NCBI RefSeq assembly: GCF_011046735.1
Contig: NZ_CP049258.1
Span: forward strand, 2,498,001-2,562,000
Length of the DNA: 64,000 nucleotides
Direction of reading: 5' to 3'
Origin: Nordella sp. HKS 07
Lineage (GTDB): Bacteria > Pseudomonadota > Alphaproteobacteria > Rhizobiales > Aestuariivirgaceae
The translations under genes were made by a program, and so were the position numbers. Positions 1 through 64,000 of the stretch are shown here, piece after piece. Position 1 is the stretch's first letter; each line of letters opens with the position of its first letter. A model generated the notes under the pieces. It did not search any database. It saw only the letters and a program-made list of their open reading frames with translations, and was not told the DNA's origin.

Positions 1-531
1 GCGCAGCAGCGTCAGCACCTCTCTAAGGCGCAGCGCCTGCACCGCCTCGCTCATCTCTTCGGCGCGGATCGTCGTGGCGGCGTGGCTCAGCGCCTCGACC
101 AGATCGTCCGTCAGCGTGACGCCGAAAGCGCGCGATACAGCCTCGCGACGGAGCCTTTCGGCCAGCGTCAGGGGTGGCACCCCTTCGGGCAGTTTCGGCA
201 CTTCGAGGATGAGCGATTCATAGACGCCGCCATCGCCCGGAATGTTCACGACATCCATCGGCACATCGCGCGGCAGGACGATCACTGAGCCCGGTTGAAA
301 TGCCTGGCTCACATCGCCGAGCCACACTTCCTTCCGCCCCCTGAGCACGATGCCGATCAGCGGATGCGGCAGTTTGATCGCGGCGAGCCTTTCGCGCTTG
401 AGCGCGCAATAAGAGAAAAGATTGCGGGCATGGCTGTGGACGCCGGAAGCGGCAGGCGCCCGGAAATCTTCGAGGCGTGCCAGCAGGCGCCGGCGCAGAC
501 GGTCGCCCGGCGAGGTTTGATGGATGTTCAT
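1..531 (-). CDS. AraC-type regulator, N-terminal sensing domain (partial)
   Basis: The minus strand is open from an ATG at 531 to the window edge: 177 codons, no stop, so the gene is cut at its C-terminal side. The visible protein (starts MNIHQTSPGDRLRRRLL) has the pattern of the AraC_N ligand-binding domain, including a cupin-like stretch with LPHPLIGIVLRGRKEVWLG and PGSVIVLPRDVPMDV. Proteins of this family usually carry a C-terminal AraC HTH domain that senses a small molecule and activates neighbouring genes; that part would lie before base 1. It is divergent from the metallo-hydrolase gene at 667, a plausible target. Family assignment is by pattern recognition; the HTH has not been seen. 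Confidence 0.75.
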   Translation of the reverse strand, partial: MNIHQTSPGDRLRRRLLARLEDFRAPAASGVHSHARNLFSYCALKRERLAAIKLPHPLIGIVLRGRKEVWLGDVSQAFQPGSVIVLPRDVPMDVVNIPGDGGVYESLILEVPKLPEGVPPLTLAERLRREAVSRAFGVTLTDDLVEALSHAATTIRAEEMSEAVQALRLREVLTLLR

Positions 532-666
532 GGGCGGATGTTAGCGCGGAGCGCCGCCGCGAAAAACCGGGCAAGTGAGCGTTTCGGGCTCGTCCTTTGG
601 CGTTTCGGGGCCACCCGGGAGGCCCTTTGCCGTCAGACTGCCGGCGACGTTCCAGAGGAGATCCTG

Positions 667-1503
667 ATGAAATTCCTGATCTTGATGCTGATGGCTTGTG
701 TCTCTGCGCTGCCCTTCACCAATACCGCCCGCGCCGCCGATGTCGAACTGTGGCGCCTCGATTGCGGCCGCATCGAGGTGCGCGATTTGTCCTTCTTCTC
801 TGATAGTTTTGCCTACGGCGGAAAGAAACGGAGCCTGACGGACAGCTGCTATCTCGTTCGGCACGATACGCAATATATGCTGTGGGACGCTGGGCTGCCC
901 GCGAGCCTCATCGGCGCCAAGCCGGACGAAAAATCGGCCGTTGCTCCCTCGCTGAGTGTCGATATTTCGAGTCAGCTCGCGCGCATCGGCGTTAAGCCCG
1001 ACCAGATCGCGTTGATCGGCATCAGCCACAATCACTTCGATCATGTCGGGCAGGCAAATTCGTTTCCCGGCGCGCGGCTGTTGATCGGCAAGGCGGATTT
1101 CGACGCGCTCAAGACGTCGCCGCCGCCCTTCGGTGTCGAGCCGACTCTTCTATCATCCTGGCTCGAAGGCAAAGCGGAGGTCACGCCTGTCACCGCCGAT
1201 TACGATGTCTTTGGCGACGGCAGCGTGACGATGCTGAAGATGCCCGGCCACACGCCAGGCGAGACGAGCCTGCTGGTCCGTCTCCCGAAGACCGGCCCCG
1301 TCATCCTGTCGGGCGATGTCGTGCATTTTCACGAGCAGTTCGCACGGCGCGGCGTGCCGCCCTTCAATGCGGATAGAAGCGACAGCCTGGCCTCGATGGA
1401 CCGTCTCTCTGCGATCGCCGTCGAGCTTGGCGCGCGCATCATCATTCAGCACGACGAGACGAATATCGGGAAGCTCCCCGCTTTTTCCAAGAGTGCGCGC
1501 TGA
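667..1503 (+). CDS. Secreted MBL-fold hydrolase (lactonase-like)
   Basis: 278 aa starting MKFLILMLMACVSALPF, a clear Sec signal peptide ending near ARAADV, so the enzyme is probably periplasmic. The metallo-beta-lactamase zinc motif is present as SHNHFDHVGQ, followed by PGHTPGETSLL and LSGDVVHFHEQ, which supply the other metal ligands; this is the pattern of N-acyl-homoserine lactonase-like MBL proteins. The open frame runs further upstream, but ATG 667 is chosen because it begins the signal peptide and follows a purine-rich GAGGAG about 6 bases upstream. The substrate (lactone or other ester) cannot be told from sequence. It is divergent from the AraC-type regulator. Confidence 0.85.
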   Translation: MKFLILMLMACVSALPFTNTARAADVELWRLDCGRIEVRDLSFFSDSFAYGGKKRSLTDSCYLVRHDTQYMLWDAGLPASLIGAKPDEKSAVAPSLSVDISSQLARIGVKPDQIALIGISHNHFDHVGQANSFPGARLLIGKADFDALKTSPPPFGVEPTLLSSWLEGKAEVTPVTADYDVFGDGSVTMLKMPGHTPGETSLLVRLPKTGPVILSGDVVHFHEQFARRGVPPFNADRSDSLASMDRLSAIAVELGARIIIQHDETNIGKLPAFSKSAR

Positions 1504-1549
1504 ATCTGGAGTGCTGTGTCAGCGTCGCGCTCCGGTACGGCCGTACATT

Positions 1550-2425
1550 CTATTTGAGCTTCACCGAATAGACCTTACCCTCATAGGGGGCGCCGGCCTT
1601 GTTATCGACGGCCATGACATACATGGTCTTGCCGTCCGCGCTGAAGGTGAGATTGGGCGAGGCGGCTGACGGCACGGTGTATTTCGTCGCGAGCTTGCCG
1701 TCCGGCGTCACCACCAGGATGTTTCCGGCGCTGTATTCCCCGACATAAAAATTGCCGTCGGGCCCGAGCTTGATGCCGTCCGGATAGGCATCCGCCGGCT
1801 CACCCAGCGCATAGAGTCGGACGAACAGACGGCGGTCGGACAATCCGCCATCGGCAGCGACGGCGAAGGAAATGATGCGCCCCGCTTCGGATTCATTCAC
1901 ATAGAGGCGCTTGTCGGGACCGAAAGTGATGCCATTGGCATAATGCAGGTCATCGGCCGCCTCGCTGAGCTTGCCATCGGCGGTCAGATGGATCACGCGC
2001 CCGACGATCGGGCCTGATTCCCAAGGGCCCGAGGTCGTGAAATAGATACCGCCCTTGCTATCCGCGACACCGTCATTCGGCCCGACGAAAGCAACGCCAT
2101 TTTCATCCTTGTCATAGCTCGCGACGTCCTTGCCGTCCTTCGATATGACGGCGAGCTTGCCGGAATCATAGCAGGTGACGGCGAAATTATCGCCCATCGG
2201 GATCACCGCGGACGGCCCGCAGCCATCCTGCTTCCAGACCTGAGTGTTCTTCTCGCCATCCCAGCGCATCACGGTGTGACCGGCATATTCGGCGTAATAC
2301 AGCTTGCCGTCGGTGAGTATCGGGCCTTCCGGGAATAACGCGCGCGGATTGATGACGCTTACCTCTTCCGCCTGGGCGCTGCCGGCCAGAGTAACGAGCA
2401 CGCTTGCGAATATTAGTCTCAGCAT
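1550..2425 (-). CDS. Exported SMP-30/gluconolactonase-like beta-propeller protein
   Basis: 291 aa with a Sec signal peptide (MLRLIFASVLVTLAGSAQAEE). The body is made of repeated beta-propeller blades typical of the SMP-30/gluconolaconase/LRE family: PNDGVADSKGGIYFTTSG, YANGITFGPDKRLYVNES, DGIKLGPDGNFYVGEYSAG. Family members hydrolyse sugar lactones or similar esters with a divalent metal bound at the blade centre (Asp/Asn/Glu residues such as those in the NDG and ANG motifs). It ends next to the convergent metallo-hydrolase. Being periplasmic rather than cytosolic, it may act on a lactone before uptake; that is inference. Confidence 0.85.
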   Translation of the reverse strand: MLRLIFASVLVTLAGSAQAEEVSVINPRALFPEGPILTDGKLYYAEYAGHTVMRWDGEKNTQVWKQDGCGPSAVIPMGDNFAVTCYDSGKLAVISKDGKDVASYDKDENGVAFVGPNDGVADSKGGIYFTTSGPWESGPIVGRVIHLTADGKLSEAADDLHYANGITFGPDKRLYVNESEAGRIISFAVAADGGLSDRRLFVRLYALGEPADAYPDGIKLGPDGNFYVGEYSAGNILVVTPDGKLATKYTVPSAASPNLTFSADGKTMYVMAVDNKAGAPYEGKVYSVKLK

Positions 2426-2523
2426 GATGTCCTCCCGTTCTTGCAGGAGCAGTCTATCGGGGACGGGTGCCGGGAAATACGGTCAATCCTGCTCACGCTT
2501 GCGCTGTCAGGCGCCGGCCGAAA

Positions 2524-3465
2524 TCATCTCTCTCCCTTGCGATAGGGGATCATCAGCGCTCGCGGATAGGCGGCACGGCGCGACATCACGATGAGCGCCA
2601 GGATGGAGAGCGCATAGGGCAGCATCAGGAAGATCTGATAGGGCACGAAGGCGCCGGCGAGCTGCTGCAGGCGCAGCTGATAGGCGTCGAAGGCGGCGAA
2701 GAGCACAGCGCCCAGAAGCGCCTTGCCCGGCCGCCAGGAGCCGAAGACGACCAGCGCGATGGCGATCCAGCCGCGCCCATTGACCATCTCGAAATAGAAG
2801 GAGTTGAAAGCCGACAGCGTCAGGAAGGCGCCGCCGATGCCCATCAGCGCGCTTCCCGCCACCACCGCGAGCATGCGCACGCGCGTCACATCGATGCCTT
2901 GCGCCTCGACGGCCGCCGGGTTCTCGCCTGCAGTGCGTACCGCAAGCCCCGCCGGCGTGCGGTAGAGGAACCAGCCGACGAGCCCCGCCGCGATGAAGGC
3001 GAGATAGGTGAGAGGCGTCTGCCGGAACAAGGCCTCACCGAAAAAGGGAATGTCGGACAGGATGGGCACCGGCCAGGGCTGGAAAGGCTCGATCTTGGGC
3101 GGCGAGGTCACTTCCGGGAAAGCGAGCCTGTAGATGTAATAAGTGAGGCTCGCGGCGAAGAGGGTGATGCCGATGCCGGTCACGTGCTGCGATAGGCCGA
3201 GTGGCACCACCAGGACCGCATGTAAGAGGCCGAAAGCCGCACCCGCCAGCGCCGCCACCAGGACGCCGAGCCACAGATCGCCGCCCTGATAGACGGTGAA
3301 CCAGCCGGCGAAAGCGCCGACCGTCATTATGCCTTCGATGCCGAGATTGAGAACGCCGGCGCGTTCCGAAATGAGCTCGCCCAAAGTCGCGAAGATCAAA
3401 GGCGAGGCGATGCGGATGGCGGCGGCCCACAGGCTGGCGGAAAACAGGAGTTCGAGCGCGTCCAT
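2524..3465 (-). CDS. BMP-type ABC importer, permease 2
   Basis: 313 aa inner-membrane permease of the BPD_transp_2 type, with about eight to nine hydrophobic helices and the conserved AGENPAAVEAQGIDVTRVR coupling loop, and GVLNLGIEGIMTVGAF near the N-terminus. This is the second permease (YufQ/NupC/RbsC-like branch) of an importer whose binding protein is of the basic membrane protein (BMP/PnrA) family. It lies 8 bp after the stop of the first permease, in one minus-strand operon. Known BMP systems mostly import nucleosides; the sugar-catabolic neighbourhood suggests this one may carry a carbohydrate or ribo/xylosyl compound. Confidence 0.9.
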   Translation of the reverse strand: MDALELLFSASLWAAAIRIASPLIFATLGELISERAGVLNLGIEGIMTVGAFAGWFTVYQGGDLWLGVLVAALAGAAFGLLHAVLVVPLGLSQHVTGIGITLFAASLTYYIYRLAFPEVTSPPKIEPFQPWPVPILSDIPFFGEALFRQTPLTYLAFIAAGLVGWFLYRTPAGLAVRTAGENPAAVEAQGIDVTRVRMLAVVAGSALMGIGGAFLTLSAFNSFYFEMVNGRGWIAIALVVFGSWRPGKALLGAVLFAAFDAYQLRLQQLAGAFVPYQIFLMLPYALSILALIVMSRRAAYPRALMIPYRKGER

Positions 3466-3473
3466 GAGCGGGC

Positions 3474-4523
3474 CTATTTCCAGCGCAGCCGATAGCGGGT
3501 GAACATCACGGCCGTGACCATGGCGAGCAGGGCCGACGCCACCATCACCTGGGCGATGTAGCTCGGCACCTGCGCCGAGCGACTCATCGCATCGGCGCCG
3601 ACGAAGATGCCGGCGACGAAGATCGCCGCGGCGACGACGCCCAGCGGATGAAGCAGCGCCAGCATGGCGACGACGATGCCGGCGTAACCGAAGCCGGGGG
3701 AGAGATCGAGGGTGAGATTGCCCTTGAGGCCGGCGACTTCGGACAGGCCGGCAAGTCCCGCCAGCCCGCCGGAGAGAAGCGCCGTCTTCAGCATCACCCG
3801 GTCGACCTTCATGCCGGCGAAGCGCGCCGCGCGTGGATTGAAGCCGACCGCCTTCATCTCATAGCCGAGCGCGGTGCGGGTGTTGATGATCCAGACGGTA
3901 ACCGCGGCGATGAGCGCCAGGAGGAAGCCGAAATGCAGCCTTTTGCCCTGGATGAGCTTCGGCAGCTGCGCCTCGACGATGACTTTCTTGGTCTGCGGCC
4001 AGCCCATGCCCATCGGGTCTTTCAGCGGGCCTTCGAGCAGCAGGCTCACGAACAGAATGACGATGAAATTGAGGAGCAGCGTCGTCACCACTTCATCGAC
4101 GCCGAAGCGCACCTTGAGGAAGGTCGGGCCCAGCAAGGTAAGGGCGCCGGCGAGGGCTGCCACGATGAGCAGGATCGGGATCAGGATCGGCGCCGGCAGC
4201 GGCAGGAGGCCGGTGCCGAAGACGACGGTGGCGACGGCGCCCATATAGAGCTGCGCCTCGGCGCCGATATTCCACAGCTTCGCCCGGAAGGCGACCGCCG
4301 CCGCGAGCCCGGTGAAGATCAAGGGCGTGGCGCGGGTCAGCGTCTCGAACAGCGCGAACTGCGAACCGGCCGCGCCCTTGACGACGAGGCCGAAGACCGA
4401 GAAGGGATTGGCGCCGCTCAAGGAGACGAGGAAGCCCGCGAAGACGAGCACGACGAGGATCGCCAGCGCCGGATAGGTGATGGTGACGAGGAGCGAGGGC
4501 GCCTCGCGCGGTTCAAGCCGCAT
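3474..4523 (-). CDS. BMP-type ABC importer, permease 1
   Basis: 349 aa permease (BPD_transp_2; YufP/NupB-like) with multiple membrane helices and the partner motif GFNPRAARFAGMKVDR, which normally couples to the ATPase. The frame extends to 4547, but ATG 4523 is preferred because AAGGGAGA lies about 6 bases upstream; it starts inside the end of the ATPase gene (stop at 4513), so the two genes overlap by 11 bp and are probably translationally coupled. It works with the permease at 2524 and the ATPase at 4513. Confidence is high for function and moderate for the exact start. Confidence 0.9.
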   Translation of the reverse strand: MRLEPREAPSLLVTITYPALAILVVLVFAGFLVSLSGANPFSVFGLVVKGAAGSQFALFETLTRATPLIFTGLAAAVAFRAKLWNIGAEAQLYMGAVATVVFGTGLLPLPAPILIPILLIVAALAGALTLLGPTFLKVRFGVDEVVTTLLLNFIVILFVSLLLEGPLKDPMGMGWPQTKKVIVEAQLPKLIQGKRLHFGFLLALIAAVTVWIINTRTALGYEMKAVGFNPRAARFAGMKVDRVMLKTALLSGGLAGLAGLSEVAGLKGNLTLDLSPGFGYAGIVVAMLALLHPLGVVAAAIFVAGIFVGADAMSRSAQVPSYIAQVMVASALLAMVTAVMFTRYRLRWK

Positions 4524-6033
4524 GGGCATCTCCCTTGTCGAAGCCATGGCCCGCCATCATCAATCCGAGCTCCTGGATCGTCACTTTGCTGCGCGGCAAA
4601 GGCTCGGATATGCGGCCGCGATAGATGACGGCGACGCGGTCCGACAACGCCAGGATCTCGTCGAGATCGTCCGAGATGAGCAGCACCGAGGCGCCTTCCT
4701 TGCGCGCCTCGATCAGGCGCTGATACACGTAAGCGACGGCACCGATGTCCAATCCGCGCGCCGGCTGGGCGGCGAGGATGAAGCGTGGCTCGAGCGATAA
4801 AGTGCGCCCCAATATGAGCTTCTGCATATTGCCGCCGGAAAGCAGTCGTACCCGGGTCGCCGGCGAAGGGCATTTCACGTCGAAGCCTGTGATAATTTCC
4901 TTTGCGAAGCCTTCGGCTGCCCGCCAGTCGAGGAAGCCGTGTTTGTTGAATCGCGGCTCGCGATAGATTTCGGCGATGACATTTTCCGTCACCGACATGT
5001 CGGCGACGAGGCCTTCGGCATGCCGGTCCTCCGGAATCCGGGCGATGCGTTTCTTCGTCACGAGATCGGGCGTCCAGTGCGCCGCGTCCTCGCCGAAGAT
5101 GCGAAACACGCCGCTCTGCGGATGGGTGAGGCCGCTCAACAGATTGGCGAGCCCCGTCTGGCCGTTGCCGGAGACGCCGGCCAGTCCCAGGATCTCACCG
5201 CCATGGAGCGTGAGATCGGCTCGGTCGAGTCCGTCTGCGGTCGAAACGGAATTTATTGCGACATGGAGGTCGCCCCGGGGCTGCGGCTCGATCCGCGGTT
5301 CGGCGATCGGCCGCCCCACCATGAGCTCAGCGAGCTCGTGGCGCGTCGTGTCGCGCGTGTCGCGCTCGGCGACCAGCTTGCCGGCGCGCAGCACGAAGAT
5401 GCGGCCCGAGACGCTTAGGACTTCATGCAGCTTGTGCGAGATGAAGATGATGGACAAGCCCTGCGCCGTCAGCTTCTTGAGCGTGGCGAAGAGGCTCTGG
5501 CTTTCCTGCGGGGTGAGCACCGCGGTCGGCTCGTCGAGAATGAGGATGCGCGCCTCGCGATAGAGCACCTTCAGGATCTCGACCCGCTGGCGCTCGCCGA
5601 CCGAGAGTTCGCCCACCGTCTTGTCGGGCGCGACGGCGAGGCCGAAATCCTGAGCGAGCTCGGTGAGGCGCTGCCGCGCTTCGGTCTTGCGCGAGGAGAG
5701 CCGCCAGAGCTTCTCGGTGCCGAGCATGATATTGTCGAGCACGGTCAGATTGTCGGCGAGGGTGAAATGCTGATGCACCATGCCGATGCCGGCTGCGATC
5801 GCCGCATGAGGCTGGCCCGGCGGCAAGGGCTTGCCGAAAACGCTGATCGATCCCTCATCGGCGACATAATGACCGAACAGGATATTCATCAGCGTCGTCT
5901 TGCCGGCGCCGTTTTCACCGAGCAGGGCGACGATCTCGCCCTGCTTCACATCGAAGGAGATCGCGTCATTGGCGAGAAGCGCCCCGAAGCGCTTGCTGAT
6001 CCGGTCGAGGCGGAGGACGGTATCGGCGGTCAT
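4513..6033 (-). CDS. BMP-type ABC importer, duplicated ATP-binding protein
   Basis: 506 aa sugar/nucleoside-type ABC ATPase with two nucleotide-binding domains in tandem (RbsA/YufO-like). The first half has a canonical Walker A (LLGENGAGKTTLMN), signature LSVGERQRVEILK and Walker B LILDEPTAVLTPQE. The second half is the usual degenerate domain (GVSGNGQTGLANLLSG, RLLSGGNMQKLILGR, ILAAQPARGLDIGA). It sits between the substrate-binding gene (upstream, across a paired palindromic repeat) and the permeases (downstream, overlapping). It energises the importer on the cytoplasmic side of the membrane. Confidence 0.93.
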   Translation of the reverse strand: MTADTVLRLDRISKRFGALLANDAISFDVKQGEIVALLGENGAGKTTLMNILFGHYVADEGSISVFGKPLPPGQPHAAIAAGIGMVHQHFTLADNLTVLDNIMLGTEKLWRLSSRKTEARQRLTELAQDFGLAVAPDKTVGELSVGERQRVEILKVLYREARILILDEPTAVLTPQESQSLFATLKKLTAQGLSIIFISHKLHEVLSVSGRIFVLRAGKLVAERDTRDTTRHELAELMVGRPIAEPRIEPQPRGDLHVAINSVSTADGLDRADLTLHGGEILGLAGVSGNGQTGLANLLSGLTHPQSGVFRIFGEDAAHWTPDLVTKKRIARIPEDRHAEGLVADMSVTENVIAEIYREPRFNKHGFLDWRAAEGFAKEIITGFDVKCPSPATRVRLLSGGNMQKLILGRTLSLEPRFILAAQPARGLDIGAVAYVYQRLIEARKEGASVLLISDDLDEILALSDRVAVIYRGRISEPLPRSKVTIQELGLMMAGHGFDKGDAHAA

Positions 6034-6037
6034 GGCT

Positions 6038-6111
6038 TACCCTCGCCCTGCGAGCGCAGCGAAGCGGGGAGAGGGAAGGGCCCGCCGCGCAGCGGCGGGA
6101 AGGGTGAGGGG
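6038..6111 (+). repeat. Palindromic repeat, copy L of an inverted pair
   Basis: A 74-bp unit with two hairpins and the tail GGGTGAGGGG, lying between the ATPase and substrate-binding genes. Its reverse complement recurs at 6193-6257. The loop-stem in this copy is GCCGC-GCA-GCGGC, whereas the partner has ATTGC-GAA-GCAAT: the sequence differs but pairing is kept. The same family brackets the DUF559 gene at 13.4-13.8 kb. Confidence 0.8.
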
Positions 6112-6192
6112 CAATGAGCGAATGCATCTTGTGCTTCAATTACCCTGTGATTGTACGAATTCAAGCTGTCCTCACGCAGGACTGCGCCATGG

Positions 6193-6257
6193 CCCCTCAC
6201 CCTCCCATTGCTTCGCAATGGGCCCCTCCCTCTCCCCGCTCATGCGGGGAGAGGGTA
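6193..6257 (-). repeat. Palindromic repeat, copy R of an inverted pair
   Basis: Inverted partner of 6038-6111, 81 bp away. It contains CCCTCTCCCCGC paired with GCGGGGAGAGGG, a second hairpin (CCCATTGC/GCAATGGG) and CCCCTCACCC. Together the two copies could form a long cruciform. The 81 bp between them show no gene. The pair splits the importer operon, so it may attenuate or stabilise the mRNA downstream of the binding-protein gene. Confidence 0.8.
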
Positions 6258-6273
6258 TGGGCGGCGTCTGATC

Positions 6274-7281
6274 TTACGACGATTTCGGTTCCGAATCGTC
6301 GATCGTGACGGTGACGGCGCCGGACTTGATCTCGCCTTCGCGCGCTTTCACCTTGGTCATGACATCGGCCGGGACCTTGCCTTCGAAGGTGCCTAGTGGC
6401 GCCAGGCTGCAGCCACCATGTTTCATGAAGGAATACTGGCCGTAGTCGTCGGCCTTGAAGGCCTTGTCCTTGATCGCCTTGATGGCGGCATCGAGGGTGG
6501 GCTCGAAATGCCACAAGGCCGAGGCGACGACGGTTTCCGGATAGTCGGCCTGCGTGTCGATGACATTGCCGATGGCGAGGATCTTGCGCTCCTTGGCCGC
6601 GTCCGACACGCCGAAGCGTTCGGCATAGAGGATGTCGGCGCCGGCATCGACCTGGGCGAAGGCGGTTTCCTTGGCCTTCGGCGGGTCGAACCACGAACCG
6701 ATGAAGGCGACCTGGAATTTGACGTCGGGCTTGGTTTCCTTGACGCCGGCCATGAAGGCGTTCATCAGCCGGTTCACCTCCGGGATCGGATAACCGCCGA
6801 CCATGCCGATATTGTTTTTCTGCGTCATCGCGCCGGCGATCATGCCGGTGAGATAGGACGCGTCCTGGATGTAATTGTCGAATACCGCGAAATTGGGCAC
6901 CGCCGCATCGGGCTTGAAGCTCGAGCCGATTAGGAAGGCGCGGTCGGGATAGTCCTTGGCGACGGCGCGCGCCGCATCCTCCACCGCGAAGGCCTCACCG
7001 ACGATCAGTTGGTGGCCGGCCTCGCAATATTCGCGCATCACCCGCTCATAGTCGGTATTGGCGACCTTTTCCGAGAAGGTGTATTCGATGTCGCCGCGCT
7101 CCTTGGCGGCGAGCGCCGCCTTGTGGATGCGGCTCACCCATTGCTGTTCGACCGGCACCGTATAGATGGCGGCGGTCTTGATGGCGCCTTCGGCCCTGGC
7201 GAGGCCCGCAAGCGATCCGAGCACGGGCAGCGACGCGGCCGATCCTGTGATCTGCAAAATCTTACGGCGTGACAGACGCAT
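6274..7281 (-). CDS. BMP-family substrate-binding protein of ABC importer
   Basis: 335 aa periplasmic binding protein. The N-terminus (MRLSRRKILQITGSAASLP) has the paired arginines and hydrophobic stretch of a Tat-type signal, ending near GLARAEG. The body matches the BMP/PnrA family: AAIYTVPVEQQWVSRIHKA, EAGHQLIVGEAFAVEDAA, IGMVGGYPIPEVNRLMNAF. Known members bind purine nucleosides or related molecules. It is the first gene of the importer operon, divergent from glucokinase and a pentose cluster across 129 bp, so a common regulator (the LacI protein at 8437) is plausible. The ligand is not deducible. Confidence 0.9.
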   Translation of the reverse strand: MRLSRRKILQITGSAASLPVLGSLAGLARAEGAIKTAAIYTVPVEQQWVSRIHKAALAAKERGDIEYTFSEKVANTDYERVMREYCEAGHQLIVGEAFAVEDAARAVAKDYPDRAFLIGSSFKPDAAVPNFAVFDNYIQDASYLTGMIAGAMTQKNNIGMVGGYPIPEVNRLMNAFMAGVKETKPDVKFQVAFIGSWFDPPKAKETAFAQVDAGADILYAERFGVSDAAKERKILAIGNVIDTQADYPETVVASALWHFEPTLDAAIKAIKDKAFKADDYGQYSFMKHGGCSLAPLGTFEGKVPADVMTKVKAREGEIKSGAVTVTIDDSEPKSS

Positions 7282-7354
7282 ATTTCCCTCCTCCGTTGTA
7301 TTTTTACCAGTTGATCAAAGCCCTTCCGCACTGTCAATTGGGCCATCCAGGTTG

Positions 7355-7365
7355 TTTGCAGCAAA
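7355..7365. promoter_or_regulatory. Small palindrome in importer/glk divergent region
   Basis: TTTGC-A-GCAAA, a perfect 11-bp palindrome in the 129-bp divergent intergenic region between the binding-protein gene and glk. It is a possible LacI-type operator half-palindrome for the adjacent regulator; palindromes of this length occur by chance, so this is a weak call. Confidence 0.25.
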
Positions 7366-7410
7366 ATATTCTTTTATGCCTCCAGGCAGTGAAGCGGTGG
7401 AACGGTCGGC

Positions 7411-8355
7411 ATGGCGAACTTGAATCTTGTGGGCGACATCGGCGGGACCAATTCGCGCTTCGGTCTGGTCGAGCCGGGTTCGATGACGGTCACCCGTATC
7501 GAGAGGCTCAAGAATGACGATTTCGCCTCATTGGAAGAGGTGGCCGCCGCCTATCTGGAGAGCCAGGGCGTCACCGCGCTTGGCGCCGCCGCCATGGACG
7601 TCGCCGGCGTTGTGACGAATGAGGATTTCCCCCTCACCAACCGCGACTGGATGGTGCGTCGTGCGCCTCTCAAGGCAGCGCTCAAGACCGACCGGCTGAT
7701 CATCCTCAATGATTTCCAGGCGCTGGCCATGTCGCTGCCTTATCTGGACCCGGCCGATCTCATCCAGATCGGTGGCCAGGCGCCGGAGAAGCCGTCGGTG
7801 AAGCTGGTTCTGGGGCCGGGCACCGGCCTCGGCATGGCGTCTCTGGCGCCCTTGCCGCAAGGCGGCTGGATGGCGCTGCCGGGCGAGCTCGGCCATGTCA
7901 CCTTGCCAGTGGTGACCCAGGAGGAGTTCGATCTGCGTGAAGCGATGACGGAGCCCGGCACCGTCTTCGAATCGGAATTCGCCATTACCGGCGGTGGTCT
8001 GCATCTCATCTACACGACGCTGGCGCGCATGGCCGGCCGTGAGCCCAGGCTCGACAAGCCGGAAGCCATTCTCAAGGCGGCGCTCGCCGGTACCGATGCC
8101 GACGCGGTCAGGACGCTCGATTTTTTCATCATCTGGCTCGGCCGCCTTGCCGGCGATGCCGCCATGATGATGCAGGCCCATGGCGGGGTCTATCTCGCCG
8201 GCGGTATCGCGCCCTCGATCGTCGGCGAATTGCGCAAAGGTCCGTTTCGCCGGGTCTTCGAGGAGAAGGGCCGCCTCGATCTGAAGCATGTGCCGATCTA
8301 TGTGATCATGGACGAATACCCGGCCTTCAAGGGCTGCGCCGCGGCGCTGATCTGA
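7411..8355 (+). CDS. glk: Glucokinase (Glk family)
   Basis: 314 aa. The phosphate-binding start LVGDIGGTNSRFGLVEPG, the sugar-binding LTNRDWMV and ILNDFQALAMSLP, LGPGTGLGMASL and GELGHVTLP segments match the Glk (PF02685) glucokinase family rather than ROK kinases, which would show a CXCGXXGC zinc motif that is absent here. The enzyme phosphorylates glucose with ATP in the cytosol. It is the first gene of a plus-strand run with a LacI regulator, xylB and xylA, suggesting co-catabolism of glucose-containing or xylose-containing saccharides. Confidence 0.9.
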   Translation: MANLNLVGDIGGTNSRFGLVEPGSMTVTRIERLKNDDFASLEEVAAAYLESQGVTALGAAAMDVAGVVTNEDFPLTNRDWMVRRAPLKAALKTDRLIILNDFQALAMSLPYLDPADLIQIGGQAPEKPSVKLVLGPGTGLGMASLAPLPQGGWMALPGELGHVTLPVVTQEEFDLREAMTEPGTVFESEFAITGGGLHLIYTTLARMAGREPRLDKPEAILKAALAGTDADAVRTLDFFIIWLGRLAGDAAMMMQAHGGVYLAGGIAPSIVGELRKGPFRRVFEEKGRLDLKHVPIYVIMDEYPAFKGCAAALI

Positions 8356-8436
8356 TCACGATCAGTTGGCGGGATGGTGTGATGGGCGCACATCAGAAAT
8401 TGACAAGATCGCATCCATCGGCTCAATTGCCCGGCA

Positions 8437-9462
8437 ATGGGAAAAATCACGATCCTTGATGTGGCCCACTCGGCCGGCGTGAGCGTCGCCACCGTCGACC
8501 GCGTCCTCAACCGGCGCAGCGGCGTGCGCAAGATCACGGTGGAGCGCGTCGAAGCGGCCATCCGCCAGCTCAATTACCAGCCTGACCGGCTCGCCGCCCG
8601 CCTCGCCCGCTCGCGCGACTACCGCTTCTGCTTCGTGCTGCCGACCGGCAACAATGTCTTCATGGTGACTCTCGGCGAGGAAGTGCGCGCCGCCGCCGGG
8701 CGCATGGCGCCCGAGCGCGTGGTGATCGACATGCGGCTCACCGACGTCTTCGACGGCCATGCGCTCGCCCATACGCTCGACCAGATCGGCGACATCTATG
8801 ACGGCGTCGCCGTCGTCGCCCTCGATCACCCGAGCGTGCGCGAGGCGATCAGCGGCCTGATCGAGCGCGGCGTCACCGTGGTGACGCTGGTCTCCGACAT
8901 TCCGGGCTCGAAGCGCGTCCATTATGCCGGTATCGACAACACCGCCGCCGGCCGCACCGCGGCAAGCCTGATGGGCAAGTTTCTGGGCGGTCGCCGGGGC
9001 GAGGTCGGCCTCATTGCGGGCTCCCTCGCCTTGCGCGATCATATCGAGCGCCAATTCGGCTTCGAGCAGATCATGACGCATGAATATCCGCATCTCTCGA
9101 TCCTCCCCGTTCGCGAGGGCCGCGACGACTGGCAGCGCGTCGAAGAGGTGACGGCGCAGCTCATGAAGGAGCATCCCAATCTCATCGGCCTCTACAATGC
9201 CGGGGGCGGCACGCGCGGCATCATCACGGCGCTGGAGAAGGCCAGGCGCGAGCGCGATATCGTCTTCATCGCCCATGAACTCACCGACCATGCGCGCAAG
9301 GCGCTTATACGCGGCACGGTCGATGCCATCATCAATCAGGATGCCGGCCACGAGGTGAGAAGTGCTGTACGCGTGCTGCTCGCCAAGGCCGACAATGCGC
9401 CTCTGATCGAGGCGCAGGAGCGCATCCGTATCGACATATTCCTGCGCGACAACCTGCCATGA
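8437..9462 (+). CDS. LacI-family transcriptional regulator
   Basis: 341 aa. N-terminal LacI HTH with hinge (ITILDVAHSAGVSVATVDRV, then LNRRSGVRKITVERV) is followed by a periplasmic-binding-like sensor domain (ALDHPSVREAISGLIERG, HYAGIDNTAAGRTAASL, GLYNAGGGTRGIITALE). It probably represses the surrounding sugar genes and the divergent importer until an inducing sugar binds. It is followed 11 bp later by xylB, consistent with one transcription unit. Confidence 0.92.
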   Translation: MGKITILDVAHSAGVSVATVDRVLNRRSGVRKITVERVEAAIRQLNYQPDRLAARLARSRDYRFCFVLPTGNNVFMVTLGEEVRAAAGRMAPERVVIDMRLTDVFDGHALAHTLDQIGDIYDGVAVVALDHPSVREAISGLIERGVTVVTLVSDIPGSKRVHYAGIDNTAAGRTAASLMGKFLGGRRGEVGLIAGSLALRDHIERQFGFEQIMTHEYPHLSILPVREGRDDWQRVEEVTAQLMKEHPNLIGLYNAGGGTRGIITALEKARRERDIVFIAHELTDHARKALIRGTVDAIINQDAGHEVRSAVRVLLAKADNAPLIEAQERIRIDIFLRDNLP

Positions 9463-9473
9463 GATGATCCGCC

Positions 9474-10931
9474 ATGTATCTCGGTCTCGATATCGGCACT
9501 TCCGGTGTAAAAGCGATCCTGATCGATGAGAAACAGCGAATCATCGCCAGCGCCACCGCGCCCCTGAAAGTATCGAGACCCGAGCCCGGCTGGTCCGAGC
9601 AGAATCCGGAAGACTGGTGGAAGGCGACGCTCAAGGCCATTGCCGGGCTGCAGCGGGCCAGGCCTAAGGCCTTGAGCGCGGTGAAAGCCATCGGCCTGTC
9701 GGGCCAGATGCATGGCGCCACCTTGCTCGATGCAAAGGACCATGTGCTGCGTCCGGCCATCCTGTGGAATGACGGTCGATCGGCCAGGCAATGTCGCGAG
9801 CTCGAGGAGCGGTTGCCGGAGCTGCGCAACATCGCCGGCAATATCGCCATGGCGGGTTTCACCGCGCCGAAGCTGGCCTGGCTCAGGGAAAACGAGCCGC
9901 GGATCTTCGACCGCGTCGCCAAGGTGCTTCTGCCCAAGGACTATGTGCGTCTCAAACTCACCGGCGATCACGCCTCCGATATGTCGGACAGTGCCGGCAC
10001 ATTGTGGATGGATGTGGCGCGCCGCGACTGGTCGGATGAGTTGCTCGCGCTCACCGGGCTTTCGCGGGCAAACATGCCCAGGCTCTTCGAAGGCACCGAA
10101 CCGACCGGCACCTTGCGGCCTGAGCTTGCGAGATCCTGGCGGATGGCCAAGTCGCCCGCGGTGGCGGGGGGCGGCGGCGATAATGCCGCCTCGGCCTGCG
10201 GCATCGGCGCGGTGAAGCCGGGAGCGGCCTTCGTCTCGCTCGGCACGTCGGGCGTCCTCTTCGTCTCCAATCGGCACTTCTCGCCCAATACCGACAACGC
10301 GGTACATGCCTTTTGCCACGCCGTGCCGGAGACCTGGCACCAGATGGGCGTCATTCTCTCCGCCACCGCCAGCCTCGAATGGCTGAGCGGCATTCTGAAG
10401 AAGCCGGCGCCGAAGCTCACCGGCGCTCTGGGCAATCGTCTGGCCGGACCCTCGCCGCTGCTCTTCCTTCCCTATCTCTCGGGCGAGCGCACCCCGCACA
10501 ATGACGCCGCCATTCGCGGCAGCTTCATGGGGCTCGGTCATGAGAGCGACGACAAGGCGCTGACCCACGCGGTGCTCGATGGTGTCGCCTTCGCCTTCCG
10601 TGACTGCCTCGAAGCGCTCAAGGCGGCCGGCACCGACGTGGCGCGCGCCACCGCGGTTGGCGGCGGCTCGAGATCGAAGCTGTGGCTCAAGATCATTGCC
10701 ACGGCGCTCGACATCCCGATCGATTGCCCGGCGGCCGGCGATTTCGGCGGCGCCTTTGGCGCGGCGCGCTTGGGGCTGATCGCCGCGACGGGGGCTGCGC
10801 CCCAGGAAATCTGCACGCCGCCGAAATTCGTGGCGACGGTCACGCCCGACGGGAAAACAAAACAAGCCTATGAGGACGCCTATGGCCGCTATCGGCGCGC
10901 CTACAAGGCTGTGAGGGAGGTCATGACATGA
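9474..10931 (+). CDS. xylB: Xylulokinase
   Basis: 485 aa FGGY-family kinase. The start ([20 protein letters not shown]), the sugar contacts [13 protein letters not shown] and [12 protein letters not shown], and the C-terminal ATP site [19 protein letters not shown] match xylulokinase. It phosphorylates D-xylulose to xylulose 5-phosphate for the pentose phosphate pathway. It overlaps xylA by 4 bp (ATGA), the usual sign of coupled translation. A very long open frame on the opposite strand is a codon-bias shadow. Confidence 0.95.
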
Positions 10932-12241
10932 AGACATTCTATTCGCTGAGCGAGCCGATCAAATTCGACGGGCCGGAAAGCGCCAACCCGCTGGCCTTCC
11001 GCTACTACGATCCCAAGCGCAAGCTTCTCGGCAAGACCATGGCCGAGCATTTACGTTTCGCCGTCTGCTACTGGCACACTCTGTGCTGGCCGGGCCTCGA
11101 TCCCTTTGGCGGCGAGACCTTCCTCAGGCCCTGGCATCAGCCGGGCGACCAGATGGATCATGCGCGCCGCAAGGCCGATGTGATGTTCGAGACGTTGCGC
11201 CTGCTCGGCGTTCCCTATTTCACCTTCCATGATCTCGACATCGCGCCCGAGGGCGCATCGCTCAAGGAATTCAACCGCAATGTCTCGACCATCGCCAGCC
11301 ATCTGCTCAAGAAGATGGACGAGACCGGCGGGAAGCTGCTCTGGGGCACTGCCAACATGTTCTCGAATCGCCGTTTTATGGCGGGGGCCGCAACCAATCC
11401 CGATCCCGATGTCTTCGCCTATTGCGCGGCGCAGGTGAAGCATTGCCTCGATGTTACCAAGGAGCTGGGCGGCGAGAATTATGTCATGTGGGGCGGGCGC
11501 GAGGGCTACGAAACCCTGCTCAACACCGACCTCAAGCGCGAGCTGGCTCAGGCCGGCCGCTTCCTCAATCTCGTCGTCGACTACAAGCACAAGATCGGCT
11601 TCAGCGGCCCGATCCTCATCGAGCCCAAGCCGCAGGAGCCGACCAAGCATCAGTATGATTACGACGTGGCGACGGTCTACAGCTTCCTGAAAGCCAATGG
11701 CCTCGAGAAGGAAGTGAAGGTCAATATCGAGCAGAATCACGCGATCCTCGCCGGCCATACTTTCGAGCATGAGATCGCGCTCGCTTCGGCGCTCGGCATC
11801 TTCGGCTCGATCGATCTCAATCGCGGCGATTATCAATCGGGCTGGGATACCGATCAGTTCGCCATGAATGTGCCGGAGCTGGCGCTGGCGCTCTACGAAA
11901 TCCTGAAAGCCGGCGGCCTCACCACCGGCGGCATGAATTTCGACGCTAAGATCAGGCGCCAGTCGATCGACCCCGACGATCTGCTCCACGCCCATGTGGG
12001 TTCGATGGATGCCTGCGCCCGCGCCCTCATCGCGGCGGCGAAGATGATCGAGGATGGCCGCCTCAAGGCGGAAGTCGACAAGCGCTATGCCAAATGGGAC
12101 GAACCGAAGAACCAGGCGATGCTCGCCGGCAAAGAGAGCCTCGCCGATATCGCCGGCCGCGCGCTGAAGGACAATATCGACCCGAAACCCCATTCGGGCC
12201 GGCAGGAATATCTCGAGAATCTGCTCAATACATACCTCTAA
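10928..12241 (+). CDS. xylA: Xylose isomerase
   Basis: 437 aa, the normal length for class II xylose isomerase. Catalytic and metal-binding segments are visible: [18 protein letters not shown] (catalytic His and Asp), [32 protein letters not shown] (metal ligand Glu), [17 protein letters not shown] and [18 protein letters not shown]. It converts D-xylose to D-xylulose, the substrate of XylB encoded just upstream. With glk, xylB and the importer this makes a complete xylose entry route. Confidence 0.96.
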
Positions 12242-12285
12242 GCATGATCCCGAAAAGTCGCGGACTTTTTCGGGCATGATCATGC
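12242..12285. repeat. Rhizobial-type intergenic palindrome
   Basis: GCATGATCCCGAAAAGT and ACTTTTTCGGGCATGATCATGC form a near-perfect hairpin directly after the xylA stop. Sequences of this kind are scattered through Hyphomicrobiales genomes. It could also act as a terminator or mRNA stabiliser for xylA, but there is no clear U-tract. Confidence 0.65.
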
Positions 12286-12309
12286 GCAACCAAAAAAGGG
12301 AGAAACGGA

Positions 12310-13365
12310 ATGGCAAAGAACATCAAGGGCCCGGCAATCTTCCTGGCCCAGTTTGCGGGCGACAAGAAGCCCTTCAATTCATGGGACCAGATCTGCAAAT
12401 GGGCCGGGGATATGGGCTACAAGGGCGTGCAGATTCCGAGCTGGGACGGCGGCCTCTTCGATCTCAAGAAAGCGGCGGAGTCCAAGACCTATTGCGACGA
12501 CATCACGGGTGTCGCCAAGAGCCATGGCGTCGAGATCACCGAGCTTTCCACCCATTTGCAGGGCCAGCTCGTCGCCGTGCATCCGGCCTTCGATGAGGGT
12601 TTCGACGCGTTCGCCCCCGCCGCTCTGCATGGCAAGCCGAAGGATCGGCAGAAATGGGCGGTGGGGCAGGTCATGGCCGCCGCCAAGGCCTCGCGCAATC
12701 TGGGGCTCAAGTCCTCGGTGACCTTCTCCGGCGCGCTCGCCTGGCCGTTCGTTTATCCCTGGCCGCAGCGCCCGCAAGGCATGATCGAGACGGCCTTCGC
12801 GGAGCTGGCGAAACGCTGGCTGCCGATCTTCGATGAATATGACAAGCACGGCGTCGATGTCTGCTTCGAGCTGCATCCGGGCGAGGACCTTTTCGACGGC
12901 GCCACTTTCGAGATGTTCCTGGAGCAGGCGAAGAACCACAAGCGCTGCTGCATCAATTACGATCCTTCGCATTTCGTGCTGCAGCATCTCGACTATCTGG
13001 CCTTCATCGATATCTATCACGAGCGCATCAAGGCCTTCCACGTGAAGGACGCCGAGTTCAATCCGGACGGCCGCCAGGGCGTCTATTCGGGCTTCCAGCC
13101 CTGGGTGAAGCGCGCCGGGCGCTTCCGTTCGCTGGGCGACGGACAGGTGGATTTCGGCGCCGTCTTCTCCAGGCTCGCCGCTTACGACTATGACAGCTGG
13201 GCGGTGCTCGAATGGGAATGCTGCCTGAAGGATGCGCAGCAGGGTGCGGCCGAAGGTGCCCCCTTCATCTCGAGCCACATCATCAAGGTCACCGAGAAGG
13301 CCTTCGACGATTTCGCCGGCGGCAAGGTCGACAAGAAGCAGATCCAGCGCATGCTGGGGATCTAG
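12310..13365 (+). CDS. TIM-barrel sugar (phosphate) isomerase/epimerase
   Basis: 351 aa AP_endonuc_2/xylose isomerase-like TIM barrel. Metal and substrate segments are recognisable: ITELSTHLQGQLVAVH, DVCFELHPGEDLFDG, CINYDPSHFVLQHLDY, IKAFHVKDAEFNPDG and SWAVLEWECCLKDAQQG. Related proteins (IolE/IolH/YcjR-like) isomerise or epimerise keto-sugars or dehydrate inositols. It lies between xylA and a Gfo/Idh/MocA dehydrogenase, a common pairing for oxidising and epimerising a polyol or glycoside. The exact substrate is unknown. Confidence 0.85.
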   Translation: MAKNIKGPAIFLAQFAGDKKPFNSWDQICKWAGDMGYKGVQIPSWDGGLFDLKKAAESKTYCDDITGVAKSHGVEITELSTHLQGQLVAVHPAFDEGFDAFAPAALHGKPKDRQKWAVGQVMAAAKASRNLGLKSSVTFSGALAWPFVYPWPQRPQGMIETAFAELAKRWLPIFDEYDKHGVDVCFELHPGEDLFDGATFEMFLEQAKNHKRCCINYDPSHFVLQHLDYLAFIDIYHERIKAFHVKDAEFNPDGRQGVYSGFQPWVKRAGRFRSLGDGQVDFGAVFSRLAAYDYDSWAVLEWECCLKDAQQGAAEGAPFISSHIIKVTEKAFDDFAGGKVDKKQIQRMLGI

Positions 13366-13370
13366 TGAAA

Positions 13371-13413
13371 ATCCCCTCTCCCCCGCCGGGGGAGAGGGCT
13401 AGGGTGAGGGGGA
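13371..13413 (+). repeat. Left inverted repeat bracketing the DUF559 gene
   Basis: 43 bp with an internal hairpin (CCCTCTCCCCC/GGGGGAGAGGG) and the tail TAGGGTGAGGGGGA. Its reverse complement recurs almost exactly at 13798-13841. The purine-rich tail supplies the ribosome-binding site of the DUF559 gene. Confidence 0.85.
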
Positions 13414-13420
13414 ACAAGTC

Positions 13421-13813
13421 GTGGTTCTCGAAAAAACAGCCCTGTCCCGGCGAATGGCGGCACCAAGGCGCGCTCGTGCCAAACGCATGCGACGTGAGCC
13501 GACGGAGGCCGAGAAACTATTCTGGTGGGAGATACGCGATAGACGCTTGGAAGGGCACAAGTTCAAGCGTCAATATCTTGTCGCAGGTTACATAGCCGAT
13601 TTCGTATGCCTCGAACGAAAGCTGATCATCGAGCTCGATGGCGGCCAGCATTCAGAAACAACCGAGTATGATGCGAAACGCAGTGCTGATTTGCAGGTGC
13701 ACGGCTTTCGCGTCCTGCGGATATGGAACGCAGAAATATTCAAGAATATGGAAGGCGTGATCGACGCTGTGCTTGCGGAGCTTGGAAGCAGCAGTCCATC
13801 CCCCTCACCCTAA
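13421..13813 (+). CDS. DUF559 endonuclease-like protein
   Basis: 130 aa DUF559 protein, a PD-(D/E)XK-like fold related to Vsr mismatch endonucleases. Recognisable features are RREPTEAEKLFWWEIRDRRL, HKFKRQYLVAGYIADFVC, the acidic strand KLIIELDGGQHSE (catalytic Asp/Glu region) and GFRVLRIWNAEIFKN. GTG 13421 is chosen because GAGGGGGAAC precedes it; an ATG at 13454 is the alternative. Both the ribosome-binding site and the last codons plus stop (encoding SPSPSP) lie in or against the flanking inverted repeats, so gene and repeats look like one unit inserted into the sugar cluster. Its function in the cell is unknown. Confidence 0.85.
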   Translation: MVLEKTALSRRMAAPRRARAKRMRREPTEAEKLFWWEIRDRRLEGHKFKRQYLVAGYIADFVCLERKLIIELDGGQHSETTEYDAKRSADLQVHGFRVLRIWNAEIFKNMEGVIDAVLAELGSSSPSPSP

Positions 13814-13841
13814 CCCTCTCCCCCGCAGGGGGAGAGGGGAT
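13798..13841 (-). repeat. Right inverted repeat bracketing the DUF559 gene
   Basis: 44 bp; the reverse complement of the left repeat at 13371-13413 with a 2-base difference in the hairpin loop and one C/T change. It contains the stop codon of the DUF559 gene. The bracketed unit is 471 bp long. I could not see a convincing target-site duplication. Confidence 0.85.
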
Positions 13842-13880
13842 AACGAGAATCATTGATTTCAATTTCAGGAGGAAGCAATC

Positions 13881-15050
13881 ATGGCCATCGAAGGAAGGAG
13901 CGACGCCAAGCAAGGCGGGCGCATCAGGCTCGGCATGGTGGGCGGCGGCCAGGGCGCCTTCATCGGTGCGGTGCATCGTCTCGCCGCGCGAATGGACGAT
14001 CAATATGAGTTCGTCGCCGGCGCGCTCTCCTCAAGTGCCGAGCGTTCGCGCGCTTCGGGCGCGGAGCTGGGTCTGGCGCCGGACCGCATCTACACCGATT
14101 ACCACGAGATGGCGAAGGCGGAAGCCAAGCGCAAAGACGGCATCGAGGCCGTCGCCATCGTGACGCCCAACAACATCCATGTGCCGGCGGCGAAGGCCTT
14201 CGTCGAGGTGGGCATCCATGTGATCTGCGACAAGCCACTGGCGCTGTCGCTGAAGGAGGCGAAATCGCTCGAGGCGCTGCTCAGGAAGAAGAACGTCGTC
14301 TTCGCGCTCACCCATAATTACTCGGGCTATCCGATGATCCGCCAGGCGCGCGAGATGGTGGCGAAAGGCGAGCTCGGCCAGATCCGTCTGGTCCAGGCCG
14401 AATATCCGCAGGACTGGCTCACCGAGGATATCGAAAAATCCGGCCAGAAGCAGGCGGCCTGGCGCACCGATCCGAAACAGTCGGGCGGCGGCGCCATCGG
14501 CGATATCGGGACCCACGCCTATCAGCTCGCCTGCTTCGTGTCCGGTCTCACGCTCGATGAACTCGCGGCCGACATGACGAGTTTCGTCAAGGGCCGCAAG
14601 GTCGACGACAATGTGAATGTGATGCTGCGCTTCAAGAACGGTGCCCGCGGCATGCTGTGGGCGAGCCAGGTGGCGCCCGGCAATGAGAACGGCCTGCGCC
14701 TGCGCGTCTATGGCACCAAGGGCGGCCTCGACTGGACGCAGGTCGATCCGAACTATCTGTGGTTCACGCCTTTCGGCCAGGAAAAGCGCCTCATCACCAG
14801 GGGCGGCGCCGGCTCGGGTGCGACCGCCGGCCGCGTGACGCGCGTGCCGCCCGGCCATCCGGAAGGGTATCTCGAGGGCTTCGCCAATATCTACACGGAA
14901 GCCGCCCGCGCCATCATTGCGAGGCGCGCGGGCAAGAAGCTCGACAAGGAGGTCAATTTCCCCGGCATAGAGGATGGCGTCGCCGGCATGGCCTTCATCG
15001 AGGCCTGCAAGAAGTCATCGGCCAAGAATGGCAAGTGGACCAAGGTCTGA
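13881..15050 (+). CDS. Gfo/Idh/MocA-family oxidoreductase
   Basis: 389 aa NAD(P)-dependent sugar/polyol dehydrogenase. The Rossmann motif is GMVGGGQGAFIGAVHR; the family lysine motif is ICDKPLALSL; the substrate-domain motif GGGAIGDIGTHAYQLACF is present. Members oxidise inositols, glucosides or sugar acids in the cytosol. It starts after GGAGGAAGCAATC, a strong ribosome site, and follows the TIM-barrel isomerase with only the DUF559 unit in between, so the two enzymes probably formed an operon that was interrupted. Confidence 0.9.
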   Translation: MAIEGRSDAKQGGRIRLGMVGGGQGAFIGAVHRLAARMDDQYEFVAGALSSSAERSRASGAELGLAPDRIYTDYHEMAKAEAKRKDGIEAVAIVTPNNIHVPAAKAFVEVGIHVICDKPLALSLKEAKSLEALLRKKNVVFALTHNYSGYPMIRQAREMVAKGELGQIRLVQAEYPQDWLTEDIEKSGQKQAAWRTDPKQSGGGAIGDIGTHAYQLACFVSGLTLDELAADMTSFVKGRKVDDNVNVMLRFKNGARGMLWASQVAPGNENGLRLRVYGTKGGLDWTQVDPNYLWFTPFGQEKRLITRGGAGSGATAGRVTRVPPGHPEGYLEGFANIYTEAARAIIARRAGKKLDKEVNFPGIEDGVAGMAFIEACKKSSAKNGKWTKV

Positions 15051-15094
15051 GCGCTCTCTCCATCAGCTTGATCCGTTAGCCAAAAGGATTTCGC

Positions 15095-15505
15095 CTACAT
15101 GGGCGGCATGCCGGGAAATTTCGGCAAGGCCGGGTCGACACGATCCCAGGCGTTGGCGCGCGCCGCGAAAATGACCATTTGCGGCGTGAACAGATCGGGG
15201 TCGTCGAGAGTGCCGGCCATGATGGGCACGAGATCCGGCGCGCCGGTCGACTTGCCGCTCACATGCGAGCCGCATTCGGTGCAGAAGCCGACGCTCGCCA
15301 TGTGGCCGCTATCGGCCTTGACCGCGTGATATTTGAGGGGGCCGGTCAGCTTCACCGCGGCCTTTGGAAAGGCCATGAAAGAGGCGTGTCCGGTGCCGCT
15401 GCGCTTCTGGCAGTTGCGGCATTGGCACTGCAGGCCGACGATCGGCTCGGCGTCGATCTCGTAGCGCACCTGTCCGCACAGGCATCCGCCGACATATTTC
15501 GCCAT
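15095..15505 (-). CDS. GFA/CENP-V-type zinc protein
   Basis: 136 aa GFA-family protein (glutathione-dependent formaldehyde-activating enzyme-like fold). Zinc-binding cysteines are seen in GGCLCGQVRYEID, LQCQCRNCQKRSG and FCTECGSHVS. The frame is open to 15541, but the ATG at 15505 has GGGAGGATCGCC directly upstream. Real formaldehyde chemistry has been questioned for the family, so only the fold is assigned. It is downstream of the VOC gene across a palindrome at 15553. Confidence 0.9.
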   Translation of the reverse strand: MAKYVGGCLCGQVRYEIDAEPIVGLQCQCRNCQKRSGTGHASFMAFPKAAVKLTGPLKYHAVKADSGHMASVGFCTECGSHVSGKSTGAPDLVPIMAGTLDDPDLFTPQMVIFAARANAWDRVDPALPKFPGMPPM

Positions 15506-15552
15506 GGCGATCCTCCCGGGTTCAAATGGAAGAATGATCAAGCGATAAGTTT

Positions 15553-15576
15553 ATAATCAACAATTTTGTTGATTAT
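15553..15576. promoter_or_regulatory. AT-rich 24-bp inverted repeat
   Basis: ATAATCAACAA-TT-TTGTTGATTAT, two perfect 11-bp arms in AT-rich sequence, overlapping the VOC stop and 47 bp upstream of the GFA start. It has the form of a dimeric repressor operator (GntR/MarR/TetR type), but could also be a short terminator for the VOC gene. Confidence 0.5.
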
Positions 15577-15938
15577 TTGTCAAGCTCCATCAGTTCGATG
15601 CGGTTGCCGAAGGGATCATCGACATAAACGCGATCATAGCCGGCAAGCGGCTCGTCACGTTTCGCTGTCACGCCGGCCTGTGCGAGCCGCGTGACAAGCG
15701 CCTCGAGACCCTCGACCAGGAAGGCCGGGTGGGCTTTCCGGGCCGGGCGGAAATCCACCTCGACGCCGAGATGAACCTTGATCGCGTCCTTCTCGAACCA
15801 GCAGCCGCCACGCGCCCTGAGATTGTCCGGCTTCTCCACTTCGGCGAGGCCGAGCAGTTCGCAGTAGAAACGGCGTCCCAGCTCCTCTCCGCCTTTCGGC
15901 ATGGCGAGTTGGATATGGTCGAGCTGAACCAGGCCCAT
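15573..15938 (-). CDS. VOC-superfamily (glyoxalase-like) protein
   Basis: 121 aa from the ATG at 15938 (MGLVQLDHIQLAMPKG). It has paired beta-alpha-beta-beta-beta modules with metal-ligand-like positions in LDHIQLAMP, KVHLGVEVDF and YVDDPFGNRIELME. VOC proteins include glyoxalases, dioxygenases and antibiotic-binding proteins, so the reaction is not predictable. The open frame continues upstream to 16037, but that part is not VOC-like. It is transcribed towards the GFA gene. Confidence 0.85.
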   Translation of the reverse strand: MGLVQLDHIQLAMPKGGEELGRRFYCELLGLAEVEKPDNLRARGGCWFEKDAIKVHLGVEVDFRPARKAHPAFLVEGLEALVTRLAQAGVTAKRDEPLAGYDRVYVDDPFGNRIELMELDK

Positions 15939-16177
15939 GTCATGATTCCTGTCTTGCGGCAGCCCGCGATTTAGCATAACACGCGACCCCCAATCGAGGC
16001 TCGCGAGGCCATGGCGATGCGTGACGGCGAAGTGCATTTGGTCAGCGACGGACGGAACGGCTTATGCCGTCCCGCCGTCTTGCACGGTTTTGACACGATC
16101 ATGGTCGAAGAAGTCGCTCTCGATTTGAACGGCGCCGCCGCCCGGACCAGGGCGGCTGAATAAGGGATCAGTCTCAC

Positions 16178-16882
16178 ATGAACCTCCGTGACCGTGTTCT
16201 CGATTTTGTCGTCGATCTCGCTCCCCTGCCGGCCGTGCCGGTGGCGGGCACCAGAAAGACCTTTCCAGTGCGCCGGCTATATTGCGTCGGGCGCAATTAT
16301 GCCGAGCATGCGCGCGAAATGGGCCATGACCCCTTGCGCGAAAAGCCCTTCTTCTTCCAGAAGGCGCCGGATTCGGTCGTCATCGACGGCGTGTTTCCCT
16401 ATCCGCCGGCCTCAGGCGATGTCCATCACGAGATCGAGCTGGTGGTGGCGCTGAAGGCCGGTGGCCACAATATCCCGACCGCCAAGGCCAAGGACCTCAT
16501 CTATGGCTATGCCGTCGGTCTCGACATGACGCGCCGCGACCTCCAGGCGGAAGCGAAGAAGCAGGGCCGGCCGTGGGAGGCGGGCAAGGCCTTCGACCGC
16601 GCCGCGCCCATCGGCGCCATCACCCCGCTCGAGCAGTCCGGCCTCCTCGTCAAAGGGCTGATCACACTCGATGTGAACGGTGAGCGCCGTCAGTCGGGGG
16701 ATATCGCCGACATGATCTGGCCGGTGACCGACATCATCGCCGAACTGTCGCAGCTCTTCATGCTGGCGCCTGGCGATCTCATCTTCACCGGGACGCCGGC
16801 CGGTGTTGGCGCAGTCAATCGCGGCGACAGGCTGCATGGCGAGATCGCGCGTCTCGCCCCGCTGGATGTGATGGTGGCTTGA
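16178..16882 (+). CDS. Fumarylacetoacetate hydrolase-family protein
   Basis: 234 aa, the short FAH form similar to fumarylpyruvate hydrolases and acylpyruvases. Motifs: LYCVGRNYAEHAREMG, KPFFFQKAPDSVV, VHHEIELVVALKAGG (metal-binding HxExE), GYAVGLDMTRRDLQAEAKK, DLIFTGTPAGVGAVN. Family members cleave C-C bonds of 1,3-diketones or dehydrate sugar-derived keto acids. The neighbouring aldehyde dehydrogenase (convergent) hints at a keto-acid pathway, but this is not decisive. Confidence 0.9.
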   Translation: MNLRDRVLDFVVDLAPLPAVPVAGTRKTFPVRRLYCVGRNYAEHAREMGHDPLREKPFFFQKAPDSVVIDGVFPYPPASGDVHHEIELVVALKAGGHNIPTAKAKDLIYGYAVGLDMTRRDLQAEAKKQGRPWEAGKAFDRAAPIGAITPLEQSGLLVKGLITLDVNGERRQSGDIADMIWPVTDIIAELSQLFMLAPGDLIFTGTPAGVGAVNRGDRLHGEIARLAPLDVMVA

Positions 16883-16884
16883 TT

Positions 16885-16909
16885 ATCCCCTCTCCCCCGC
16901 GGGAAGAGC
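16885..16909. repeat. Solo half of the CCCTCTCCCC palindromic repeat
   Basis: ATCCCCTCTCCCCCGCGGGAAGAG, between two convergent genes. It matches the hairpin part of the repeats at 13371 and 13798 but lacks the GGGTGAGGGG tail and has a decayed right arm. Confidence 0.6.
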
Positions 16910-16915
16910 GGTATT

Positions 16916-18355
16916 TCACATCGCGTTGATATAGGACGTCTTGACGGCGGTATAGAACTCCGCCGCATGGCGGCCCTGCTCACGCGGCCCGTAGCTCGAG
17001 CCTTTGCGGCCACCGAACGGCACGTGATAGTCGACGCCCGCCGTCGGCAGGTTCACCATCACCATGCCGGCCTGCGACGCCTTGCGGAAGTGACTGGCAT
17101 ATTTGAGCGATGCCGTGCAGATGCCGGAAGACAGGCCGAAGTTCGTGTCATTGGCGACGGCGAGCGCCTCGTCATAGGACTCGACCTTGATCACCGAGGC
17201 GACGGGGCCGAAAATCTCCTCGCGATTGATGCGCATTTTGTTGGTGGTGTTCACGAACAGGGCCGGGCTCAGATAGTGGCCCTTGGTGTCGCGGTTGAGA
17301 AGTTCCCCACCCCAGGCGAGCTCAGCGCCCTCATGGCGGCCGACATCGATATAGGAGAGGTCCTGCGCAAGCTGATTTTCGTCGACGACCGGACCGATCT
17401 GGGTGCCCTCTTTCAGCGCGTGATCGACCTTCAGCGCCTTCAGCGCCGCCACCGTCTTGTCGACGAAGGCGTCATGTATCTTGCTTTGCACGATAAGGCG
17501 CGAAGAGGCGGTGCAGCGCTGACCGGTCTGGAAGAAGGCGCCATCCACCGCCGCCGCCACCGCCGTGTCGAGATGGGCGTCGTCGAGCACGACCAGCGGA
17601 TTCTTGCCGCCCATTTCGAGCTGGAACTTGGCGCCGCGCGCCGCACAGGCCTGCGCCACGCGCGCCCCCGTCGTCACCGAGCCGGTGAAGGAGACGGCAT
17701 TGACGTCCTTGGAATCGAGCAGCGTCTGGCCGACCAGCGAGCCTTTGCCCATGACCAGATTGAGCACGCCCTTGGGCAGACCGGCGCGCGAGAGTATCTC
17801 CACCAGCGCCCAGGCCGAGCCCGGCACCAGATCGGCGGGCTTGAACACCACGGTATTGCCGAAGGCCAGCGCCGGCGCCATCTTCCAGGCCGGGATGGCG
17901 ATTGGGAAATTCCACGGACAAATGAGGCCGACGACGCCCATGGGCTCGCGGGTCACGGTGACGTCGACGCCGGGACGCACCGAGGCGACGGCGACGCCCT
18001 CGAGGCGCAAGGTTTCCTGCGCGAAGAACTTGAAGATCTGCCCGGCCCGCATGGTCTCGGCGATGCCATTGGCGAGCGGCTTGCCCTCTTCGCGCGAAAG
18101 CAGCTTGCCGATCTCGTCCTTGCGGGCGAGGAGCTCGACGCCCGCGGCTTCCAGGATGTCGGCGCGCTGCTGCGGCGTCGTGGCCGCCCAGGCCGGAGCG
18201 GCGGCTTTGGCGGCCGCGATCGCGGCTTCGGCGTCGGCGCCGCTCGCCTGCGCATAGGAGCCGACAATGTCTGAAAGATCGGAAGGGTTTATGTTGTCCT
18301 TGGCCTGGCCATTGCCGACCCATTCGCCATTGATGAAATTCTTATGCAGTGTCAT
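16916..18355 (-). CDS. NAD(P)-dependent aldehyde dehydrogenase
   Basis: 479 aa ALDH superfamily enzyme. ATG 18355 (MTLHKNFINGEWVGNGQ) is chosen: the frame is open further upstream but the family's normal start is here. The oxyanion/cofactor segment ICPWNFPIAIPAWKMAPAL, the glycine motif FTGSVTTGARVA, LEMGGKNPLVVL (general-base Glu) and the nucleophile FQTGQRCTASSRLIV are intact. Sequence style resembles alpha-ketoglutaric/succinate semialdehyde dehydrogenases used in sugar-acid degradation; the exact substrate is open. It is divergent from the HIBADH-like gene over 72 bp. Confidence 0.9.
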   Translation of the reverse strand: MTLHKNFINGEWVGNGQAKDNINPSDLSDIVGSYAQASGADAEAAIAAAKAAAPAWAATTPQQRADILEAAGVELLARKDEIGKLLSREEGKPLANGIAETMRAGQIFKFFAQETLRLEGVAVASVRPGVDVTVTREPMGVVGLICPWNFPIAIPAWKMAPALAFGNTVVFKPADLVPGSAWALVEILSRAGLPKGVLNLVMGKGSLVGQTLLDSKDVNAVSFTGSVTTGARVAQACAARGAKFQLEMGGKNPLVVLDDAHLDTAVAAAVDGAFFQTGQRCTASSRLIVQSKIHDAFVDKTVAALKALKVDHALKEGTQIGPVVDENQLAQDLSYIDVGRHEGAELAWGGELLNRDTKGHYLSPALFVNTTNKMRINREEIFGPVASVIKVESYDEALAVANDTNFGLSSGICTASLKYASHFRKASQAGMVMVNLPTAGVDYHVPFGGRKGSSYGPREQGRHAAEFYTAVKTSYINAM

Positions 18356-18427
18356 TAGGGTAAACCTCTCCCGAATTGCGGCGGCGGAAGCTACCATGTC
18401 GAGCAGTCGCGGAAAAGGATGTGAGAC

Positions 18428-19294
18428 ATGAAGATCGGTTTCATCGGTCTGGGCCTGATGGGATCCGGCATGGCCGGCCATCTGATGGCGTCGGGGCATG
18501 AGTTGTGGCTCCTGGGCCATCGCAACCGCAACTTCATCGATCCTCTGCTGGCGAAGGGGGCCCATGAGGCGAAGGATCTCGCCGATCTCGCCGCCAATGC
18601 GCAAGCGATCATCCTCTGCCTGACCACCGCCAAGGTGGTGGAGGATGTGCTCGCCGGGCTCAAGCCTCATCTGCGCCGGGGCCAGATCATCATCGATACC
18701 GGCACCACGGCGCCGGAGACAACGCGGCGCCTGGCGCACGAACTCAAGATGCGGGGTGTTTCCTATGCCGATGCACCGATGGCGGGTGGGCCCGAACAGG
18801 TGGCGAAGAAGGAAGTGGGCGTGCTCATCGGCGCCGAATGGGAAACCTATGAGGCCATCCTGCCGCTCGTCTCCAGCTATGCGAGCCGCGTCAAATATTT
18901 CGGGCCCCCGGGTTCCGGCCATGTGGCGAAGCTCATCTCCAACTATCTGGTGATCGGCATGATCGGTCTCGTCTCCGAGGCATTTCGCACTGCCCATGCC
19001 GCGCAGGTCGACTGGAAGGATCTCTATGAAGTGATGCAGAACGGCTCCGGCAATTCAGGCGTGCTGCGCAAGATGATGGATGCCGCACTCGCCGGCGATT
19101 TCGACGGCTATAAATTCTCCATCGCCAATGCCGCCAAGGATATCGGCTATTATGCGAGCCTCGCCGAGGAGCTCGGCCAGTTGACACCGCTCACCCAGTC
19201 GGTCGAGCAGATCTTCGCCAACGCGGTCGCCACAGGTCATGCCGGCCGCAATGTCAGTCACCTGCTCGACCCGGCGATTGACGATGTGACTTGA
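18428..19294 (+). CDS. NAD(P)-dependent 3-hydroxyacid dehydrogenase (HIBADH family)
   Basis: 288 aa beta-hydroxyacid dehydrogenase. The Rossmann start GFIGLGLMGSGMAGHLMASG, the DAPMAGGPEQVAKKEV substrate segment and the catalytic-lysine region GSGHVAKLISNYLVIG match 3-hydroxyisobutyrate/tartronate semialdehyde reductases. It oxidises or reduces small 3-hydroxyacids in the cytosol. The gene is divergent from the aldehyde dehydrogenase and may share its regulation. Confidence 0.9.
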   Translation: MKIGFIGLGLMGSGMAGHLMASGHELWLLGHRNRNFIDPLLAKGAHEAKDLADLAANAQAIILCLTTAKVVEDVLAGLKPHLRRGQIIIDTGTTAPETTRRLAHELKMRGVSYADAPMAGGPEQVAKKEVGVLIGAEWETYEAILPLVSSYASRVKYFGPPGSGHVAKLISNYLVIGMIGLVSEAFRTAHAAQVDWKDLYEVMQNGSGNSGVLRKMMDAALAGDFDGYKFSIANAAKDIGYYASLAEELGQLTPLTQSVEQIFANAVATGHAGRNVSHLLDPAIDDVT

Positions 19295-19323
19295 GGGCGG
19301 TTGGAATGAGTGGTCTTTGTCCG

Positions 19324-19439
19324 TATCCTCATGCTGAGGTGGCCGCGAAGCGGCCCTCGAAGCATCCATCAGGATAAAGCGACCATGTTGCGATACATCC
19401 TTCGAGGCTCGCTGCGCTCGCGCCTCAGGGGTAAGGGTA
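19324..19439. repeat. Inverted pair of CTGAGG/CCTCGAAG palindromes
   Basis: Two related units in opposite orientation (19324-19370 and 19392-19439) share CTGAGG, a GC-rich stem-loop and CCTCGAAG; the stems differ in sequence but pair (GCCGC-GAA-GCGGC versus CGAGCGCAGCGAG-like). This is a second palindromic family, of the kind common in intergenic regions of Hyphomicrobiales. Confidence 0.7.
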
Positions 19440-19484
19440 TCTTGAAGAGAGCGCTCATCAGGCCACCAACTGAAGAACGGAACA

Positions 19485-20651
19485 ATGCTCAAGCTCAATC
19501 CGAACATCACCGTCATCGAAGAGGAAGGCGCGTTCGCCGTTCTCGACCGCGCGCTCGCGCTGAAGGCGCAAGGCGCGCCCGTCATCAATCTCGGCATCGG
19601 CCAGCCCGATTTCGCGCCGCCCCGCCATATTCTGGACGCGGCGGAGAAGGCGGTGCGCGACGGGCCCCATGGCTATACGACGCCGATCGGCATTCTGCCT
19701 CTGCGCGAGGCGGTGGCGGCCCATGTCGCCGGGCGTTTCAAGGTCCCGGTCTCCGCCGACGAAGTCGTCATCGTGCCGGGCGGCAAGGTGACCTTCTATT
19801 TCGCCTGCCTGCTGTTCGGCGGGCCGGGGGCCGAAATCCTCTATCCCGATCCGGGCTTCCCGCCCTATCGCGAGGCGATCCGCTCGGGCGGCGCCAAGGG
19901 CGTGCCCTATCCGATCCGCGAGGAGAGGGACTTCGGCTTCGACGCCGATGAGGTGCTCTCCCTCATCACGCCCGCGACGCGTCTCATCATGATCAACTCG
20001 CCCGCCAATCCGACCGGCGGCGTCGTCGACGCGAAGGAGATCGAGAAACTCGCGCATGGCCTCGCGAAATATCCCAATGTCGCGATCCTGTCGGATGAGA
20101 TCTACAGCCATCTCGTCTTCGAAGGATCCAGGTTCACGAGCTTCCTGAGCTTCCCCGAATTGCGGGACCGCACCATCATTCTCGACGGCTGGTCGAAGAC
20201 CTTCGCCATGACCGGCTGGCGCCTCGGCTTCGGCATCTGGCCCAAGGCTCTCGTCGAGCATGTACGCAAGCTCATTACCGTCGATCATTCATGCGTCAAT
20301 GTCGCCGCCCAGATGGCGGGCCTCGCCGCGATGACCGGGCCGATGGACGAGATCGAGGGCTTTCGCAAGAGCTTCGAGAAACGCCGCCAAATCGTCGTCG
20401 ACGGCTTGAATGCGCTCAAGGGCGTCACGTGCCGCATGCCGGGCGGCGCCTTCTACGCCTTTCCCAATGTGAAGGGCACCGGGCGCGCTTCGCGCGATCT
20501 GGCGCGCGAGCTTCTGAGCGAGGCGCATGTGGCGCTCATCCCGGGCGAAAGCTTCGGCGACAATGGCGCCGGCTATCTGCGGCTGTCTTATGCCGCGAGC
20601 GAGGCCGAGCTTAAGGAAGCGCTGGCGCGGATGAAGACCTTTCTTGGCTGA
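19485..20651 (+). CDS. Class I/II PLP-dependent aminotransferase
   Basis: 388 aa fold-type I aminotransferase. LGIGQPDFAPPRHILDAAEK and HGYTTPIGILPLREAV are the N-terminal signature; INSPANPTGGVVDAKEIE and ILSDEIYSHLVFEG bind PLP; the Schiff-base lysine lies in LDGWSKTFAMTGWRLGFG and the substrate arginine region in GYLRLSYAASEAELKEAL. It transfers amino groups between an amino acid and a keto acid; substrate class (aspartate- or aromatic-like) is not resolved. Confidence 0.92.
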   Translation: MLKLNPNITVIEEEGAFAVLDRALALKAQGAPVINLGIGQPDFAPPRHILDAAEKAVRDGPHGYTTPIGILPLREAVAAHVAGRFKVPVSADEVVIVPGGKVTFYFACLLFGGPGAEILYPDPGFPPYREAIRSGGAKGVPYPIREERDFGFDADEVLSLITPATRLIMINSPANPTGGVVDAKEIEKLAHGLAKYPNVAILSDEIYSHLVFEGSRFTSFLSFPELRDRTIILDGWSKTFAMTGWRLGFGIWPKALVEHVRKLITVDHSCVNVAAQMAGLAAMTGPMDEIEGFRKSFEKRRQIVVDGLNALKGVTCRMPGGAFYAFPNVKGTGRASRDLARELLSEAHVALIPGESFGDNGAGYLRLSYAASEAELKEALARMKTFLG

Positions 20652-20850
20652 GGCGGGCCGACAGGGGCGGCACCCAACATCCCTCAACTCGTCATGGCCG
20701 CCCTTGAGGCGGCCATCCAGGCCGACGCCAGTGACTCGCAAGCTCGATTGCAGCAAATCCCGCCAAAGGGAAAGTCTTAGCTGGATGGCCGGGTCAAGCT
20801 CGGCCACATGGAAAAGGGCCATGCCGGGCGCTCGGACCTCTAGGGGCTGA
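20652..20850. repeat. GGATGGCCGGGTCAAG-type intergenic repeat region
   Basis: A gene-free stretch after the aminotransferase holding CATGGCCGCCCTTGAGG-CGGCCATCCAGGCC and, about 90 bp on, GGATGGCCGGGTCAAGCTCG-GCCACATGG. These look like two copies of a dispersed proteobacterial intergenic palindrome. No gene was seen here. Confidence 0.5.
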
Positions 20851-20981
20851 AGGTGAAGAGTCGGCGCCGGCATGGCGGGGCAGTCGGGTGATGCCAGGAT
20901 TCGGGGTACGCAACTGACGCCTCCTGGTGTTTTTAACCTGCTCTTAATTTATGACAGGGGAATGACGTTCGCTCCTCACTA

Positions 20982-21104
20982 GAGCGCTTCCCGCGAAAGT
21001 TGTTCGACTTTCGCGACAAGGAAGCGCTCCAGATATATGCAATCGAGCCTTTTTTGTCCCGTTTTGATCGAATCGATTGATTCGATCAAAACGGGAAAGG
21101 CTCT
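20982..21104. repeat. RIME-like double hairpin, copy 1
   Basis: Two successive large palindromes: GAGCGCTTCC...GGAAGCGCTC enclosing CGCGAAAGT/ACTTTCGCG, then GAGCC...GGCTC enclosing CGTTTTGATCGAAT/ATTCGATCAAAACG. The order, spacing and the shared GACAAGG and GCTCCA-ATAT joints are the same as in the copy at 25965-26075. This resembles rhizobium-specific intergenic mosaic elements (RIME). Confidence 0.75.
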
Positions 21105-21113
21105 TGGGCTGAT

Positions 21114-21956
21114 TCACGCCAATCGGAGCGCCACCGCGCCAAGCACGATCAGTGTTGCGCCCAGAAGACGGAATCCCGTCACTTTCTCTTTGAGGAAATA
21201 GGCCGACATCAGCATGACGAACAGGATGCTGGTCTCGCGCAAAGCCGCGACCGCCGCGACGGGGGCGAGGCTCATCGCCCAGATGACGATCCAATAGGCG
21301 CCGGCCGACAGGAGGGCGCCGGTCACGCCGCTCTTCCACGAGGGCAACACCTGTGCGAAAGCCCGGGGACCGCGGGTGACCAGCGCGGCGATGACCATGA
21401 ACAGGCCGTCGAGCACGAACAGCATGCCGGCATAGGCCGAGGCCGAGCCCGACAAACGGGCGCCGAAACCGTCGACCAACGTATAGGCGGCGATGAAGGC
21501 CGAGGTGCCGAGCGCGAAGAACAGTGTGAGGCCGTCGAGCCGGATCGTCTTGGCGCCGGGGCGGGCAGTGAGCCAGATGCCTGAGACGAGGAGCAGGATG
21601 CCGAGCGCGCCGAGTCCCGTTACTGTCTCACCGGCGAGCCCCCAGGCACCGATGAAGGTGAGAAGCGGCGCCGTGCCGCGGGCGATCGGATAGACCTGGG
21701 AGAGATCGCCGGTGCGGTAGCTGCGCGCCAGGAAGATGTTGTAGCCGGTATGCAGCAGGCCGGACGCGAGGAGGTATGGATAGCTTTCGGCTTTGGGCCA
21801 GGGGAAAAAGGCGAGCATCGCCACGCCCATGAGGCCCATCACGCAGGAAATGAGGAGCAGCGCCAGGAAGCGGTCGAGGTCGAGCTTGACCAGCAGGTTC
21901 CAACTCGCATGCAGGAGCGCCGCGACGAGGACGGCGAGAAAAATATGTAGTTCCAC
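21114..21956 (-). CDS. EamA/DMT-family inner-membrane transporter
   Basis: 280 aa with ten predicted hydrophobic helices in two EamA repeats, for example IFLAVLVAALLHASWNLLVK at the N-terminus and ETSILFVMLMSAYFLKEKVT in the second half. DMT transporters usually export amino acids, metabolites or drugs with proton antiport. It lies alone on the minus strand between a RIME-like repeat and the Tad genes. Confidence 0.88.
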   Translation of the reverse strand: MELHIFLAVLVAALLHASWNLLVKLDLDRFLALLLISCVMGLMGVAMLAFFPWPKAESYPYLLASGLLHTGYNIFLARSYRTGDLSQVYPIARGTAPLLTFIGAWGLAGETVTGLGALGILLLVSGIWLTARPGAKTIRLDGLTLFFALGTSAFIAAYTLVDGFGARLSGSASAYAGMLFVLDGLFMVIAALVTRGPRAFAQVLPSWKSGVTGALLSAGAYWIVIWAMSLAPVAAVAALRETSILFVMLMSAYFLKEKVTGFRLLGATLIVLGAVALRLA

Positions 21957-22012
21957 GTGGCCCCGCAGTCATGGCGTCCGGCCGGGCAGCCGGACTGGCA
22001 ATGTGGGCCGGT

Positions 22013-22576
22013 CTATAACTGAGGGCAAGAGGGGCAGTCGAGCATCTTGCCGAGCCGTGGCCGCATGCTGATCTGATAGCTCAGCTCGATACTTTTCCCG
22101 CCGAACACCTGCAGGACGATGGGCGACAACGTGGTGCACACTTCCGCGACCAGTATGTCATTGCCTTCGGTCATCTCGCTTGCGGCGATGGCCACGAGTT
22201 GCTCCGCCGGGGGAAGCTCGCTGCAGGATGCGCCTGCGTTGTACTTCCATTTCCCCCGCGCACTGCTGCCGTCCTTGCGGTAGTTGCGTATCGTGAGATT
22301 GACATTCGTGGCCGTCATCGGCGCGATGATGTCGCCGACGCCGGTCCAGTATTTGTTTATATCGCCGACGGTCACTGTGCCGGCGCTCTGGGTCGTGAGA
22401 TCGGCCATCGTACTGCCCGCCAGAACCAGGCGGCGATGCATCATGTACCAGTTGGCGAGATCGACGACACCGAAATAGAGCAGCAGCAGGAACGGGGCGA
22501 TGAGCGCGAATTCAAGCGCTGCGAGGCCTTTCCGGTCATGGATGAACTTGCGCAAATGGGTGTGGAGCTGCCGCAT
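22013..22576 (-). CDS. TadE/TadG-type pseudopilin-like protein
   Basis: 187 aa from ATG 22576 (MRQLHTHLRKFIHDRKG); an in-frame ATG at 22591 is an alternative that would overlap the upstream gene by 11 bp. The N-terminal TadE signature GLAALEFALIAPFLLLLYFG is a single membrane helix after a basic stretch, followed by a periplasmic domain with an early cleaved-pilin-like pattern. TadE/G minor pilins help build Flp-type adhesive pili. It is the last of three pilus-related genes. Confidence 0.85.
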   Translation of the reverse strand: MRQLHTHLRKFIHDRKGLAALEFALIAPFLLLLYFGVVDLANWYMMHRRLVLAGSTMADLTTQSAGTVTVGDINKYWTGVGDIIAPMTATNVNLTIRNYRKDGSSARGKWKYNAGASCSELPPAEQLVAIAASEMTEGNDILVAEVCTTLSPIVLQVFGGKSIELSYQISMRPRLGKMLDCPSCPQL

Positions 22577-22580
22577 CGGT

Positions 22581-23099
22581 CTATCCGCCATAGGGTTCGT
22601 TGCGGAACAGGGCGCCGGCGGTGAGCCGGCGCTTGTCGCTGCCGATATTGTTGAGCATGCTGATCTGCGGAATGAACAGCTTCCAGTCATAACTTACCTG
22701 CACCATCACCCATTCCGAGGCGGCGCCGATTTCCCAGCGCTGCGGCGTTTCGTCCGTGGCCGCCATCAGGTCGGTGCGGTTCGGGATCGGCAGGTCAGGC
22801 GATTTGGTGACGAAGAGCCGTATCTTCGCGCAGTCGATATAGGAGGCGACATTGTCGCACAGGGTCCGGCGGAAGGTCGTCTCGCTGATACCCTGCGTCT
22901 GGACCTGGCCGGTACGGATGAGGCGCGCGGTCTTGTTGACGCCGTTCTGCAGCGCCGCGTCGGTGAAAAGAACGGCCGCCGTTTCGAAGACGATGAGCAG
23001 CAACGCGAAGAAAGGCAGGCCGATGAGAGCGAATTCGACCGCTGTCGCGCCGTCCTGCCGTCGGCAGAAACGCGCCAATAGCCGCCTGAAGCTCTTCAT
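22581..23099 (-). CDS. TadE-type minor pilin
   Basis: 172 aa from ATG 23099 (MKSFRRLLARFCRRQDG), preceded by GGGGTGGC; an upstream in-frame start at 23141 is possible. The TadE motif GATAVEFALIGLPFFALLLI is canonical, with Glu at the pilin +5-like position. The rest is a periplasmic domain with cysteines near LCDNVASYIDCAK. It is immediately followed by a second TadE/G gene, so the two probably form a heteromeric minor-pilin pair. Confidence 0.88.
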   Translation of the reverse strand: MKSFRRLLARFCRRQDGATAVEFALIGLPFFALLLIVFETAAVLFTDAALQNGVNKTARLIRTGQVQTQGISETTFRRTLCDNVASYIDCAKIRLFVTKSPDLPIPNRTDLMAATDETPQRWEIGAASEWVMVQVSYDWKLFIPQISMLNNIGSDKRRLTAGALFRNEPYGG

Positions 23100-23231
23100 A
23101 TTGTGCCACCCCATGGCGAATTTTCTGTGTCCGCCGCTCAATTGCTGGTTTTCGCACGGACCAGATTAACAGCCGGCGATTGCAGCGGGCTGAACAACTT
23201 TGCTAAAATTTGATTGAGTTGGACCGCGGGG

Positions 23232-23693
23232 TCATTCCGACTTGGATGAGCCGCTCGCCATTTCGCTCTTGGTCTGCATCTGCTTGGAGAGCGGATCGAA
23301 GACCTTGGAGGGTTCATCGCCCACCTGCAACGTCTGCTCGCATACGGGCGCGCAGGCGAGGCTCATGCGACCTCCCGCCTTGAACACATGGACGGCGTTC
23401 GTGTCGGTGATCTGCACCGTGACGTCGAGCGCGGCGAGCTGGTTGCCTTCACGGTCAAGGATGATGAGATTGGTCACCCCGTAATTGCGGCCCATCAGCA
23501 CCACCTGATCGCCTTTCACCGTGACATCGGCGATGGTGGGATTGCCTACCACCACCATGCCGGGCTGGCCGGGCACGCTGATGATCTTGGCCTGGTCGGC
23601 ATAGATCACGACCTCACTCGCGGCGTGGGCCGGGGTAGCGAGGACGGTCAGCAGCGCGGCGCAGACGAAACCGGTTAAGGGAAGCTTAATCAT
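23232..23693 (-). CDS. Pilus-assembly secretin N-domain protein
   Basis: 153 aa secreted protein with a Sec signal (MIKLPLTGFVCAALLTVLAT...AHAASE). The body is the T2SS/T3SS secretin-pilus N domain seen at the N-terminus of CpaC/RcpA: VPGQPGMVVVGNPTIADVTV and GRNYGVTNLIILDREGNQLA. It contains no secretin channel domain, so it is a stand-alone homologue of that N domain. It sits upstream of the two TadE genes on the same strand and probably acts in the periplasm on the same Flp pilus. Confidence 0.88.
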   Translation of the reverse strand: MIKLPLTGFVCAALLTVLATPAHAASEVVIYADQAKIISVPGQPGMVVVGNPTIADVTVKGDQVVLMGRNYGVTNLIILDREGNQLAALDVTVQITDTNAVHVFKAGGRMSLACAPVCEQTLQVGDEPSKVFDPLSKQMQTKSEMASGSSKSE

Positions 23694-23780
23694 CGGGGGG
23701 AGCCCTCTTTGAGAGCCCGATTTGACCCGAGATTGGTGAATCTTCCCTTACACCCCGCCTGGTTCGCTGACACTCGCCAT

Positions 23781-24614
23781 CTACTTCCGCCCGATCGCCT
23801 TGAATTTCCGCGTCTGCTCGATCAGGGCGCGCTCGACCGGCAGGCGCTCCATCGACGACGCGCCATAGAAACCATGGCAGCCGGGGCAGCTCCTCAGGAT
23901 GAAATCTGCATCGGCGGGCTCGGCGATCGGCCCGCCATGGCAGAGGATGATGATGTCGTCGCGCAGCTGGCGCGCCGCTTTGATCATCTCATTGATGAGC
24001 CTGGCGCTGTCTTCGAGGGTGACGGCGGTGGCGGCGCCGATGGCGCCGCCGGTGGTCAGTCCCATATGGCAGACCAGGATATCGGCGCCGGCTCTGGTCA
24101 TTTCCACCGCTTCGTTCACGGTGAAGGCATAGGGCGTGGTCAGCATGTTCTTCCGATGCGCCAGGCGGATGAGGTCGACTTCGAGCCCGTAGCCCATGCC
24201 GGTCTCTTCCAGATTGGCGCGCATGCGGCCGTCGAACAACCCGACGGTCGGAAAATTCTGGACGCCCGCGAAACCCAGCTGCGTCAGCCGTCCGAGGAAA
24301 TCGTCGAAGATGCAGAACGGATCGGTTCCGTTGACGCCGGCCAGCACCGGCGTCTTCTTCACCACCGGCAGTACTTCGCGCGCCATGTCGAGCACGATGT
24401 CATTGGCGTTGCCATAGGCCATCATGCCGGCGAGCGAGCCGCGCCCGGCCATACGGTAGCGTCCGGAATTGTAGATGACGATGAGGTCGATCCCGCCCGC
24501 TTCCTCGCCCTTGGCGGACAGGCCTGTGCCGGCCCCGCCGCCGATGATCGGTTCGCCGCGCTTGATCATGGCATGGAAGCGGGCGACCAGCTCTTCGCGT
24601 TTGAAACGGCTCAT
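23781..24614 (-). CDS. PEP-hydrolase-family TIM-barrel protein (PF09370)
   Basis: 277 aa. The segments [65 protein letters not shown] and [18 protein letters not shown] match the phosphoenolpyruvate hydrolase/PEP mutase-like TIM-barrel family. It overlaps the Tm-1-like gene by 4 bp (ATGA), a pairing found in many bacteria and fungi; fused versions exist. The substrate is not established. Confidence 0.85.
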
Positions 24615-25816
24615 GGCATCTCCGTGATCTCGCGGAAGGCCTTGACCAGCGCTTCGGCGAAAGGGGCGTCGTTGATATGATGCGGCAGCTTGATCAGCCG
24701 ATGATCGGCGCCGCCGCGGAAATCCTTCTCGAGCGAAGTGAAGAGCGCCTGATCGGCCGCTTCGTCGAAGAAGGGCTTGCCTTCCGCATCGAGCGCCGAG
24801 TTGCCCTTCATCGGCAGAAGGAAGCGCACCGGGCCTCTCATGCGGTTGAGCTTGGCCGCGATGAAGCGGCCGATCCGTGAATTCTCTTCCGCCGTGGTGC
24901 GCATCAGCGTCACATTGGCATTGTGGATATGGAACTGGCGGTGCGCGAGCGTCGTCGGCACAGTTTCCCTGGCCCAGAAATTGGCCATGTCGAGAGCGCC
25001 TGTCGAGCCGACATAGGGGATAGCATGCTCGGCGAAGGCATCGAGGCGGCCCGGCCCGGCACTCAGCACGCCGCCCGCGATCTCATCGGCGATTTCTGTG
25101 GTGGTGATGTCGAGCACGCCTGAGAAGAAGCCCGATCCCGCCAGCGTCTCGAAGGACTGGCCGCCGGCACCCGTCGCATGGAAGACGATGCAGTCATATC
25201 GATCCTGGAGAAGACTGGTCACCATCTGCACGCAGGGCGTCGTCACGCCGAACATGGTGAGGCCGATGGCGGGCTTCTCGTCCTCGCCCGGCAGCGGCTC
25301 GGCGCGCATCATGCCGGCGAGGGCGCCCGCCGCATTGGCGAGCACGCGGCGCGAAATGCGGTTGAGGCCCGATATGTCGGTCACCGGGTACAGCATCGCG
25401 ATATCGGAAGAACCGACATGCGGGCGGACATCGCCGCTTGCGATCGTGGAGACCATGAGCTTCGCGATACCGACCGGCAGCGCCCGCATCGCCGGCGTGG
25501 CGAGCGCCGTGGCGCCCGATCCGCCGGCCGAGATCAGGCCGCCCAGGTCTTCGCGGGTCTTCACGAAGGTGCTGAAGGCCTCCGCCATGCGGGCCACCGC
25601 GCTGCCGCGCTCGCCGGTGAAGACCGCTTCGGCTGCCAGCGGATGGAAGGTCGCTACGGTGAGCGCCGCGATGTCGGCCTCGGCCGGACTTTTGGCGCCC
25701 GAGGTCGAGAGATCGACGGTCACGGTGTCGATGCCGTGCCGCTTCAGGCAGTCGCGCAGATAGAGCAGTTCGCGGGCCTTGGTGTCGAAAGTGCCGGCGA
25801 CATAGGCCCGCTTCAT
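24611..25816 (-). CDS. Tm-1-like ATP-binding protein (UPF0261)
   Basis: 401 aa from ATG 25816 ([20 protein letters not shown]), which fits the family's normal start; the frame is open to 25885. Family segments include [59 protein letters not shown] and [19 protein letters not shown]. The tomato Tm-1 N-terminal domain of this family binds ATP and a viral replicase; the bacterial role is unknown. It is coupled to the PEP-hydrolase-like gene, so the two probably act on one pathway. Confidence 0.88.
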
Positions 25817-25964
25817 CCTGGTGTTTCCCGCCATGTGCCGACTGTGCATGAGCCGGCGCGCACGGGCAATATGACTTTCATCCACGCTGATTTGCTGCGC
25901 CGCGGCGTGGATGAGCGCACTGGCCCGTGCGATCTGCTATGGCAGTGCAATCGAATCATGATCC

Positions 25965-26075
25965 AGAGCAAATCCCGCCAAAGTTGAAGACTTTGGCGAC
26001 AAGGGTTTGCTCCAATATATTAATTTGGCGCGATTCCTTTTCGGCGAAGTGATTCCACTTCGCCGGGATGCGCGC
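25965..26075. repeat. RIME-like double hairpin, copy 2
   Basis: Same architecture as 20982-21104. GAGCAAATCCC...GGGTTTGCTC encloses CGCCAAAGT/ACTTTGGCG, then a second hairpin with CGGCGAAGTG/CACTTCGCCG. Stem bases differ from copy 1 in compensating pairs (for example CGCG/CGCG versus CGCC/GGCG), so structure rather than sequence is conserved. Confidence 0.75.
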
Positions 26076-26087
26076 TAGGAGACCACG

Positions 26088-26912
26088 ATGTTTCGATTTC
26101 ACTTTGCCGCGGCGGCTTTCGCGATGATCCTTCCGGCGCTGCCGCCCGGTGCCGCTGCCGCGAGCTTCGATTGCGGCAAGGCGGTGAAGCCCGACGAGGT
26201 TACCATCTGCAAGACGCCGGAACTCTCCGCGCTCGACAGCGAGATGAGCGGCCTGTGGTTCGCCTTCAGGAAAGTGCCGATGTTGATGGGCTCGAGCGGC
26301 GCCCGCATGGACGACGCCCAGGATTTTCTCACGCAGCGCGCCGCCTGTGGCGGCGATGTCGCCTGCCTGCGCAAGGTCTATCATGATCGTATCGCGGCGC
26401 TGAAGGATGGCATAGTCCGGGCCATGGACGATGTGTCCCAGCGCGAGAACGCCGAGCCGGTGATCGAGCCCTGGTCGGTCGCAAGCCTGCCCGAGCCGCT
26501 GCAGGAAGCCGCCGGCGCCTTTGGCGAGCAATGCCGCAAGCTCGGCGGCACCCTCAAGGAGGGCTCCGACATGCCGGCGCTGATGACGGGCGATCTCGAT
26601 GGCGACGGCATGCAGGATGTCGTCTTCGATCCACAGCCGCTCGATTGCAGCGGCGCCGCCACCGCCTTCTGCGGCAATGGCGGTTGCCAGATCAAGGTCG
26701 CGCTCTCCGGCGACAGATACGCCGAGCCGGTCGAGATACTGGGTGGCGTGCCGACCCTCGTTCTGGCTCAGGACGGCCCGTCGCTGGATGTCTGGGTTGA
26801 CAGGACGAACTGCAATTTCTCTGGGCGCGACAAGGCCTGCTGGGCGACCTATCGGTGGCCGAAGAGCGGCGCGCCCAAGGTCACTTACACGCTCCGCGCG
26901 TTGCCGCAGTGA
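26088..26912 (+). CDS. Exported LprI/DUF1311-like protein
   Basis: 274 aa with a Sec signal peptide (MFRFHFAAAAFAMILPALPP...AAAS). Residues about 25-100 look like a DUF1311/LprI domain: SFDCGKAVKPDEVTICKTPE, LSALDSEMSGLWFAFR, CGGDVACLRKVYHDRIAALK, with the typical cysteine pattern. LprI proteins can inhibit lysozyme. The C-terminal half contains LMTGDLDGDGMQDVVFDPQP, an FG-GAP/calcium-loop-like segment, and several cysteines; I do not recognise its function. AGGAGACCACG precedes the start. Confidence 0.75.
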   Translation: MFRFHFAAAAFAMILPALPPGAAAASFDCGKAVKPDEVTICKTPELSALDSEMSGLWFAFRKVPMLMGSSGARMDDAQDFLTQRAACGGDVACLRKVYHDRIAALKDGIVRAMDDVSQRENAEPVIEPWSVASLPEPLQEAAGAFGEQCRKLGGTLKEGSDMPALMTGDLDGDGMQDVVFDPQPLDCSGAATAFCGNGGCQIKVALSGDRYAEPVEILGGVPTLVLAQDGPSLDVWVDRTNCNFSGRDKACWATYRWPKSGAPKVTYTLRALPQ

Positions 26913-26919
26913 GGCGAGC

Positions 26920-28922
<2,003 letters not shown>

Positions 28923-29027
28923 CTAACATAGGGGTTTTCACCTGTCACCTTTGCTTTTGACAAGGCGGGCGGGCCATGGCATGGAGCCCCCATCATCTCA
29001 TTTTCTAGCCCTGCAAGAGGATCAACC

Positions 29028-29456
29028 GTGGTCAAGGCTGAACTCGGAACCAAGCGCATATGCCCGTCCTGCGGATCGAAATTCTACGATCTGCTGAAAT
29101 CGCCGATCATTTGCCCGAAATGCGGCGTGAGCTTCATCGCCGCGCCGGTGCTGCCGTCCAAGGGCGAAGTGCCGCAGGCGGTGGCCAAGCCGCGCGACAT
29201 CCCGAAGCCGGCGCCGGAGGATGCCGATGAGGTCGCCGATGTCGAACTCGTCAGCCTCGAGGAAGTCGATGAGGGAGACGATGCGGAAGACGAAACCGCC
29301 GCCATCGCCGATGTCGATCTGGGCGAGGAGGAGGATGGCGCCGAAGCCGAAGAGGATTCGACCTTCCTGGTCGAGGACGAGGAAGAGAATTCCGATGTTT
29401 CGGGCTATCTGGACAGCGGTCCGGGCGGCGCCAAGGAAGGTGAGGAAGAGCCCTGA
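29028..29456 (+). CDS. TIGR02300 zinc-ribbon protein
   Basis: 142 aa. The N-terminus carries two CXXC pairs in KRICPSCGSKFYDLLKSPII-CPKCGVSF, which is the TIGR02300 family pattern; the remainder is a long acidic, low-complexity tail (Glu/Asp/Ala). The protein is widespread in alphaproteobacteria without known function. It begins with a GTG codon after AGAGGATCAACC. Confidence 0.9.
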   Translation: MVKAELGTKRICPSCGSKFYDLLKSPIICPKCGVSFIAAPVLPSKGEVPQAVAKPRDIPKPAPEDADEVADVELVSLEEVDEGDDAEDETAAIADVDLGEEEDGAEAEEDSTFLVEDEEENSDVSGYLDSGPGGAKEGEEEP

Positions 29457-29679
29457 GACGGGACTCCCTCAGGGAGGGCAACGCCTTGTTTTCGGGCCCT
29501 CCCCAGCAATCTCGCTCGCCTGAGCAAGTTTTGCTTGATAAATCACCGGGGCGGCACTAGGTTCCGCCCGCTTCGCAACGCCTGCGGGTTTCGCGAAGCA
29601 TCCCAAATCAAGGGTCCGGCCTGCCGGTCCCTCGAAAACCCGGGGGCTTCCCGCCAAGGGAAATGCTCCGATCCAGTGT

Positions 29680-30031
<352 letters not shown>

Positions 30032-31723
30032 CTAGCTCAGATTGAGCTGCTGCTTCTGCTGTGACCAATCCAGAGGAGGGTCAATCATCTGCGAGATGCC
30101 GATATTACGCGGAAGTCGGCCTGCGATGGCGGCTTCCACAATGTCCGGCGCCAGAGACGCAAGCGTGAGCGTCGAGCGGATCGACTTCTCGGATATTTTG
30201 TGTGTGTTAGCGAGAGATTTAATCCCTTCAACTTGTCCTTCCATGAGCTGGCTGAGCCATCGGTGTCCCCGCGCCACCGCCTTCAGGAGTCGAGATCGAG
30301 CCTCGCTTCGAATGGGCCGTGAAGCATCGTCTGAGCTTGATCCAAGAATCTCGCGTTTGCGGGCATTGGACGGCTTTGACCAAGGGATCGTCAGGATGTT
30401 GTCTGATGCTTCAGACTGATCGGCTTGCGCGGCGCTCGTTGTCACCTTCAGAACCCCAGGCATGACTTCGATGCGCCGGATCCTCTCTCTGACTTGGGTC
30501 ATCGCGTCCGTTCCATCATCGATATGGGTATCGGCACCATGGTCCAGAACGCCTTGCGCCACAGCCCTCTCAATCTCCGCCGCAGGTACCCGACAAATGG
30601 AACCCGCCTTTGACTTCAGCCCCTGCGCCAACACGGCAGATTGGTAGTAGCGATAGTGGAGGGTGCCTTTCTTCGCATAAACGGGGGTCATCCGGTTGCC
30701 TTTGGCATCATATATGAGCCCAGTCAGCATGGCGCCGGACCGCTCATAGCCATTCCGTTTGATCGTGTCGCTTTCCGCCCGGACAGCCTGAACCGCATCA
30801 AAGAGCGCTTGCGACAAGATCGGTTCATGCTCACCCGGATAGCTCTTGCCGCGGTGATTGATCTCGCCGAGATAGACCCGGTTCCCCAGCATGTGTGAGA
30901 GAGGACCGGTCGTGAACGGGATTCCACCGATTTCCTTGCCGGAGACCAGTTTGCGGATACGTGACCTGACACCCTGTTCGTCCAGCTCCCGGATGAGAGC
31001 CGGGATTGATTTGAGCTCACTGTACATCTGGAAGATCAGGCGGACATCCTTGGCTTCGGCTTCGTCGACGATAAGCTTCCGGCGCTCCACCCGGTAGCCG
31101 TATGGAACGACCCCTCCCATCCACAGCCCTTTCTTCTTGGATGCCGCAATCTTGTCCCGGATCCTCTCTCCCGTGACCTCCCGCTCGAACTGGGCAAAGG
31201 AGAGAAGGACGTTGAGGGTGAGCCTTCCCATCGAACTGGTAGTGTTGAAGCTCTGGGTCACAGAGACGAAGGACACATCGTTCGCATCGAAGAGTTCGAC
31301 TAATTTGGCAAAATCGGCCAGGGACCGGGTCAACCGATCCACCTTGTAGACCACGATGACATCGAGCTTCTTCTGCCGGACATCCTCCAGCAGCCTCAGA
31401 AGGGCTGGACGATCCATGGAGCCCCCCGAGAAGCCTCCGTCGTCATATTGGTCCTTCAGGCAGGTCCAGCCCTCATGGGCTTGACTCTTGATGTATGCCT
31501 CGGAGGCTTCCCTCTGAGCATCGAGCGAGTTGAACTCTTGCTCCAGCCCCTGATCCGTCGATACGCGAGTGTAGATGGCACAGCAAACAGTTTTTGAAGG
31601 CTTCATGGGCAGTCCCTCCACTGGCGAGCCGCCCAGATGGTTCCTCCATACTGCCTGCAATTGAGTTATCGACATCTCCGGCAAGCGCGAGAAATCGACG
31701 CTCGCCTCTTTCGTCGTACTCAC
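30032..31723 (-). CDS. Large serine recombinase (resolvase/invertase family)
   Basis: 563 aa. The catalytic serine lies in CCAIYTRVSTDQGLEQEFNS; the resolvase domain continues with DGGFSGGSMDRPALLRLLED and VYKVDRLTRSLADFAKLVEL. A Recombinase domain (GGVVPYGYRVERRKLIVDE) and a zinc-ribbon-free C-terminus follow. It catalyses site-specific DNA exchange for element integration or excision. An ATG at 31606 with GGAGGG upstream is the usual family start. The extra 39 residues (DFSRLPEMSITQLQAVWRN) resemble the N-terminus of DUF2924 proteins, so the long form may be a DUF2924 remnant read into the recombinase. It overlaps DUF3489 by 4 bp. Confidence 0.92.
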   Translation of the reverse strand: MSTTKEASVDFSRLPEMSITQLQAVWRNHLGGSPVEGLPMKPSKTVCCAIYTRVSTDQGLEQEFNSLDAQREASEAYIKSQAHEGWTCLKDQYDDGGFSGGSMDRPALLRLLEDVRQKKLDVIVVYKVDRLTRSLADFAKLVELFDANDVSFVSVTQSFNTTSSMGRLTLNVLLSFAQFEREVTGERIRDKIAASKKKGLWMGGVVPYGYRVERRKLIVDEAEAKDVRLIFQMYSELKSIPALIRELDEQGVRSRIRKLVSGKEIGGIPFTTGPLSHMLGNRVYLGEINHRGKSYPGEHEPILSQALFDAVQAVRAESDTIKRNGYERSGAMLTGLIYDAKGNRMTPVYAKKGTLHYRYYQSAVLAQGLKSKAGSICRVPAAEIERAVAQGVLDHGADTHIDDGTDAMTQVRERIRRIEVMPGVLKVTTSAAQADQSEASDNILTIPWSKPSNARKREILGSSSDDASRPIRSEARSRLLKAVARGHRWLSQLMEGQVEGIKSLANTHKISEKSIRSTLTLASLAPDIVEAAIAGRLPRNIGISQMIDPPLDWSQQKQQLNLS

Positions 31724-31962
31724 TGGTCACCTCCCGCGATGACGTAGCGCCGAGGCTTTCCCTCCTTCTGGCTGCTCTTGATCTGAAATCCCCGCTTCTT
31801 CAGGGTGCCAGACAAAAAGCCGCGGACGCTATGTGCCTGCCAACCGGTCGCCTTCGACAGCTCTGCGATAGTTGCACCAGCGTTGCGCTGCAACAGGCTG
31901 ATGATCTTCTGAGCCTTGGTGGACGCAACCGCGTTCTTCGAACTTTTCGAAATCTTTGTCAC
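31720..31962 (-). CDS. DUF3489 winged-helix-like protein
   Basis: 80 aa from GTG 31962, which has AGAGGAGAAC upstream (an in-frame ATG at 31989 has no such site). KAQKIISLLQRNAGATIAEL and TGWQAHSVRGFLSGTLKKRG match DUF3489, a small HTH-like family that accompanies DUF2924 and serine recombinases in integrated elements. It probably binds DNA and regulates or assists the recombinase, with which it is translationally coupled. Function is inferred from context only. Confidence 0.85.
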   Translation of the reverse strand: MTKISKSSKNAVASTKAQKIISLLQRNAGATIAELSKATGWQAHSVRGFLSGTLKKRGFQIKSSQKEGKPRRYVIAGGDQ

Positions 31963-32202
31963 GGGTGGTTCTCCTCTTCCGGGAGCCACCTGGCCCCCTC
32001 ACCACCCAAAGCCCGCAATCATGGCGGGCCCGGTCACTTGTCCAAAGAGATTCAGGACTGCAGCTTCAGCAGCAATGCTCGATTCCCGAGCGAAGTCCAG
32101 TTACGCTTGTGGGCGAAGCTGGTGGCCGCTCATAGGTGGAAAGCAGACTGTCCCGCCGATCACATGAACAGCCGAATCTGACCCTGAACGGAAGTTGATC
32201 GC

Positions 32203-32590
32203 TCAATTTACCTTCTCGATCTCGCCGAGCTTCCATGTCTTGTCGAACCACGGCTGGAGCGGACCGTAGAGCCGCAGGGGCATGCTCTTCTCCTTGCCAG
32301 AGGGGCGTGGAACCGAAATAGACCTCCATCGATGTGTCGGGGTTGACCACCTCGCCCTACTTCTGGCTGCTGATGCTCGGAACCGCTGGTCGTCTGGAGC
32401 AGTGAACGACTATGGTTCTCGTAGAGCACGAGCGACCAGAAATCCTTGGCCGGGATGTCCGGCGGCAGGTGCAATTTGTATGTCTTGCCGCTGTCAAGCG
32501 GCTGGTTCCTCGAACCGACAACGGCAGCCGCGTATTGTGATCCGACGCCGATCATTTTGATGGACATCGCCGGCGTCGCTGAAATTGGAA
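32203..32590 (-). pseudogene. DUF1254/DUF1214 protein, C-terminal remnant with frameshifts
   Basis: Three reading frames joined in order give the C-terminal domain of a DUF1254/DUF1214 protein: KMIGVGSQYAAAVVGSRNQP and HLPPDIPAKDFWSLVLYENH, then NPDTSMEVYFGSTP in another frame, then LRLYGPLQPWFDKTW and KLGEIEKVN ending at TGA 32203. At least two frameshifts and loss of the whole N-terminal part make it non-functional. Confidence 0.8.
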
Positions 32591-32609
32591 AGGTTCCCGT
32601 TCCATCGCG

Positions 32610-32720
32610 GGGACCGTGCTGCCAGGGCGCGGCGTGATCTGGAAGATGAAGAAGATTTGAGCGGCCCTTATCCCGGTTATGGTCTGGGAGCGCTCTATAT
32701 GTCCTACCTGATGCTCGACG
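32610..32720 (+). pseudogene. Fragment duplicated from the 38-kb helical-protein gene
   Basis: GTGCTGCCAGGGCGCGGCGT followed by sequence encoding GVIWKMK and, after a 1-base deletion, DLSGPYPGYGLGAL and SYLMLDEA matches the intact gene at 37955-38860 (opposite strand) at roughly 85 percent by eye, with a further short internal deletion. It is a decayed partial copy. Confidence 0.75.
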
Positions 32721-33066
32721 AGGCTAATCCCGCCGCCCCAGCCTTGGATTCAAACGATTCTCGCACCCTCCTTGCCCGCTCAGACCACTCGCCCAAAAGT
32801 AGCCGCAGAACGCTTGCGACCGCCGCTCCGTTCCTGGGCGACATGCGCTCTGGCGTGTCGGCTATGGGCGCCGGCACGAAGGTTACATTCTCCCGTCTCA
32901 AAAGCTCGGCGAGCGGACCTTCGGGCTTGTGAAGAACGACAAGGGGTTGGAACCCGGTGGGCGCCAGATTTTTCACCAGCCCAAGCCCCGATATATGGCT
33001 GCCGGCGAGGACATCGCCCACAAAGGGGAAGCAGACAGCGGCCTTAGGATGTGGAATGTCTTCCAT
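32704..33066 (-). pseudogene. Truncated glycosyltransferase (GT4-like N-terminus)
   Basis: 120 aa that begins like a glycosyltransferase of the GT-B fold: AAVCFPFVGDVLAGSHISGL, NLAPTGFQPLVVLHKPEGPL, VTFVPAPIAD. The catalytic C-terminal domain is missing; the frame instead ends in WSERARRVRESFESKAG, either the very end of the same protein after an internal deletion or unrelated sequence. It is not expected to be an active enzyme. It is divergent from the sulfotransferase and may be the relic of a polysaccharide locus. Confidence 0.6.
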
Positions 33067-33215
33067 TTCTCATTTCTAGTGGAAAGTATCGCGAGGGCAT
33101 TATAGAGGATTTTGTGGCCTTAAAGCCAATCGGCACGCGCAGTTGGCCGATGATCTAGCGACCCAGCAGTTATCACCGCTGACGCTTTCCGGTGCATAGG
33201 TTGGTTGAGCTCGAA

Positions 33216-34064
33216 ATGAAAATCACTGATGTGAACTTTCTGATCATAGGCGCCACGAAGAGCGCCACGACCTGGCTGCAGCGTTCCCTGCAGAACGATC
33301 CGGACATCCTCATGCCCGATCCGGAACTGGATTATTTCAGTCGAGAGTCTCATCGTGGGCAGGATTGGTATCTGGCTCAATTCCCGGAATACAGCGGTCA
33401 ACCGTTCGTCGGCGAGAAATCAAACTCCTATCTAGAGGAACCCCTTGCCGCATCGCGCATACATGCCTCGTTGGGCAACGTGAAACTGATCGCTCAGTTG
33501 CGCAATCCGATCGACCGTGCCTATTCGGACTACTGCATGCTCTTCCGGCGCGGAGAGGTGAATGGCGATATCGGCCAGTATCTCGACCCCCGCACCGCCG
33601 CGGATAATCGCTTCCTCGGCGGCGGCCGCTATCACAGACAACTTGAGCGATATTATGACCTGTTTCCATCGAGCCAATTGCTTGTAATCTTCTATGAGGA
33701 CCTGCTCGTTCAGCCTGAAGCGCAATTGCGCAAAGCAAGACACTATCTCGGGGCCCTGAACGACAGCTACGCATCTCCAGTCTCGGGCCGCATCAAGGAC
33801 AAGAATATGCCGATCGTCGGCGGCGGATATAGCGGTTATTTGAAGTGGCTCAAACCGATGGCGTCACCTTTTCGATCGACCAGGGCCTACAAGGCAGCGA
33901 AGCGGCTTTTCTCGCAGCCGGTTGAATACAGTCCGCTTAGCACCGAGCTGCGGGCCCGTCTTGTTGACTATTATTCGGAAGACACCGAGAAGCTGGGCAA
34001 GATCATCGGCCGGGATCTCTCCGGTTGGCTTGAAAACGTGCCACGGGACGCCTCGCCGAGGTAG
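33216..34064 (+). CDS. Sulfotransferase domain protein
   Basis: 282 aa from ATG 33216 (a GTG 24 bases earlier is possible). The 5'-phosphosulfate-binding loop is FLIIGATKSATTWLQRSL and the 3'-phosphate-binding segment KLIAQLRNPIDRAYSDYCML, as in PAPS-dependent sulfotransferases of the heparan N-sulfotransferase-like group. LLVIFYEDLLVQPEAQLRKA is a further family motif. It would transfer sulfate from PAPS onto a sugar or lipid acceptor, fitting the surrounding nucleotide-sugar genes. It looks intact, unlike its neighbours. Confidence 0.88.
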   Translation: MKITDVNFLIIGATKSATTWLQRSLQNDPDILMPDPELDYFSRESHRGQDWYLAQFPEYSGQPFVGEKSNSYLEEPLAASRIHASLGNVKLIAQLRNPIDRAYSDYCMLFRRGEVNGDIGQYLDPRTAADNRFLGGGRYHRQLERYYDLFPSSQLLVIFYEDLLVQPEAQLRKARHYLGALNDSYASPVSGRIKDKNMPIVGGGYSGYLKWLKPMASPFRSTRAYKAAKRLFSQPVEYSPLSTELRARLVDYYSEDTEKLGKIIGRDLSGWLENVPRDASPR

Positions 34065-34125
34065 CTTCAGTAGCGCAATCTGCCTGAACGACCGAGCGTG
34101 CCCGTGAGCAACACTCTGGCAATCC

Positions 34126-34190
34126 CAGAGCATCGGACCGAAAAGTGCGAAGCGGTTTCGGATAATCCGATGCGCATATCAAAGAGTTAG
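34126..34190. repeat. Intergenic palindrome next to IS remnant
   Basis: AGAGCATCGGA..CCGAAAAG and CGGTTTCGGATAATCCGATG form a hairpin of the dispersed rhizobial intergenic type, ending where the 89-bp repeat A begins. Confidence 0.5.
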
Positions 34191-34277
34191 TCCCCCGTGA
34201 ACTATCCCCAACTCATCGCTTGATTTGATTGATCATTGAGGCTCTGGATTTTGATTTTGCAGGGAAGTGGCGGGGCG
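34189..34277 (+). repeat. Repeat A, copy 1 (89 bp)
   Basis: Direct repeat of 48092-48180 with about 6 mismatches in 89 bp. In this copy the sequence continues straight into an IS5-like transposase frame, so repeat A is probably the 5' end of an insertion sequence. Confidence 0.85.
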
Positions 34278-34625
34278 CTATTGCAGGAGAGCTTGTCGGT
34301 TGCGGTGAGGACCGGCGCTATGGCGCCCCAGGAAACACGCCGGGTGATTGTCGACACCACGGTCGAGCCGAAGAACGTGATGTTCCCTACCGATGCCAAG
34401 CTTCTCCACCGGGCGCGTGAGAAGCTGGTGAGCCTGGCCAAAAAGGTCGGCCTCGAGCTGCGCCAGAGCTATATGCGGGTGGGCAAGCTGGTGCTGGTCA
34501 AGCATCAGCGCTATGCCCATGCCAAACAGTTCACGCGGGCCGCTAAGGCGCTGCGCAAGCTCAAGACCTATCTCGGCCGCACCATCCGCGACATCTCCCG
34601 CCAGATTGCCAGCGAGCCCGAGCTC
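34236..34625 (+). pseudogene. IS5-family transposase fragment
   Basis: About 110 residues of DDE transposase lie here: ALLQESLSVAVRTGAM, TRRVIVDTTVEPKNVMFPTD (catalytic Asp region), LVLVKHQRYAHAKQFTRAAK, LKTYLGRTIRDISRQI. The N-terminal part and the C-terminal Glu region are missing, and the frame runs into the end of the aminotransferase gene on the other strand. It is an inactive remnant. Its left side is repeat A, which recurs at 48.1 kb. Confidence 0.8.
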
Positions 34626-34626
34626 C

Positions 34627-35748
34627 TTATTTGGGTGCACGCCGTCGACGAAGGTGATCCGAAAGGGCGCCGACGATGAAATCCACCTCGTCCTCCGTGA
34701 GCTCGGCGTATATCGGCAGCGAAAGGATGGTCTCGACCGCCCCTTCCACGGCCGGGAGCCTCACGGCTTTGGCCACACTCGCAAAGCAGGGCTGATGGTG
34801 GAGGGGCAGCGTGTAGTGAATGCTGGTTTGAACACCCGCTTGGTCCAAATAGCGAATGAGAGCCGCCCGATCCTCGACGTGCAGCACGTACTTGTGATGG
34901 TTGTGGACGTTTCCCGGCGCCGTGCGAACGCGTCGAATGCCCGCAAAACCCGCGAGCCCCTCGTCGTACCGCTTGGCGATTGCCGTTCTGCGCGCCTGCC
35001 AGTCCGAAAGGTGATCGATCTTCACGTCGATGATGGCGGCCTGAATGCTATCCATCTGGCAGTTGTAACCGGGTAGCTCGTAGACGCGGTTGCCCACGTG
35101 TCCATGATATCGGAGCAGGCGCACCCGTCTTGCGATGTCCTCGCGGTCCGTCACGAGTGCTCCCCCGGAGCCGCAGGCGCCAATCACCTTGGTCGGATCG
35201 AAGCTCAAGCACGTGACGGCACCGTGCCCGCCCGGCGGCCGTCCACCGCGCGTCGAGCCGAGGGCTTGGGCCGCATCCTCGATGATGGGGATGCCGCACT
35301 CCCGCGCTTCATAAGCGATTTCGTCGAGGTCGAGCAGCTGCCCGTAGAGGTGCACGGCGACGAGCGCGTCGACGGCGCGAGCCCTCACGAGCTCGAGCAC
35401 TCGATCCGTCCGCATTAGCATCGTGTTGGGATCGACGTCCAGGAACACCGGACGGCAGCGATTCAGAACGATGGCCGAAGCCGATGCCACGAACGACATC
35501 GACGTGACCGCGATGCGCGCACCCTCTTTCAGACCGAGCCCTGCAATCGCGAGAACAAGCGCGTCCGTGCCGCTGTTTACGGCGACGCCGTACTGTTTGC
35601 CGTGCAGCTCTGCCAGCCGCCTTTCGAGCGCGACGACGTCCTCGCTCTGAAGGACGCGCCCCGATTCGAGCACCTTCATCACGCGCGGCATCACCTCGCC
35701 GCGAATCGAGGAAAACTGTCGATCAATGCGCATGAACGGGATCTTCAC
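34627..35748 (-). CDS. DegT/DnrJ/EryC1/StrS sugar aminotransferase
   Basis: 373 aa PLP enzyme of the DegT family. AVNSGTDALVLAIAGLGLKE, LDLDEIAYEARECGIPIIED-AAQALGS and the lysine segment CLSFDPTKVIGACGSGGALV are diagnostic; NCQMDSIQAAIIDVKIDHLS and HHKYVLHV follow. It aminates keto-sugars attached to nucleotides, for surface polysaccharide or glycoconjugate synthesis. It is downstream of the epimerase gene (78 bp), which may make its substrate. Its 3' end abuts the transposase remnant. Confidence 0.92.
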   Translation of the reverse strand: MKIPFMRIDRQFSSIRGEVMPRVMKVLESGRVLQSEDVVALERRLAELHGKQYGVAVNSGTDALVLAIAGLGLKEGARIAVTSMSFVASASAIVLNRCRPVFLDVDPNTMLMRTDRVLELVRARAVDALVAVHLYGQLLDLDEIAYEARECGIPIIEDAAQALGSTRGGRPPGGHGAVTCLSFDPTKVIGACGSGGALVTDREDIARRVRLLRYHGHVGNRVYELPGYNCQMDSIQAAIIDVKIDHLSDWQARRTAIAKRYDEGLAGFAGIRRVRTAPGNVHNHHKYVLHVEDRAALIRYLDQAGVQTSIHYTLPLHHQPCFASVAKAVRLPAVEGAVETILSLPIYAELTEDEVDFIVGALSDHLRRRRAPK

Positions 35749-35825
35749 GGGGACTTCCTCCCAAGAAGTCGCGAGAGCCAGTTACCATCGAAGCGCAGTC
35801 GAAAATCAATCGCCGGAGCAGCGTG

Positions 35826-36803
35826 TCAGTACGGATTGTTCCGGAGATGCTCGACGTACAGGCGCACGCCTTCTTCGAGGGAGACGCGAGGCTCGTAGCC
35901 GAGATCTCGACGCGCCCGCGCGATGCTCAGCGATCCGCGCACGGGCATGTACTTCGGCGCCTCGCGGTGCACAACCGTCGTGTGTGGCACGTGTTTCCGG
36001 ATAATCTCGATCAGATCCTTAAGCGAACGACTCTCGCCGCGCGTGACATTGTAGACCTTCCCGCTCGCCGCTGGCGTGGTCGCGGCGAGATAGATTGCGA
36101 GCGCCGTGTCCTCGACATACGTGAAATCGAGCTGCATGCTGCCATCGCCGTCTAAAACGAGCGGCTTGTCGTGCAGGGCGGCCTGAATGAACTTCTGAAT
36201 CACACGCTGGTTAGTGTCGGTCGGTCCGTACACCGCCGACGGCCGGCAGGTGACGAAATCGATGCCGTAGTTCCTGCCGTATGTTGAGACAACGACTTCG
36301 CCGGCGAGCTTGAAGGCGCCGTAGATATCCTTGGGGTTCTTCGGATGCTCGTCTTCGTCCGCCTCGGGAGTTTGGAAGTCACCATAGACCATACTCGATG
36401 AGATGTACACGAGACGTGCCTGCGTTTGCGCGTCACGCATGATCTCGAGGATGTTCAGGGTGCTGTTCAAAATGGACTGAAACGCCTCTTCGGTGTAGTC
36501 GATGGCAATCGCGGGGAGCGGCATCGCCGCCATATGAACGATCACATCGGGCGCGATCTCCGTCAATGTGCGCCGCAGGAAATCCTTATGAAGCGTGCTG
36601 CCGCGAATGAGATGAATCGACGGAAAGATGTCTTTCAGGCGAAACGCGAAATTGGGCTGCACGCTGGCCGGGTCCGGCACGGAGTAGATGACGAACGAGT
36701 CGTAGAGATACACCCCGTAGCCCGCCCTCAGGAAGTGGCGCGCCACTTGTGAGCCGATGAAACCCGCGCCTCCTGTGATCAGAGCTCGCATTTTCTTCGA
36801 CAC
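35826..36803 (-). CDS. NAD-dependent nucleotide-sugar epimerase/dehydratase
   Basis: 325 aa extended SDR. The start (GTG 36803 after GAGGCGACA; ATG 36791 possible) leads into LITGGAGFIGSQVARHFL; catalytic residues appear as SSSMVYGDFQTPE (Ser) and DIYGAFKLAGEVVVSTYGRN (YxxxK). RPSAVYGPTDTNQRVIQKFI and LDFTYVEDTALAI are also typical. It interconverts UDP- or GDP-sugars. With the DegT aminotransferase and the sulfotransferase it suggests synthesis of a modified amino sugar. Confidence 0.92.
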   Translation of the reverse strand: MSKKMRALITGGAGFIGSQVARHFLRAGYGVYLYDSFVIYSVPDPASVQPNFAFRLKDIFPSIHLIRGSTLHKDFLRRTLTEIAPDVIVHMAAMPLPAIAIDYTEEAFQSILNSTLNILEIMRDAQTQARLVYISSSMVYGDFQTPEADEDEHPKNPKDIYGAFKLAGEVVVSTYGRNYGIDFVTCRPSAVYGPTDTNQRVIQKFIQAALHDKPLVLDGDGSMQLDFTYVEDTALAIYLAATTPAASGKVYNVTRGESRSLKDLIEIIRKHVPHTTVVHREAPKYMPVRGSLSIARARRDLGYEPRVSLEEGVRLYVEHLRNNPY

Positions 36804-37504
36804 TGTCGCCTCGGGGTAGGAGAATTAGGCGCTCCACGCGATTTCGTCAACCGGACGCGCAGGCGTGCGCGAGATTCCGTTCTGGGACGCCTGTGCGTCG
36901 GCGACGGGCTTGCCTGGCTGTCCTTGAGGCGATTTACGAAATGTCATGCAATAGAGGCCCTACCGGCATGCTGTCGCGATGCCCTCGGCACCCACGTCTC
37001 ACCACCCACGGTAGGACTGTTCGTATCACCGCCGTATTTTTTCTCAATCAAGCCGCAAGAATGGTCAGAGTTCTGGATTGTCGGCATCGGCGCGGCGGTG
37101 GGCTCGGGGCGACGTAGAAGGAACTGGGATCGGCACGCCAGCAGTCACCTTCCATCGTCCCGTTCGACGCTCAGCAAGGTAGGCAAACACATTGCTCGGC
37201 AATGAGTCTATCTAAGCCAAGAAAGCGTCACTTCCGCTGTAGCGAATCAGCAACACCTGTGATTTGCAAGAACCATGAATGCGGGCCGCCGCATTGACTT
37301 CAAATGTAACTTTGCAGCCGCTTGTTGCCGGTCGTTTCCTAGGCATTAGCATTGCTCTGACAACCGTGGGAACCGTCTTCGGCCAAGTTGCACGATTTTG
37401 ACAATAATAGGCCGTTCTTCGATGTCGCCAAGCTGGTTGTGTCATGCCCTGCTTAGCCGCGCAAAGCCTTCAACTTCGGCGGGATTGGCTCTATCGCACA
37501 GACT
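36804..37504. other. 700 bp without a gene; fragments of repeats B and C
   Basis: No coherent gene seen. At 37061 ATGGTCAGAGTTCTGGATT matches the start of the small secreted-protein genes at 42426 and 48340, preceded by CTCAATCAAGC like their operator. CGGCACGCCAGCAGTCAC at 37131-37148 is an exact 18-bp match to 48184-48201. These are short scraps of the mosaic found at 48.1-48.5 kb. Confidence 0.5.
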
Positions 37505-37796
37505 TCAGGGCGAGAGATCGCGGCGATGAACCATGATCCGCACGCTACCCTCTGGTTCGAACTCGCGGCGCTCGTATTTCGATCGCGCGGCATCGTGGAT
37601 AGCGACGATCAGCCTGTCAAAAGTCTCGAAAAACGCTTCCGATGAATGAGGCCGTAATGCTGCGTGAGAGGATCGCATTCCTTGAGCGCCGCGACCGTCA
37701 CCCCGCAAGCCACCTCGTACTTGCCGTCGACCCCCTGAAGCGGACGCACTGCCCGTCAAACAACCTGTCTTCATCCAGGAAAGCGAGCTGACCCAT
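37505..37796 (-). pseudogene. DUF1488-like gene broken by frameshifts
   Basis: From ATG 37796 (GGGAAAGGAC upstream) the frames join as MGQLAFLDEDRLFDGQCVRF, then GVDGKYEVACGVTVAALKEC, then FETFDRLIVAIHDAARSKYE and FEPEGSVRIMVHRRDLSP, giving the outline of a small DUF1488-type protein of about 95 residues. Two frameshifts are needed. It has a perfect FNR/FixK-type site 61 bp upstream, the same spacing as the intact stress genes in this island. Confidence 0.7.
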
Positions 37797-37857
37797 GTCC
37801 TTTCCCTTTCTCCACGCTCGTATCGCAAACAGTGAGCCTGACCATCCGTCGACTTCC

Positions 37858-37871
37858 TTGATCACGATCAA
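37858..37871. promoter_or_regulatory. FNR/FixK-type operator (DUF1488 pseudogene)
   Basis: TTGATCACGATCAA, a perfect TTGAT-N4-ATCAA site, 61 bp upstream of the broken DUF1488-like gene (minus strand). Confidence 0.75.
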
Positions 37872-37954
37872 TTTGATCGCGGAAAGTCTACCCACGTATG
37901 ATACCATCAGGAATGCTCCCCCCGAACGAAATGGGAGAGCCGTTGACGGCATCG

Positions 37955-38860
37955 TTAAACCAACGACCCATTCGTTCTGGTCAGCAGGCCGGGGAAATGC
38001 GAACTGCACGCCATTACATGAGTAATGGCGGCCGCGTCGTAATCGTCGCCCGAGCGGTATTCCTCGAAGTACCGGTTGAGCGCCGCGACCCGCTCGGGGC
38101 TTGCGCCGACCGCCTGAAGGCCGACCGACACGCCGTAATTGGTAAAAGCGAAACGAATGCGGGGCTGTCGGGGCTCGCGGCAGAAGTAACCTGGCCGCTG
38201 CCACATCCGGTCGAGCATCGTGAGGCAGCGCCGCCGCTGCTGCCGGGCCCAGGGCTCGTCGGGAAAGAAATGGCTCATCCACAGCATCATTCCGATTCCC
38301 AGATCCTGGGTAATGACGAGATCGTCGACGGTCCGGTCGATAAGCCCCGCCATCTCGGCAATCTCTTCGCCGAGAGCGGCTTCGTCGAGCATCCGGTAGG
38401 ACACATAGCCGTCGAAGGCATCGAGCGCTCCCAGGCCATAGCCCGGATAAGGGCCGCTCAGATCTTCCTTCATTTTCCAGATGACACCGCGCCCCGGCAG
38501 CACAAATGCGCGGTGAATCTGCTTGACTAGCTGGATGCCCTTGTCGCGGTACCTCCCATCATGACGCGCGAGCACGGCCAGCGCATAGATCCACATGGCG
38601 AGATAGTGGAAATATTGCCCGTCACGGTCGGGCTCCTCGCCGATCCGGATACCGCGCCGGCGACCCAGCACGCGATCGACCTCAGCGACGACCCAATGGG
38701 CCTCATCGATGAATTCCGGTTGCTCCAGGGTTTCGGCCAGCGAGACGAGGAGAACGACGCCGAATGCATCCGTCCACAAATAGCGCAACCCATTCGGCCA
38801 GATGCGGCGCTCGCGCATCCAGCTGAGTTTTGCCAGCACATAGACGGTGTCTGCGAGCAT
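37955..38860 (-). CDS. Helical repeat protein of unknown function
   Basis: 301 aa. The ATG at 38860 overlaps the stop of the upstream gene as TGATG. The protein is rich in Trp, Tyr and Leu helices: LRYLWTDAFGVVLLVSLAET, DGQYFHYLAMWIYALAVLAR, GPYPGYGLGALDAFDGYVSY, MMLWMSHFFPDEPWA. The spacing suggests an alpha/alpha-toroid like glycan-processing or terpenoid-like barrels, but no family is recognised. No signal peptide is seen. It is the third gene of a USP / methyltransferase-esterase unit. A decayed part copy lies at 32610-32720. Confidence 0.75.
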   Translation of the reverse strand: MLADTVYVLAKLSWMRERRIWPNGLRYLWTDAFGVVLLVSLAETLEQPEFIDEAHWVVAEVDRVLGRRRGIRIGEEPDRDGQYFHYLAMWIYALAVLARHDGRYRDKGIQLVKQIHRAFVLPGRGVIWKMKEDLSGPYPGYGLGALDAFDGYVSYRMLDEAALGEEIAEMAGLIDRTVDDLVITQDLGIGMMLWMSHFFPDEPWARQQRRRCLTMLDRMWQRPGYFCREPRQPRIRFAFTNYGVSVGLQAVGASPERVAALNRYFEEYRSGDDYDAAAITHVMACSSHFPGLLTRTNGSLV

Positions 38861-40860
38861 CACAGGCCAAAAGGATAGGTGTCGGGAAGACCGGCGAGTT
38901 CGGTGGTGTCGAAGGGCGATACCGCGGCGGTGCGGTCAAACCAGATGTACTCGTCGAATTGCCGCGGCAACACCGCCTGGAAATAATGGCTGGCAAGCTC
39001 CGTATCCGGGCGGTAGATGACGCCGATCGCGCGTTCGAGGCGTGGTTTGATCAACGCCCGTCGCAAGTCACCCGGCGCGGCGGATCCCAGGGGAAGAAGA
39101 AAATTCGCAATTGCCGCTTCGTGGCACAGGCGCTCGTAGCTCGCGGGATGCGCGGGGCGCACCGACTTGATTTCCATCGGTCCATCCCAGTCCGGGGCGG
39201 CGGCCACCTTCCCCGAGTCAGTCCCGAACCCAATCGTATAGAGCGCGTCGCCGAATGCCTCGCGGCACAATGCGCCTATATTGGTTTCTCCGCGCGCCGC
39301 CATCTCGGTCGCCCGGGCATTGCCGACATGGGAGTTGTGCGCCCAGACGATGGCCTTGGCATCGGGCCCATGATGGGCGAGCAGCGCGTTGAGCGTCTCG
39401 AACATATGCGTGTCGCGCAGATTCCACGAAGCGCGCGAGCCATAATACATGATGCGATAGTAAAGTTCGGCACTGGCGATGAGCCGGGCATTGTGTACGG
39501 CATCGAAGTATCGTTCCCCACCCTCCGCCATGTAGACATTCTGTTTGATCAGGATGTCCTTGAGCATTCCTACGACATCTCTCTCGCAGGTGCGGTAGGA
39601 GCCGGTGAGGGCCGCATAGCCATAAGCGGCGGGATCAGTCTGCCACGGCGTCAAACAGGCATAACGCTCGCGCGCATTGCGCGCTGTCGCGGGATCGACG
39701 CCTTCGAGATAGCGAAGAACTTCGTGGATAGAAGTATAGAGGCTGTAAATGTCGAGCCCGTAAAAGGCGGTACGCCGATGCAGCTTGTGTGCACGATTGC
39801 GGTGGCGCAGCCAGTCAACAAAGCTGCGCACCTCGTTGTTGCGCCACATCCACTGCGGAAAGCGGGCGAAGGCGGTCCACTCGCGTGGCGAATATTCGAA
39901 GTGGCGAACGTAATGGTCGATGCGCGCGGCGTCAGGCCAGTCGCCCTCAATGGCAACAAAGGTGAAACCCTTCGTCTCGATGAGCGCCCGCGAGATGCGC
40001 TCGCGCATGCGGTAGAATTCCGAAGTGCCGTGGGTTGCTTCCCCGATGAGAACCACTTTCGCGTTGCCGATCCGGTGCAGGAGCGGGCTGAAATCGGCGT
40101 CGTCGATCGTGTCGAACGGCACGCTCGCCGATGCAATGAGCCGTGCAACATCACCTTCCGGTTTCCGGGTTTTCCGAACCGGCCGGGCAAAGGCGGCGAG
40201 TTCGCCCTCCTCAGGCAACCAGCCCTGTTCACCGATCAGCGGGACAAACCGGACGTCGGCGATGTCCTCGGTTGTGAATTCCGTTTCGGATCGCCGCGTT
40301 ACCCGCACCAGCTCCTGGGCGCGTGCGTCCGTGCCGACGGGTATGACCAGCCTGCCGCCGACCTTCAGCTGCTGTTTGAGTGTGGCGGGCACGCTGGGGC
40401 CACCGGCCGCCACGACAATAGCGTCATAAGGCGCATGATCCGCCCAGCCCAAAGTGCCGTCGCCATGCAGCACGTAAACATTGTCGTACCCAAGGTCGGC
40501 CAGACGGCTCGCCGCCTTCTCGGCCAGTTGTCCGATGCGCTCGACGGTATAGACCTCGCCGGCAATGCGCGACAGAACCGCGGCGGCGTATCCCGAACCG
40601 GCGCCGATTTCGAGCACGCGCTCGCCGCCTTTCAGACCAAGCGCCTCGACCATGAAAGCTACGATATAGGGTTGAGAGATGGTTTGCTCGGCCTCGATCG
40701 GCAAAGGCGAATCTTCATAGGCGAATTCCTGAAGCGCCTGGGGAACGAAGGCCTCGCGCGGCACTTCGCGAAGGGCATCGAGCACTTGAGCCGACCGGAC
40801 GCCGCGTGCGGCGATTTGATGCTCGACCATATCCCGGCGCAATTGAGTAAAATCAGGCAT
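38860..40860 (-). CDS. Protein-isoaspartate methyltransferase fused to erythromycin-esterase-like domain
   Basis: 666 aa from ATG 40860 (MPDFTQLRRDMVEHQIAARG). Residues about 1-215 are a protein-L-isoaspartate O-methyltransferase: REAFVPQALQEFAYEDSPLP, the SAM motif VLEIGAGSGYAAAVLSRIAG, and YDAIVVAAGGPSVPATLKQQ. Residues about 240-650 are an erythromycin-esterase-like domain: VVLIGEATHGTSEFYRMRER, FVAIEGDWPDAARIDHYV, AIVWAHNSHVGNARATEMA. The first repairs damaged aspartates; the second is usually an uncharacterised hydrolase rather than true macrolide resistance. Both catalytic sets look intact. It lies 40 bp after the USP gene and overlaps the next gene. Confidence 0.9.
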   Translation of the reverse strand: MPDFTQLRRDMVEHQIAARGVRSAQVLDALREVPREAFVPQALQEFAYEDSPLPIEAEQTISQPYIVAFMVEALGLKGGERVLEIGAGSGYAAAVLSRIAGEVYTVERIGQLAEKAASRLADLGYDNVYVLHGDGTLGWADHAPYDAIVVAAGGPSVPATLKQQLKVGGRLVIPVGTDARAQELVRVTRRSETEFTTEDIADVRFVPLIGEQGWLPEEGELAAFARPVRKTRKPEGDVARLIASASVPFDTIDDADFSPLLHRIGNAKVVLIGEATHGTSEFYRMRERISRALIETKGFTFVAIEGDWPDAARIDHYVRHFEYSPREWTAFARFPQWMWRNNEVRSFVDWLRHRNRAHKLHRRTAFYGLDIYSLYTSIHEVLRYLEGVDPATARNARERYACLTPWQTDPAAYGYAALTGSYRTCERDVVGMLKDILIKQNVYMAEGGERYFDAVHNARLIASAELYYRIMYYGSRASWNLRDTHMFETLNALLAHHGPDAKAIVWAHNSHVGNARATEMAARGETNIGALCREAFGDALYTIGFGTDSGKVAAAPDWDGPMEIKSVRPAHPASYERLCHEAAIANFLLPLGSAAPGDLRRALIKPRLERAIGVIYRPDTELASHYFQAVLPRQFDEYIWFDRTAAVSPFDTTELAGLPDTYPFGL

Positions 40861-40900
40861 GCCCGGCCGTCTCTCGTGAATGCTCAATATCGCCTCCGCT

Positions 40901-41680
40901 CTAATGCGACACGAAAACCGGCACCGAGAATTGGCGCAGCAGATCATTGGTCACGCCACCCAGCAGGGCCTCGCGAAAGCGGGAGTGGCTGTAAGCGCCG
41001 GCAACGACCATGTCGGCATCTTCCATTGCCCGGGAAGCAAACAGAGCCTCGATGACCGACAATTCTCCAGTATCGGGCCATCGCTCAACCTCGGCCTTCA
41101 GTCCATGGGCGAGAAGATGGTCACACAACAGCTTGATGTCGGCATCCCTCTCGTCCGAGGGCGGATCGAACGCAAAAAGCGATATCTGCCGGGCCTGCGC
41201 GAGGATCGGCATCGCATCATGGACGGCCCGCGTGGCCTGGCCGCTCGGGGACCAGGCAATGACGATATTCTGCAATGCCGGTTTCGGGATCCGTCTATGC
41301 GGCAGAACGATCATCGGAACGCCGGCCGACACCAACACTCCTTCAGGAACCGCCGGAAGGATCTTCCCCGCGGACTCGTTGTTGAGCTGCGTCGCTATGA
41401 GCAAATCGGCATAGTGCGCATACAGGTTTTTCCAGCCGATCGCTTCGCGGTCGGCGACCTTGAAGCGGCTGTCCAGGCGAGACGCTCGGGCCTTGGCTGC
41501 AAACACGTCTCCCACATTTTCCGCCCGTTCGGACCACTCGTTTGTGAACGCCTGGGGTGAGCTCACATCGACGCCGGTGAGCCTCGCGCGGTATTCTTGC
41601 GCGAGCGAGAGCGCGAAATCGAGACGGGCTTCGTTGTCGCGCGAACCATCGAGAAAGACGAGAATATCCCTATAGCTCAT
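40901..41680 (-). CDS. Universal stress protein (tandem UspA)
   Basis: 259 aa from ATG 41680 (MSYRDILVFLDGSRDNEARL). Two Usp domains: the first is short and diverged; the second has NIVIAWSPSGQATRAVHDAM and the nucleotide-loop-like end VVAGAYSHSRFREALLGGVT-NDLL, close to the GxxGHSxxxxxxxGS pattern. USPs aid survival in starvation, hypoxia and oxidative stress. A FNR/FixK-type site lies 60 bp upstream. It heads an operon with the methyltransferase-esterase fusion and the helical protein. Confidence 0.9.
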   Translation of the reverse strand: MSYRDILVFLDGSRDNEARLDFALSLAQEYRARLTGVDVSSPQAFTNEWSERAENVGDVFAAKARASRLDSRFKVADREAIGWKNLYAHYADLLIATQLNNESAGKILPAVPEGVLVSAGVPMIVLPHRRIPKPALQNIVIAWSPSGQATRAVHDAMPILAQARQISLFAFDPPSDERDADIKLLCDHLLAHGLKAEVERWPDTGELSVIEALFASRAMEDADMVVAGAYSHSRFREALLGGVTNDLLRQFSVPVFVSH

Positions 41681-41740
41681 CACAGGCTCCGCTCCAGCAG
41701 CAATCCTTGATCCCTCTGCCACGATGAAGAGGAGGTGTCT

Positions 41741-41754
41741 TTGACATTGATCAA
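41741..41754. promoter_or_regulatory. FNR/FixK-type operator (USP operon)
   Basis: TTGACATTGATCAA, one base from the perfect site, 60 bp upstream of the USP start at 41680 (minus strand). Confidence 0.75.
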
Positions 41755-42377
41755 ATCGTGGCATGTCGGCACCTTCAGTGAGCGCCAAGAGGCTGCTGCT
41801 GCGTCTGATCTTGCAACGTCCGTGGAGTTCTAATGATGACGCAAACCGCAATATCAGCCGGTAGCCATAGCCTGCCAGAAAACGAGATCCGTGACGATCG
41901 ACGCTTATTGGCGCGCTGCGAACTATCTCACGGTGGGCCAGAACGGCCGTCTTTGACTTCGGTGTAGGCCAGCTAGAGCCTCCAGCCAGATACTCTGGAA
42001 ATCCGCCTCGGCCCCCCTTGGCGATATCAGCTACGGCGCCGCCCTTCCGGATCGCGAATTCGCGCCCTCGGCACCGCAACCATCTTCGGCTAATTCGCCG
42101 CCGCCTCGAAGGCCTTAACCGACTCGGTCATCGACTTTGGGTCAGCCACCAGCTTGGCCGCGTGGTCCGGCTTGGCAGACTTTGGCCACTTGAGCAACTC
42201 GACCGCTGCCCCCTCGGCTTGGCCGAGGAGTCGGATTGCGAAACCTAACAGGGCGACATATGCCATAGGTTGCCGGCCCTTTCTTTGAATCTAGCGAATA
42301 TAGCCTAGCCCTAGCGAGTACCGTTCCCGTCGACCTCAAGTCGCTGAAATTCTCCTCCGATAAAATCGCCGCGTTTG
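41755..42377. other. 620 bp without a gene; repeat D copy 1 and start of repeat B
   Basis: No gene seen. 41840-41871 (GCAATATCAGCCGGTAGCCA core) matches 48201-48232 with about 4 mismatches in 32; repeat B begins near 42314. Confidence 0.5.
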
Positions 42378-42605
42378 TTGATTTCGATCAAGCCCCTCCC
42401 TCACGCTCGCAGGATAGATTGTTCTATGGTCAGAGTTATGAATTCTTATGGTCTGGGACGGGTGATCGGCGCGGTGTTTGTCCTGCCGAGTTCTTTTCAA
42501 GCGGAACCCACTACGCTGAGCATGGTGCCCTTCTGGCAATTTCGCTGGATCAAGGACGAATGTCTGCCGGAATGATGTGCTATGCCACCTACAATGCTGA
42601 TAGCT
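42314..42605 (+). repeat. Repeat B, copy 1 (about 290 bp)
   Basis: Matches 48236-48525 at roughly 85-90 percent by eye, in direct orientation. It spans GTCGACCTCAAGTCGCTGAA, an FNR/FixK-type site, and the first 60 codons of a small secreted-protein gene. Confidence 0.85.
42378..42391. promoter_or_regulatory. FNR/FixK-type operator (repeat B copy 1)
   Basis: TTGATTTCGATCAA, a perfect TTGAT-N4-ATCAA site, 34 bp upstream of ATG 42426. Confidence 0.7.
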
Positions 42606-42611
42606 TACCAA
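42426..42611 (+). pseudogene. Small secreted-protein gene, frameshifted copy
   Basis: ATG 42426 begins MVRVMNSYGLGRVIGAVFVL, a short signal-peptide-like leader, but the frame then slips. The continuation HYAEHGALLAISLDQGRMSA and GMMCYATYNADS is found in another frame, whereas in the 48340 copy both parts are in one frame. It is therefore the broken paralogue of the gene at 48340. The family is not recognised. Confidence 0.6.
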
Positions 42612-42785
42612 CTTGGCGGCGCTCGCTTCGCTTTCTATGCCGAGAGAACTCGGGCCAACAGCTTGGGAAAGTTCAATCATGCCTCTGCCGTTGTGCTTCA
42701 TCGCCATGCCCTTCGGCCGAAATGCACGAGGCTGATTCCGCGCAACGCATCCGGAGGCTGCTCGGATCCTTGCTGCCGGGCAGTT

Positions 42786-42799
42786 TTGATCTGGGTCAA
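42786..42799. promoter_or_regulatory. FNR/FixK-type operator (groEL paralogue)
   Basis: TTGATCTGGGTCAA, 59 bp upstream of the GroEL start codon at 42859 (plus strand). Confidence 0.75.
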
Positions 42800-42858
42800 C
42801 TTGTCACCAAAGGAAGTTGGATAAGCACTGCGGTAAAGATGATCGTGAAGGTGAACCC

Positions 42859-44481
42859 ATGGCTCACAAGCAAGTACTCTTCCACTCAGCTGCCCGGGAA
42901 AAAATTCTTCGTGGCGCGTCACAGTTGGCGGACGCGGTTCGCATCACGCTTGGCCCACGCTCGAAGTCGGTCCTAATCGAAAAGAAGTGGGGCACGCCGG
43001 TCGTCTGCAACGACGGTGTAACCATCGCAAAGGAGTTCGATCTCAAGGATGCGGAAGAAAATCTCGGCGCCCGCATGCTACGCCAGGCGGCTGAGAAGAC
43101 CGGCGATATGGTTGGCGACGGGACGAGTACGTCGACGATTCTCGCGCATGCAATGTTTGCCGATGGCGTGCGGAACGTGGTCGCCGGTGCAAGTGCCATT
43201 GAGATCAAGCGTGGCTTGGATAGAGCTTTGCTGCGCGTAACCAAAACGCTGCGGGAAATCTCGCGCCCGGTCAAGACGCGGCTTGAGAAGGAACAGGTTG
43301 CTGCGATCTCGGCGCACAATGACCCGGCGATCGGCAAGCTCGTTGGCGAGGCCATGGAAAAGGTCGGAGGAGAAGGCGTTATTACCGTCGAGGAGTCAAA
43401 GACCACGGAAACCACGATGGAGGTCGTCGAGGGCATGCAGTTCGACCGCGGCTTCCTTTCCCCATACTTCGTCACGGATCCAGAGAAAATGGAGGCGGTG
43501 CTGGAAGACCCGATGGTTCTTCTCGTCGACAGGAAGATATCGACGCTTCATGATCTGATCAAGCTTCTGGAGGCCGTCGCCAAGGCCGGCGCGGCGCTCT
43601 TGGTGATTGCCGAGGAGGTGGAAGGCGAAGCGTTGGCAACCCTTGTGCTCAATCACGTGCGCGGAATTTTCCGCAATTGCGCGGTGAAGGCGCCTGCCTT
43701 CGGCGACCGACGCAAGGCCATCTTGCAGGATATCGCGATCCTCACTGGCGCCCAGGTGATTTCCGAGGATCTTGGAGTGAAGCTCGAGAATGTGACGATG
43801 GAACAGCTCGGCCGGGCGAAGCGCGTCCTCGTCAACAAGGATCATACAACTATTATCGGCGGCGCCGGCGATGGGGACGCGATCAAGAATCGCGCAGACC
43901 AGTTGCGCCGGGAGATAGAGGATACGACGAGCGATTATGATCGGGACAAGTTGAAGGAACGTCTGGCTAAGCTCGCGGGCGGTGTGGCTGTGATCCGTGC
44001 CGGTGCGCCGACCGAGGCGGAAATGAAGTCCAAGAAGGAAGCCCTTGATGACGCCATAAGCGCGACCAAGGCGGCCGTCGCGGAAGGCATAGTCCCGGGC
44101 GGAGGCCTTGCCGTGTTAAAGTGCATCGCCGAGGTGACTGAGGAGGAAAAGACCTGCGAGGGAGACGAGCGGACTGGTGTGCAAATTCTGAAGCGCGCCC
44201 TGGAAACGCCAGTGCGCCAGATTGCCGAGAATTCCGCTGTCGATGGCGGCGTCGTTGTCGCCAGGATGATCGAGGGAAAGGGCAATTTTGGTTTCGATGC
44301 GGGCCGAAAGGAATATGTCGACTTGATTGCGGCCGGAATCATCGACCCGACAAAGGTCGTTCGAATTGCACTGGAGAACGCAGTGTCTGTCGCGAGCATA
44401 CTGCTGCTAACCGAAGCGACAATGACTGACATTCCGGAGCCGATCAAGGAGCGAATGGCCGAGCCGGAAATGTCCATGTAA
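42859..44481 (+). CDS. GroEL-type chaperonin, divergent paralogue
   Basis: 540 aa from ATG 42859 ([20 protein letters not shown]), preceded by GAAGGTGA. Equatorial ATP motifs are present ([52 protein letters not shown]); the usual GDGTTT motif reads GDGTST. The C-terminus ends [14 protein letters not shown], with no Gly-Gly-Met tail, and no groES lies next to it. In Hyphomicrobiales, extra GroEL copies are often specialised, including FixK/NifA-controlled ones. The operator 59 bp upstream suggests low-oxygen induction. Confidence 0.95.
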
Positions 44482-44574
44482 GTCGCATCGGCCGGCCCCA
44501 GCTTCCGCCGTGCACGCTCGTGCAGTGCGGCGGAAGTTGCGCTACTATCGTTTCCAACGCGGTCGATCTCGCCG

Positions 44575-44615
44575 GGATTCTACGTCTTGCGCGCCGGTTC
44601 AAATCTGGTCGAGAT
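44575..44615 (+). repeat. 41-bp repeat E, copy 1
   Basis: GGATTCTACGT.TTGCGCGC and ATCTGGTCGAGAT, matching 53764-53804 in 35 of 41 positions. It lies after the GroEL gene; origin unknown, perhaps an insertion-sequence scrap. Confidence 0.5.
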
Positions 44616-44648
44616 CAGACCCGGCTTGACCGATAGAGGGGTTCTGCG

Positions 44649-44906
44649 ATGCCATACGCGAACAATGCCGACCTTCCTGATGCCGTTAGGCACAATCTCC
44701 TTGAGCATGCGCAAGACATTTACCGGGAGGCGTTCAATCACGCCTTTGCCGCCCATGTCGGAGACCCGCGCCAGGAAGAGGGGGCGCACCGCATTGCCTG
44801 GGCGGCGGTCAAACGGTCATACATGAAGCTGGGCGGCCAGTGGGTTGGCAAAGCCGATACAAGGCGAGCGTTCAGAGACACTGCGCGCCAGTTGCGGTCG
44901 CGATAA
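44649..44906 (+). CDS. ChaB-family protein
   Basis: 85 aa: MPYANNADLPDAVRHNLLEH and QDIYREAFNHAFAA, then HRIAWAAVKRSYMKLGGQWV, are the ChaB fold signature (PF06150). ChaB is linked to cation transport regulation in E. coli, but in alphaproteobacteria it is often found with stress genes and its role is unclear. It lies between groEL and a USP gene, on the same strand. Confidence 0.9.
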   Translation: MPYANNADLPDAVRHNLLEHAQDIYREAFNHAFAAHVGDPRQEEGAHRIAWAAVKRSYMKLGGQWVGKADTRRAFRDTARQLRSR

Positions 44907-44920
44907 CTCATCGGTCCTGT

Positions 44921-44934
44921 TTGACACAGGTCAA
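44921..44934. promoter_or_regulatory. FNR/FixK-type operator (USP)
   Basis: TTGACACAGGTCAA, 63 bp upstream of the USP start at 44998 (plus strand). Confidence 0.7.
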
Positions 44935-44997
44935 CGAGGGATTGCGGCCTCAAAGTATGTATATAGGTATAAAGGTGTACCAATGAAAGGGTGACAT

Positions 44998-45837
44998 ATG
45001 GCCTACAAGACCATCCTTGCTAGTCTGAACGAAGTGTCTCAGGTGCGCACCGTCTTGAGCGCCACCGCGACGATCGCCCGCAATGAAATGGCTCATGTGA
45101 TTGGCCTTTACGTCATTCCGGCGATAGAGCTTCAGGTCGGTTCCGAGATCCAGGTTGTCCCGGTGGAGAACGATGAGCTGCAGAAATACTTCAAGCAGCA
45201 GGAGAAGGCGGTCAAAGCGGCCTTCGAAAGCATGATTCTGGAAGACGGGATTGAGGGTGAATTTCGCGTGATCGAGGCCTCGGAGCCTTATATTGCCGCC
45301 ACTATCACAGAGGAATCCAGAGAAGCCGACCTGGTGATCGTCGGCTATTCCAGTTCCGTCAGCAGTCGGGCGCTTGGCGCAGATTTCTCCGAGCGGCTGG
45401 TGATCGGGTCCGGCCGGCCGACGCTTGTAGTGCCGCGCGACGGCCACCGCGGATTTGCTCATGACCGGATCCTGGTGGGTTGGAACGGCTCACGGGAGGC
45501 GGCCCGCGCTATCTTTGACGGCGTTCCATTGCTTCAGCGTGCCGATGAGGTTCTGGTCGCAATCGTCGGCACCGAGTTGGAACATAGATTGCGCGCCGAG
45601 ACACGCCGAGAGGGCCTTGTAAGAACGCTTCTGCGCCACGGCGTCCATGCGCGCGCCATCGATCTCGACAGTTCGCGTGAAGCGGGGAAGGTTCTCCTTG
45701 AAAGAGCTGAAACCCGTGATGTCGGTCTCATCGTGATGGGCGCCTATGGTCACGCGCGGCTGCGCGAGTTTATCTTGGGAGGCGCGACCCGTTCCGTGCT
45801 GAAAGGCATGAGGTGCCCCGTCCTGTTCTCCCATTGA
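44998..45837 (+). CDS. Universal stress protein (tandem UspA)
   Basis: 279 aa beginning MAYKTILASLNEVSQVRTVL after AAAGGGTGACAT. Two full Usp domains: the first ends in DLVIVGYSSSVSSRALGADF, the second runs from ILVGWNGSREAARAIFDGVP to VGLIVMGAYGHARLREFILG-GATRSVL, with the ATP-type Gly/His pattern. It is a close paralogue of the USP at 51323. Its operator suggests oxygen-limited induction. Confidence 0.93.
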   Translation: MAYKTILASLNEVSQVRTVLSATATIARNEMAHVIGLYVIPAIELQVGSEIQVVPVENDELQKYFKQQEKAVKAAFESMILEDGIEGEFRVIEASEPYIAATITEESREADLVIVGYSSSVSSRALGADFSERLVIGSGRPTLVVPRDGHRGFAHDRILVGWNGSREAARAIFDGVPLLQRADEVLVAIVGTELEHRLRAETRREGLVRTLLRHGVHARAIDLDSSREAGKVLLERAETRDVGLIVMGAYGHARLREFILGGATRSVLKGMRCPVLFSH

Positions 45838-45862
45838 GCCGGCGCCGGCAGAAAGGCTTGCC

Positions 45863-45960
45863 GTGAAAGTACTCGACGTGATGACCAGTCCGGCGGTGAC
45901 GACCTTGCCGAAGCCCGGCTTATCGATGATATGCCACTGTCAAGATCGGCATCGAGGAGG
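45863..45960 (+). pseudogene. CBS-domain protein, N-terminal remnant
   Basis: GTG 45863 begins MKVLDVMTSPAVTTLPKPG, the typical start of a CBS-domain stress protein, 25 bp after the USP stop. The CBS domain is lost after about 20 residues and the following 200 bp contain only broken frames. Probably a remnant of a USP-CBS gene pair. Confidence 0.55.
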
Positions 45961-46145
45961 TGGCCGCCGATTTTGTCCGCTGCCGATCACCTCTCCGTTG
46001 AGATTGACCATTGCGTCGCCCGAATTCCTGGCATCAACGACAGCGATAGGCCTGTGGCAGCGTACCCTCATATGATTTTCTACTATCGCGATCTACGCTC
46101 TGGATATTGATATGGATCGAAAGCCCTGGGAGAGCGCTTCTGTGA

Positions 46146-46159
46146 TTGACCGGGATCAA
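46146..46159. promoter_or_regulatory. FNR/FixK-type operator (ABC protein)
   Basis: TTGACCGGGATCAA, 116 bp upstream of the ABC protein start at 46276; a weaker TTGATATGGATCGA lies at 46107. The larger spacing makes this less sure than the other sites. Confidence 0.6.
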
Positions 46160-46275
46160 CAGGCGGTGGCGGAAATGCCGCAAAGGCCGAGCGGTTGCGG
46201 GGTTTAGGTCGCCGGCCCAAAACACGGGGTCAGCCGCTATTCGAGATAGATGACTGCAGCGAGGCATGCCGATCC

Positions 46276-48015
46276 ATGACACAGGCCTACAGCACTCCCG
46301 GCGTGATCAGGCATATTCGTGATCTGGTCAACCTCCTTGCCGGCTCGGCAGGATGGGCGCGCCTCTTTACCCTTGCCGTTTGCATTGTTGTTGTAATCGG
46401 TGCGACCGCTTTCGCGCAGCTTAGGTTGAACGCCTGGAATCAACCCTTCTTCGATGCTATCGAGCGCAAGGACTTCGGAGCATTCATCGCCCAACTAATC
46501 GTATTTGGTGTGATTGCTTCTACCCTTCTAGTTCTGAACGTTGCGCAGACTTGGCTCGATGAGACTCTCAAAGTCGAGACGCGCAGATGGCTCACGCGCG
46601 ATCTGCTAAAAGAATGGTTGATTCCCAAACGTCCCTTTCTGATCGCAACCGCGGGCGAGATCGGCGTCAATCCCGATCAGAGAATACACGAGGACGCACG
46701 GCGGTTGACGGAGTTGAGTGTTACGCTGGCTATCGGCTTTTTTCAATCCACACTGTTGCTGGGCAGTTTCATCGGCGTGCTATGGATCCTGTCGGAGGGG
46801 TTTATGGTCACACTCGGCGGCCAGGAATACGCCGTGCCGGGATTTATGGTGTGGTGCGCCTTGATCTATGCAGCGTCGGGATCCTGGTTGAGCTGGCTTG
46901 TCGGCCGGCCGTTGGTCGGGATCGGCCAGGCTCGCGCCGCCCAGGAGGCTGACTTGCGGTTTTCGCTTGTCCGCGTGAGCGAGGCGGCTGACGGAATCGC
47001 CCTCTCTGGCGGCGAGCATGACGAGCGCCGGCACCTTGACGATGAGCTGGACAAGGTCATCAAGGTGATGGGTCGCTTCGTGGGCCGGATCACGCGACTG
47101 AGGTGGGTGACCGCAGGTTATGGCTGGCTTGCGATAGTTGCGCCGATCGTTATAGCGGTTCCCGGCTATTTTCAAGGGCAGCTCACATTTGGTGAGTTGA
47201 TGATGACGGTGGGCGCTTTCAATCAGGTCCAGTCGTCGCTGCGCTGGTTCGTGGACAATCTGAGCGGGATCGCCGACTGGCAGGCGGCACTCTTGCGAGT
47301 CATGAGCTTTCGCGACGCGGCTTCGAAGATTGAAAAGGCGGAACGGTCGCGTACAAGAATCAACATTCTCGACGGCTCGCAAGTGCTAGCATTCAGAGAT
47401 GTGACAGTGTGCGTATCGAACCGTGAGATCAGCCTTGATGCTTCCTTAGTAAAGGTTCGACCCGGCGAGCGCGTCTTGATCATTGGCAAACCGGGCATTG
47501 GAAAGAGCCTCTTCTTCCGGGCGATTGCCGGCCTGTGGCCGTGGGGAAGAGGCACAATTGAGCTGCCACAGCGAAGCGGCATGATGTTTGTCCCGCAGCG
47601 GTCATACGTGGCGGGAGGCTCATTGCGTCATGTGCTCGCCTATCCAGTTGATCCCGGCAAGTTTCATCGGTCCGATCTGATCCGTGCTCTGCGTCAGACC
47701 AATCTTGGCCATCTCGTGCCTTCCCTCGATCGTGTCATGCGATGGGATAAGGTACTTACAGCCAGTGAACGATCGTACTTGTCATTCGCCCAACTCCTGG
47801 TCCATCGTCCCCAGTGGATCATCAGCGATGAAGCGCTTTCGAATCTCAACGAGGATGATCGCACGATGGTGTTTTCTCTCTTCAAGAACGAGCTTGCGAA
47901 AGCCGCGGTGCTCAGCATTGCCAGCAGTGACCCACAGCACGCCTTCTATTCGCGAGTATTTCACCTGGTCTCGCATTCGGTGTCGAACAGCGCTCGCGGC
48001 GACCTGGGCGGATAG
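46276..48015 (+). CDS. SbmA/BacA-YddA-like ABC transporter with degenerate ATPase motifs
   Basis: 579 aa from ATG 46276 (MTQAYSTPGVIRHIRDLVNL). An N-terminal ABC_membrane_2 domain (FAQLRLNAWNQPFFDAIERK, LLKEWLIPKRPFLIATAGE, NPDQRIHEDARRLTELSVTL) is typical of the YddA/SbmA-BacA peptide or vitamin transporters. The C-terminal ATPase has Walker A GKPGIGKSLFF and Walker B WIISDEALSNLNED, but the signature motif, normally LSLGEQQR, reads LTASERSY. ATP hydrolysis may therefore be weak. It would move peptides or cofactors across the inner membrane. Confidence 0.85.
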   Translation: MTQAYSTPGVIRHIRDLVNLLAGSAGWARLFTLAVCIVVVIGATAFAQLRLNAWNQPFFDAIERKDFGAFIAQLIVFGVIASTLLVLNVAQTWLDETLKVETRRWLTRDLLKEWLIPKRPFLIATAGEIGVNPDQRIHEDARRLTELSVTLAIGFFQSTLLLGSFIGVLWILSEGFMVTLGGQEYAVPGFMVWCALIYAASGSWLSWLVGRPLVGIGQARAAQEADLRFSLVRVSEAADGIALSGGEHDERRHLDDELDKVIKVMGRFVGRITRLRWVTAGYGWLAIVAPIVIAVPGYFQGQLTFGELMMTVGAFNQVQSSLRWFVDNLSGIADWQAALLRVMSFRDAASKIEKAERSRTRINILDGSQVLAFRDVTVCVSNREISLDASLVKVRPGERVLIIGKPGIGKSLFFRAIAGLWPWGRGTIELPQRSGMMFVPQRSYVAGGSLRHVLAYPVDPGKFHRSDLIRALRQTNLGHLVPSLDRVMRWDKVLTASERSYLSFAQLLVHRPQWIISDEALSNLNEDDRTMVFSLFKNELAKAAVLSIASSDPQHAFYSRVFHLVSHSVSNSARGDLGG

Positions 48016-48091
48016 GAGAGCAGCGGCACCGATGATATGTGATCGAGATCATTTCCCTGACGAGCTGAGGGCTGTCGTTGTGGATCGACAG

Positions 48092-48180
48092 AGTCTCCCG
48101 TGAACTATCCCTAACTCATTGATTGATTTGATTGATCATTGAGGTTCTAGATTTTGATTTTGCAGGGAAGTGGCGGGGCG
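48092..48180 (+). repeat. Repeat A, copy 2 (89 bp)
   Basis: Direct repeat of 34189-34277 (about 93 percent). Here it is followed at once by repeats C (48184-48201), D (48201-48232) and B (from 48236), so the four segments that lie scattered between 34.2 and 42.6 kb are collinear in 435 bp. Confidence 0.85.
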
Positions 48181-48235
48181 AGGCGGCACGCCAGCAGTCA
48201 CGGAAACTGCAATATAAGCCGGTACCCATAGCGGG

Positions 48236-48525
48236 TGCCGTGCCCCCGTCGACCTCAAGTCGCTGAAATTCTCCTCCAATAATTTGCCACGTTTGACTTC
48301 GATCAAGCTCCTCCCCACGCTCGCAGGATAGTTTATTCTATGGTCAGAGTTGTGGATTCTTATTGTCTGGGATGGGTGATCGGCGCGGCGTTTGTCCTCG
48401 CGCTGCCGAGTTCCATTCACGCGGAAACCCGCTACGCCGAGCATGGTGCCCTTCTGGCAATTTCGCTGGATCAAGGACGCATGTCTGCCGGAATGATGTG
48501 CTATGCCAACTACAATGCTGATAGC
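48236..48525 (+). repeat. Repeat B, copy 2 (about 290 bp)
   Basis: Direct copy of 42314-42605, in-frame with the small secreted-protein gene at 48340. Confidence 0.85.
48293..48306. promoter_or_regulatory. FNR/FixK-type operator (repeat B copy 2)
   Basis: TTGACTTCGATCAA, 33 bp upstream of ATG 48340. Confidence 0.65.
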
Positions 48526-48855
48526 ACGCAGAATCCTCCCAATTCCCAGAGGGCGGACTCGCGACGCGGCGACATGTGTCGGCGTTCCAATTCATCTAAC
48601 CTCAATTCGGACATCCTTGCTTTTGATGTCACTTCATGGACTCGCCAAGCGATATCGGAGCTCGCAGACAGGCTTCTCCAAATGGAAGACCCTATGAACT
48701 ATGACTTTACAAAAGCAAGGGTGGCCGGCCGCCCAGTTCGCAGGATCGATGAAAGTTGGGACGATCCCGATCTTCACGAGTCTGTATTTGAGTTCAGTTC
48801 TGGTTGTTACCTGCTCATGCAGGTTGCGCCGTTGCCCTTGCTTCCCAGAAGCTAA
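48340..48855 (+). CDS. Small secreted protein of unknown family
   Basis: 171 aa beginning MVRVVDSYCLGWVIGAAFVL, a signal-peptide-like leader cleaving near IHAE, followed by RYAEHGALLAISLDQGRMSA and GMMCYANYNADS, conserved with the broken copy at 42426. The remaining 110 residues are not conserved there and look low-confidence; the gene may be chimeric after residue 62. An operator of the FNR/FixK type precedes it, so it may be a regulated surface or periplasmic protein. No function is assigned. Confidence 0.5.
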   Translation: MVRVVDSYCLGWVIGAAFVLALPSSIHAETRYAEHGALLAISLDQGRMSAGMMCYANYNADSTQNPPNSQRADSRRGDMCRRSNSSNLNSDILAFDVTSWTRQAISELADRLLQMEDPMNYDFTKARVAGRPVRRIDESWDDPDLHESVFEFSSGCYLLMQVAPLPLLPRS

Positions 48856-48976
48856 TGCGTAACGGTCTTTCGCCGTCTCAATCAGAGCTATCTGAGCTAA
48901 ATGCCTCTTAATCTTGGCCTCATGCCGACATGCAAAGACTTGCCAGAGCGCTAAAGCGATTTCCTCACCCCGCGCT

Positions 48977-49426
48977 CTATTCTTCTACCTGCAGCGACTC
49001 GAGATATTTCACAATTTCCATCACCCGCCGTTCGATCTTTCTCTCAGCGACTTTGGCTGCATCGAGGGAAGTGCCATCCTCAAGTGCCTCATCCATCAAC
49101 CAGTCGCCCCAGATCGGCATTTCTCGGGTGCCATGGGATCCGGTCATCTTGAGTCCCAATATCCAGTCATATACGGCCTGTTCGTCGAATTTGCCATGAG
49201 CCCTTTGCTTGATGCGTGTAAGATCAGGTGGAATTTTGGTGAGGTTCTTCGTCAGCGGACCATTTCCCCTGGCGTCCGCATTGTGGCATTCGGCGCAGAG
49301 GGCCTGGAAGTCATCGCGAGCGCTGTTGGATCCCGCATGGGCTGTACCGATCGAGACCACAAGCACTGCGGCAAAAATAGCACGGCCACATGCTCTGGTA
49401 GCCGCCCTCATCTTGTCTATTTTCAT
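48977..49426 (-). CDS. Cytochrome c family protein
   Basis: 149 aa from an ATG at 49426 (MKIDKMRAATRACGRAIFAA); the next upstream ATG is at 49429, so the start is uncertain. A Sec signal ends near IGTAHAGS; one heme-binding CAECH motif follows in DFQALCAECHNADARGNG, and the distal methionine may be in TREMPIWGDWLMDE. It is a single-heme periplasmic electron carrier of the cytochrome c class I type. It faces Hsp20 and lies inside the stress island, but no operator of the FNR type was found upstream. Confidence 0.85.
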   Translation of the reverse strand: MKIDKMRAATRACGRAIFAAVLVVSIGTAHAGSNSARDDFQALCAECHNADARGNGPLTKNLTKIPPDLTRIKQRAHGKFDEQAVYDWILGLKMTGSHGTREMPIWGDWLMDEALEDGTSLDAAKVAERKIERRVMEIVKYLESLQVEE

Positions 49427-49676
49427 CATGTCGGCGAGCATTGCGTGCATGGGGACTGCTTGCGCCTTCACCGCTTTGGCATATTCAAGGCTTCGGCCTG
49501 TGCTTCAGTGATTGTAAGCGTGCTCTTGAGGACGGCAAGAAGGCGTGTTTGCCGCAATAATATGCGTCTGCTGGTCGTCCCCGTCATGCCTTGATCCGCC
49601 ATCCCGCTGATCTGAAGTCCCGTACAGCGCGACGCAGCTTGAATGCGCATGATGGTCTCTGAAGGTTTGTCGGGTT

Positions 49677-49710
49677 GGAGCGCGAGTCAATTACGAAATG
49701 GTCGCGCTCC
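49677..49710 (-). terminator. Hairpin after Hsp20 gene
   Basis: GGAGCGCGA and TCGCGCTCC, perfect 9-bp arms, 34 bp beyond the Hsp20 stop. No U-run follows, so it could be a weak terminator or an mRNA-stabilising hairpin. Confidence 0.35.
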
Positions 49711-49743
49711 AGCCTGTCGGGGGCGGTCTGCTCTCACTGTCGA

Positions 49744-50271
49744 TCAGGCTGCCTTCACCTCAATTTTCTTGGCCGGTTTCATTGCCTCGGCCTTCTTGGG
49801 TAGAATGACGGTCAGCACGCCATCCTTAAGGGTTGCCTCGATCTTTCCAGAGTCGACGCCCTCGGGAACACGGAAGGTCCGTTCAAAGGATCCATAACGC
49901 CGTTCCGACAGGTGGTTGCCGGCCTTTGTCTCTTCTCGGCTTTCCTTCTTTTCACCCTTGATCACCAGCCGATCGTTGGTGAGTTTTACCTCAAGGTTGT
50001 CGGCGTTCATGCCAGGCACTTCGGCAGTAACCTCATATGCCTTATCCTTATCAACAATGTCGACTGCAGGTGACGACCACGAAGCCTCGAACCGAGCCCG
50101 TGGTTCAAAATCAAAGATCGAGTGGTGAAAGAACGGTCGCCAACCGCGGTCAAACTGATCGAAGATCTGATTGATTTCACGCTGCAGGCTCAGCAGTGGC
50201 CGCCATGGCGCTGCTTCTTGCCTCTGCGTCTCCTCCTTAGCAACAGGCAGTTTGGTGACTGTTTGCGTCAT
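49744..50271 (-). CDS. Hsp20/alpha-crystallin small heat-shock protein
   Basis: 175 aa. The alpha-crystallin domain covers residues about 60-165: SSPAVDIVDKDKAYEVTAEV, PGMNADNLEVKLTNDRLVIK, ERRYGSFERTFRVPEGVDSG and KDGVLTVILPKKAEA. N-terminal LQREINQIFDQFDRGW is family-typical. It prevents aggregation of unfolded proteins without ATP, passing them to GroEL- or DnaK-type chaperones. A perfect FNR/FixK-type site lies 61 bp upstream, pairing it with the GroEL paralogue in one regulon. Confidence 0.95.
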   Translation of the reverse strand: MTQTVTKLPVAKEETQRQEAAPWRPLLSLQREINQIFDQFDRGWRPFFHHSIFDFEPRARFEASWSSPAVDIVDKDKAYEVTAEVPGMNADNLEVKLTNDRLVIKGEKKESREETKAGNHLSERRYGSFERTFRVPEGVDSGKIEATLKDGVLTVILPKKAEAMKPAKKIEVKAA

Positions 50272-50332
50272 TTTATCCTCCTTTCAATAAGGGGCTATCA
50301 TTATAATTATGCCATCTCTGTTTGATGGTTCC

Positions 50333-50346
50333 TTGATCTCGATCAA
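50333..50346. promoter_or_regulatory. FNR/FixK-type operator (Hsp20)
   Basis: TTGATCTCGATCAA, a perfect site, 61 bp upstream of the Hsp20 start (minus strand). Confidence 0.8.
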
Positions 50347-50383
50347 GCCGGTCTGAATTTTCGGTGGTATTTCTGCGAGGCTA

Positions 50384-50929
50384 CTAAATTTTGTAGAGCT
50401 TTTCCTCGATGCGCGCGGCGGCGATCCGTCGATACAGGTCGCGTTTGCGAGCCAGCGGCCACCAGTCATAAAGGAATATGTCGAGCGGGCGCCAATTGGC
50501 AACCCAACCGAGGATGAGGAAGCTCTCCTCGACAAGCCTCTTGAAAGGCGCGTCGTGCAAGAGGCCTGCCGCCAGCTGTGCCAGGAGCAGACACGCAATA
50601 AGCGTCACAATCCCTATTGCGAGCGAGTATCGTCCGATGCGAAATAACTCATTGAGTTCACGCTGAATGGCCAGAGACCGTGACCCGAAGTATCCGACCA
50701 TAGCTTCGCTAAGAGCCAGAAACGCACTTCGTTGATGCGGCGTATCAGGGTGATGAACGATGATCCGCAGAGACTGTTGCGGAGCAAGTTCTTGTGCCCA
50801 GCCCACAATATACTCTTCGGCATCTCGATTCAGATCCCGTTCGGGAAACGGATATGGGTCGAGCGTATCAAACAACTGTGCAATGTCGTCGACCCGTAAT
50901 TCAATCGTATTTTCAGTGGATGTACCCAT
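50384..50929 (-). CDS. Small membrane protein of unknown function
   Basis: 181 aa from ATG 50929 (MGTSTENTIELRVDDIAQLF). The N-terminal 90 residues are soluble (DPYPFPERDLNRDAEEYIVG, then IIVHHPDTPHQRSAFLALSE); one or two membrane helices follow (IGRYSLAIGIVTLIACLLLA) and a basic C-terminal tail with PLDIFLYDWWPLARKRDLYR. I do not recognise the family. It shares a divergent region containing an FNR/FixK-type site with the arcD remnant. Confidence 0.75.
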   Translation of the reverse strand: MGTSTENTIELRVDDIAQLFDTLDPYPFPERDLNRDAEEYIVGWAQELAPQQSLRIIVHHPDTPHQRSAFLALSEAMVGYFGSRSLAIQRELNELFRIGRYSLAIGIVTLIACLLLAQLAAGLLHDAPFKRLVEESFLILGWVANWRPLDIFLYDWWPLARKRDLYRRIAAARIEEKLYKI

Positions 50930-50975
50930 GGTTTCTCTTCGACCATGGAGACTAGGCACGGTGGGCAAATTGAGA

Positions 50976-50989
50976 TTGATCCTGGTCAA
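50976..50989. promoter_or_regulatory. FNR/FixK-type operator (divergent: membrane protein / arcD remnant)
   Basis: TTGATCCTGGTCAA, 46 bp from the minus-strand start at 50929 and 43 bp from the plus-strand ATG at 51033. It could serve either gene. Confidence 0.7.
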
Positions 50990-51032
50990 ATCTCCCGTTG
51001 CGAAATGCTCCGACACTTATAGGAGGATTTCC

Positions 51033-51290
51033 ATGTCCATTAGCGATACCACGATTTCATCCGCTGCCGACGGCGACCAAACCGGCAAAGCACGGCTCGG
51101 CGCTGTTCCCGGCACTGGTCATCGATTCCATGGTTGGATCCGGTGTCTTTAGCCCGCCGCAGAATATGGCAGCCGGGCCGGCCCATTCGCCATCGCCATC
51201 GGATGGACGATAACAGCGGTAGGGATGTTGCCTCTAATGTTCGTTTATCAGTCACAAACACGCAAGCCCGAGCATGGCGCTGAAGCTGAT
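51033..51290 (+). pseudogene. Arginine/ornithine antiporter (ArcD-like), N-terminal remnant
   Basis: ATG 51033 follows a perfect AGGAGG site. Frames joined in order read MSISDTTISSAADGDQTGKA, LFPALVIDSMVGSGVFSPPQ-NMAAG and AGPFAIAIGWTITAVGML, then FVYQSQTRKPEHGAEAD, the first transmembrane region of ArcD-type amino-acid antiporters. Two frameshifts and loss of the rest of the gene make it inactive. ArcD belongs to the arginine-deiminase fermentation route, normally controlled by anaerobic FNR/ANR regulators, which fits the upstream site. Confidence 0.7.
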
Positions 51291-51322
51291 TGATACAGGA
51301 AGGAGGGATTCGAGTTCGCGCC

Positions 51323-52165
51323 TCAGTGCGAGAATAATACCGGACAATTCATGCCACTGAGAACAAACCGGGTCGCTCCGCCGAGAATCAGCTCACTCAG
51401 ACGCGAATGACCATAAGCTCCCATCACAAGGAGGCCGGCTCCGCTATCCGATATCTTGGTCAGTAGGGCCTCGCCGGCCTCCCTCCCCCCCGTGGAGAGG
51501 GGTTCGATCACCGCCTTGACGCCATGGCGCGACAAAGCCGTGGCAAGATCGACGCCGGGCAGGCTACCAGGACTGGTATACTCCATTTCCGGATCGACCC
51601 AGACTACGCGGACTTCATTTGCACCTGTCAATAGCGGCACGCTGTCGAAAGCGGCCCGCGCCGATTCACGCTTTCCACTCCAGCCGATGATGACGAGTTC
51701 GGCCACCGCGCTCGTCCCACCTTTCCTTGGCAAGACAAGGGTCGGTCTGCCAGTAGACAACAGGATCTGCTCGACGAAAGCGCGACCCGTGACGGACAAT
51801 CCCCCATCCTCCGGGGGCTGGTTGATGATCGCGATATCAGATCGGCGCGCATAGTCAATTACATGATTCGTAATGCTGGGAGTTATCGAATCCACCAAAA
51901 CGAAGTCGCTACTGATACCCGCCACTTGCGCGAGCGATTCGAACAAGTCTCGCACGGATTTCTCGGCCTTTTGGTAAGTCTCCCGATTGCCTTCGAAGAC
52001 GACCGGCATGCCAAAGCTTGTCCCAGCATAGATCTCGACAGCAGGGATGACATATAGGCCCTGGAGATGGGAATCAAAATTGCGGGCGAGCTCCGCCGCG
52101 CATGTAAGGAGAGCCTCGTTGCGCTCGAGATCATTCAGGCTCACCAGAATCGTCTTGTATGTCAT
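51323..52165 (-). CDS. Universal stress protein (tandem UspA)
   Basis: 280 aa beginning MTYKTILVSLNDLERNEALL, a close paralogue of the USP at 44998 (shared GLYVIPAVEI-type segments). The second domain has LVIIGWSGKRESARAAFDSV and GAGLLVMGAYGHSRLSELIL followed by GGATRFVLSGMNCPVLFSH. The gene is monocistronic as far as visible, with an FNR/FixK-type site 60 bp upstream. Confidence 0.93.
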   Translation of the reverse strand: MTYKTILVSLNDLERNEALLTCAAELARNFDSHLQGLYVIPAVEIYAGTSFGMPVVFEGNRETYQKAEKSVRDLFESLAQVAGISSDFVLVDSITPSITNHVIDYARRSDIAIINQPPEDGGLSVTGRAFVEQILLSTGRPTLVLPRKGGTSAVAELVIIGWSGKRESARAAFDSVPLLTGANEVRVVWVDPEMEYTSPGSLPGVDLATALSRHGVKAVIEPLSTGGREAGEALLTKISDSGAGLLVMGAYGHSRLSELILGGATRFVLSGMNCPVLFSH

Positions 52166-52225
52166 ACCATTCTCCTTGGATCGAACACTGGGTTCGCGAG
52201 GATACGCAAGGCCGATGCCGTGGCA

Positions 52226-52239
52226 TTGACTTAGGTCAA
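52226..52239. promoter_or_regulatory. FNR/FixK-type operator (USP)
   Basis: TTGACTTAGGTCAA, 60 bp upstream of the USP start at 52165 (minus strand). Confidence 0.7.
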
Positions 52240-52243
52240 TTGA

Positions 52244-52417
52244 TCAGGAGACCGGATCATCGGCTATGCGTCTGTGCAGCCCGAGATCGCTCATCACCGT
52301 GTAGCACATTTCGGCCGCGGATTTGGACGCGTCCACGTAGAGCCAGGCTTCCGAAGTGGCGGTCGGCTGCGCGCGAAGAACCTCCGGCGTGGCGCTGATC
52401 AGGTCTTTTGCGAGCAT
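52244..52417 (-). CDS. Possible small protein after the regulator operon
   Basis: 57 aa: MLAKDLISATPEVLRAQPTA, TSEAWLYVDASKSAAEMCYT, VMSDLGLHRRIADDPVS. It overlaps the end of the preceding gene by 19 bp, as coupled genes often do. I do not recognise it; the case for it is the overlap and its reasonable composition. Confidence 0.4.
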   Translation of the reverse strand: MLAKDLISATPEVLRAQPTATSEAWLYVDASKSAAEMCYTVMSDLGLHRRIADDPVS

Positions 52418-52908
52418 AGGCAAAACTGCTCGATGTTGTCGGCCAGATCAAAATCATGCACTTCCACCGATCCTCGGCAGCTGCGCAGCAATGTCCTGGT
52501 TGCAAGGCGTTCTTCGACCAGGCCATCAAGCTGGACGAGCAGTAGAAATTCACCGCCGGCAACGGCTTGCGCCAAACGTTTGGCATGCGCGGGAAAGAGC
52601 CAGCGTCCCAACAATCCTTCGAATGCCGAGGCATCCTGTGATATGCTCTTCGGCAAGACAGGTCCGCATGCGAGTGCAACAATTCGGTCCTGCCCTGTCT
52701 GGAAGTCGAGGGAGCGCGACTTCCCATTCACGATGGCGCTGAGTTCAGCGGATCTCTCCCGGCCGTGAGTAAAGCTCGCTTCGCGCCCGACGATAGAGAT
52801 CGCTTGTGGATCAAGCTCATTGTGGACCAGTTGCCGCAGGGCACGCAAGGCGTCGTCGAGATTGGCCACGACCGCGAGCGCGAAGCGCCGATGTGCCGCC
52901 TCTTTCAT
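52399..52908 (-). CDS. Uncharacterised protein coupled to the Crp/Fnr regulator
   Basis: 169 aa from the ATG at 52908, which overlaps the regulator stop as ATGA. It begins MKEAAHRRFALAVVANLDDA, with an alpha/beta ACT- or ferredoxin-like pattern (LRQLVHNELDPQAISIVGRE), and ends with several cysteines (LLRSCRGSVEVHDFDL, FCLCSQKT). No family recognised. Coupled translation with the regulator suggests it modulates or reports on that protein; this is inference. Confidence 0.7.
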   Translation of the reverse strand: MKEAAHRRFALAVVANLDDALRALRQLVHNELDPQAISIVGREASFTHGRERSAELSAIVNGKSRSLDFQTGQDRIVALACGPVLPKSISQDASAFEGLLGRWLFPAHAKRLAQAVAGGEFLLLVQLDGLVEERLATRTLLRSCRGSVEVHDFDLADNIEQFCLCSQKT

Positions 52909-53615
52909 GACTCTAGGCAATCGCCTGCCGCCAGTGCTTCCAGGCGTTCAATATCGAGGATAATGAGCTTGTGGACTTCCGGCAGCCGAATGATCCGCTT
53001 GACCTTCAGCTTGGTGAGATTCCGACTCACGGTCTCTATCGTCAGCCCCAGAAAATCTGCGATGTCGGACCTGCTCAACTCAAGGCGGATCGCGGGCGAA
53101 TTGTCCTGTCGGCGGTGCAACTCAAGAATAAAGGCAGACAGCTTCTCCATCGCGGAGCGACGGTTGAGAACGGCTATCTGGCCTAGCGCATTCTCGAGTT
53201 TCTTCAATAGAAGGCTTACGAGTTGCGGTGCCAGCGTTGGCTCGTCGCGCATGTGCCGATAAGCACTGTTCTGCTCTAAGCAGCGGAATCTCACATGAGT
53301 GATCGCTTCGGCACTGCAATGCCGTTCCGAGGTAGCTTCAAAGCCCACGATATCGCCGGCAAAGCGCAGGGAGATAATCTGACGACGCCCGTCGCTCAAC
53401 ACGTGATAGATGCGCACGAGTCCCGATTCAATCCGGTAGATTTTATGATTATCGTCTCCCTGATGATACAGATGCTGATGAGGATCTAGGCTGCATAAAG
53501 ATTGGCAAGATAGCAATTGATCGAATGTTTTCAGGCCTTTTGAGGACTCACCTGCGCTCACGATCTGGAGCGGGGGGCGGTAGTCGCGTTCTGAATCTGC
53601 TGCAAGGGTTAGCAT
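52905..53615 (-). CDS. Crp/Fnr-family regulator (FixK-like)
   Basis: 236 aa. A cyclic-nucleotide-binding-like beta-roll (HLYHQGDDNHKIYRIESGLV, DGRRQIISLRFAGDIVGFEA) precedes a Crp-type HTH: LSRSDIADFLGLTIETVSRN with recognition residues Glu-x-x-Ser-Arg, the pattern that reads TTGAT half-sites in FNR/FixK proteins. The four-cysteine Fe-S cluster of FNR is not present as such (only C37 and C41 in SCQSLC plus two later cysteines), so it resembles FixK- or DNR-type members more than FNR. It is the obvious candidate to bind the twelve sites in this island. Confidence 0.9.
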   Translation of the reverse strand: MLTLAADSERDYRPPLQIVSAGESSKGLKTFDQLLSCQSLCSLDPHQHLYHQGDDNHKIYRIESGLVRIYHVLSDGRRQIISLRFAGDIVGFEATSERHCSAEAITHVRFRCLEQNSAYRHMRDEPTLAPQLVSLLLKKLENALGQIAVLNRRSAMEKLSAFILELHRRQDNSPAIRLELSRSDIADFLGLTIETVSRNLTKLKVKRIIRLPEVHKLIILDIERLEALAAGDCLES

Positions 53616-53763
53616 GGTTCACTCCTGAGCATCTGTCCGGCCTCAGGAAGCTCTCCTTGCTTTGCCCGTGTTTGCCCCGATTGTGCCGGTTTGTGGCAAA
53701 TTGTGCGGGGTGGCCGGAATGGCGGGAATTGGGTTGGCTGATGCCGTCCCACCTGACGCCTTC

Positions 53764-53804
53764 GGATTCTACGTTTTGCGCGCTCGCTCCGATCTGGTCG
53801 AGAT
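53764..53804 (+). repeat. 41-bp repeat E, copy 2
   Basis: Partner of 44575-44615 (35 of 41 positions). It lies in a 315-bp stretch between the regulator and a USP remnant that shows no gene. Confidence 0.5.
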
Positions 53805-53930
53805 AAGGCTCATACTCGCCCAGTAACTGGACCCGACAACGGTGCCAAATGCCTCGAATCCTGAACTGGCGAAGGCTCCCAGGCGTATCCTCCTGGAGCG
53901 CGCCCTCTCATAAAGCACTCAATCTTACTT

Positions 53931-54409
53931 TTACCGATCATGCGGAGGCGGGAAGAAGCGGCGCACCGCCAGGGCTTCAAGAAGGTTTTTTGACCAGCTG
54001 CGCTCAGCACTGGAACGGCCGACAATAGTCAGATCGTGGGTGCGAGCTGCCTTGATCAAACCCTCAATGCCTGCGGTTATTGGATTGGAACTCCAGCTTG
54101 CGGTCACTCGGTCCATGGCTGCCGCGCAAGTCACTTTCGGTATATTATTTATCTTGAGAAACGGCTCACGTGCGAGCGGGCATTCGCTATTGCGTCCTTG
54201 GCATTGAGCAGGGTCGTTCGGAGTGCGAGTTCTACGGCGTCGCCGCGTGCAAACTCGACATGAGGATTATAGTCCGCAGGATTTATCGCATTAATGGGAC
54301 TGTGAAGGAAATCGATATGGGCATTCAATGGCTTAGCAATAGCATACGCAGCGCCGAGCACTGCATCGTCGGTTTTCGTCCCGCTGACAGCAACCAATAT
54401 CGATTTCAT
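53931..54409 (-). pseudogene. Universal stress protein, frameshifted
   Basis: From ATG 54409 the frame reads MKSILVAVSGTKTDDAVLGA to NAKDAIANARSHVSRFSR and stops; the neighbouring frame resumes with FLKINNIPKVTCAAAMDRVT and GLIKAARTHDLTIVGRSSAE, the second half of a Usp domain, ending at 53931. One frameshift near 54150 breaks it, and the length is also shorter than the tandem USPs here. It still has a perfect operator upstream. Confidence 0.75.
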
Positions 54410-54463
54410 AACGGCACCTTGTTGAACTCTAATGCCAACGTAAGCGGAGTGTCGTTAGAAAGG

Positions 54464-54477
54464 TTTGATGCAAATCA
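54464..54477. promoter_or_regulatory. FNR/FixK-type operator (USP pseudogene)
   Basis: TTGATGCAAATCAA, a perfect site, 54 bp upstream of the frameshifted USP (minus strand). Confidence 0.75.
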
Positions 54478-54485
54478 AACCCGCC

Positions 54486-56045
54486 TCACGGCGGTTCGCT
54501 GAGCACGGCTTCCAAGGCGCTGCGTAGATCAGCTAGCCGATATGGCTTACGAAGCAATTTTATACTGCCGAGATTCTCCGCCCGGAGGAGATCTTCGGCG
54601 TAGCCTGAAGTCAGCAGTATCCGAATTCCGGGATATATTTCCCTTGCCTTTCTGGCAACGTCATATCCGGTAAGCCCCCCTGGCAGCACGAGATCGCTAA
54701 ACAGCAAATCCACCTTGAGCCCGCTTTCAAGGAATTTGATAGCGCTCGCCCCATCCGACGATTCATGGATCTTGAATCCGAGCGTCACAAGGCGGGTAAC
54801 CGTTAAATCACGGACACCGTCGTCGTCTTCGACAACAAGGACGGTTTCGCGGCGCTTTCGCGACAGTTCGGCATCAACTGGAACGGCATCGGTATCCATC
54901 GTCCCGTTCGCCCGAGGCAAATAGATGTTGATAGTCGTTCCGTGACCAAGCTCGCTATAGATCGTCACATGGCCGCCAGACTGCTTGGCAAAGCCGTAAA
55001 CCATGCTAAGGCCAAGGCCGGTCCCGTGCCCCCTTGTCTTCGTCGTGAAGAACGGTTCGAAGGCGCGATCCCTGACTTCCGCCGGCATGCCAGTGCCAGT
55101 GTCAGAGACAGAAATTTGCACGTAGTCGCCATGCGGCAGTTCAATTGTGTCTCCGCTCTTGACTTCTTCCATGCGGATATTTCGTGTTTCGACGACAAGC
55201 TTCCCGCCCTTTGACATGGCGTCGCGTGCATTGATAGCTAAATTGACCAGAGAGCTTTCAGCCTGAGTGGGATCCACCTTTACCTGCCACAGGTCCGGCG
55301 CAAGGACGGTTGACAGTGAGATATGCTCACCCAGCGTGCGGCGAAGCATACTGGTGACATTCAGTACCAAGTCGTTAGTTTCAAGAATTTCCGGTTCAAG
55401 ATGACTGCGTCTGGCAAATGCGAGAAGGCGGGACGTAAGCTTCGCTGCAAGGTCAGCGGCCTCCTGCGCATCTCTTAGCATTTTGTGCACGTGCTCTCCC
55501 TGTACGCTCATCTCGATGAGTTCCAGATTTCCCGTGATCACAGTCAGGAGATTGTTGAAATCATGTGCAATGCCGCCCGTCAGCTGGCCTATTGACTCCA
55601 GTCGTTGCGCTTGGGCAAGCTTACGCTCGCTTTCCCGCAAAGCTTCTTCGACCCGCTTTCGGTCGCTGAGATTGGTGATGATGCCCGCAAAATAACGTTT
55701 TCCTCCTGCAACAAACTCGCTGACCGCCAAATCGAGTGGGAAGGTGGTCCCATCTTTGCGTTTGCCCATCACTTCCCGGCCGATACCGATAATCTTTCGC
55801 CGTCCGGTGGACAGATAGTTCGAAATATAGCTGTCATGTTCGCCGTGGAACGGTTCAGGCATCAGCATGCGAACATTCTGTCCAATCAGCTCGCCTGCCG
55901 GATAGCCGAAAATCCTCTCGGTCGCCGGGTTGACCGAATCGATCATTCCGCTGATATCTATCGTAATTATAGCCGCGACAGCCGAGTTCAGAATGGCCTC
56001 GAGCTTCGAGGCTTCCGGCCCGCCGTTCGGCAGTTTCTGTTGCAT
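54486..56045 (-). CDS. FixL-like PAS hybrid sensor histidine kinase
   Basis: 519 aa from ATG 56045; a TTG at 56099 is possible. Order: PAS (residues about 10-125), HisKA, HATPase, receiver. The PAS closely follows FixL heme-PAS: NPATERIFGYPAGELIGQNV, MPEPFHGEHDSYISNYLSTG with the proximal-heme His position (RHDSYISRY in Bradyrhizobium FixL), and IIGIGREVMGKRKDGTTFPL with the GIGR arginine. The kinase His is in GGIAHDFNNLLTVI; N/G boxes NLAINARDAMSKGG and GTGLGLSMVYGFAKQSGG follow. The receiver has VEDDDGVRD and phospho-Asp in LLFSDLVLPGG. It probably senses oxygen; its output partner is not encoded here. Confidence 0.9.
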   Translation of the reverse strand: MQQKLPNGGPEASKLEAILNSAVAAIITIDISGMIDSVNPATERIFGYPAGELIGQNVRMLMPEPFHGEHDSYISNYLSTGRRKIIGIGREVMGKRKDGTTFPLDLAVSEFVAGGKRYFAGIITNLSDRKRVEEALRESERKLAQAQRLESIGQLTGGIAHDFNNLLTVITGNLELIEMSVQGEHVHKMLRDAQEAADLAAKLTSRLLAFARRSHLEPEILETNDLVLNVTSMLRRTLGEHISLSTVLAPDLWQVKVDPTQAESSLVNLAINARDAMSKGGKLVVETRNIRMEEVKSGDTIELPHGDYVQISVSDTGTGMPAEVRDRAFEPFFTTKTRGHGTGLGLSMVYGFAKQSGGHVTIYSELGHGTTINIYLPRANGTMDTDAVPVDAELSRKRRETVLVVEDDDGVRDLTVTRLVTLGFKIHESSDGASAIKFLESGLKVDLLFSDLVLPGGLTGYDVARKAREIYPGIRILLTSGYAEDLLRAENLGSIKLLRKPYRLADLRSALEAVLSEPP

Positions 56046-56122
56046 GATCCCAGGCTGGATTTGAGTTCTATAGGCCAGCGTAGCATTGGATTGACCCAAC
56101 GCGGTAGTGGAACTCTAGACAG

Positions 56123-56969
56123 CTAATGGGACAGGAATAACGGCACATTGCAGTGCCGCAGAAGAGCCCGCGTAACGCCCCCGAGGATCAGCTGCCGTAT
56201 CCGCGAATGCGCAAAACCACCCATCACGATCAGGTCGACAGCCGAGTGCTGGGCATATTGTCTGAACGCTTGGGCCACGTCGCCGTTATCCGCATGAATG
56301 GACTTGGCAATAATCTTCACCTTGTGGGAAAGAAGGTGTTCGACCAGCCTCGCGCCAGGGATCGAACCAGAGAGGTCCTTTTCACCCTCTATTTGGATCA
56401 CCTCGACCATTTCTGCAATGCGCAGGATCGGCAACGCGTCAAAAGAGCGCGCGCGCTGCCTTGCTGCTACCGTCCCAGGCAACAACAACATGCCGTGCAC
56501 TAAATGAGGTGAAGCCAGGAGGAACAACGATGACCGGACGTCCACTATCCAACAGTGCTGCCTCTATCAGATCCCGGTCGATGTCGATTGCGTCGGATTC
56601 GCTGTCTAGAATGCACAAATCATGCAAGCGGGTCTCTTTGGTAAACCCTTCGACCAGCTGTAAACGCTTGAGCTGAGGCGAACTGACGGAAGCCGCAACA
56701 CCGATTGCACGGGCCTGCTCGCTAATGCGCTCGGTCACCGTACGCGCCAACTCTGCAACATGACGATTTTCCGAGGCCACGATGCCAGCTACGATACCGC
56801 TGACAAATGAATGAGGCAGGGTAAGCTTCACCGACGGAGCGTATACCGTAATTTGCGCTCCTGCTAGCTTTGCGAGTGAAAGGCCATAGCCGATCGCGGC
56901 GGTCGGCTCATACTTGTTCTCAACCGACAGGCCGATGAGAATATTCTCGATATTGTGAAGTTGACGCAT
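56123..56969 (-). pseudogene. Universal stress protein with one frameshift
   Basis: MRQLHNIENILIGLSVENKY to VVVAWDGSSKAARALF, then a stop; the next frame continues SFDALPILRIAEMVEVIQIE to the normal USP C-terminus DLIVMGGFAHSRIRQLILGG, VTRALLRHCNVPLFLSH. A single-base slip near 56480, in a short T-run, separates the halves, so it may be a real frameshift or a sequencing error. Otherwise a full tandem USP of about 281 aa. A weak site (GTGATCCAGCTCAA, 57009-57022) lies 39 bp upstream. Confidence 0.75.
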
Positions 56970-57070
56970 AAGCCGCTCCTTTCAAAAGCCCGCAACACAG
57001 AAGGCCTTGTGATCCAGCTCAATTGGGTGAAGGCATCACCTCCGACCAAACATACGGCCATTCGGCGCAC

Positions 57071-57787
57071 TTACGGGCCAGCCGATGCGGCCTGATTCTG
57101 CATAATCTCGATCTGCAGCTCCTGGATCTCCGTCAACCTTAGCCACTGGTTGAACAGGAGGTGGTCGACCTTATCCTGCAAGTGACGGATCTCAAGCTCC
57201 GCCTTCAGGTTGACGCGATAATCGTTGAGCGACCGCATCCGATCCTTGGCCTCCTGCCTTCGCTGGCTCATCATGATGATGGGGGCCTGTATTGCGGCGA
57301 TGCACGACAAGATGAGGTTGAGCAGAATGAAGGGGTAAGGATCGAAGCTCTTGGCACCTGCGATATTTGCCAGGATCCAGAAACCCAGCCCGAGAGCGAA
57401 GAAAATCAGGAAGCGCCAGCTTCCGCCGAAGCTGGCCAGATCATCCGAAGCGCGCTCCGCGAGCGTGCGCTGGGCGCCATAGTCCTCTTCGATATTCGCC
57501 GAGATCAGATCACCCTCGGTGAGACTACGCGCCACCTGCTGTTCGAACTCGGAAAGCTCGCCCCGTTCGGCGCGCAGCAGTTCCTCCACATAGACGGTAC
57601 AGTGGCGATTGACCTCTTGACGGCTGATCACCGCATCCGAAGTCAGCGTGGGGTGACCTTTTCTGATCCTCTCGACGATGGCATGCCTCAGCAGTTCCAG
57701 CGGAACAAGTTCCGAGGCGGGATATACGATGCCGCTGATCGCGCATTTTTGTTCTGCTCTCGAGATTCGCTTCTTCACGTCTCTCAT
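57071..57787 (-). CDS. DUF1003 membrane protein
   Basis: 238 aa. DUF1003 signature: RASDDLASFGGSWRFLIFFA, LGFWILANIAGAKSFDPYPF, ILLNLILSCIAAIQAPIIMM and SQRRQEAKDRMRSLNDYRVN, with two membrane helices and a C-terminal coiled coil (EIRHLQDKVDHLLFNQW). Upstream residues 10-60 include a short cytoplasmic domain (ISGIVYPASELVPLELLRHA). Function unknown; common near stress genes. It is the last of a four-gene unit (spacings 11, 6 and 6 bp). Confidence 0.9.
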   Translation of the reverse strand: MRDVKKRISRAEQKCAISGIVYPASELVPLELLRHAIVERIRKGHPTLTSDAVISRQEVNRHCTVYVEELLRAERGELSEFEQQVARSLTEGDLISANIEEDYGAQRTLAERASDDLASFGGSWRFLIFFALGLGFWILANIAGAKSFDPYPFILLNLILSCIAAIQAPIIMMSQRRQEAKDRMRSLNDYRVNLKAELEIRHLQDKVDHLLFNQWLRLTEIQELQIEIMQNQAASAGP

Positions 57788-57793
57788 CTCCCT

Positions 57794-58786
57794 TCACATC
57801 GTCAGTACCGCAGCCCCGATCAATCGGCCCTCGCGAAGGTCCGCCAGGGCCTGATTGGCTTCAGCAAGCACGTATGTGGACACCTGCGTCTCAATCCCGA
57901 TCTGCGGAACCAGCCGGAAGAAGCTGTCGCCGTCCTCACGCGTCAAATTGGCGACGGAGACGATTTGACGCTCTTCCCAGAGTAGTCTGTAGGGAAAGCT
58001 TGGAATATCACTCATGTGAATGCCTGCGCATACGACGCGGCCACCCTTGCGCACCGCCTTGAGCGCGCGTGGTACGAGGGCACCGATCGGCGCAAATATT
58101 ATGGCGGCATCGAGGAGCTCAGGGGGCGTCTCATCGGACGCGCCGGCCCAGACGGCTCCAAGTTGGCGCGCAAATGACTGGCTTTCCACATCGCCGGTGC
58201 GTGTGAAGGCGAAAATACGTCTTCCTTCCGATTTTGCAACTTGCGCGATGATATGGGCGGCAGCCCCGAAGCCGTACAGTCCCAGGCGCTTAGCATCGCC
58301 CGCCATCCGAAGAGAGCGCCAGCCGATCAGACCGGCGCACAGCAGCGGCGCCAGGGCCGGATTCGACTTTCCCTCTGGCAGGGCGAAGACGTAGCGGGCG
58401 TCTGCGAGGGCGTGCGTTGCATATCCGCCATCCCGCGTGTAACCGGTGAACAGTGGATGGTCGCAGAGATTCTCCTGCCCGGCCACGCAATAAGCGCATT
58501 TGCCGCACGTGAAGCCGAGCCAAGGAACGCCGACCCGCTGATGCAGCTCCAAACTGCGGACGTCGGGGCCGAGTTCTTCTACGTAGCCCACGATCTCGTG
58601 GCCGGGTACGAGAGGGAGCGGTGCCCTGGGCAATTCACCGTCGACAACATGAAGATCGGTCCGGCAAACACCGCAGGCACTCACTCTGACACGAACCTCG
58701 CCACGTCGCGGAATGGGCATCGGGCGCTCGCGCATAATTAGCGGCTGACCATATTCAACCAGGGTCATGGCGTGTGATACGATCAC
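57794..58786 (-). CDS. Zinc-dependent alcohol dehydrogenase
   Basis: 330 aa MDR-family enzyme from GTG 58786 (ATG 58768 is an alternative). Catalytic zinc: CGVCRTDLHVVDGELP and GHEIVGYVEELGPDV; structural zinc cysteines in CGKCAYCVAGQENLCDHPLF; GLYGFGAAAHIIAQVAKSEG is the cofactor fold. The sequence is AdhP/propanol-preferring-like. It probably oxidises or reduces short alcohols and aldehydes, which fits fermentative or oxygen-limited growth. It is third in the operon beginning at 59688. Confidence 0.92.
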   Translation of the reverse strand: MIVSHAMTLVEYGQPLIMRERPMPIPRRGEVRVRVSACGVCRTDLHVVDGELPRAPLPLVPGHEIVGYVEELGPDVRSLELHQRVGVPWLGFTCGKCAYCVAGQENLCDHPLFTGYTRDGGYATHALADARYVFALPEGKSNPALAPLLCAGLIGWRSLRMAGDAKRLGLYGFGAAAHIIAQVAKSEGRRIFAFTRTGDVESQSFARQLGAVWAGASDETPPELLDAAIIFAPIGALVPRALKAVRKGGRVVCAGIHMSDIPSFPYRLLWEERQIVSVANLTREDGDSFFRLVPQIGIETQVSTYVLAEANQALADLREGRLIGAAVLTM

Positions 58787-58792
58787 AGTCTT

Positions 58793-59203
58793 TCACAGTC
58801 TTTCAACAGTGATCACACGATAAGTGTGCGGTCTGTTGTCCTCGATGACCGAAATATACTCACCGACGACAAAGCGCTCGTCGGCAAAATGATATCCGGC
58901 GACGTCCTTATCGCCACCCTTTATGTCGTAATGGAAGGCCCACTGACCACCAGGACGGCGAACCATGTGGCCGACGTCATGCTCTTCGTGGGAGCAGTAG
59001 TGGACGACGCGGCAAAGATCTCGGTGGGATTTCCACAGCTCGCCATCGATCCGGCCGGTCTTGTCAAGCGGGATAACCAGATCGTAGCCATGCTCGTGGT
59101 TTCCCTGGGGGTGATCATGTTCCCGTGCAAGACGAAGCCTGATTCTCGAAAAGCCTTTAGGAAAATGCGCACCAGTGTGCAGGTCCGGTTTCGTCGGGGA
59201 CAT
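58793..59203 (-). CDS. Conserved protein of unknown function
   Basis: 136 aa: PKGFSRIRLRLAREHDHPQG, NHEHGYDLVIPLDKTGRIDG, WKSHRDLCRVVHYCSHEEHD, VRRPGGQWAFHYDIKGGDKD and EYISVIEDNRPHTYRVITVE. A beta-rich, His-containing protein; I recall similar uncharacterised proteins in rhizobia but no named family. No signal peptide or membrane helix. It is second in the operon, 11 bp after the host-attachment protein gene and 6 bp before the alcohol dehydrogenase. Confidence 0.8.
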   Translation of the reverse strand: MSPTKPDLHTGAHFPKGFSRIRLRLAREHDHPQGNHEHGYDLVIPLDKTGRIDGELWKSHRDLCRVVHYCSHEEHDVGHMVRRPGGQWAFHYDIKGGDKDVAGYHFADERFVVGEYISVIEDNRPHTYRVITVERL

Positions 59204-59214
59204 CGGGCATCTCC

Positions 59215-59688
59215 TCAGCGGGGGGTAGCATCAGTGGCGGCTGTGAAAGTGAGAATCACCGGCAGATGCAGATTCAGATTATCGTCTGGAATCTTGGTGA
59301 GATCCTTATCGATACATTCGGCGAGTTTTGCCGTGAGCGCGGGCGATAAGGAGCCTCGGAGCACCTTCGCCAGCCTAGCCGGAGCGGCGAAAACCAGTTT
59401 GTCAAAGCTAGCGACCGTCTCGTCTTCGCGAAGATCGGCGGCAAGGGCCCGTATGAAGTCCGCTTCGACCTTGTCGCGCGGGTCGCTGCGCGTTTCTACG
59501 GCATGCCGGGTAGGCGATCCGCTCTCACAGACACGTCCCGGCCTGTCGCGGGCGAGCTCGGATGATTTCTCATGTATGTGGGCCGAGACGAATTTCCGAA
59601 ACGTCTTGAAATGGTTGGGGCCAATGCGCTCGATATAGCGAACACGACCGCCATCCGCGATTATGTAGAGTGTCCTTGGTGCGCGCAT
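59215..59688 (-). CDS. Host-attachment (baeRF-like) protein
   Basis: 157 aa from ATG 59688, preceded by AGGAGG; the frame extends to 59709. RTLYIIADGGRVRYIERIGP at the N-terminus and FIRALAADLREDETVASFDK, LVFAAPARLAKVLRGSL follow the 'host attachment protein' family, related to the eRF1/Pelota-like baeRF folds. The name comes from an Agrobacterium attachment locus; molecular function is unclear. First gene of a four-gene unit with an operator 50 bp upstream. Confidence 0.88.
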   Translation of the reverse strand: MRAPRTLYIIADGGRVRYIERIGPNHFKTFRKFVSAHIHEKSSELARDRPGRVCESGSPTRHAVETRSDPRDKVEADFIRALAADLREDETVASFDKLVFAAPARLAKVLRGSLSPALTAKLAECIDKDLTKIPDDNLNLHLPVILTFTAATDATPR

Positions 59689-59738
59689 GACGAGCCTCCT
59701 TTCTTGCATAACTTTGAGAGTGTTGGAAGGAAAGCGCT

Positions 59739-59752
59739 TTGACTTGGGTCAA
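59739..59752. promoter_or_regulatory. FNR/FixK-type operator (host-attachment/ADH operon)
   Basis: TTGACTTGGGTCAA, 50 bp upstream of the operon start at 59688 (minus strand). Confidence 0.75.
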
Positions 59753-60243
59753 TTTTCACGGGGACCTCGCCGCGTCTCCATCGCCGCTAAAAGGCATCGA
59801 AATCAACTCACGATTTGGTCGTCAATATAGGCGAAATACGCACGTTCTCGGTTCCCAGCGCAGGCCTGGTGGAAGTGCCGGACAGGATATAAGCGTCTGA
59901 CCCAAGTCAGGGGCAGTTCGAGTCCCTGCGCCATAGATCTTTCGAGGATGGGCCATAGAGGCCGGTTAAACTCGCTTCGAATTTGGCGTCGAAAGGGTGT
60001 TCGGTGTGGCTGTCCTGCCGGGTGGTTGGCCGGCTAATTTAGATAAGGAAAGATAATTCAGAAAGACATGGCGTTTCCGCCGCATGCTTCTATGTCAGCG
60101 TCGCCGGGCGTCCGACACCAAGAAACAGGCCGCTTCTCAGTCTTTCCTGATAAGTTGGCAGGGAAGGAATTCGCAATAGAGGTCCTATCACGTGTGGTTT
60201 TTGGCGCCCATATCGTGATGGCTCCTTACGTGCCGCCAACGCC
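59753..60243. other. 490 bp without a gene
   Basis: No coding frame supported. At 59897-59910 CTGACCCAAGTCAG is a perfect palindrome one base per arm away from the FNR/FixK-type site; it is not close to a gene start. Confidence 0.4.
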
Positions 60244-61494
60244 TTAGGGCAAACGGTAACGTAGGCCAACTGAGATAGTGTCGACGCTGCCTTGGGAGGT
60301 GCCGGCATAGCGGATGCCGAAAGTCGTCTCGTCGACTGGGGCGTCCTCGACGAAAAGATGCGTATAGCCAACGTCAATTGAAAGCCGTTCGTCACATTTG
60401 TAGCTTGCACCAACGCTAGCCCAAATACGGTCGGCATCCGGCAATCTCATGGACCGTGCTTGGTCAATTGTTGGTGTGATTTCATAGCTGAGACCGGCCC
60501 TGAACGTCAGATCATTGTTAATGTTGTAGTCGGCTCCGAGCGAGAAGATCCAACCATCCTCGTAGTTGAAAGTCAGGCTAGAACCAGCGGGCGAGCCCTT
60601 AAGTGGAACAATCTGCATGCGGCTCCAATTCGTCCACTCCATGCCAGCCATGACCGTGAACGTCTCGTTGACCCGTTGACGTACACCGATTGAGATGGAT
60701 TCAGGTAATGTAACCTCGGCAGAAACAGGAAATGTTCCTGCGGGAATTGCGCCGATGCTTGTAACAATGGGGATATCGAAACTCTGACTGCCTTGCAGTG
60801 AATATTTGAGTTTCGAACGATAGCCAATACCCACTATTGTACCGTCCAGGGGCGTGTACGTCACGCCGGCAACGAAACCCACGCCAACGTCATCCCCCTC
60901 CAACCGTTGCCGTGGTGGCGAAGCGGTCGGTGCAAGAGCCGTTTTAATGTCGATTTCGAAGTACTGGATTTGCGTGCCGAATGCGATACTGAACATGTCG
61001 TTAAGCTTGATGCCGAGTATCGGACTGACATTGAGCGACAACGCGTCTGCCTCAAGATGGCTGAACATCCCTACCCACGGCTCATTCGAACTTGAAGCGA
61101 GGCCAAACGGCGCTGTGACGCTCACGCCAAGATAGACCTTATCAGTAAGGGGCGTTGCGAAGTAGGTCGTAGGTACAATGCCGGTCTCGCCGACGTCTCC
61201 GCCAGTACCTGTGATGCCAAGCGTTGTGAGCGTGGAAAGCGTAGGGTCGACGTCAAGCTCCGAATTCGGGAAGACAACCGCCAAGTTACCCTCGACGGTT
61301 ATGCCAGTCACGATAGTTGCTGCCGCCGGGTTCCAAAATAATGAGCTTATCGAATGCTCGGGGGCGGCCATGCCTGCAAAGCTCGAGCCCTCTCCGTACG
61401 CGGATTGCGCGCGAACGGCGAACCCTCCTGCCGCTGCCGTCGCGGCCATTGACGTTGTCGTCATCACGGTTGAGGCGAAGAGCAGGACGTACAT
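60244..61494 (-). CDS. FadL/OmpP1/TodX outer-membrane transport protein
   Basis: 416 aa from ATG 61494, which begins a signal peptide (MYVLLFASTVMTTTSMAATA); the frame is open to 61557. Typical FadL features: AVRAQSAYGEGSSFAGMAAP, ISSLFWNPAAATIVTGITVE, FGIRYAGTSQGSVDTISVGL and a terminal aromatic beta-strand (SVGLRYRLP). These 14-strand barrels let hydrophobic molecules (fatty acids, aromatics) cross the outer membrane. It stands alone, with a 490-bp gene-free stretch downstream of its stop. Confidence 0.9.
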   Translation of the reverse strand: MYVLLFASTVMTTTSMAATAAAGGFAVRAQSAYGEGSSFAGMAAPEHSISSLFWNPAAATIVTGITVEGNLAVVFPNSELDVDPTLSTLTTLGITGTGGDVGETGIVPTTYFATPLTDKVYLGVSVTAPFGLASSSNEPWVGMFSHLEADALSLNVSPILGIKLNDMFSIAFGTQIQYFEIDIKTALAPTASPPRQRLEGDDVGVGFVAGVTYTPLDGTIVGIGYRSKLKYSLQGSQSFDIPIVTSIGAIPAGTFPVSAEVTLPESISIGVRQRVNETFTVMAGMEWTNWSRMQIVPLKGSPAGSSLTFNYEDGWIFSLGADYNINNDLTFRAGLSYEITPTIDQARSMRLPDADRIWASVGASYKCDERLSIDVGYTHLFVEDAPVDETTFGIRYAGTSQGSVDTISVGLRYRLP

Positions 61495-61813
61495 GCGGCA
61501 TGTTCCCGCGCCTGACGGCCGGCCGCGATTGCTATGGTTGGGGTTTTTGCAGCGCATCCTGAGCCATCATACAAGGTGCCCATTCCAGACAAAAGATCCT
61601 GCGATGAAGCGATAAGTGGCCGTGATTAAGGTGTTTCTTCCTTTTCAAAGCGCTTTAGACCCTGCGGCTCAGCGCTATCGGCATAGCCCGGGGGGATGAC
61701 CGTCTATGTGGTCATCAACGATGGACACACAATGACACAAACAAGCACAACTCCGACAACCGCAGTCGACGCAGTGAGGGCACTCTACCCTAATGGAATT
61801 GAGGGAGGAATTA

Positions 61814-62029
61814 ATGTCGGAGCATAAGCTTCTGTTCTCGCTTGTCGTTCTTGCAAGTCTCGTGAGCTTGGGCTGGGTACTGATTGTCTATGTATTGTCC
61901 TTTCACGCCGCCCGCCGGTTCGTCGACGCACTCGATGTCGGCCAAGCGCCACGCCGCCGTGAGCTTCGCCACGTCCGGTACCCGGCGCTCCGCCGTCCTC
62001 ATGCGACGTGTGCGTTGATTGTCCAGTAA
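61814..62029 (+). CDS. Possible small membrane protein
   Basis: 71 aa from ATG 61814, preceded by a strong GAGGGAGGAATTA ribosome site. MSEHKLLFSLVVLASLVSLG begins one membrane helix that runs to about residue 30, then a basic tail (RRRELRHVRYPALRRPHATC). No family recognised. The strong ribosome site and clean helix support it; the arginine-rich tail argues against. Confidence 0.4.
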   Translation: MSEHKLLFSLVVLASLVSLGWVLIVYVLSFHAARRFVDALDVGQAPRRRELRHVRYPALRRPHATCALIVQ

Positions 62030-62162
62030 GCCCTCGTCAACTACCTTCGAAATGTCGCGACTGATGGTAAAGATAGTGACGCGCTGCAAGGCGTGCTTCA
62101 TTCCATGCGGCCAGCGATGACAGGATGGCCGTGGCACGGTATGGTTCCGCGTCGTGTGCCCT

Positions 62163-62849
62163 CTATTCGCGGCCGGCGCATTGCCAAGTGCCTGGGGCAA
62201 CCATAGTTGCTGGCAATTTGGTCATTGCGTTACCGCAGGCCCCGTTGAGTTGTGCTTCAGCCAGATTGACTGCTTCCGACAAGTCCGTGTCGCGCAAATC
62301 GGCAAATAGCAGTGTTGCATTTTTCATATTGGCCTCAGTGAGCTTTGCGCGCCGCAAGTCGGCACGACCCAGAAATGCTCCACTCAGATCCGCGCGGGTC
62401 AAGTCAGCTCCAATAAGAATGGTTCGTCCCAGCGCCGCCTTCTGCACGTTGGTTCCGATAAGTATCGCTTCCGTTAAGTTGGCGCGATCGAGACTCGCTC
62501 CTTCAAGCCTGGCATCGCGAAGATCAGCGCCGGCGAGCAACGCTCGATCAAGCGTCGCCTTTTCAAGGACTGCGCCAGTCAACATGGCCCCCTTGAGCTG
62601 CGCGCGGGAAAGATTTGTCTTACTCAGATTAGCGCCGATGAAAATGGCGCCCGTAAGGTCGCTCCGGCTGAGATCGGCATTTTCCAAGTTGGCGCCTCGA
62701 AAGTCATATCCCGCCATCATGCGGTTCACCTTCGAACAGCCCGACCAATTCACCCCGGGAGCGGGATAGTCGGAGCAACCGGCCAAGCCTGCCCGCGGCG
62801 CGGCGCCAAATGTCACCACCATAAACAGCGCAATTGCCCAGCGACGCAC
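62163..62849 (-). CDS. Secreted pentapeptide-repeat protein
   Basis: 228 aa with a Sec signal (MRRWAIALFMVVTFGAAPRA). From residue about 50 to 200 it is built of A(D/N)LXX repeats (GANLENADLSRSDLTGAIF, GANLSKTNLSRAQLKGAMLT, GADLRDARLEGASLDRANLT), giving a right-handed square beta-helix of about seven coils. A cysteine-containing cap (CSDYPAPGVNWSGCSKV) precedes it. Such proteins can mimic DNA or scaffold other proteins; the role is unknown. Confidence 0.88.
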   Translation of the reverse strand: MRRWAIALFMVVTFGAAPRAGLAGCSDYPAPGVNWSGCSKVNRMMAGYDFRGANLENADLSRSDLTGAIFIGANLSKTNLSRAQLKGAMLTGAVLEKATLDRALLAGADLRDARLEGASLDRANLTEAILIGTNVQKAALGRTILIGADLTRADLSGAFLGRADLRRAKLTEANMKNATLLFADLRDTDLSEAVNLAEAQLNGACGNAMTKLPATMVAPGTWQCAGRE

Positions 62850-62972
62850 GCGAATTCTCCTATCTTCAATATTACAAGATTTCTCCCGCTGTTTGTCGTC
62901 GTAATCATAGCGCCACTTGCCATTATCCCCAAATAGGCATATCTGCCGAAGATCCAGTTCTCAGAGGTTACG

Positions 62973-63977
62973 ATGGTGCTTGCGCACAGTCATGGGATGA
63001 GTTCGGGGATACCGGTCGGCGCGTTATACCGCTATGTTTGGCACACGAGCCAATCCTCGCAAATACTTATCTGTATACTGACGATGGTACTGGCGCCGCT
63101 TCCGATGGCGTACCTCGAACTGCAGCGGCGCATGGTCGATGAGGCAGTTACGCAGCGAAACTTGCGTCTGCTGACGATGCTCGGCGCTGCCTATCTTGCT
63201 GTAATCTGCGTAAAATGCGCGTTCAAGTATACTCTCAACATGACAAAGGGTATCGCAATCGAAACAATCGCCCGCGATATCCGCCGCCGCGTGATGGTAA
63301 AGGCAATCGAGATGTCCGGAGGGGCAAAGAAGTCACGAAGCCAGGTGACTGGTGCAACACTAGTCTCGATATTATCTGCGGAAACAGAAGATATGAGCGG
63401 CTTTGCTGGCGATGCCTTCGCGGTTCCGATGCTCAGCGGTGGTACCATACTCTACGTGGTCGGCTATCTCCTATGGGTGCAGCCTGAGATCGCCATGCTC
63501 GCGATAGTCGTTTATCTCCCCCAGATGGTGCTAGTGCCAAGCGTACAGCATAAGATTAACCGATTGGCTCGCCTGCGGATCAGACTTACGCGGTTCCTTG
63601 GTCATATTGCTGAGCATGGCGACGAGCGGCATGAACGGATTCTTCGAAATGCCGGAAGCGCGCTCATCGATCGACTCTATCGAGTGCGCGTCTGGATTTA
63701 CTTGCGAAAATATTTCCTCTCCGAACTTGGGAATTTTCTTGCAAACCTTGGGCCGTTGATAGTGGTAACCGTTGGGGGCTATCTCGTCATCACTGGCAAA
63801 ACCGAGGTCGGAACGCTCGTCGTATTCATTTCCGGACTACAACGGATCGCGGATCCATGGGACGAATTAGTTAATTTTTACCGCGCCATCTCCAATACCT
63901 CTGTAGCCTACGCAATGGTCAGTAGCAAACTCGGACCCATGCAGGGAGACTACTATGCCAGGCAAGCGAGAAACTGA
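62973..63977 (+). CDS. ABC transporter transmembrane domain protein (no ATPase domain)
   Basis: 334 aa. The type-1 exporter transmembrane domain is complete: MAYLELQRRMVDEAVTQRNL, the long helix-loop DIRRRVMVKAIEMSGGAKKS, PLIVVTVGGYLVITGKTEVG and GLQRIADPWDELVNFYRAIS, with about six hydrophobic helices. The ATP-binding domain usually fused at the C-terminus is absent; the stop comes at the normal linker. A second gene begins 23 bp before the stop, so the ATPase may be encoded separately beyond the window. Its substrate is unknown. Confidence 0.8.
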   Translation: MVLAHSHGMSSGIPVGALYRYVWHTSQSSQILICILTMVLAPLPMAYLELQRRMVDEAVTQRNLRLLTMLGAAYLAVICVKCAFKYTLNMTKGIAIETIARDIRRRVMVKAIEMSGGAKKSRSQVTGATLVSILSAETEDMSGFAGDAFAVPMLSGGTILYVVGYLLWVQPEIAMLAIVVYLPQMVLVPSVQHKINRLARLRIRLTRFLGHIAEHGDERHERILRNAGSALIDRLYRVRVWIYLRKYFLSELGNFLANLGPLIVVTVGGYLVITGKTEVGTLVVFISGLQRIADPWDELVNFYRAISNTSVAYAMVSSKLGPMQGDYYARQARN

Positions 63978-64000
63978 TCATGAAGTCCAGCAGAGGGATC
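63955..64000 (+). CDS. Start of next gene (partial)
   Basis: ATG 63955, with GGGAG about 7 bases upstream, overlaps the end of the transporter gene; only 15 codons are visible (MPGKRETDHEVQQRD). The overlap suggests an operon. Identity cannot be told. Confidence 0.35.
   Translation, partial: MPGKRETDHEVQQRD

Follow-up and report, generated by a model that had tools for sequence, protein, structure and literature searches.

The 64,000-nucleotide stretch of the Nordella sp. HKS 07 genome analysed here (the window) appears to hold a copy of a regulon for survival at low oxygen that occurs in part of the genus. We estimate the probability at about 75% that this is a FixK-type regulon, existing in several copies and controlled by a phosphorelay of the hFixL–FxkR type. 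According to this model, the FixK-type activator encoded at 52905–53615 (minus strand) would bind TTGAY-N4-RTCAA anaeroboxes centred at about −41.5 and turn on the genes for universal stress proteins (USPs), Hsp20, GroEL, protein repair, alcohol dehydrogenase (ADH), and transport. An oxygen signal would reach the activator gene by phosphotransfer from a hybrid kinase to an OmpR-type (FxkR-like) response regulator, acting through a putative diverged K-box at 53672–53697. The kinase gene is the last in an anaerobox-headed gene run, which would provide positive feedback. The window copy lacks the FxkR-like gene and would rely on the copy at 5.71 Mb in trans.

Twelve TTGAY-N4-RTCAA palindromes were found in the window, against 0.14 expected by chance and a maximum of one in 100 shuffles of the window; these sites are not all independent, several of them being parts of sequences copied inside the window or elsewhere in the genome. 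Judging by their sequence, they are FNR/FixK "anaeroboxes". All twelve had been listed in an earlier sequence-only reading with 11 exact coordinates (54464 should read 54465), and its remark that the first 30 kb contain none agrees with the absence of such sites in the window upstream of 37858. The 12 sites lie in 21.9 kb, compared with at most five in 5000 random placements of the 59 sites of the genome, and the idea of a dense FNR/FixK-type regulon with activator-type site placement holds. Distances were measured to starts with a Shine–Dalgarno match of at least 4/6, for some sites by a choice among several candidate starts; six of them are 59–63 bp, as had been claimed, and the remainder are 33–55 bp.

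The gene content ascribed to the block, namely three unsplit USPs, Hsp20, GroEL, a PCMT/erythromycin-esterase-like protein, and ADH, was found. Site 1 (37858–37871), which has a copy at 5.69 Mb (5693969), is 61 bp from the ATG of a 32-codon relic ORF. Site 2 (41741–41754) is 60 bp from the ATG of a USP gene (40901–41680, minus strand; longest ORF 40901–42079), downstream of which the PCMT and erythromycin-esterase-like protein is encoded (38860–40947, minus strand). Site 3 (42378–42391) precedes, at 34 bp, the relic of a gene for a 171-aa protein. The gene for a 171-aa protein without a Pfam family (48340–48855, plus strand), whose homologs in the congeners G001 and G002 have a site, begins 33 bp after site 7 (48293–48306). 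Sites 3 and 7 both lie within a 320-bp repeat (42297–42604 and 48211–48525) with 87% identity. The ATG of a GroEL/Cpn60 paralogue (42859–44481, plus strand; 91% identical to its site-bearing G002 homolog) is located 59 bp past site 4 (42786–42799), and the start of a second USP gene (44998–45837, plus strand; site-bearing homologs in G001, 60%, and G002, 75%) is 63 bp past site 5 (44921–44934). Site 6 (46146–46159) is 35 bp from the TTG start of an SbmA/BacA-like ABC transporter gene (46195–48015, plus strand), whose paralogue in the 1.06 Mb locus is 61% identical.

Site 8 (50333–50346) has CATAAT at offset 21, is 61 bp from the ATG of the Hsp20 gene (49744–50271, minus strand), and lies within a stretch with a copy at 1.44 Mb; the Hsp20 copy there is 95% identical. 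Site 9 (50976–50989) is 46 bp from the gene of a 181-aa protein (50384–50929, minus strand; longest ORF to 51016) with a 77% site-bearing homolog in G001, and the distance on its other side is 43 bp. The last three sites are within stretches that have copies at 5.71 Mb. Site 10 (52226–52239), with TATCCT at offset 21, is 60 bp from the ATG of a USP gene (51323–52165, minus strand), represented by two ORFs in the 5.71 Mb island. Site 11 (54465–54478) is directly beyond the end of the kinase gene and 55 bp ahead of a USP gene relic in two frames (53931–54409, minus strand), which is a single open frame at 5712865–5713734. Site 12 (59739–59752) is 50 bp ahead of a gene run on the minus strand, headed by a Host_attach/baeRF-family protein gene (59215–59688; longest ORF to 59709) and including the genes of zinc ADH (57794–58786), a DUF1003 protein (57071–57787), a USP split in two frames (56123–56969), and the hybrid FixL-like kinase (54486–56099).

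A comparison with congeners supports the function of the sites. For site-bearing island ORFs of two congeners with a homolog in the home genome, this homolog also has a site in 15 of 18 cases, against 0 of 19 for site-less ORFs (Fisher test, 9e-8); best home hits only were used, with at least 45% identity over half of the length, the region searched for a site reached from 300 bp upstream of the longest start to 160 bp into the frame, the frames came from our own ORF picker, and one site may serve divergent genes. A −10-like hexamer ranks highest at offset 21 of 60 positions in the home genome (78 flanks) as well as in the congeners (82 flanks), in agreement with the activator geometry of an FNR/FixK regulon, where the −10 element is about 22 bp past the site. 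The second-ranked offset at home is 33, and eight isolated sites show no −10 peak at offset 21. The gene ccoN, classically a target of FixK, is part of the G002 island, and a site lies 60 bp ahead of it. In PMC11784457, microaerobic Hsp20 is presented as dependent on FnrN, with an anaerobox. No exact site is found within 180 kb of the two ccoN genes of the genome under study.

The Crp/Fnr regulator at 52905 had been credited with a Glu-x-x-Ser-Arg helix, and ETVSR is indeed present. The features of FixK can be noted, namely the Crp/Fnr fold, the E-x-x-S-R helix, and the lack of the Fe–S cysteine motif. Its closest PDB match is FixK2 (103 bits), and its identity to FixK9a/9b is 37–39%, with a single value of 33%. 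On a 12-sequence tree, the regulator forms a separate long branch.

The canonical K-box GTTACA-N4-GTTACA, sought with up to two mismatches, is absent from the window and from the 5.71 Mb and 3.2 Mb stretches, which led to the identification of a conserved 26-bp box upstream of the regulator gene (53672–53697, minus strand; GCCACA-N4-GGCACA-N5-GGCAA). Across 120 genomes, the exact box occurs only five times, always followed by a copy of the regulator; around the seven hits with one mismatch, the 1.8–3.0 kb examined contain no helix word of the E-x-x-S-R type. hFixL, FxkR, and the K-box are described in excerpts of published work (PMC7888657, PMC4999443). Its repeats follow the 10-bp geometry of the FxkR "K-box", with letters that differ, two of six departing from GTTACA in each of two half-sites, and we read the box as a diverged K-box. 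It can be aligned with the boxes of 13 other stretches, those of S. meliloti and R. sullae being taken without a check of gene context. Some rows show a clear third element; G052, G068, G051, and others do not. Eleven upstream regions were scored with C or T tolerated at two positions chosen post hoc from the window box; four have the full score, reached by 0 of 300 shuffles, and the share of shuffles reaching the score was 2–4% for G001, G002, and G005, 19% for G062, 22% for G034, 25% for G068, and 79% for G060.

An OmpR-type response regulator gene is located near the fixK-like and hfixL-like genes in the 5.71 Mb copy (5712134) and in the congeners G001 and G002, and is missing from the window copy. 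At the joint (53877–53967), the 5.71 Mb copy has an extra 1.4 kb with the FxkR-like gene and a partial USP gene. In six further genomes, an FxkR-like gene adjoins FixK-like genes. The response regulator shares 46.6% identity with FxkR9 and 41–45% with twelve OmpR-type proteins whose context is different or unchecked. A smaller tree had two outgroups only; on the wider 29-sequence tree, the response regulator falls in a clade near the known FxkR proteins and outside them, with three other proteins in between and weak support. This tree weakens the FxkR assignment, and with it the confidence in the main model and in the order-wide reading considered below.

The genome contains 59 exact sites versus four for the reversed control motif, and 33 of them sit in three islands, the window included; the other two hold 11 and 10. 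The block is not a unique set, as 47 of the 59 sites are elsewhere in the genome. The sequence-only reading had called the regulon "self-contained", which is contradicted by these further sites and islands and by the lack of the response regulator, present at 5.71 Mb and in both congener islands, from the window copy. The block occurs several times in the genome, in partly decayed form. Two outlying sites, 3217512 and 5739205, are inside called ORFs and may be chance matches. The block is variably present within the genus. Its description as a "mobile" module goes further than the circumstantial signs: the duplicated copies, the lack of a regulator ortholog in two congeners (for one, the genome is a draft of 87% completeness), a lower G+C, and a serine recombinase adjoining tRNA-Ala upstream. 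A search for a tRNA attachment (3') repeat in 104 kb found none.

Several other explanations can be considered. The sites might be worked mainly by the Fe–S protein FnrN, a direct oxygen sensor, with the FixK-type gene being minor or dying. The genome encodes an FnrN-like protein apart from the island regulator (gene at 5114917), which contains CAACEARHRGVC, shares the ETVSR helix, and could bind the same anaeroboxes. FnrN and FixK recognise a single common motif, as stated in part of the text of PMC4999443, and an FnrN-like gene whose start carries two sites occurs in each of the two congener islands. We consider this reading rather unlikely. Two copies of the FixK-type gene (52905 and 5710930), 6% apart, are both open, and the gene is present in all three members of the genus that have large site islands (G000, G001, and G002), whereas G003, with an FnrN-like gene and without a FixK ortholog, has only 12 scattered sites.

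It is still less probable that the 53672–53697 box is a sigma-54 promoter, which would place the regulator under an RpoN activator and not under FxkR. GG-N10-GC, the sigma-54 spacing, is found in the window box and in those of the 3.2 Mb copy, G001, and G051, with CTGGCAC in the 3.2 Mb copy and TTGC in G051; the fit of the G051 box adds to our confidence, low as it is, in such a promoter. However, the usual TT ahead of GC is missing in the window genus, and seven other boxes of the same geometry lack the signature, six of them by an FxkR-like gene (Terrarubrum, G005, G012, G034, G052, and G068). Equally improbable in our opinion is that the block in the window is a remnant in decay, with little function, and that only the other copies matter. 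The USP relic, the missing FxkR-like gene, the split USP, and an FnrN-like gene relic, which starts at 63955–64000 (plus strand), extends to 64248, and best matches a G002 gene (53% over 73 aa), would be consistent with decay. However, decay is reciprocal, because other copies are damaged where the window is whole: USP, ADH, and FadL are split or shortened at 5.71 Mb, and the 3.2 Mb regulator copy matches in three pieces only. In addition, GroEL and three USPs are open in the window, with sites at 59–63 bp.

As for the kinase, its description as FixL-like is correct with regard to the PAS domain; however, the protein is a hybrid kinase (PAS-HisKA-HATPase-REC) with a C-terminal receiver, as in hFixL, and in an alignment containing one FixL only, Lys replaces the heme-binding His (His200 Bj/His194 Sm). 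This His is given as the heme ligand of FixL in the available part of PMC10765370. At the residue level, heme sensing in the classical FixL manner is not supported for this kinase. Lys is found in this column also in the 5.71 Mb copy, G001, G002, Terrarubrum, R. sullae, and R. etli 8C-3. The gene that we take to be hfixL9 of R. leguminosarum 3841, which encodes the oxygen-responsive hFixL9, has Arg and likewise lacks the His, so the sensing mode is directly testable in hFixL9 and in the window kinase. A literature search met nothing on hFixL without the His or on a third K-box half-site; we do not claim that these are unpublished.

The FixK-like gene, the hybrid kinase, and the OmpR-type regulator together suggest a resemblance to the rhizobial hFixL–FxkR–FixK low-oxygen cascade. 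In the consulted parts of reports on R. leguminosarum 3841 and R. etli CFN42 (PMC7888657, PMC4999443, PMC7769827), the cascade likewise includes a hybrid FixL kinase, an OmpR-type regulator, a FixK without Fe–S cysteines, a direct-repeat box ahead of fixK, and anaerobox targets including ccoNOQP; pRL9 also has ADH and USP genes close by. In contrast, in our case the box letters differ, the kinase gene is in an anaerobox-headed run and not in a K-box operon with fixK, the targets are mostly stress genes, several partial chromosomal copies exist, and the response regulator is not nested among known FxkR. A similar trio of hFixL-like kinase, FixK-like gene, and response regulator is found in R. 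leguminosarum ATCC 14479 (NZ_CP030763.1), next to Hsp20, three USPs, CBS and BON proteins, and P-type ATPases, with 11 anaeroboxes in 31.6 kb (control 0). It differs in being on a plasmid, in its canonical K-box, in gene order, and in a kinase with 46.7% identity. The lxa locus of Burkholderia cenocepacia, as far as described in portions of PMC9733578 and PMC9104464, is also a large low-oxygen-induced block, which includes six USPs along with genes for metabolism, stress, and transport; however, it belongs to another bacterial class and comprises about 50 genes in a single locus.

The model links the rhizobial microoxic cascade, for which nodule symbiosis has been the main setting of study, to a large block of genes for stress survival that lies outside the rhizobia considered here. 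As a tentative reading, less probable than its opposite, hFixL–FxkR–FixK may be an order-wide survival switch, older than Rhizobiaceae and extending beyond them, in which a K-box of three half-sites co-diverged with FxkR, a PAS domain without the heme ligand senses low oxygen or redox otherwise, and scattered islands depend on one surviving FxkR-like gene. The diverged operators form a natural series in which the joint change of response regulator and box can be studied. A search with the regulator gave seven loci (six from Devosia and one from an alphaproteobacterial MAG) with 37–39% identity, one with 30%; they have 1, 1, 1, 1, 0, 0, and 3 sites per ~20.6 kb (control 0) and were dropped as orthologous islands. 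In R. etli 8C-3, with a kinase of 58% identity, 35.7 kb contain no site. In R. sullae, 13 sites were found in 41.5 kb.

Twelve exact matches to the anaerobox pattern TTGAY-N4-RTCAA are located between positions 37858 and 59752, where shuffled sequences give an expectation of 0.14, and the rest of the 64-kb window contains none. The number of palindromes, the absence of sites in the first 30 kb, and the site-to-start spacing reported in the sequence-only reading agree with our counts and measured distances. The complete genome (7.18 Mb, one contig) contains 59 distinct sites versus four with the reversed pattern, and 33 of the 59 are concentrated in three islands: the window (12), 3165685-3217525 (11), and 5693969-5739218 (10). 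These islands carry 33 sites in approximately 119 kb, and the other 7.07 Mb carry 26. Under 5000 random placements, a 21.9-kb stretch never received more than five sites, compared with 12 in the window. The genome at large is therefore sparser, as was supposed; however, the two further islands mean that the window is not the sole cluster. Two small groups of three anaeroboxes each can also be noted: one at 1056637-1076634, close to genes for transporters of the ABC and SbmA/BacA-like types, and one at 1435089-1442781, in the neighbourhood of a radical-SAM gene, ADH, USP, and Hsp20.

When the congeners are compared, orthologs of the regulator encoded at 52905 are found in G001 (71%) and G002 (68%) inside 47-50 kb blocks, which contain at least 21 of the 33 sites of the G001 genome, among the sites listed, and 20 of the 35 sites of G002. 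No comparable regulator match and no full-length kinase match were found in G003 or in G004, the latter being an 87% complete draft; G003 has 12 scattered sites, and G004 has 15 sites in total. Judging by its relatives, the organism of the window probably belongs to Hyphomicrobiales. Among the 37 congener island ORFs with a homolog in the window's genome (identity of at least 45%), site presence agrees in 34 (15 with a site in both, 19 in neither), and the three disagreements are all sites present in the congener only. The Fisher probability of this co-retention is 9e-8, related genes being partly non-independent.

Of 60 offsets, a TATAAT-like hexamer scores best at 21 bp beyond the site, in the home islands (78 flanks) as well as in the congeners (82 flanks); at eight isolated sites the hexamer peaks at other offsets. 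Requiring a strong Shine-Dalgarno match places the start 50-65 bp beyond the site in 12 of 17 cases at home and in 8 of 19 in the congeners; random anchors averaged 0.8 such cases (maximum 3 and 4) among an average of 5.9 and 5.7. In the G002 island, ccoN lies 60 bp downstream of a site, and FixG- and CcoI-like genes are found further along. An exact site is absent near both home ccoN genes (1828143 and 6809634) and near the single ccoN of G003, which counts against the function of the sites. The two congener islands additionally encode phosphoketolase, arginine deiminase, and an acyl-CoA synthetase-like protein. They also contain FnrN-like genes with CxxCx7C motifs (G001:C17:22709-23437 and G002:C22:136068-136892), each with two anaeroboxes at its start, an arrangement that resembles the dual-box fnrN known from R. 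leguminosarum. In the genome of the window, an FnrN-like gene survives as a relic fragment at window positions 63955-64248.

The region 5709325-5726675 matches window positions 51315-65013 piecewise with 92-96% DNA identity, and 1442381-1444202 matches 48932-50797 with 90.5% identity. Gene decay between the window and the 5.71 Mb copies is reciprocal. Three genes that are intact in the window, namely ADH, FadL, and one USP, are split or shortened in the 5.71 Mb copy; in turn, the window lacks a 1.4-kb stretch that at 5.71 Mb carries the gene of an OmpR-type response regulator (5712134-5712868) along with a portion of a USP gene. At 3.2 Mb, the match to the regulator is broken into three pieces. 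A 106-bp stretch inside this disrupted copy (L051:327-432, genome 3202326-3202431) recurs outside the window at 2579180-2579285 with 94% identity and is possibly a small mobile repeat.

As for the proposed mobility of the block, a serine recombinase gene (30032-31723, Resolvase and Recombinase domains) follows tRNA-Ala (29680-29755), and the G+C content falls from 63% before this region to 58-59% beyond it. The recombinase is circumstantial evidence for a possibly mobile module, but no attachment repeat of the tRNA-Ala end was found in 104 kb. An 89-bp repeat (93% identical) is present at 34189-34277 and 48092-48180; the adjoining ORF fragments may be insertion-sequence remnants, and the ORF at 34236 gave no Pfam match.

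Judging by its predicted features, the 52905 product is a FixK-type Crp/Fnr protein: its top PDB match is FixK2, its helix reads ETVSR, and the Fe-S cysteine motif is lacking. The 5.71 Mb response regulator shows 46.6% identity to FxkR9 of R. leguminosarum 3841, which alone is not decisive because twelve other OmpR-type proteins reach 41-45%. In a 29-sequence tree, response regulators adjoining FixK-like genes form two neighbouring groups, one with the known FxkR and G051, and another with the window genus, Terrarubrum, G005, G012, G034, G052, and G068; three other proteins, whose context was unchecked, fall between them at weak support. A kinase, a response regulator, and a Crp gene lie together on a Terrarubrum flagellatum plasmid, adjoining ccoNOQP and hemN with a USP nearby (its Crp protein shares only 27% identity with the window regulator), and on an R. 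leguminosarum plasmid amid stress genes. The set of kinase, response regulator, and FixK-type gene has the same make-up as the hFixL-FxkR-FixK cascade outlined in PMC7888657 and PMC4999443, the latter placing its origin in the Rhizobiaceae ancestor. Divergent response regulator/FixK-like gene pairs in six genomes (G005, G012, G034, G051, G052, and G068) suggest a wider spread than such an origin implies.

The box GCCACA-N4-GGCACA-N5-GGCAA is present with zero mismatches upstream of all five regulator copies (window, 5.71 Mb, 3.2 Mb, G001, and G002), and no further exact match exists in 120 genomes. Seven of these genomes have one match each with one mismatch; the spacers differ, and no Crp-type helix word was found nearby. 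FixK-like genes elsewhere are preceded by repeats of GTTACA, GATACA, or GTCACA whose period is likewise 10 bp; the full score was obtained in 4 of 11 upstream regions tested and by no shuffle. Several aligned boxes have a third element (ATTACC, TTCACC, GGCACC, or CGTACC) opposite GGGCAA of the window, which is missing in others. Given this shared period and the FxkR K-box, described in PMC7888657 as GTTACA-N4-GTTACA at position -62 in R. leguminosarum, we read the box as a putative diverged K-box. The main rival reading is a sigma-54 promoter, whose GG-N10-GC spacing fits the boxes of the window genus and of G051 but is lacking in seven of the 11 boxes checked. An exact K-box adjoins an FxkR-like gene on S. 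meliloti 1021 pSymA (L115:21142, record 621141); tblastn matched this gene in two pieces, and the record may contain a frameshift.

The 54486 kinase contains PAS, HisKA, HATPase, and receiver domains. The FixL heme ligand is His200 in B. japonicum and His194 in S. meliloti, according to PMC10765370. The window kinase has Lys at this column, as do its 5.71 Mb copy, the orthologs of both congeners, and the kinases of Terrarubrum, R. sullae, and R. etli 8C-3. Arg occupies it in the kinase of ATCC 14479 and in the presumed hFixL9 of R. leguminosarum 3841, taken as such from its position adjoining fixK9a. On alignment, the missing His does speak against classing the predicted kinase as a FixL-type heme sensor. 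It is compatible with low-oxygen sensing, because microaerobic expression is reduced in the double hfixL mutant of 3841 (PMC7888657).

An anaerobox-headed run of Host_attach, ADH, DUF1003, USP, and kinase ends with the kinase gene in the window, in the 5.71 Mb copy, and in G001; some genes of the run are broken in the 5.71 Mb copy. Read-through from the anaerobox to the kinase gene would allow FixK to raise its own sensor, forming a positive loop. The G002 run starts at ADH; the nearest upstream site (141188) is approximately 940 bp away, and two short ORFs are called on the opposite strand between them.
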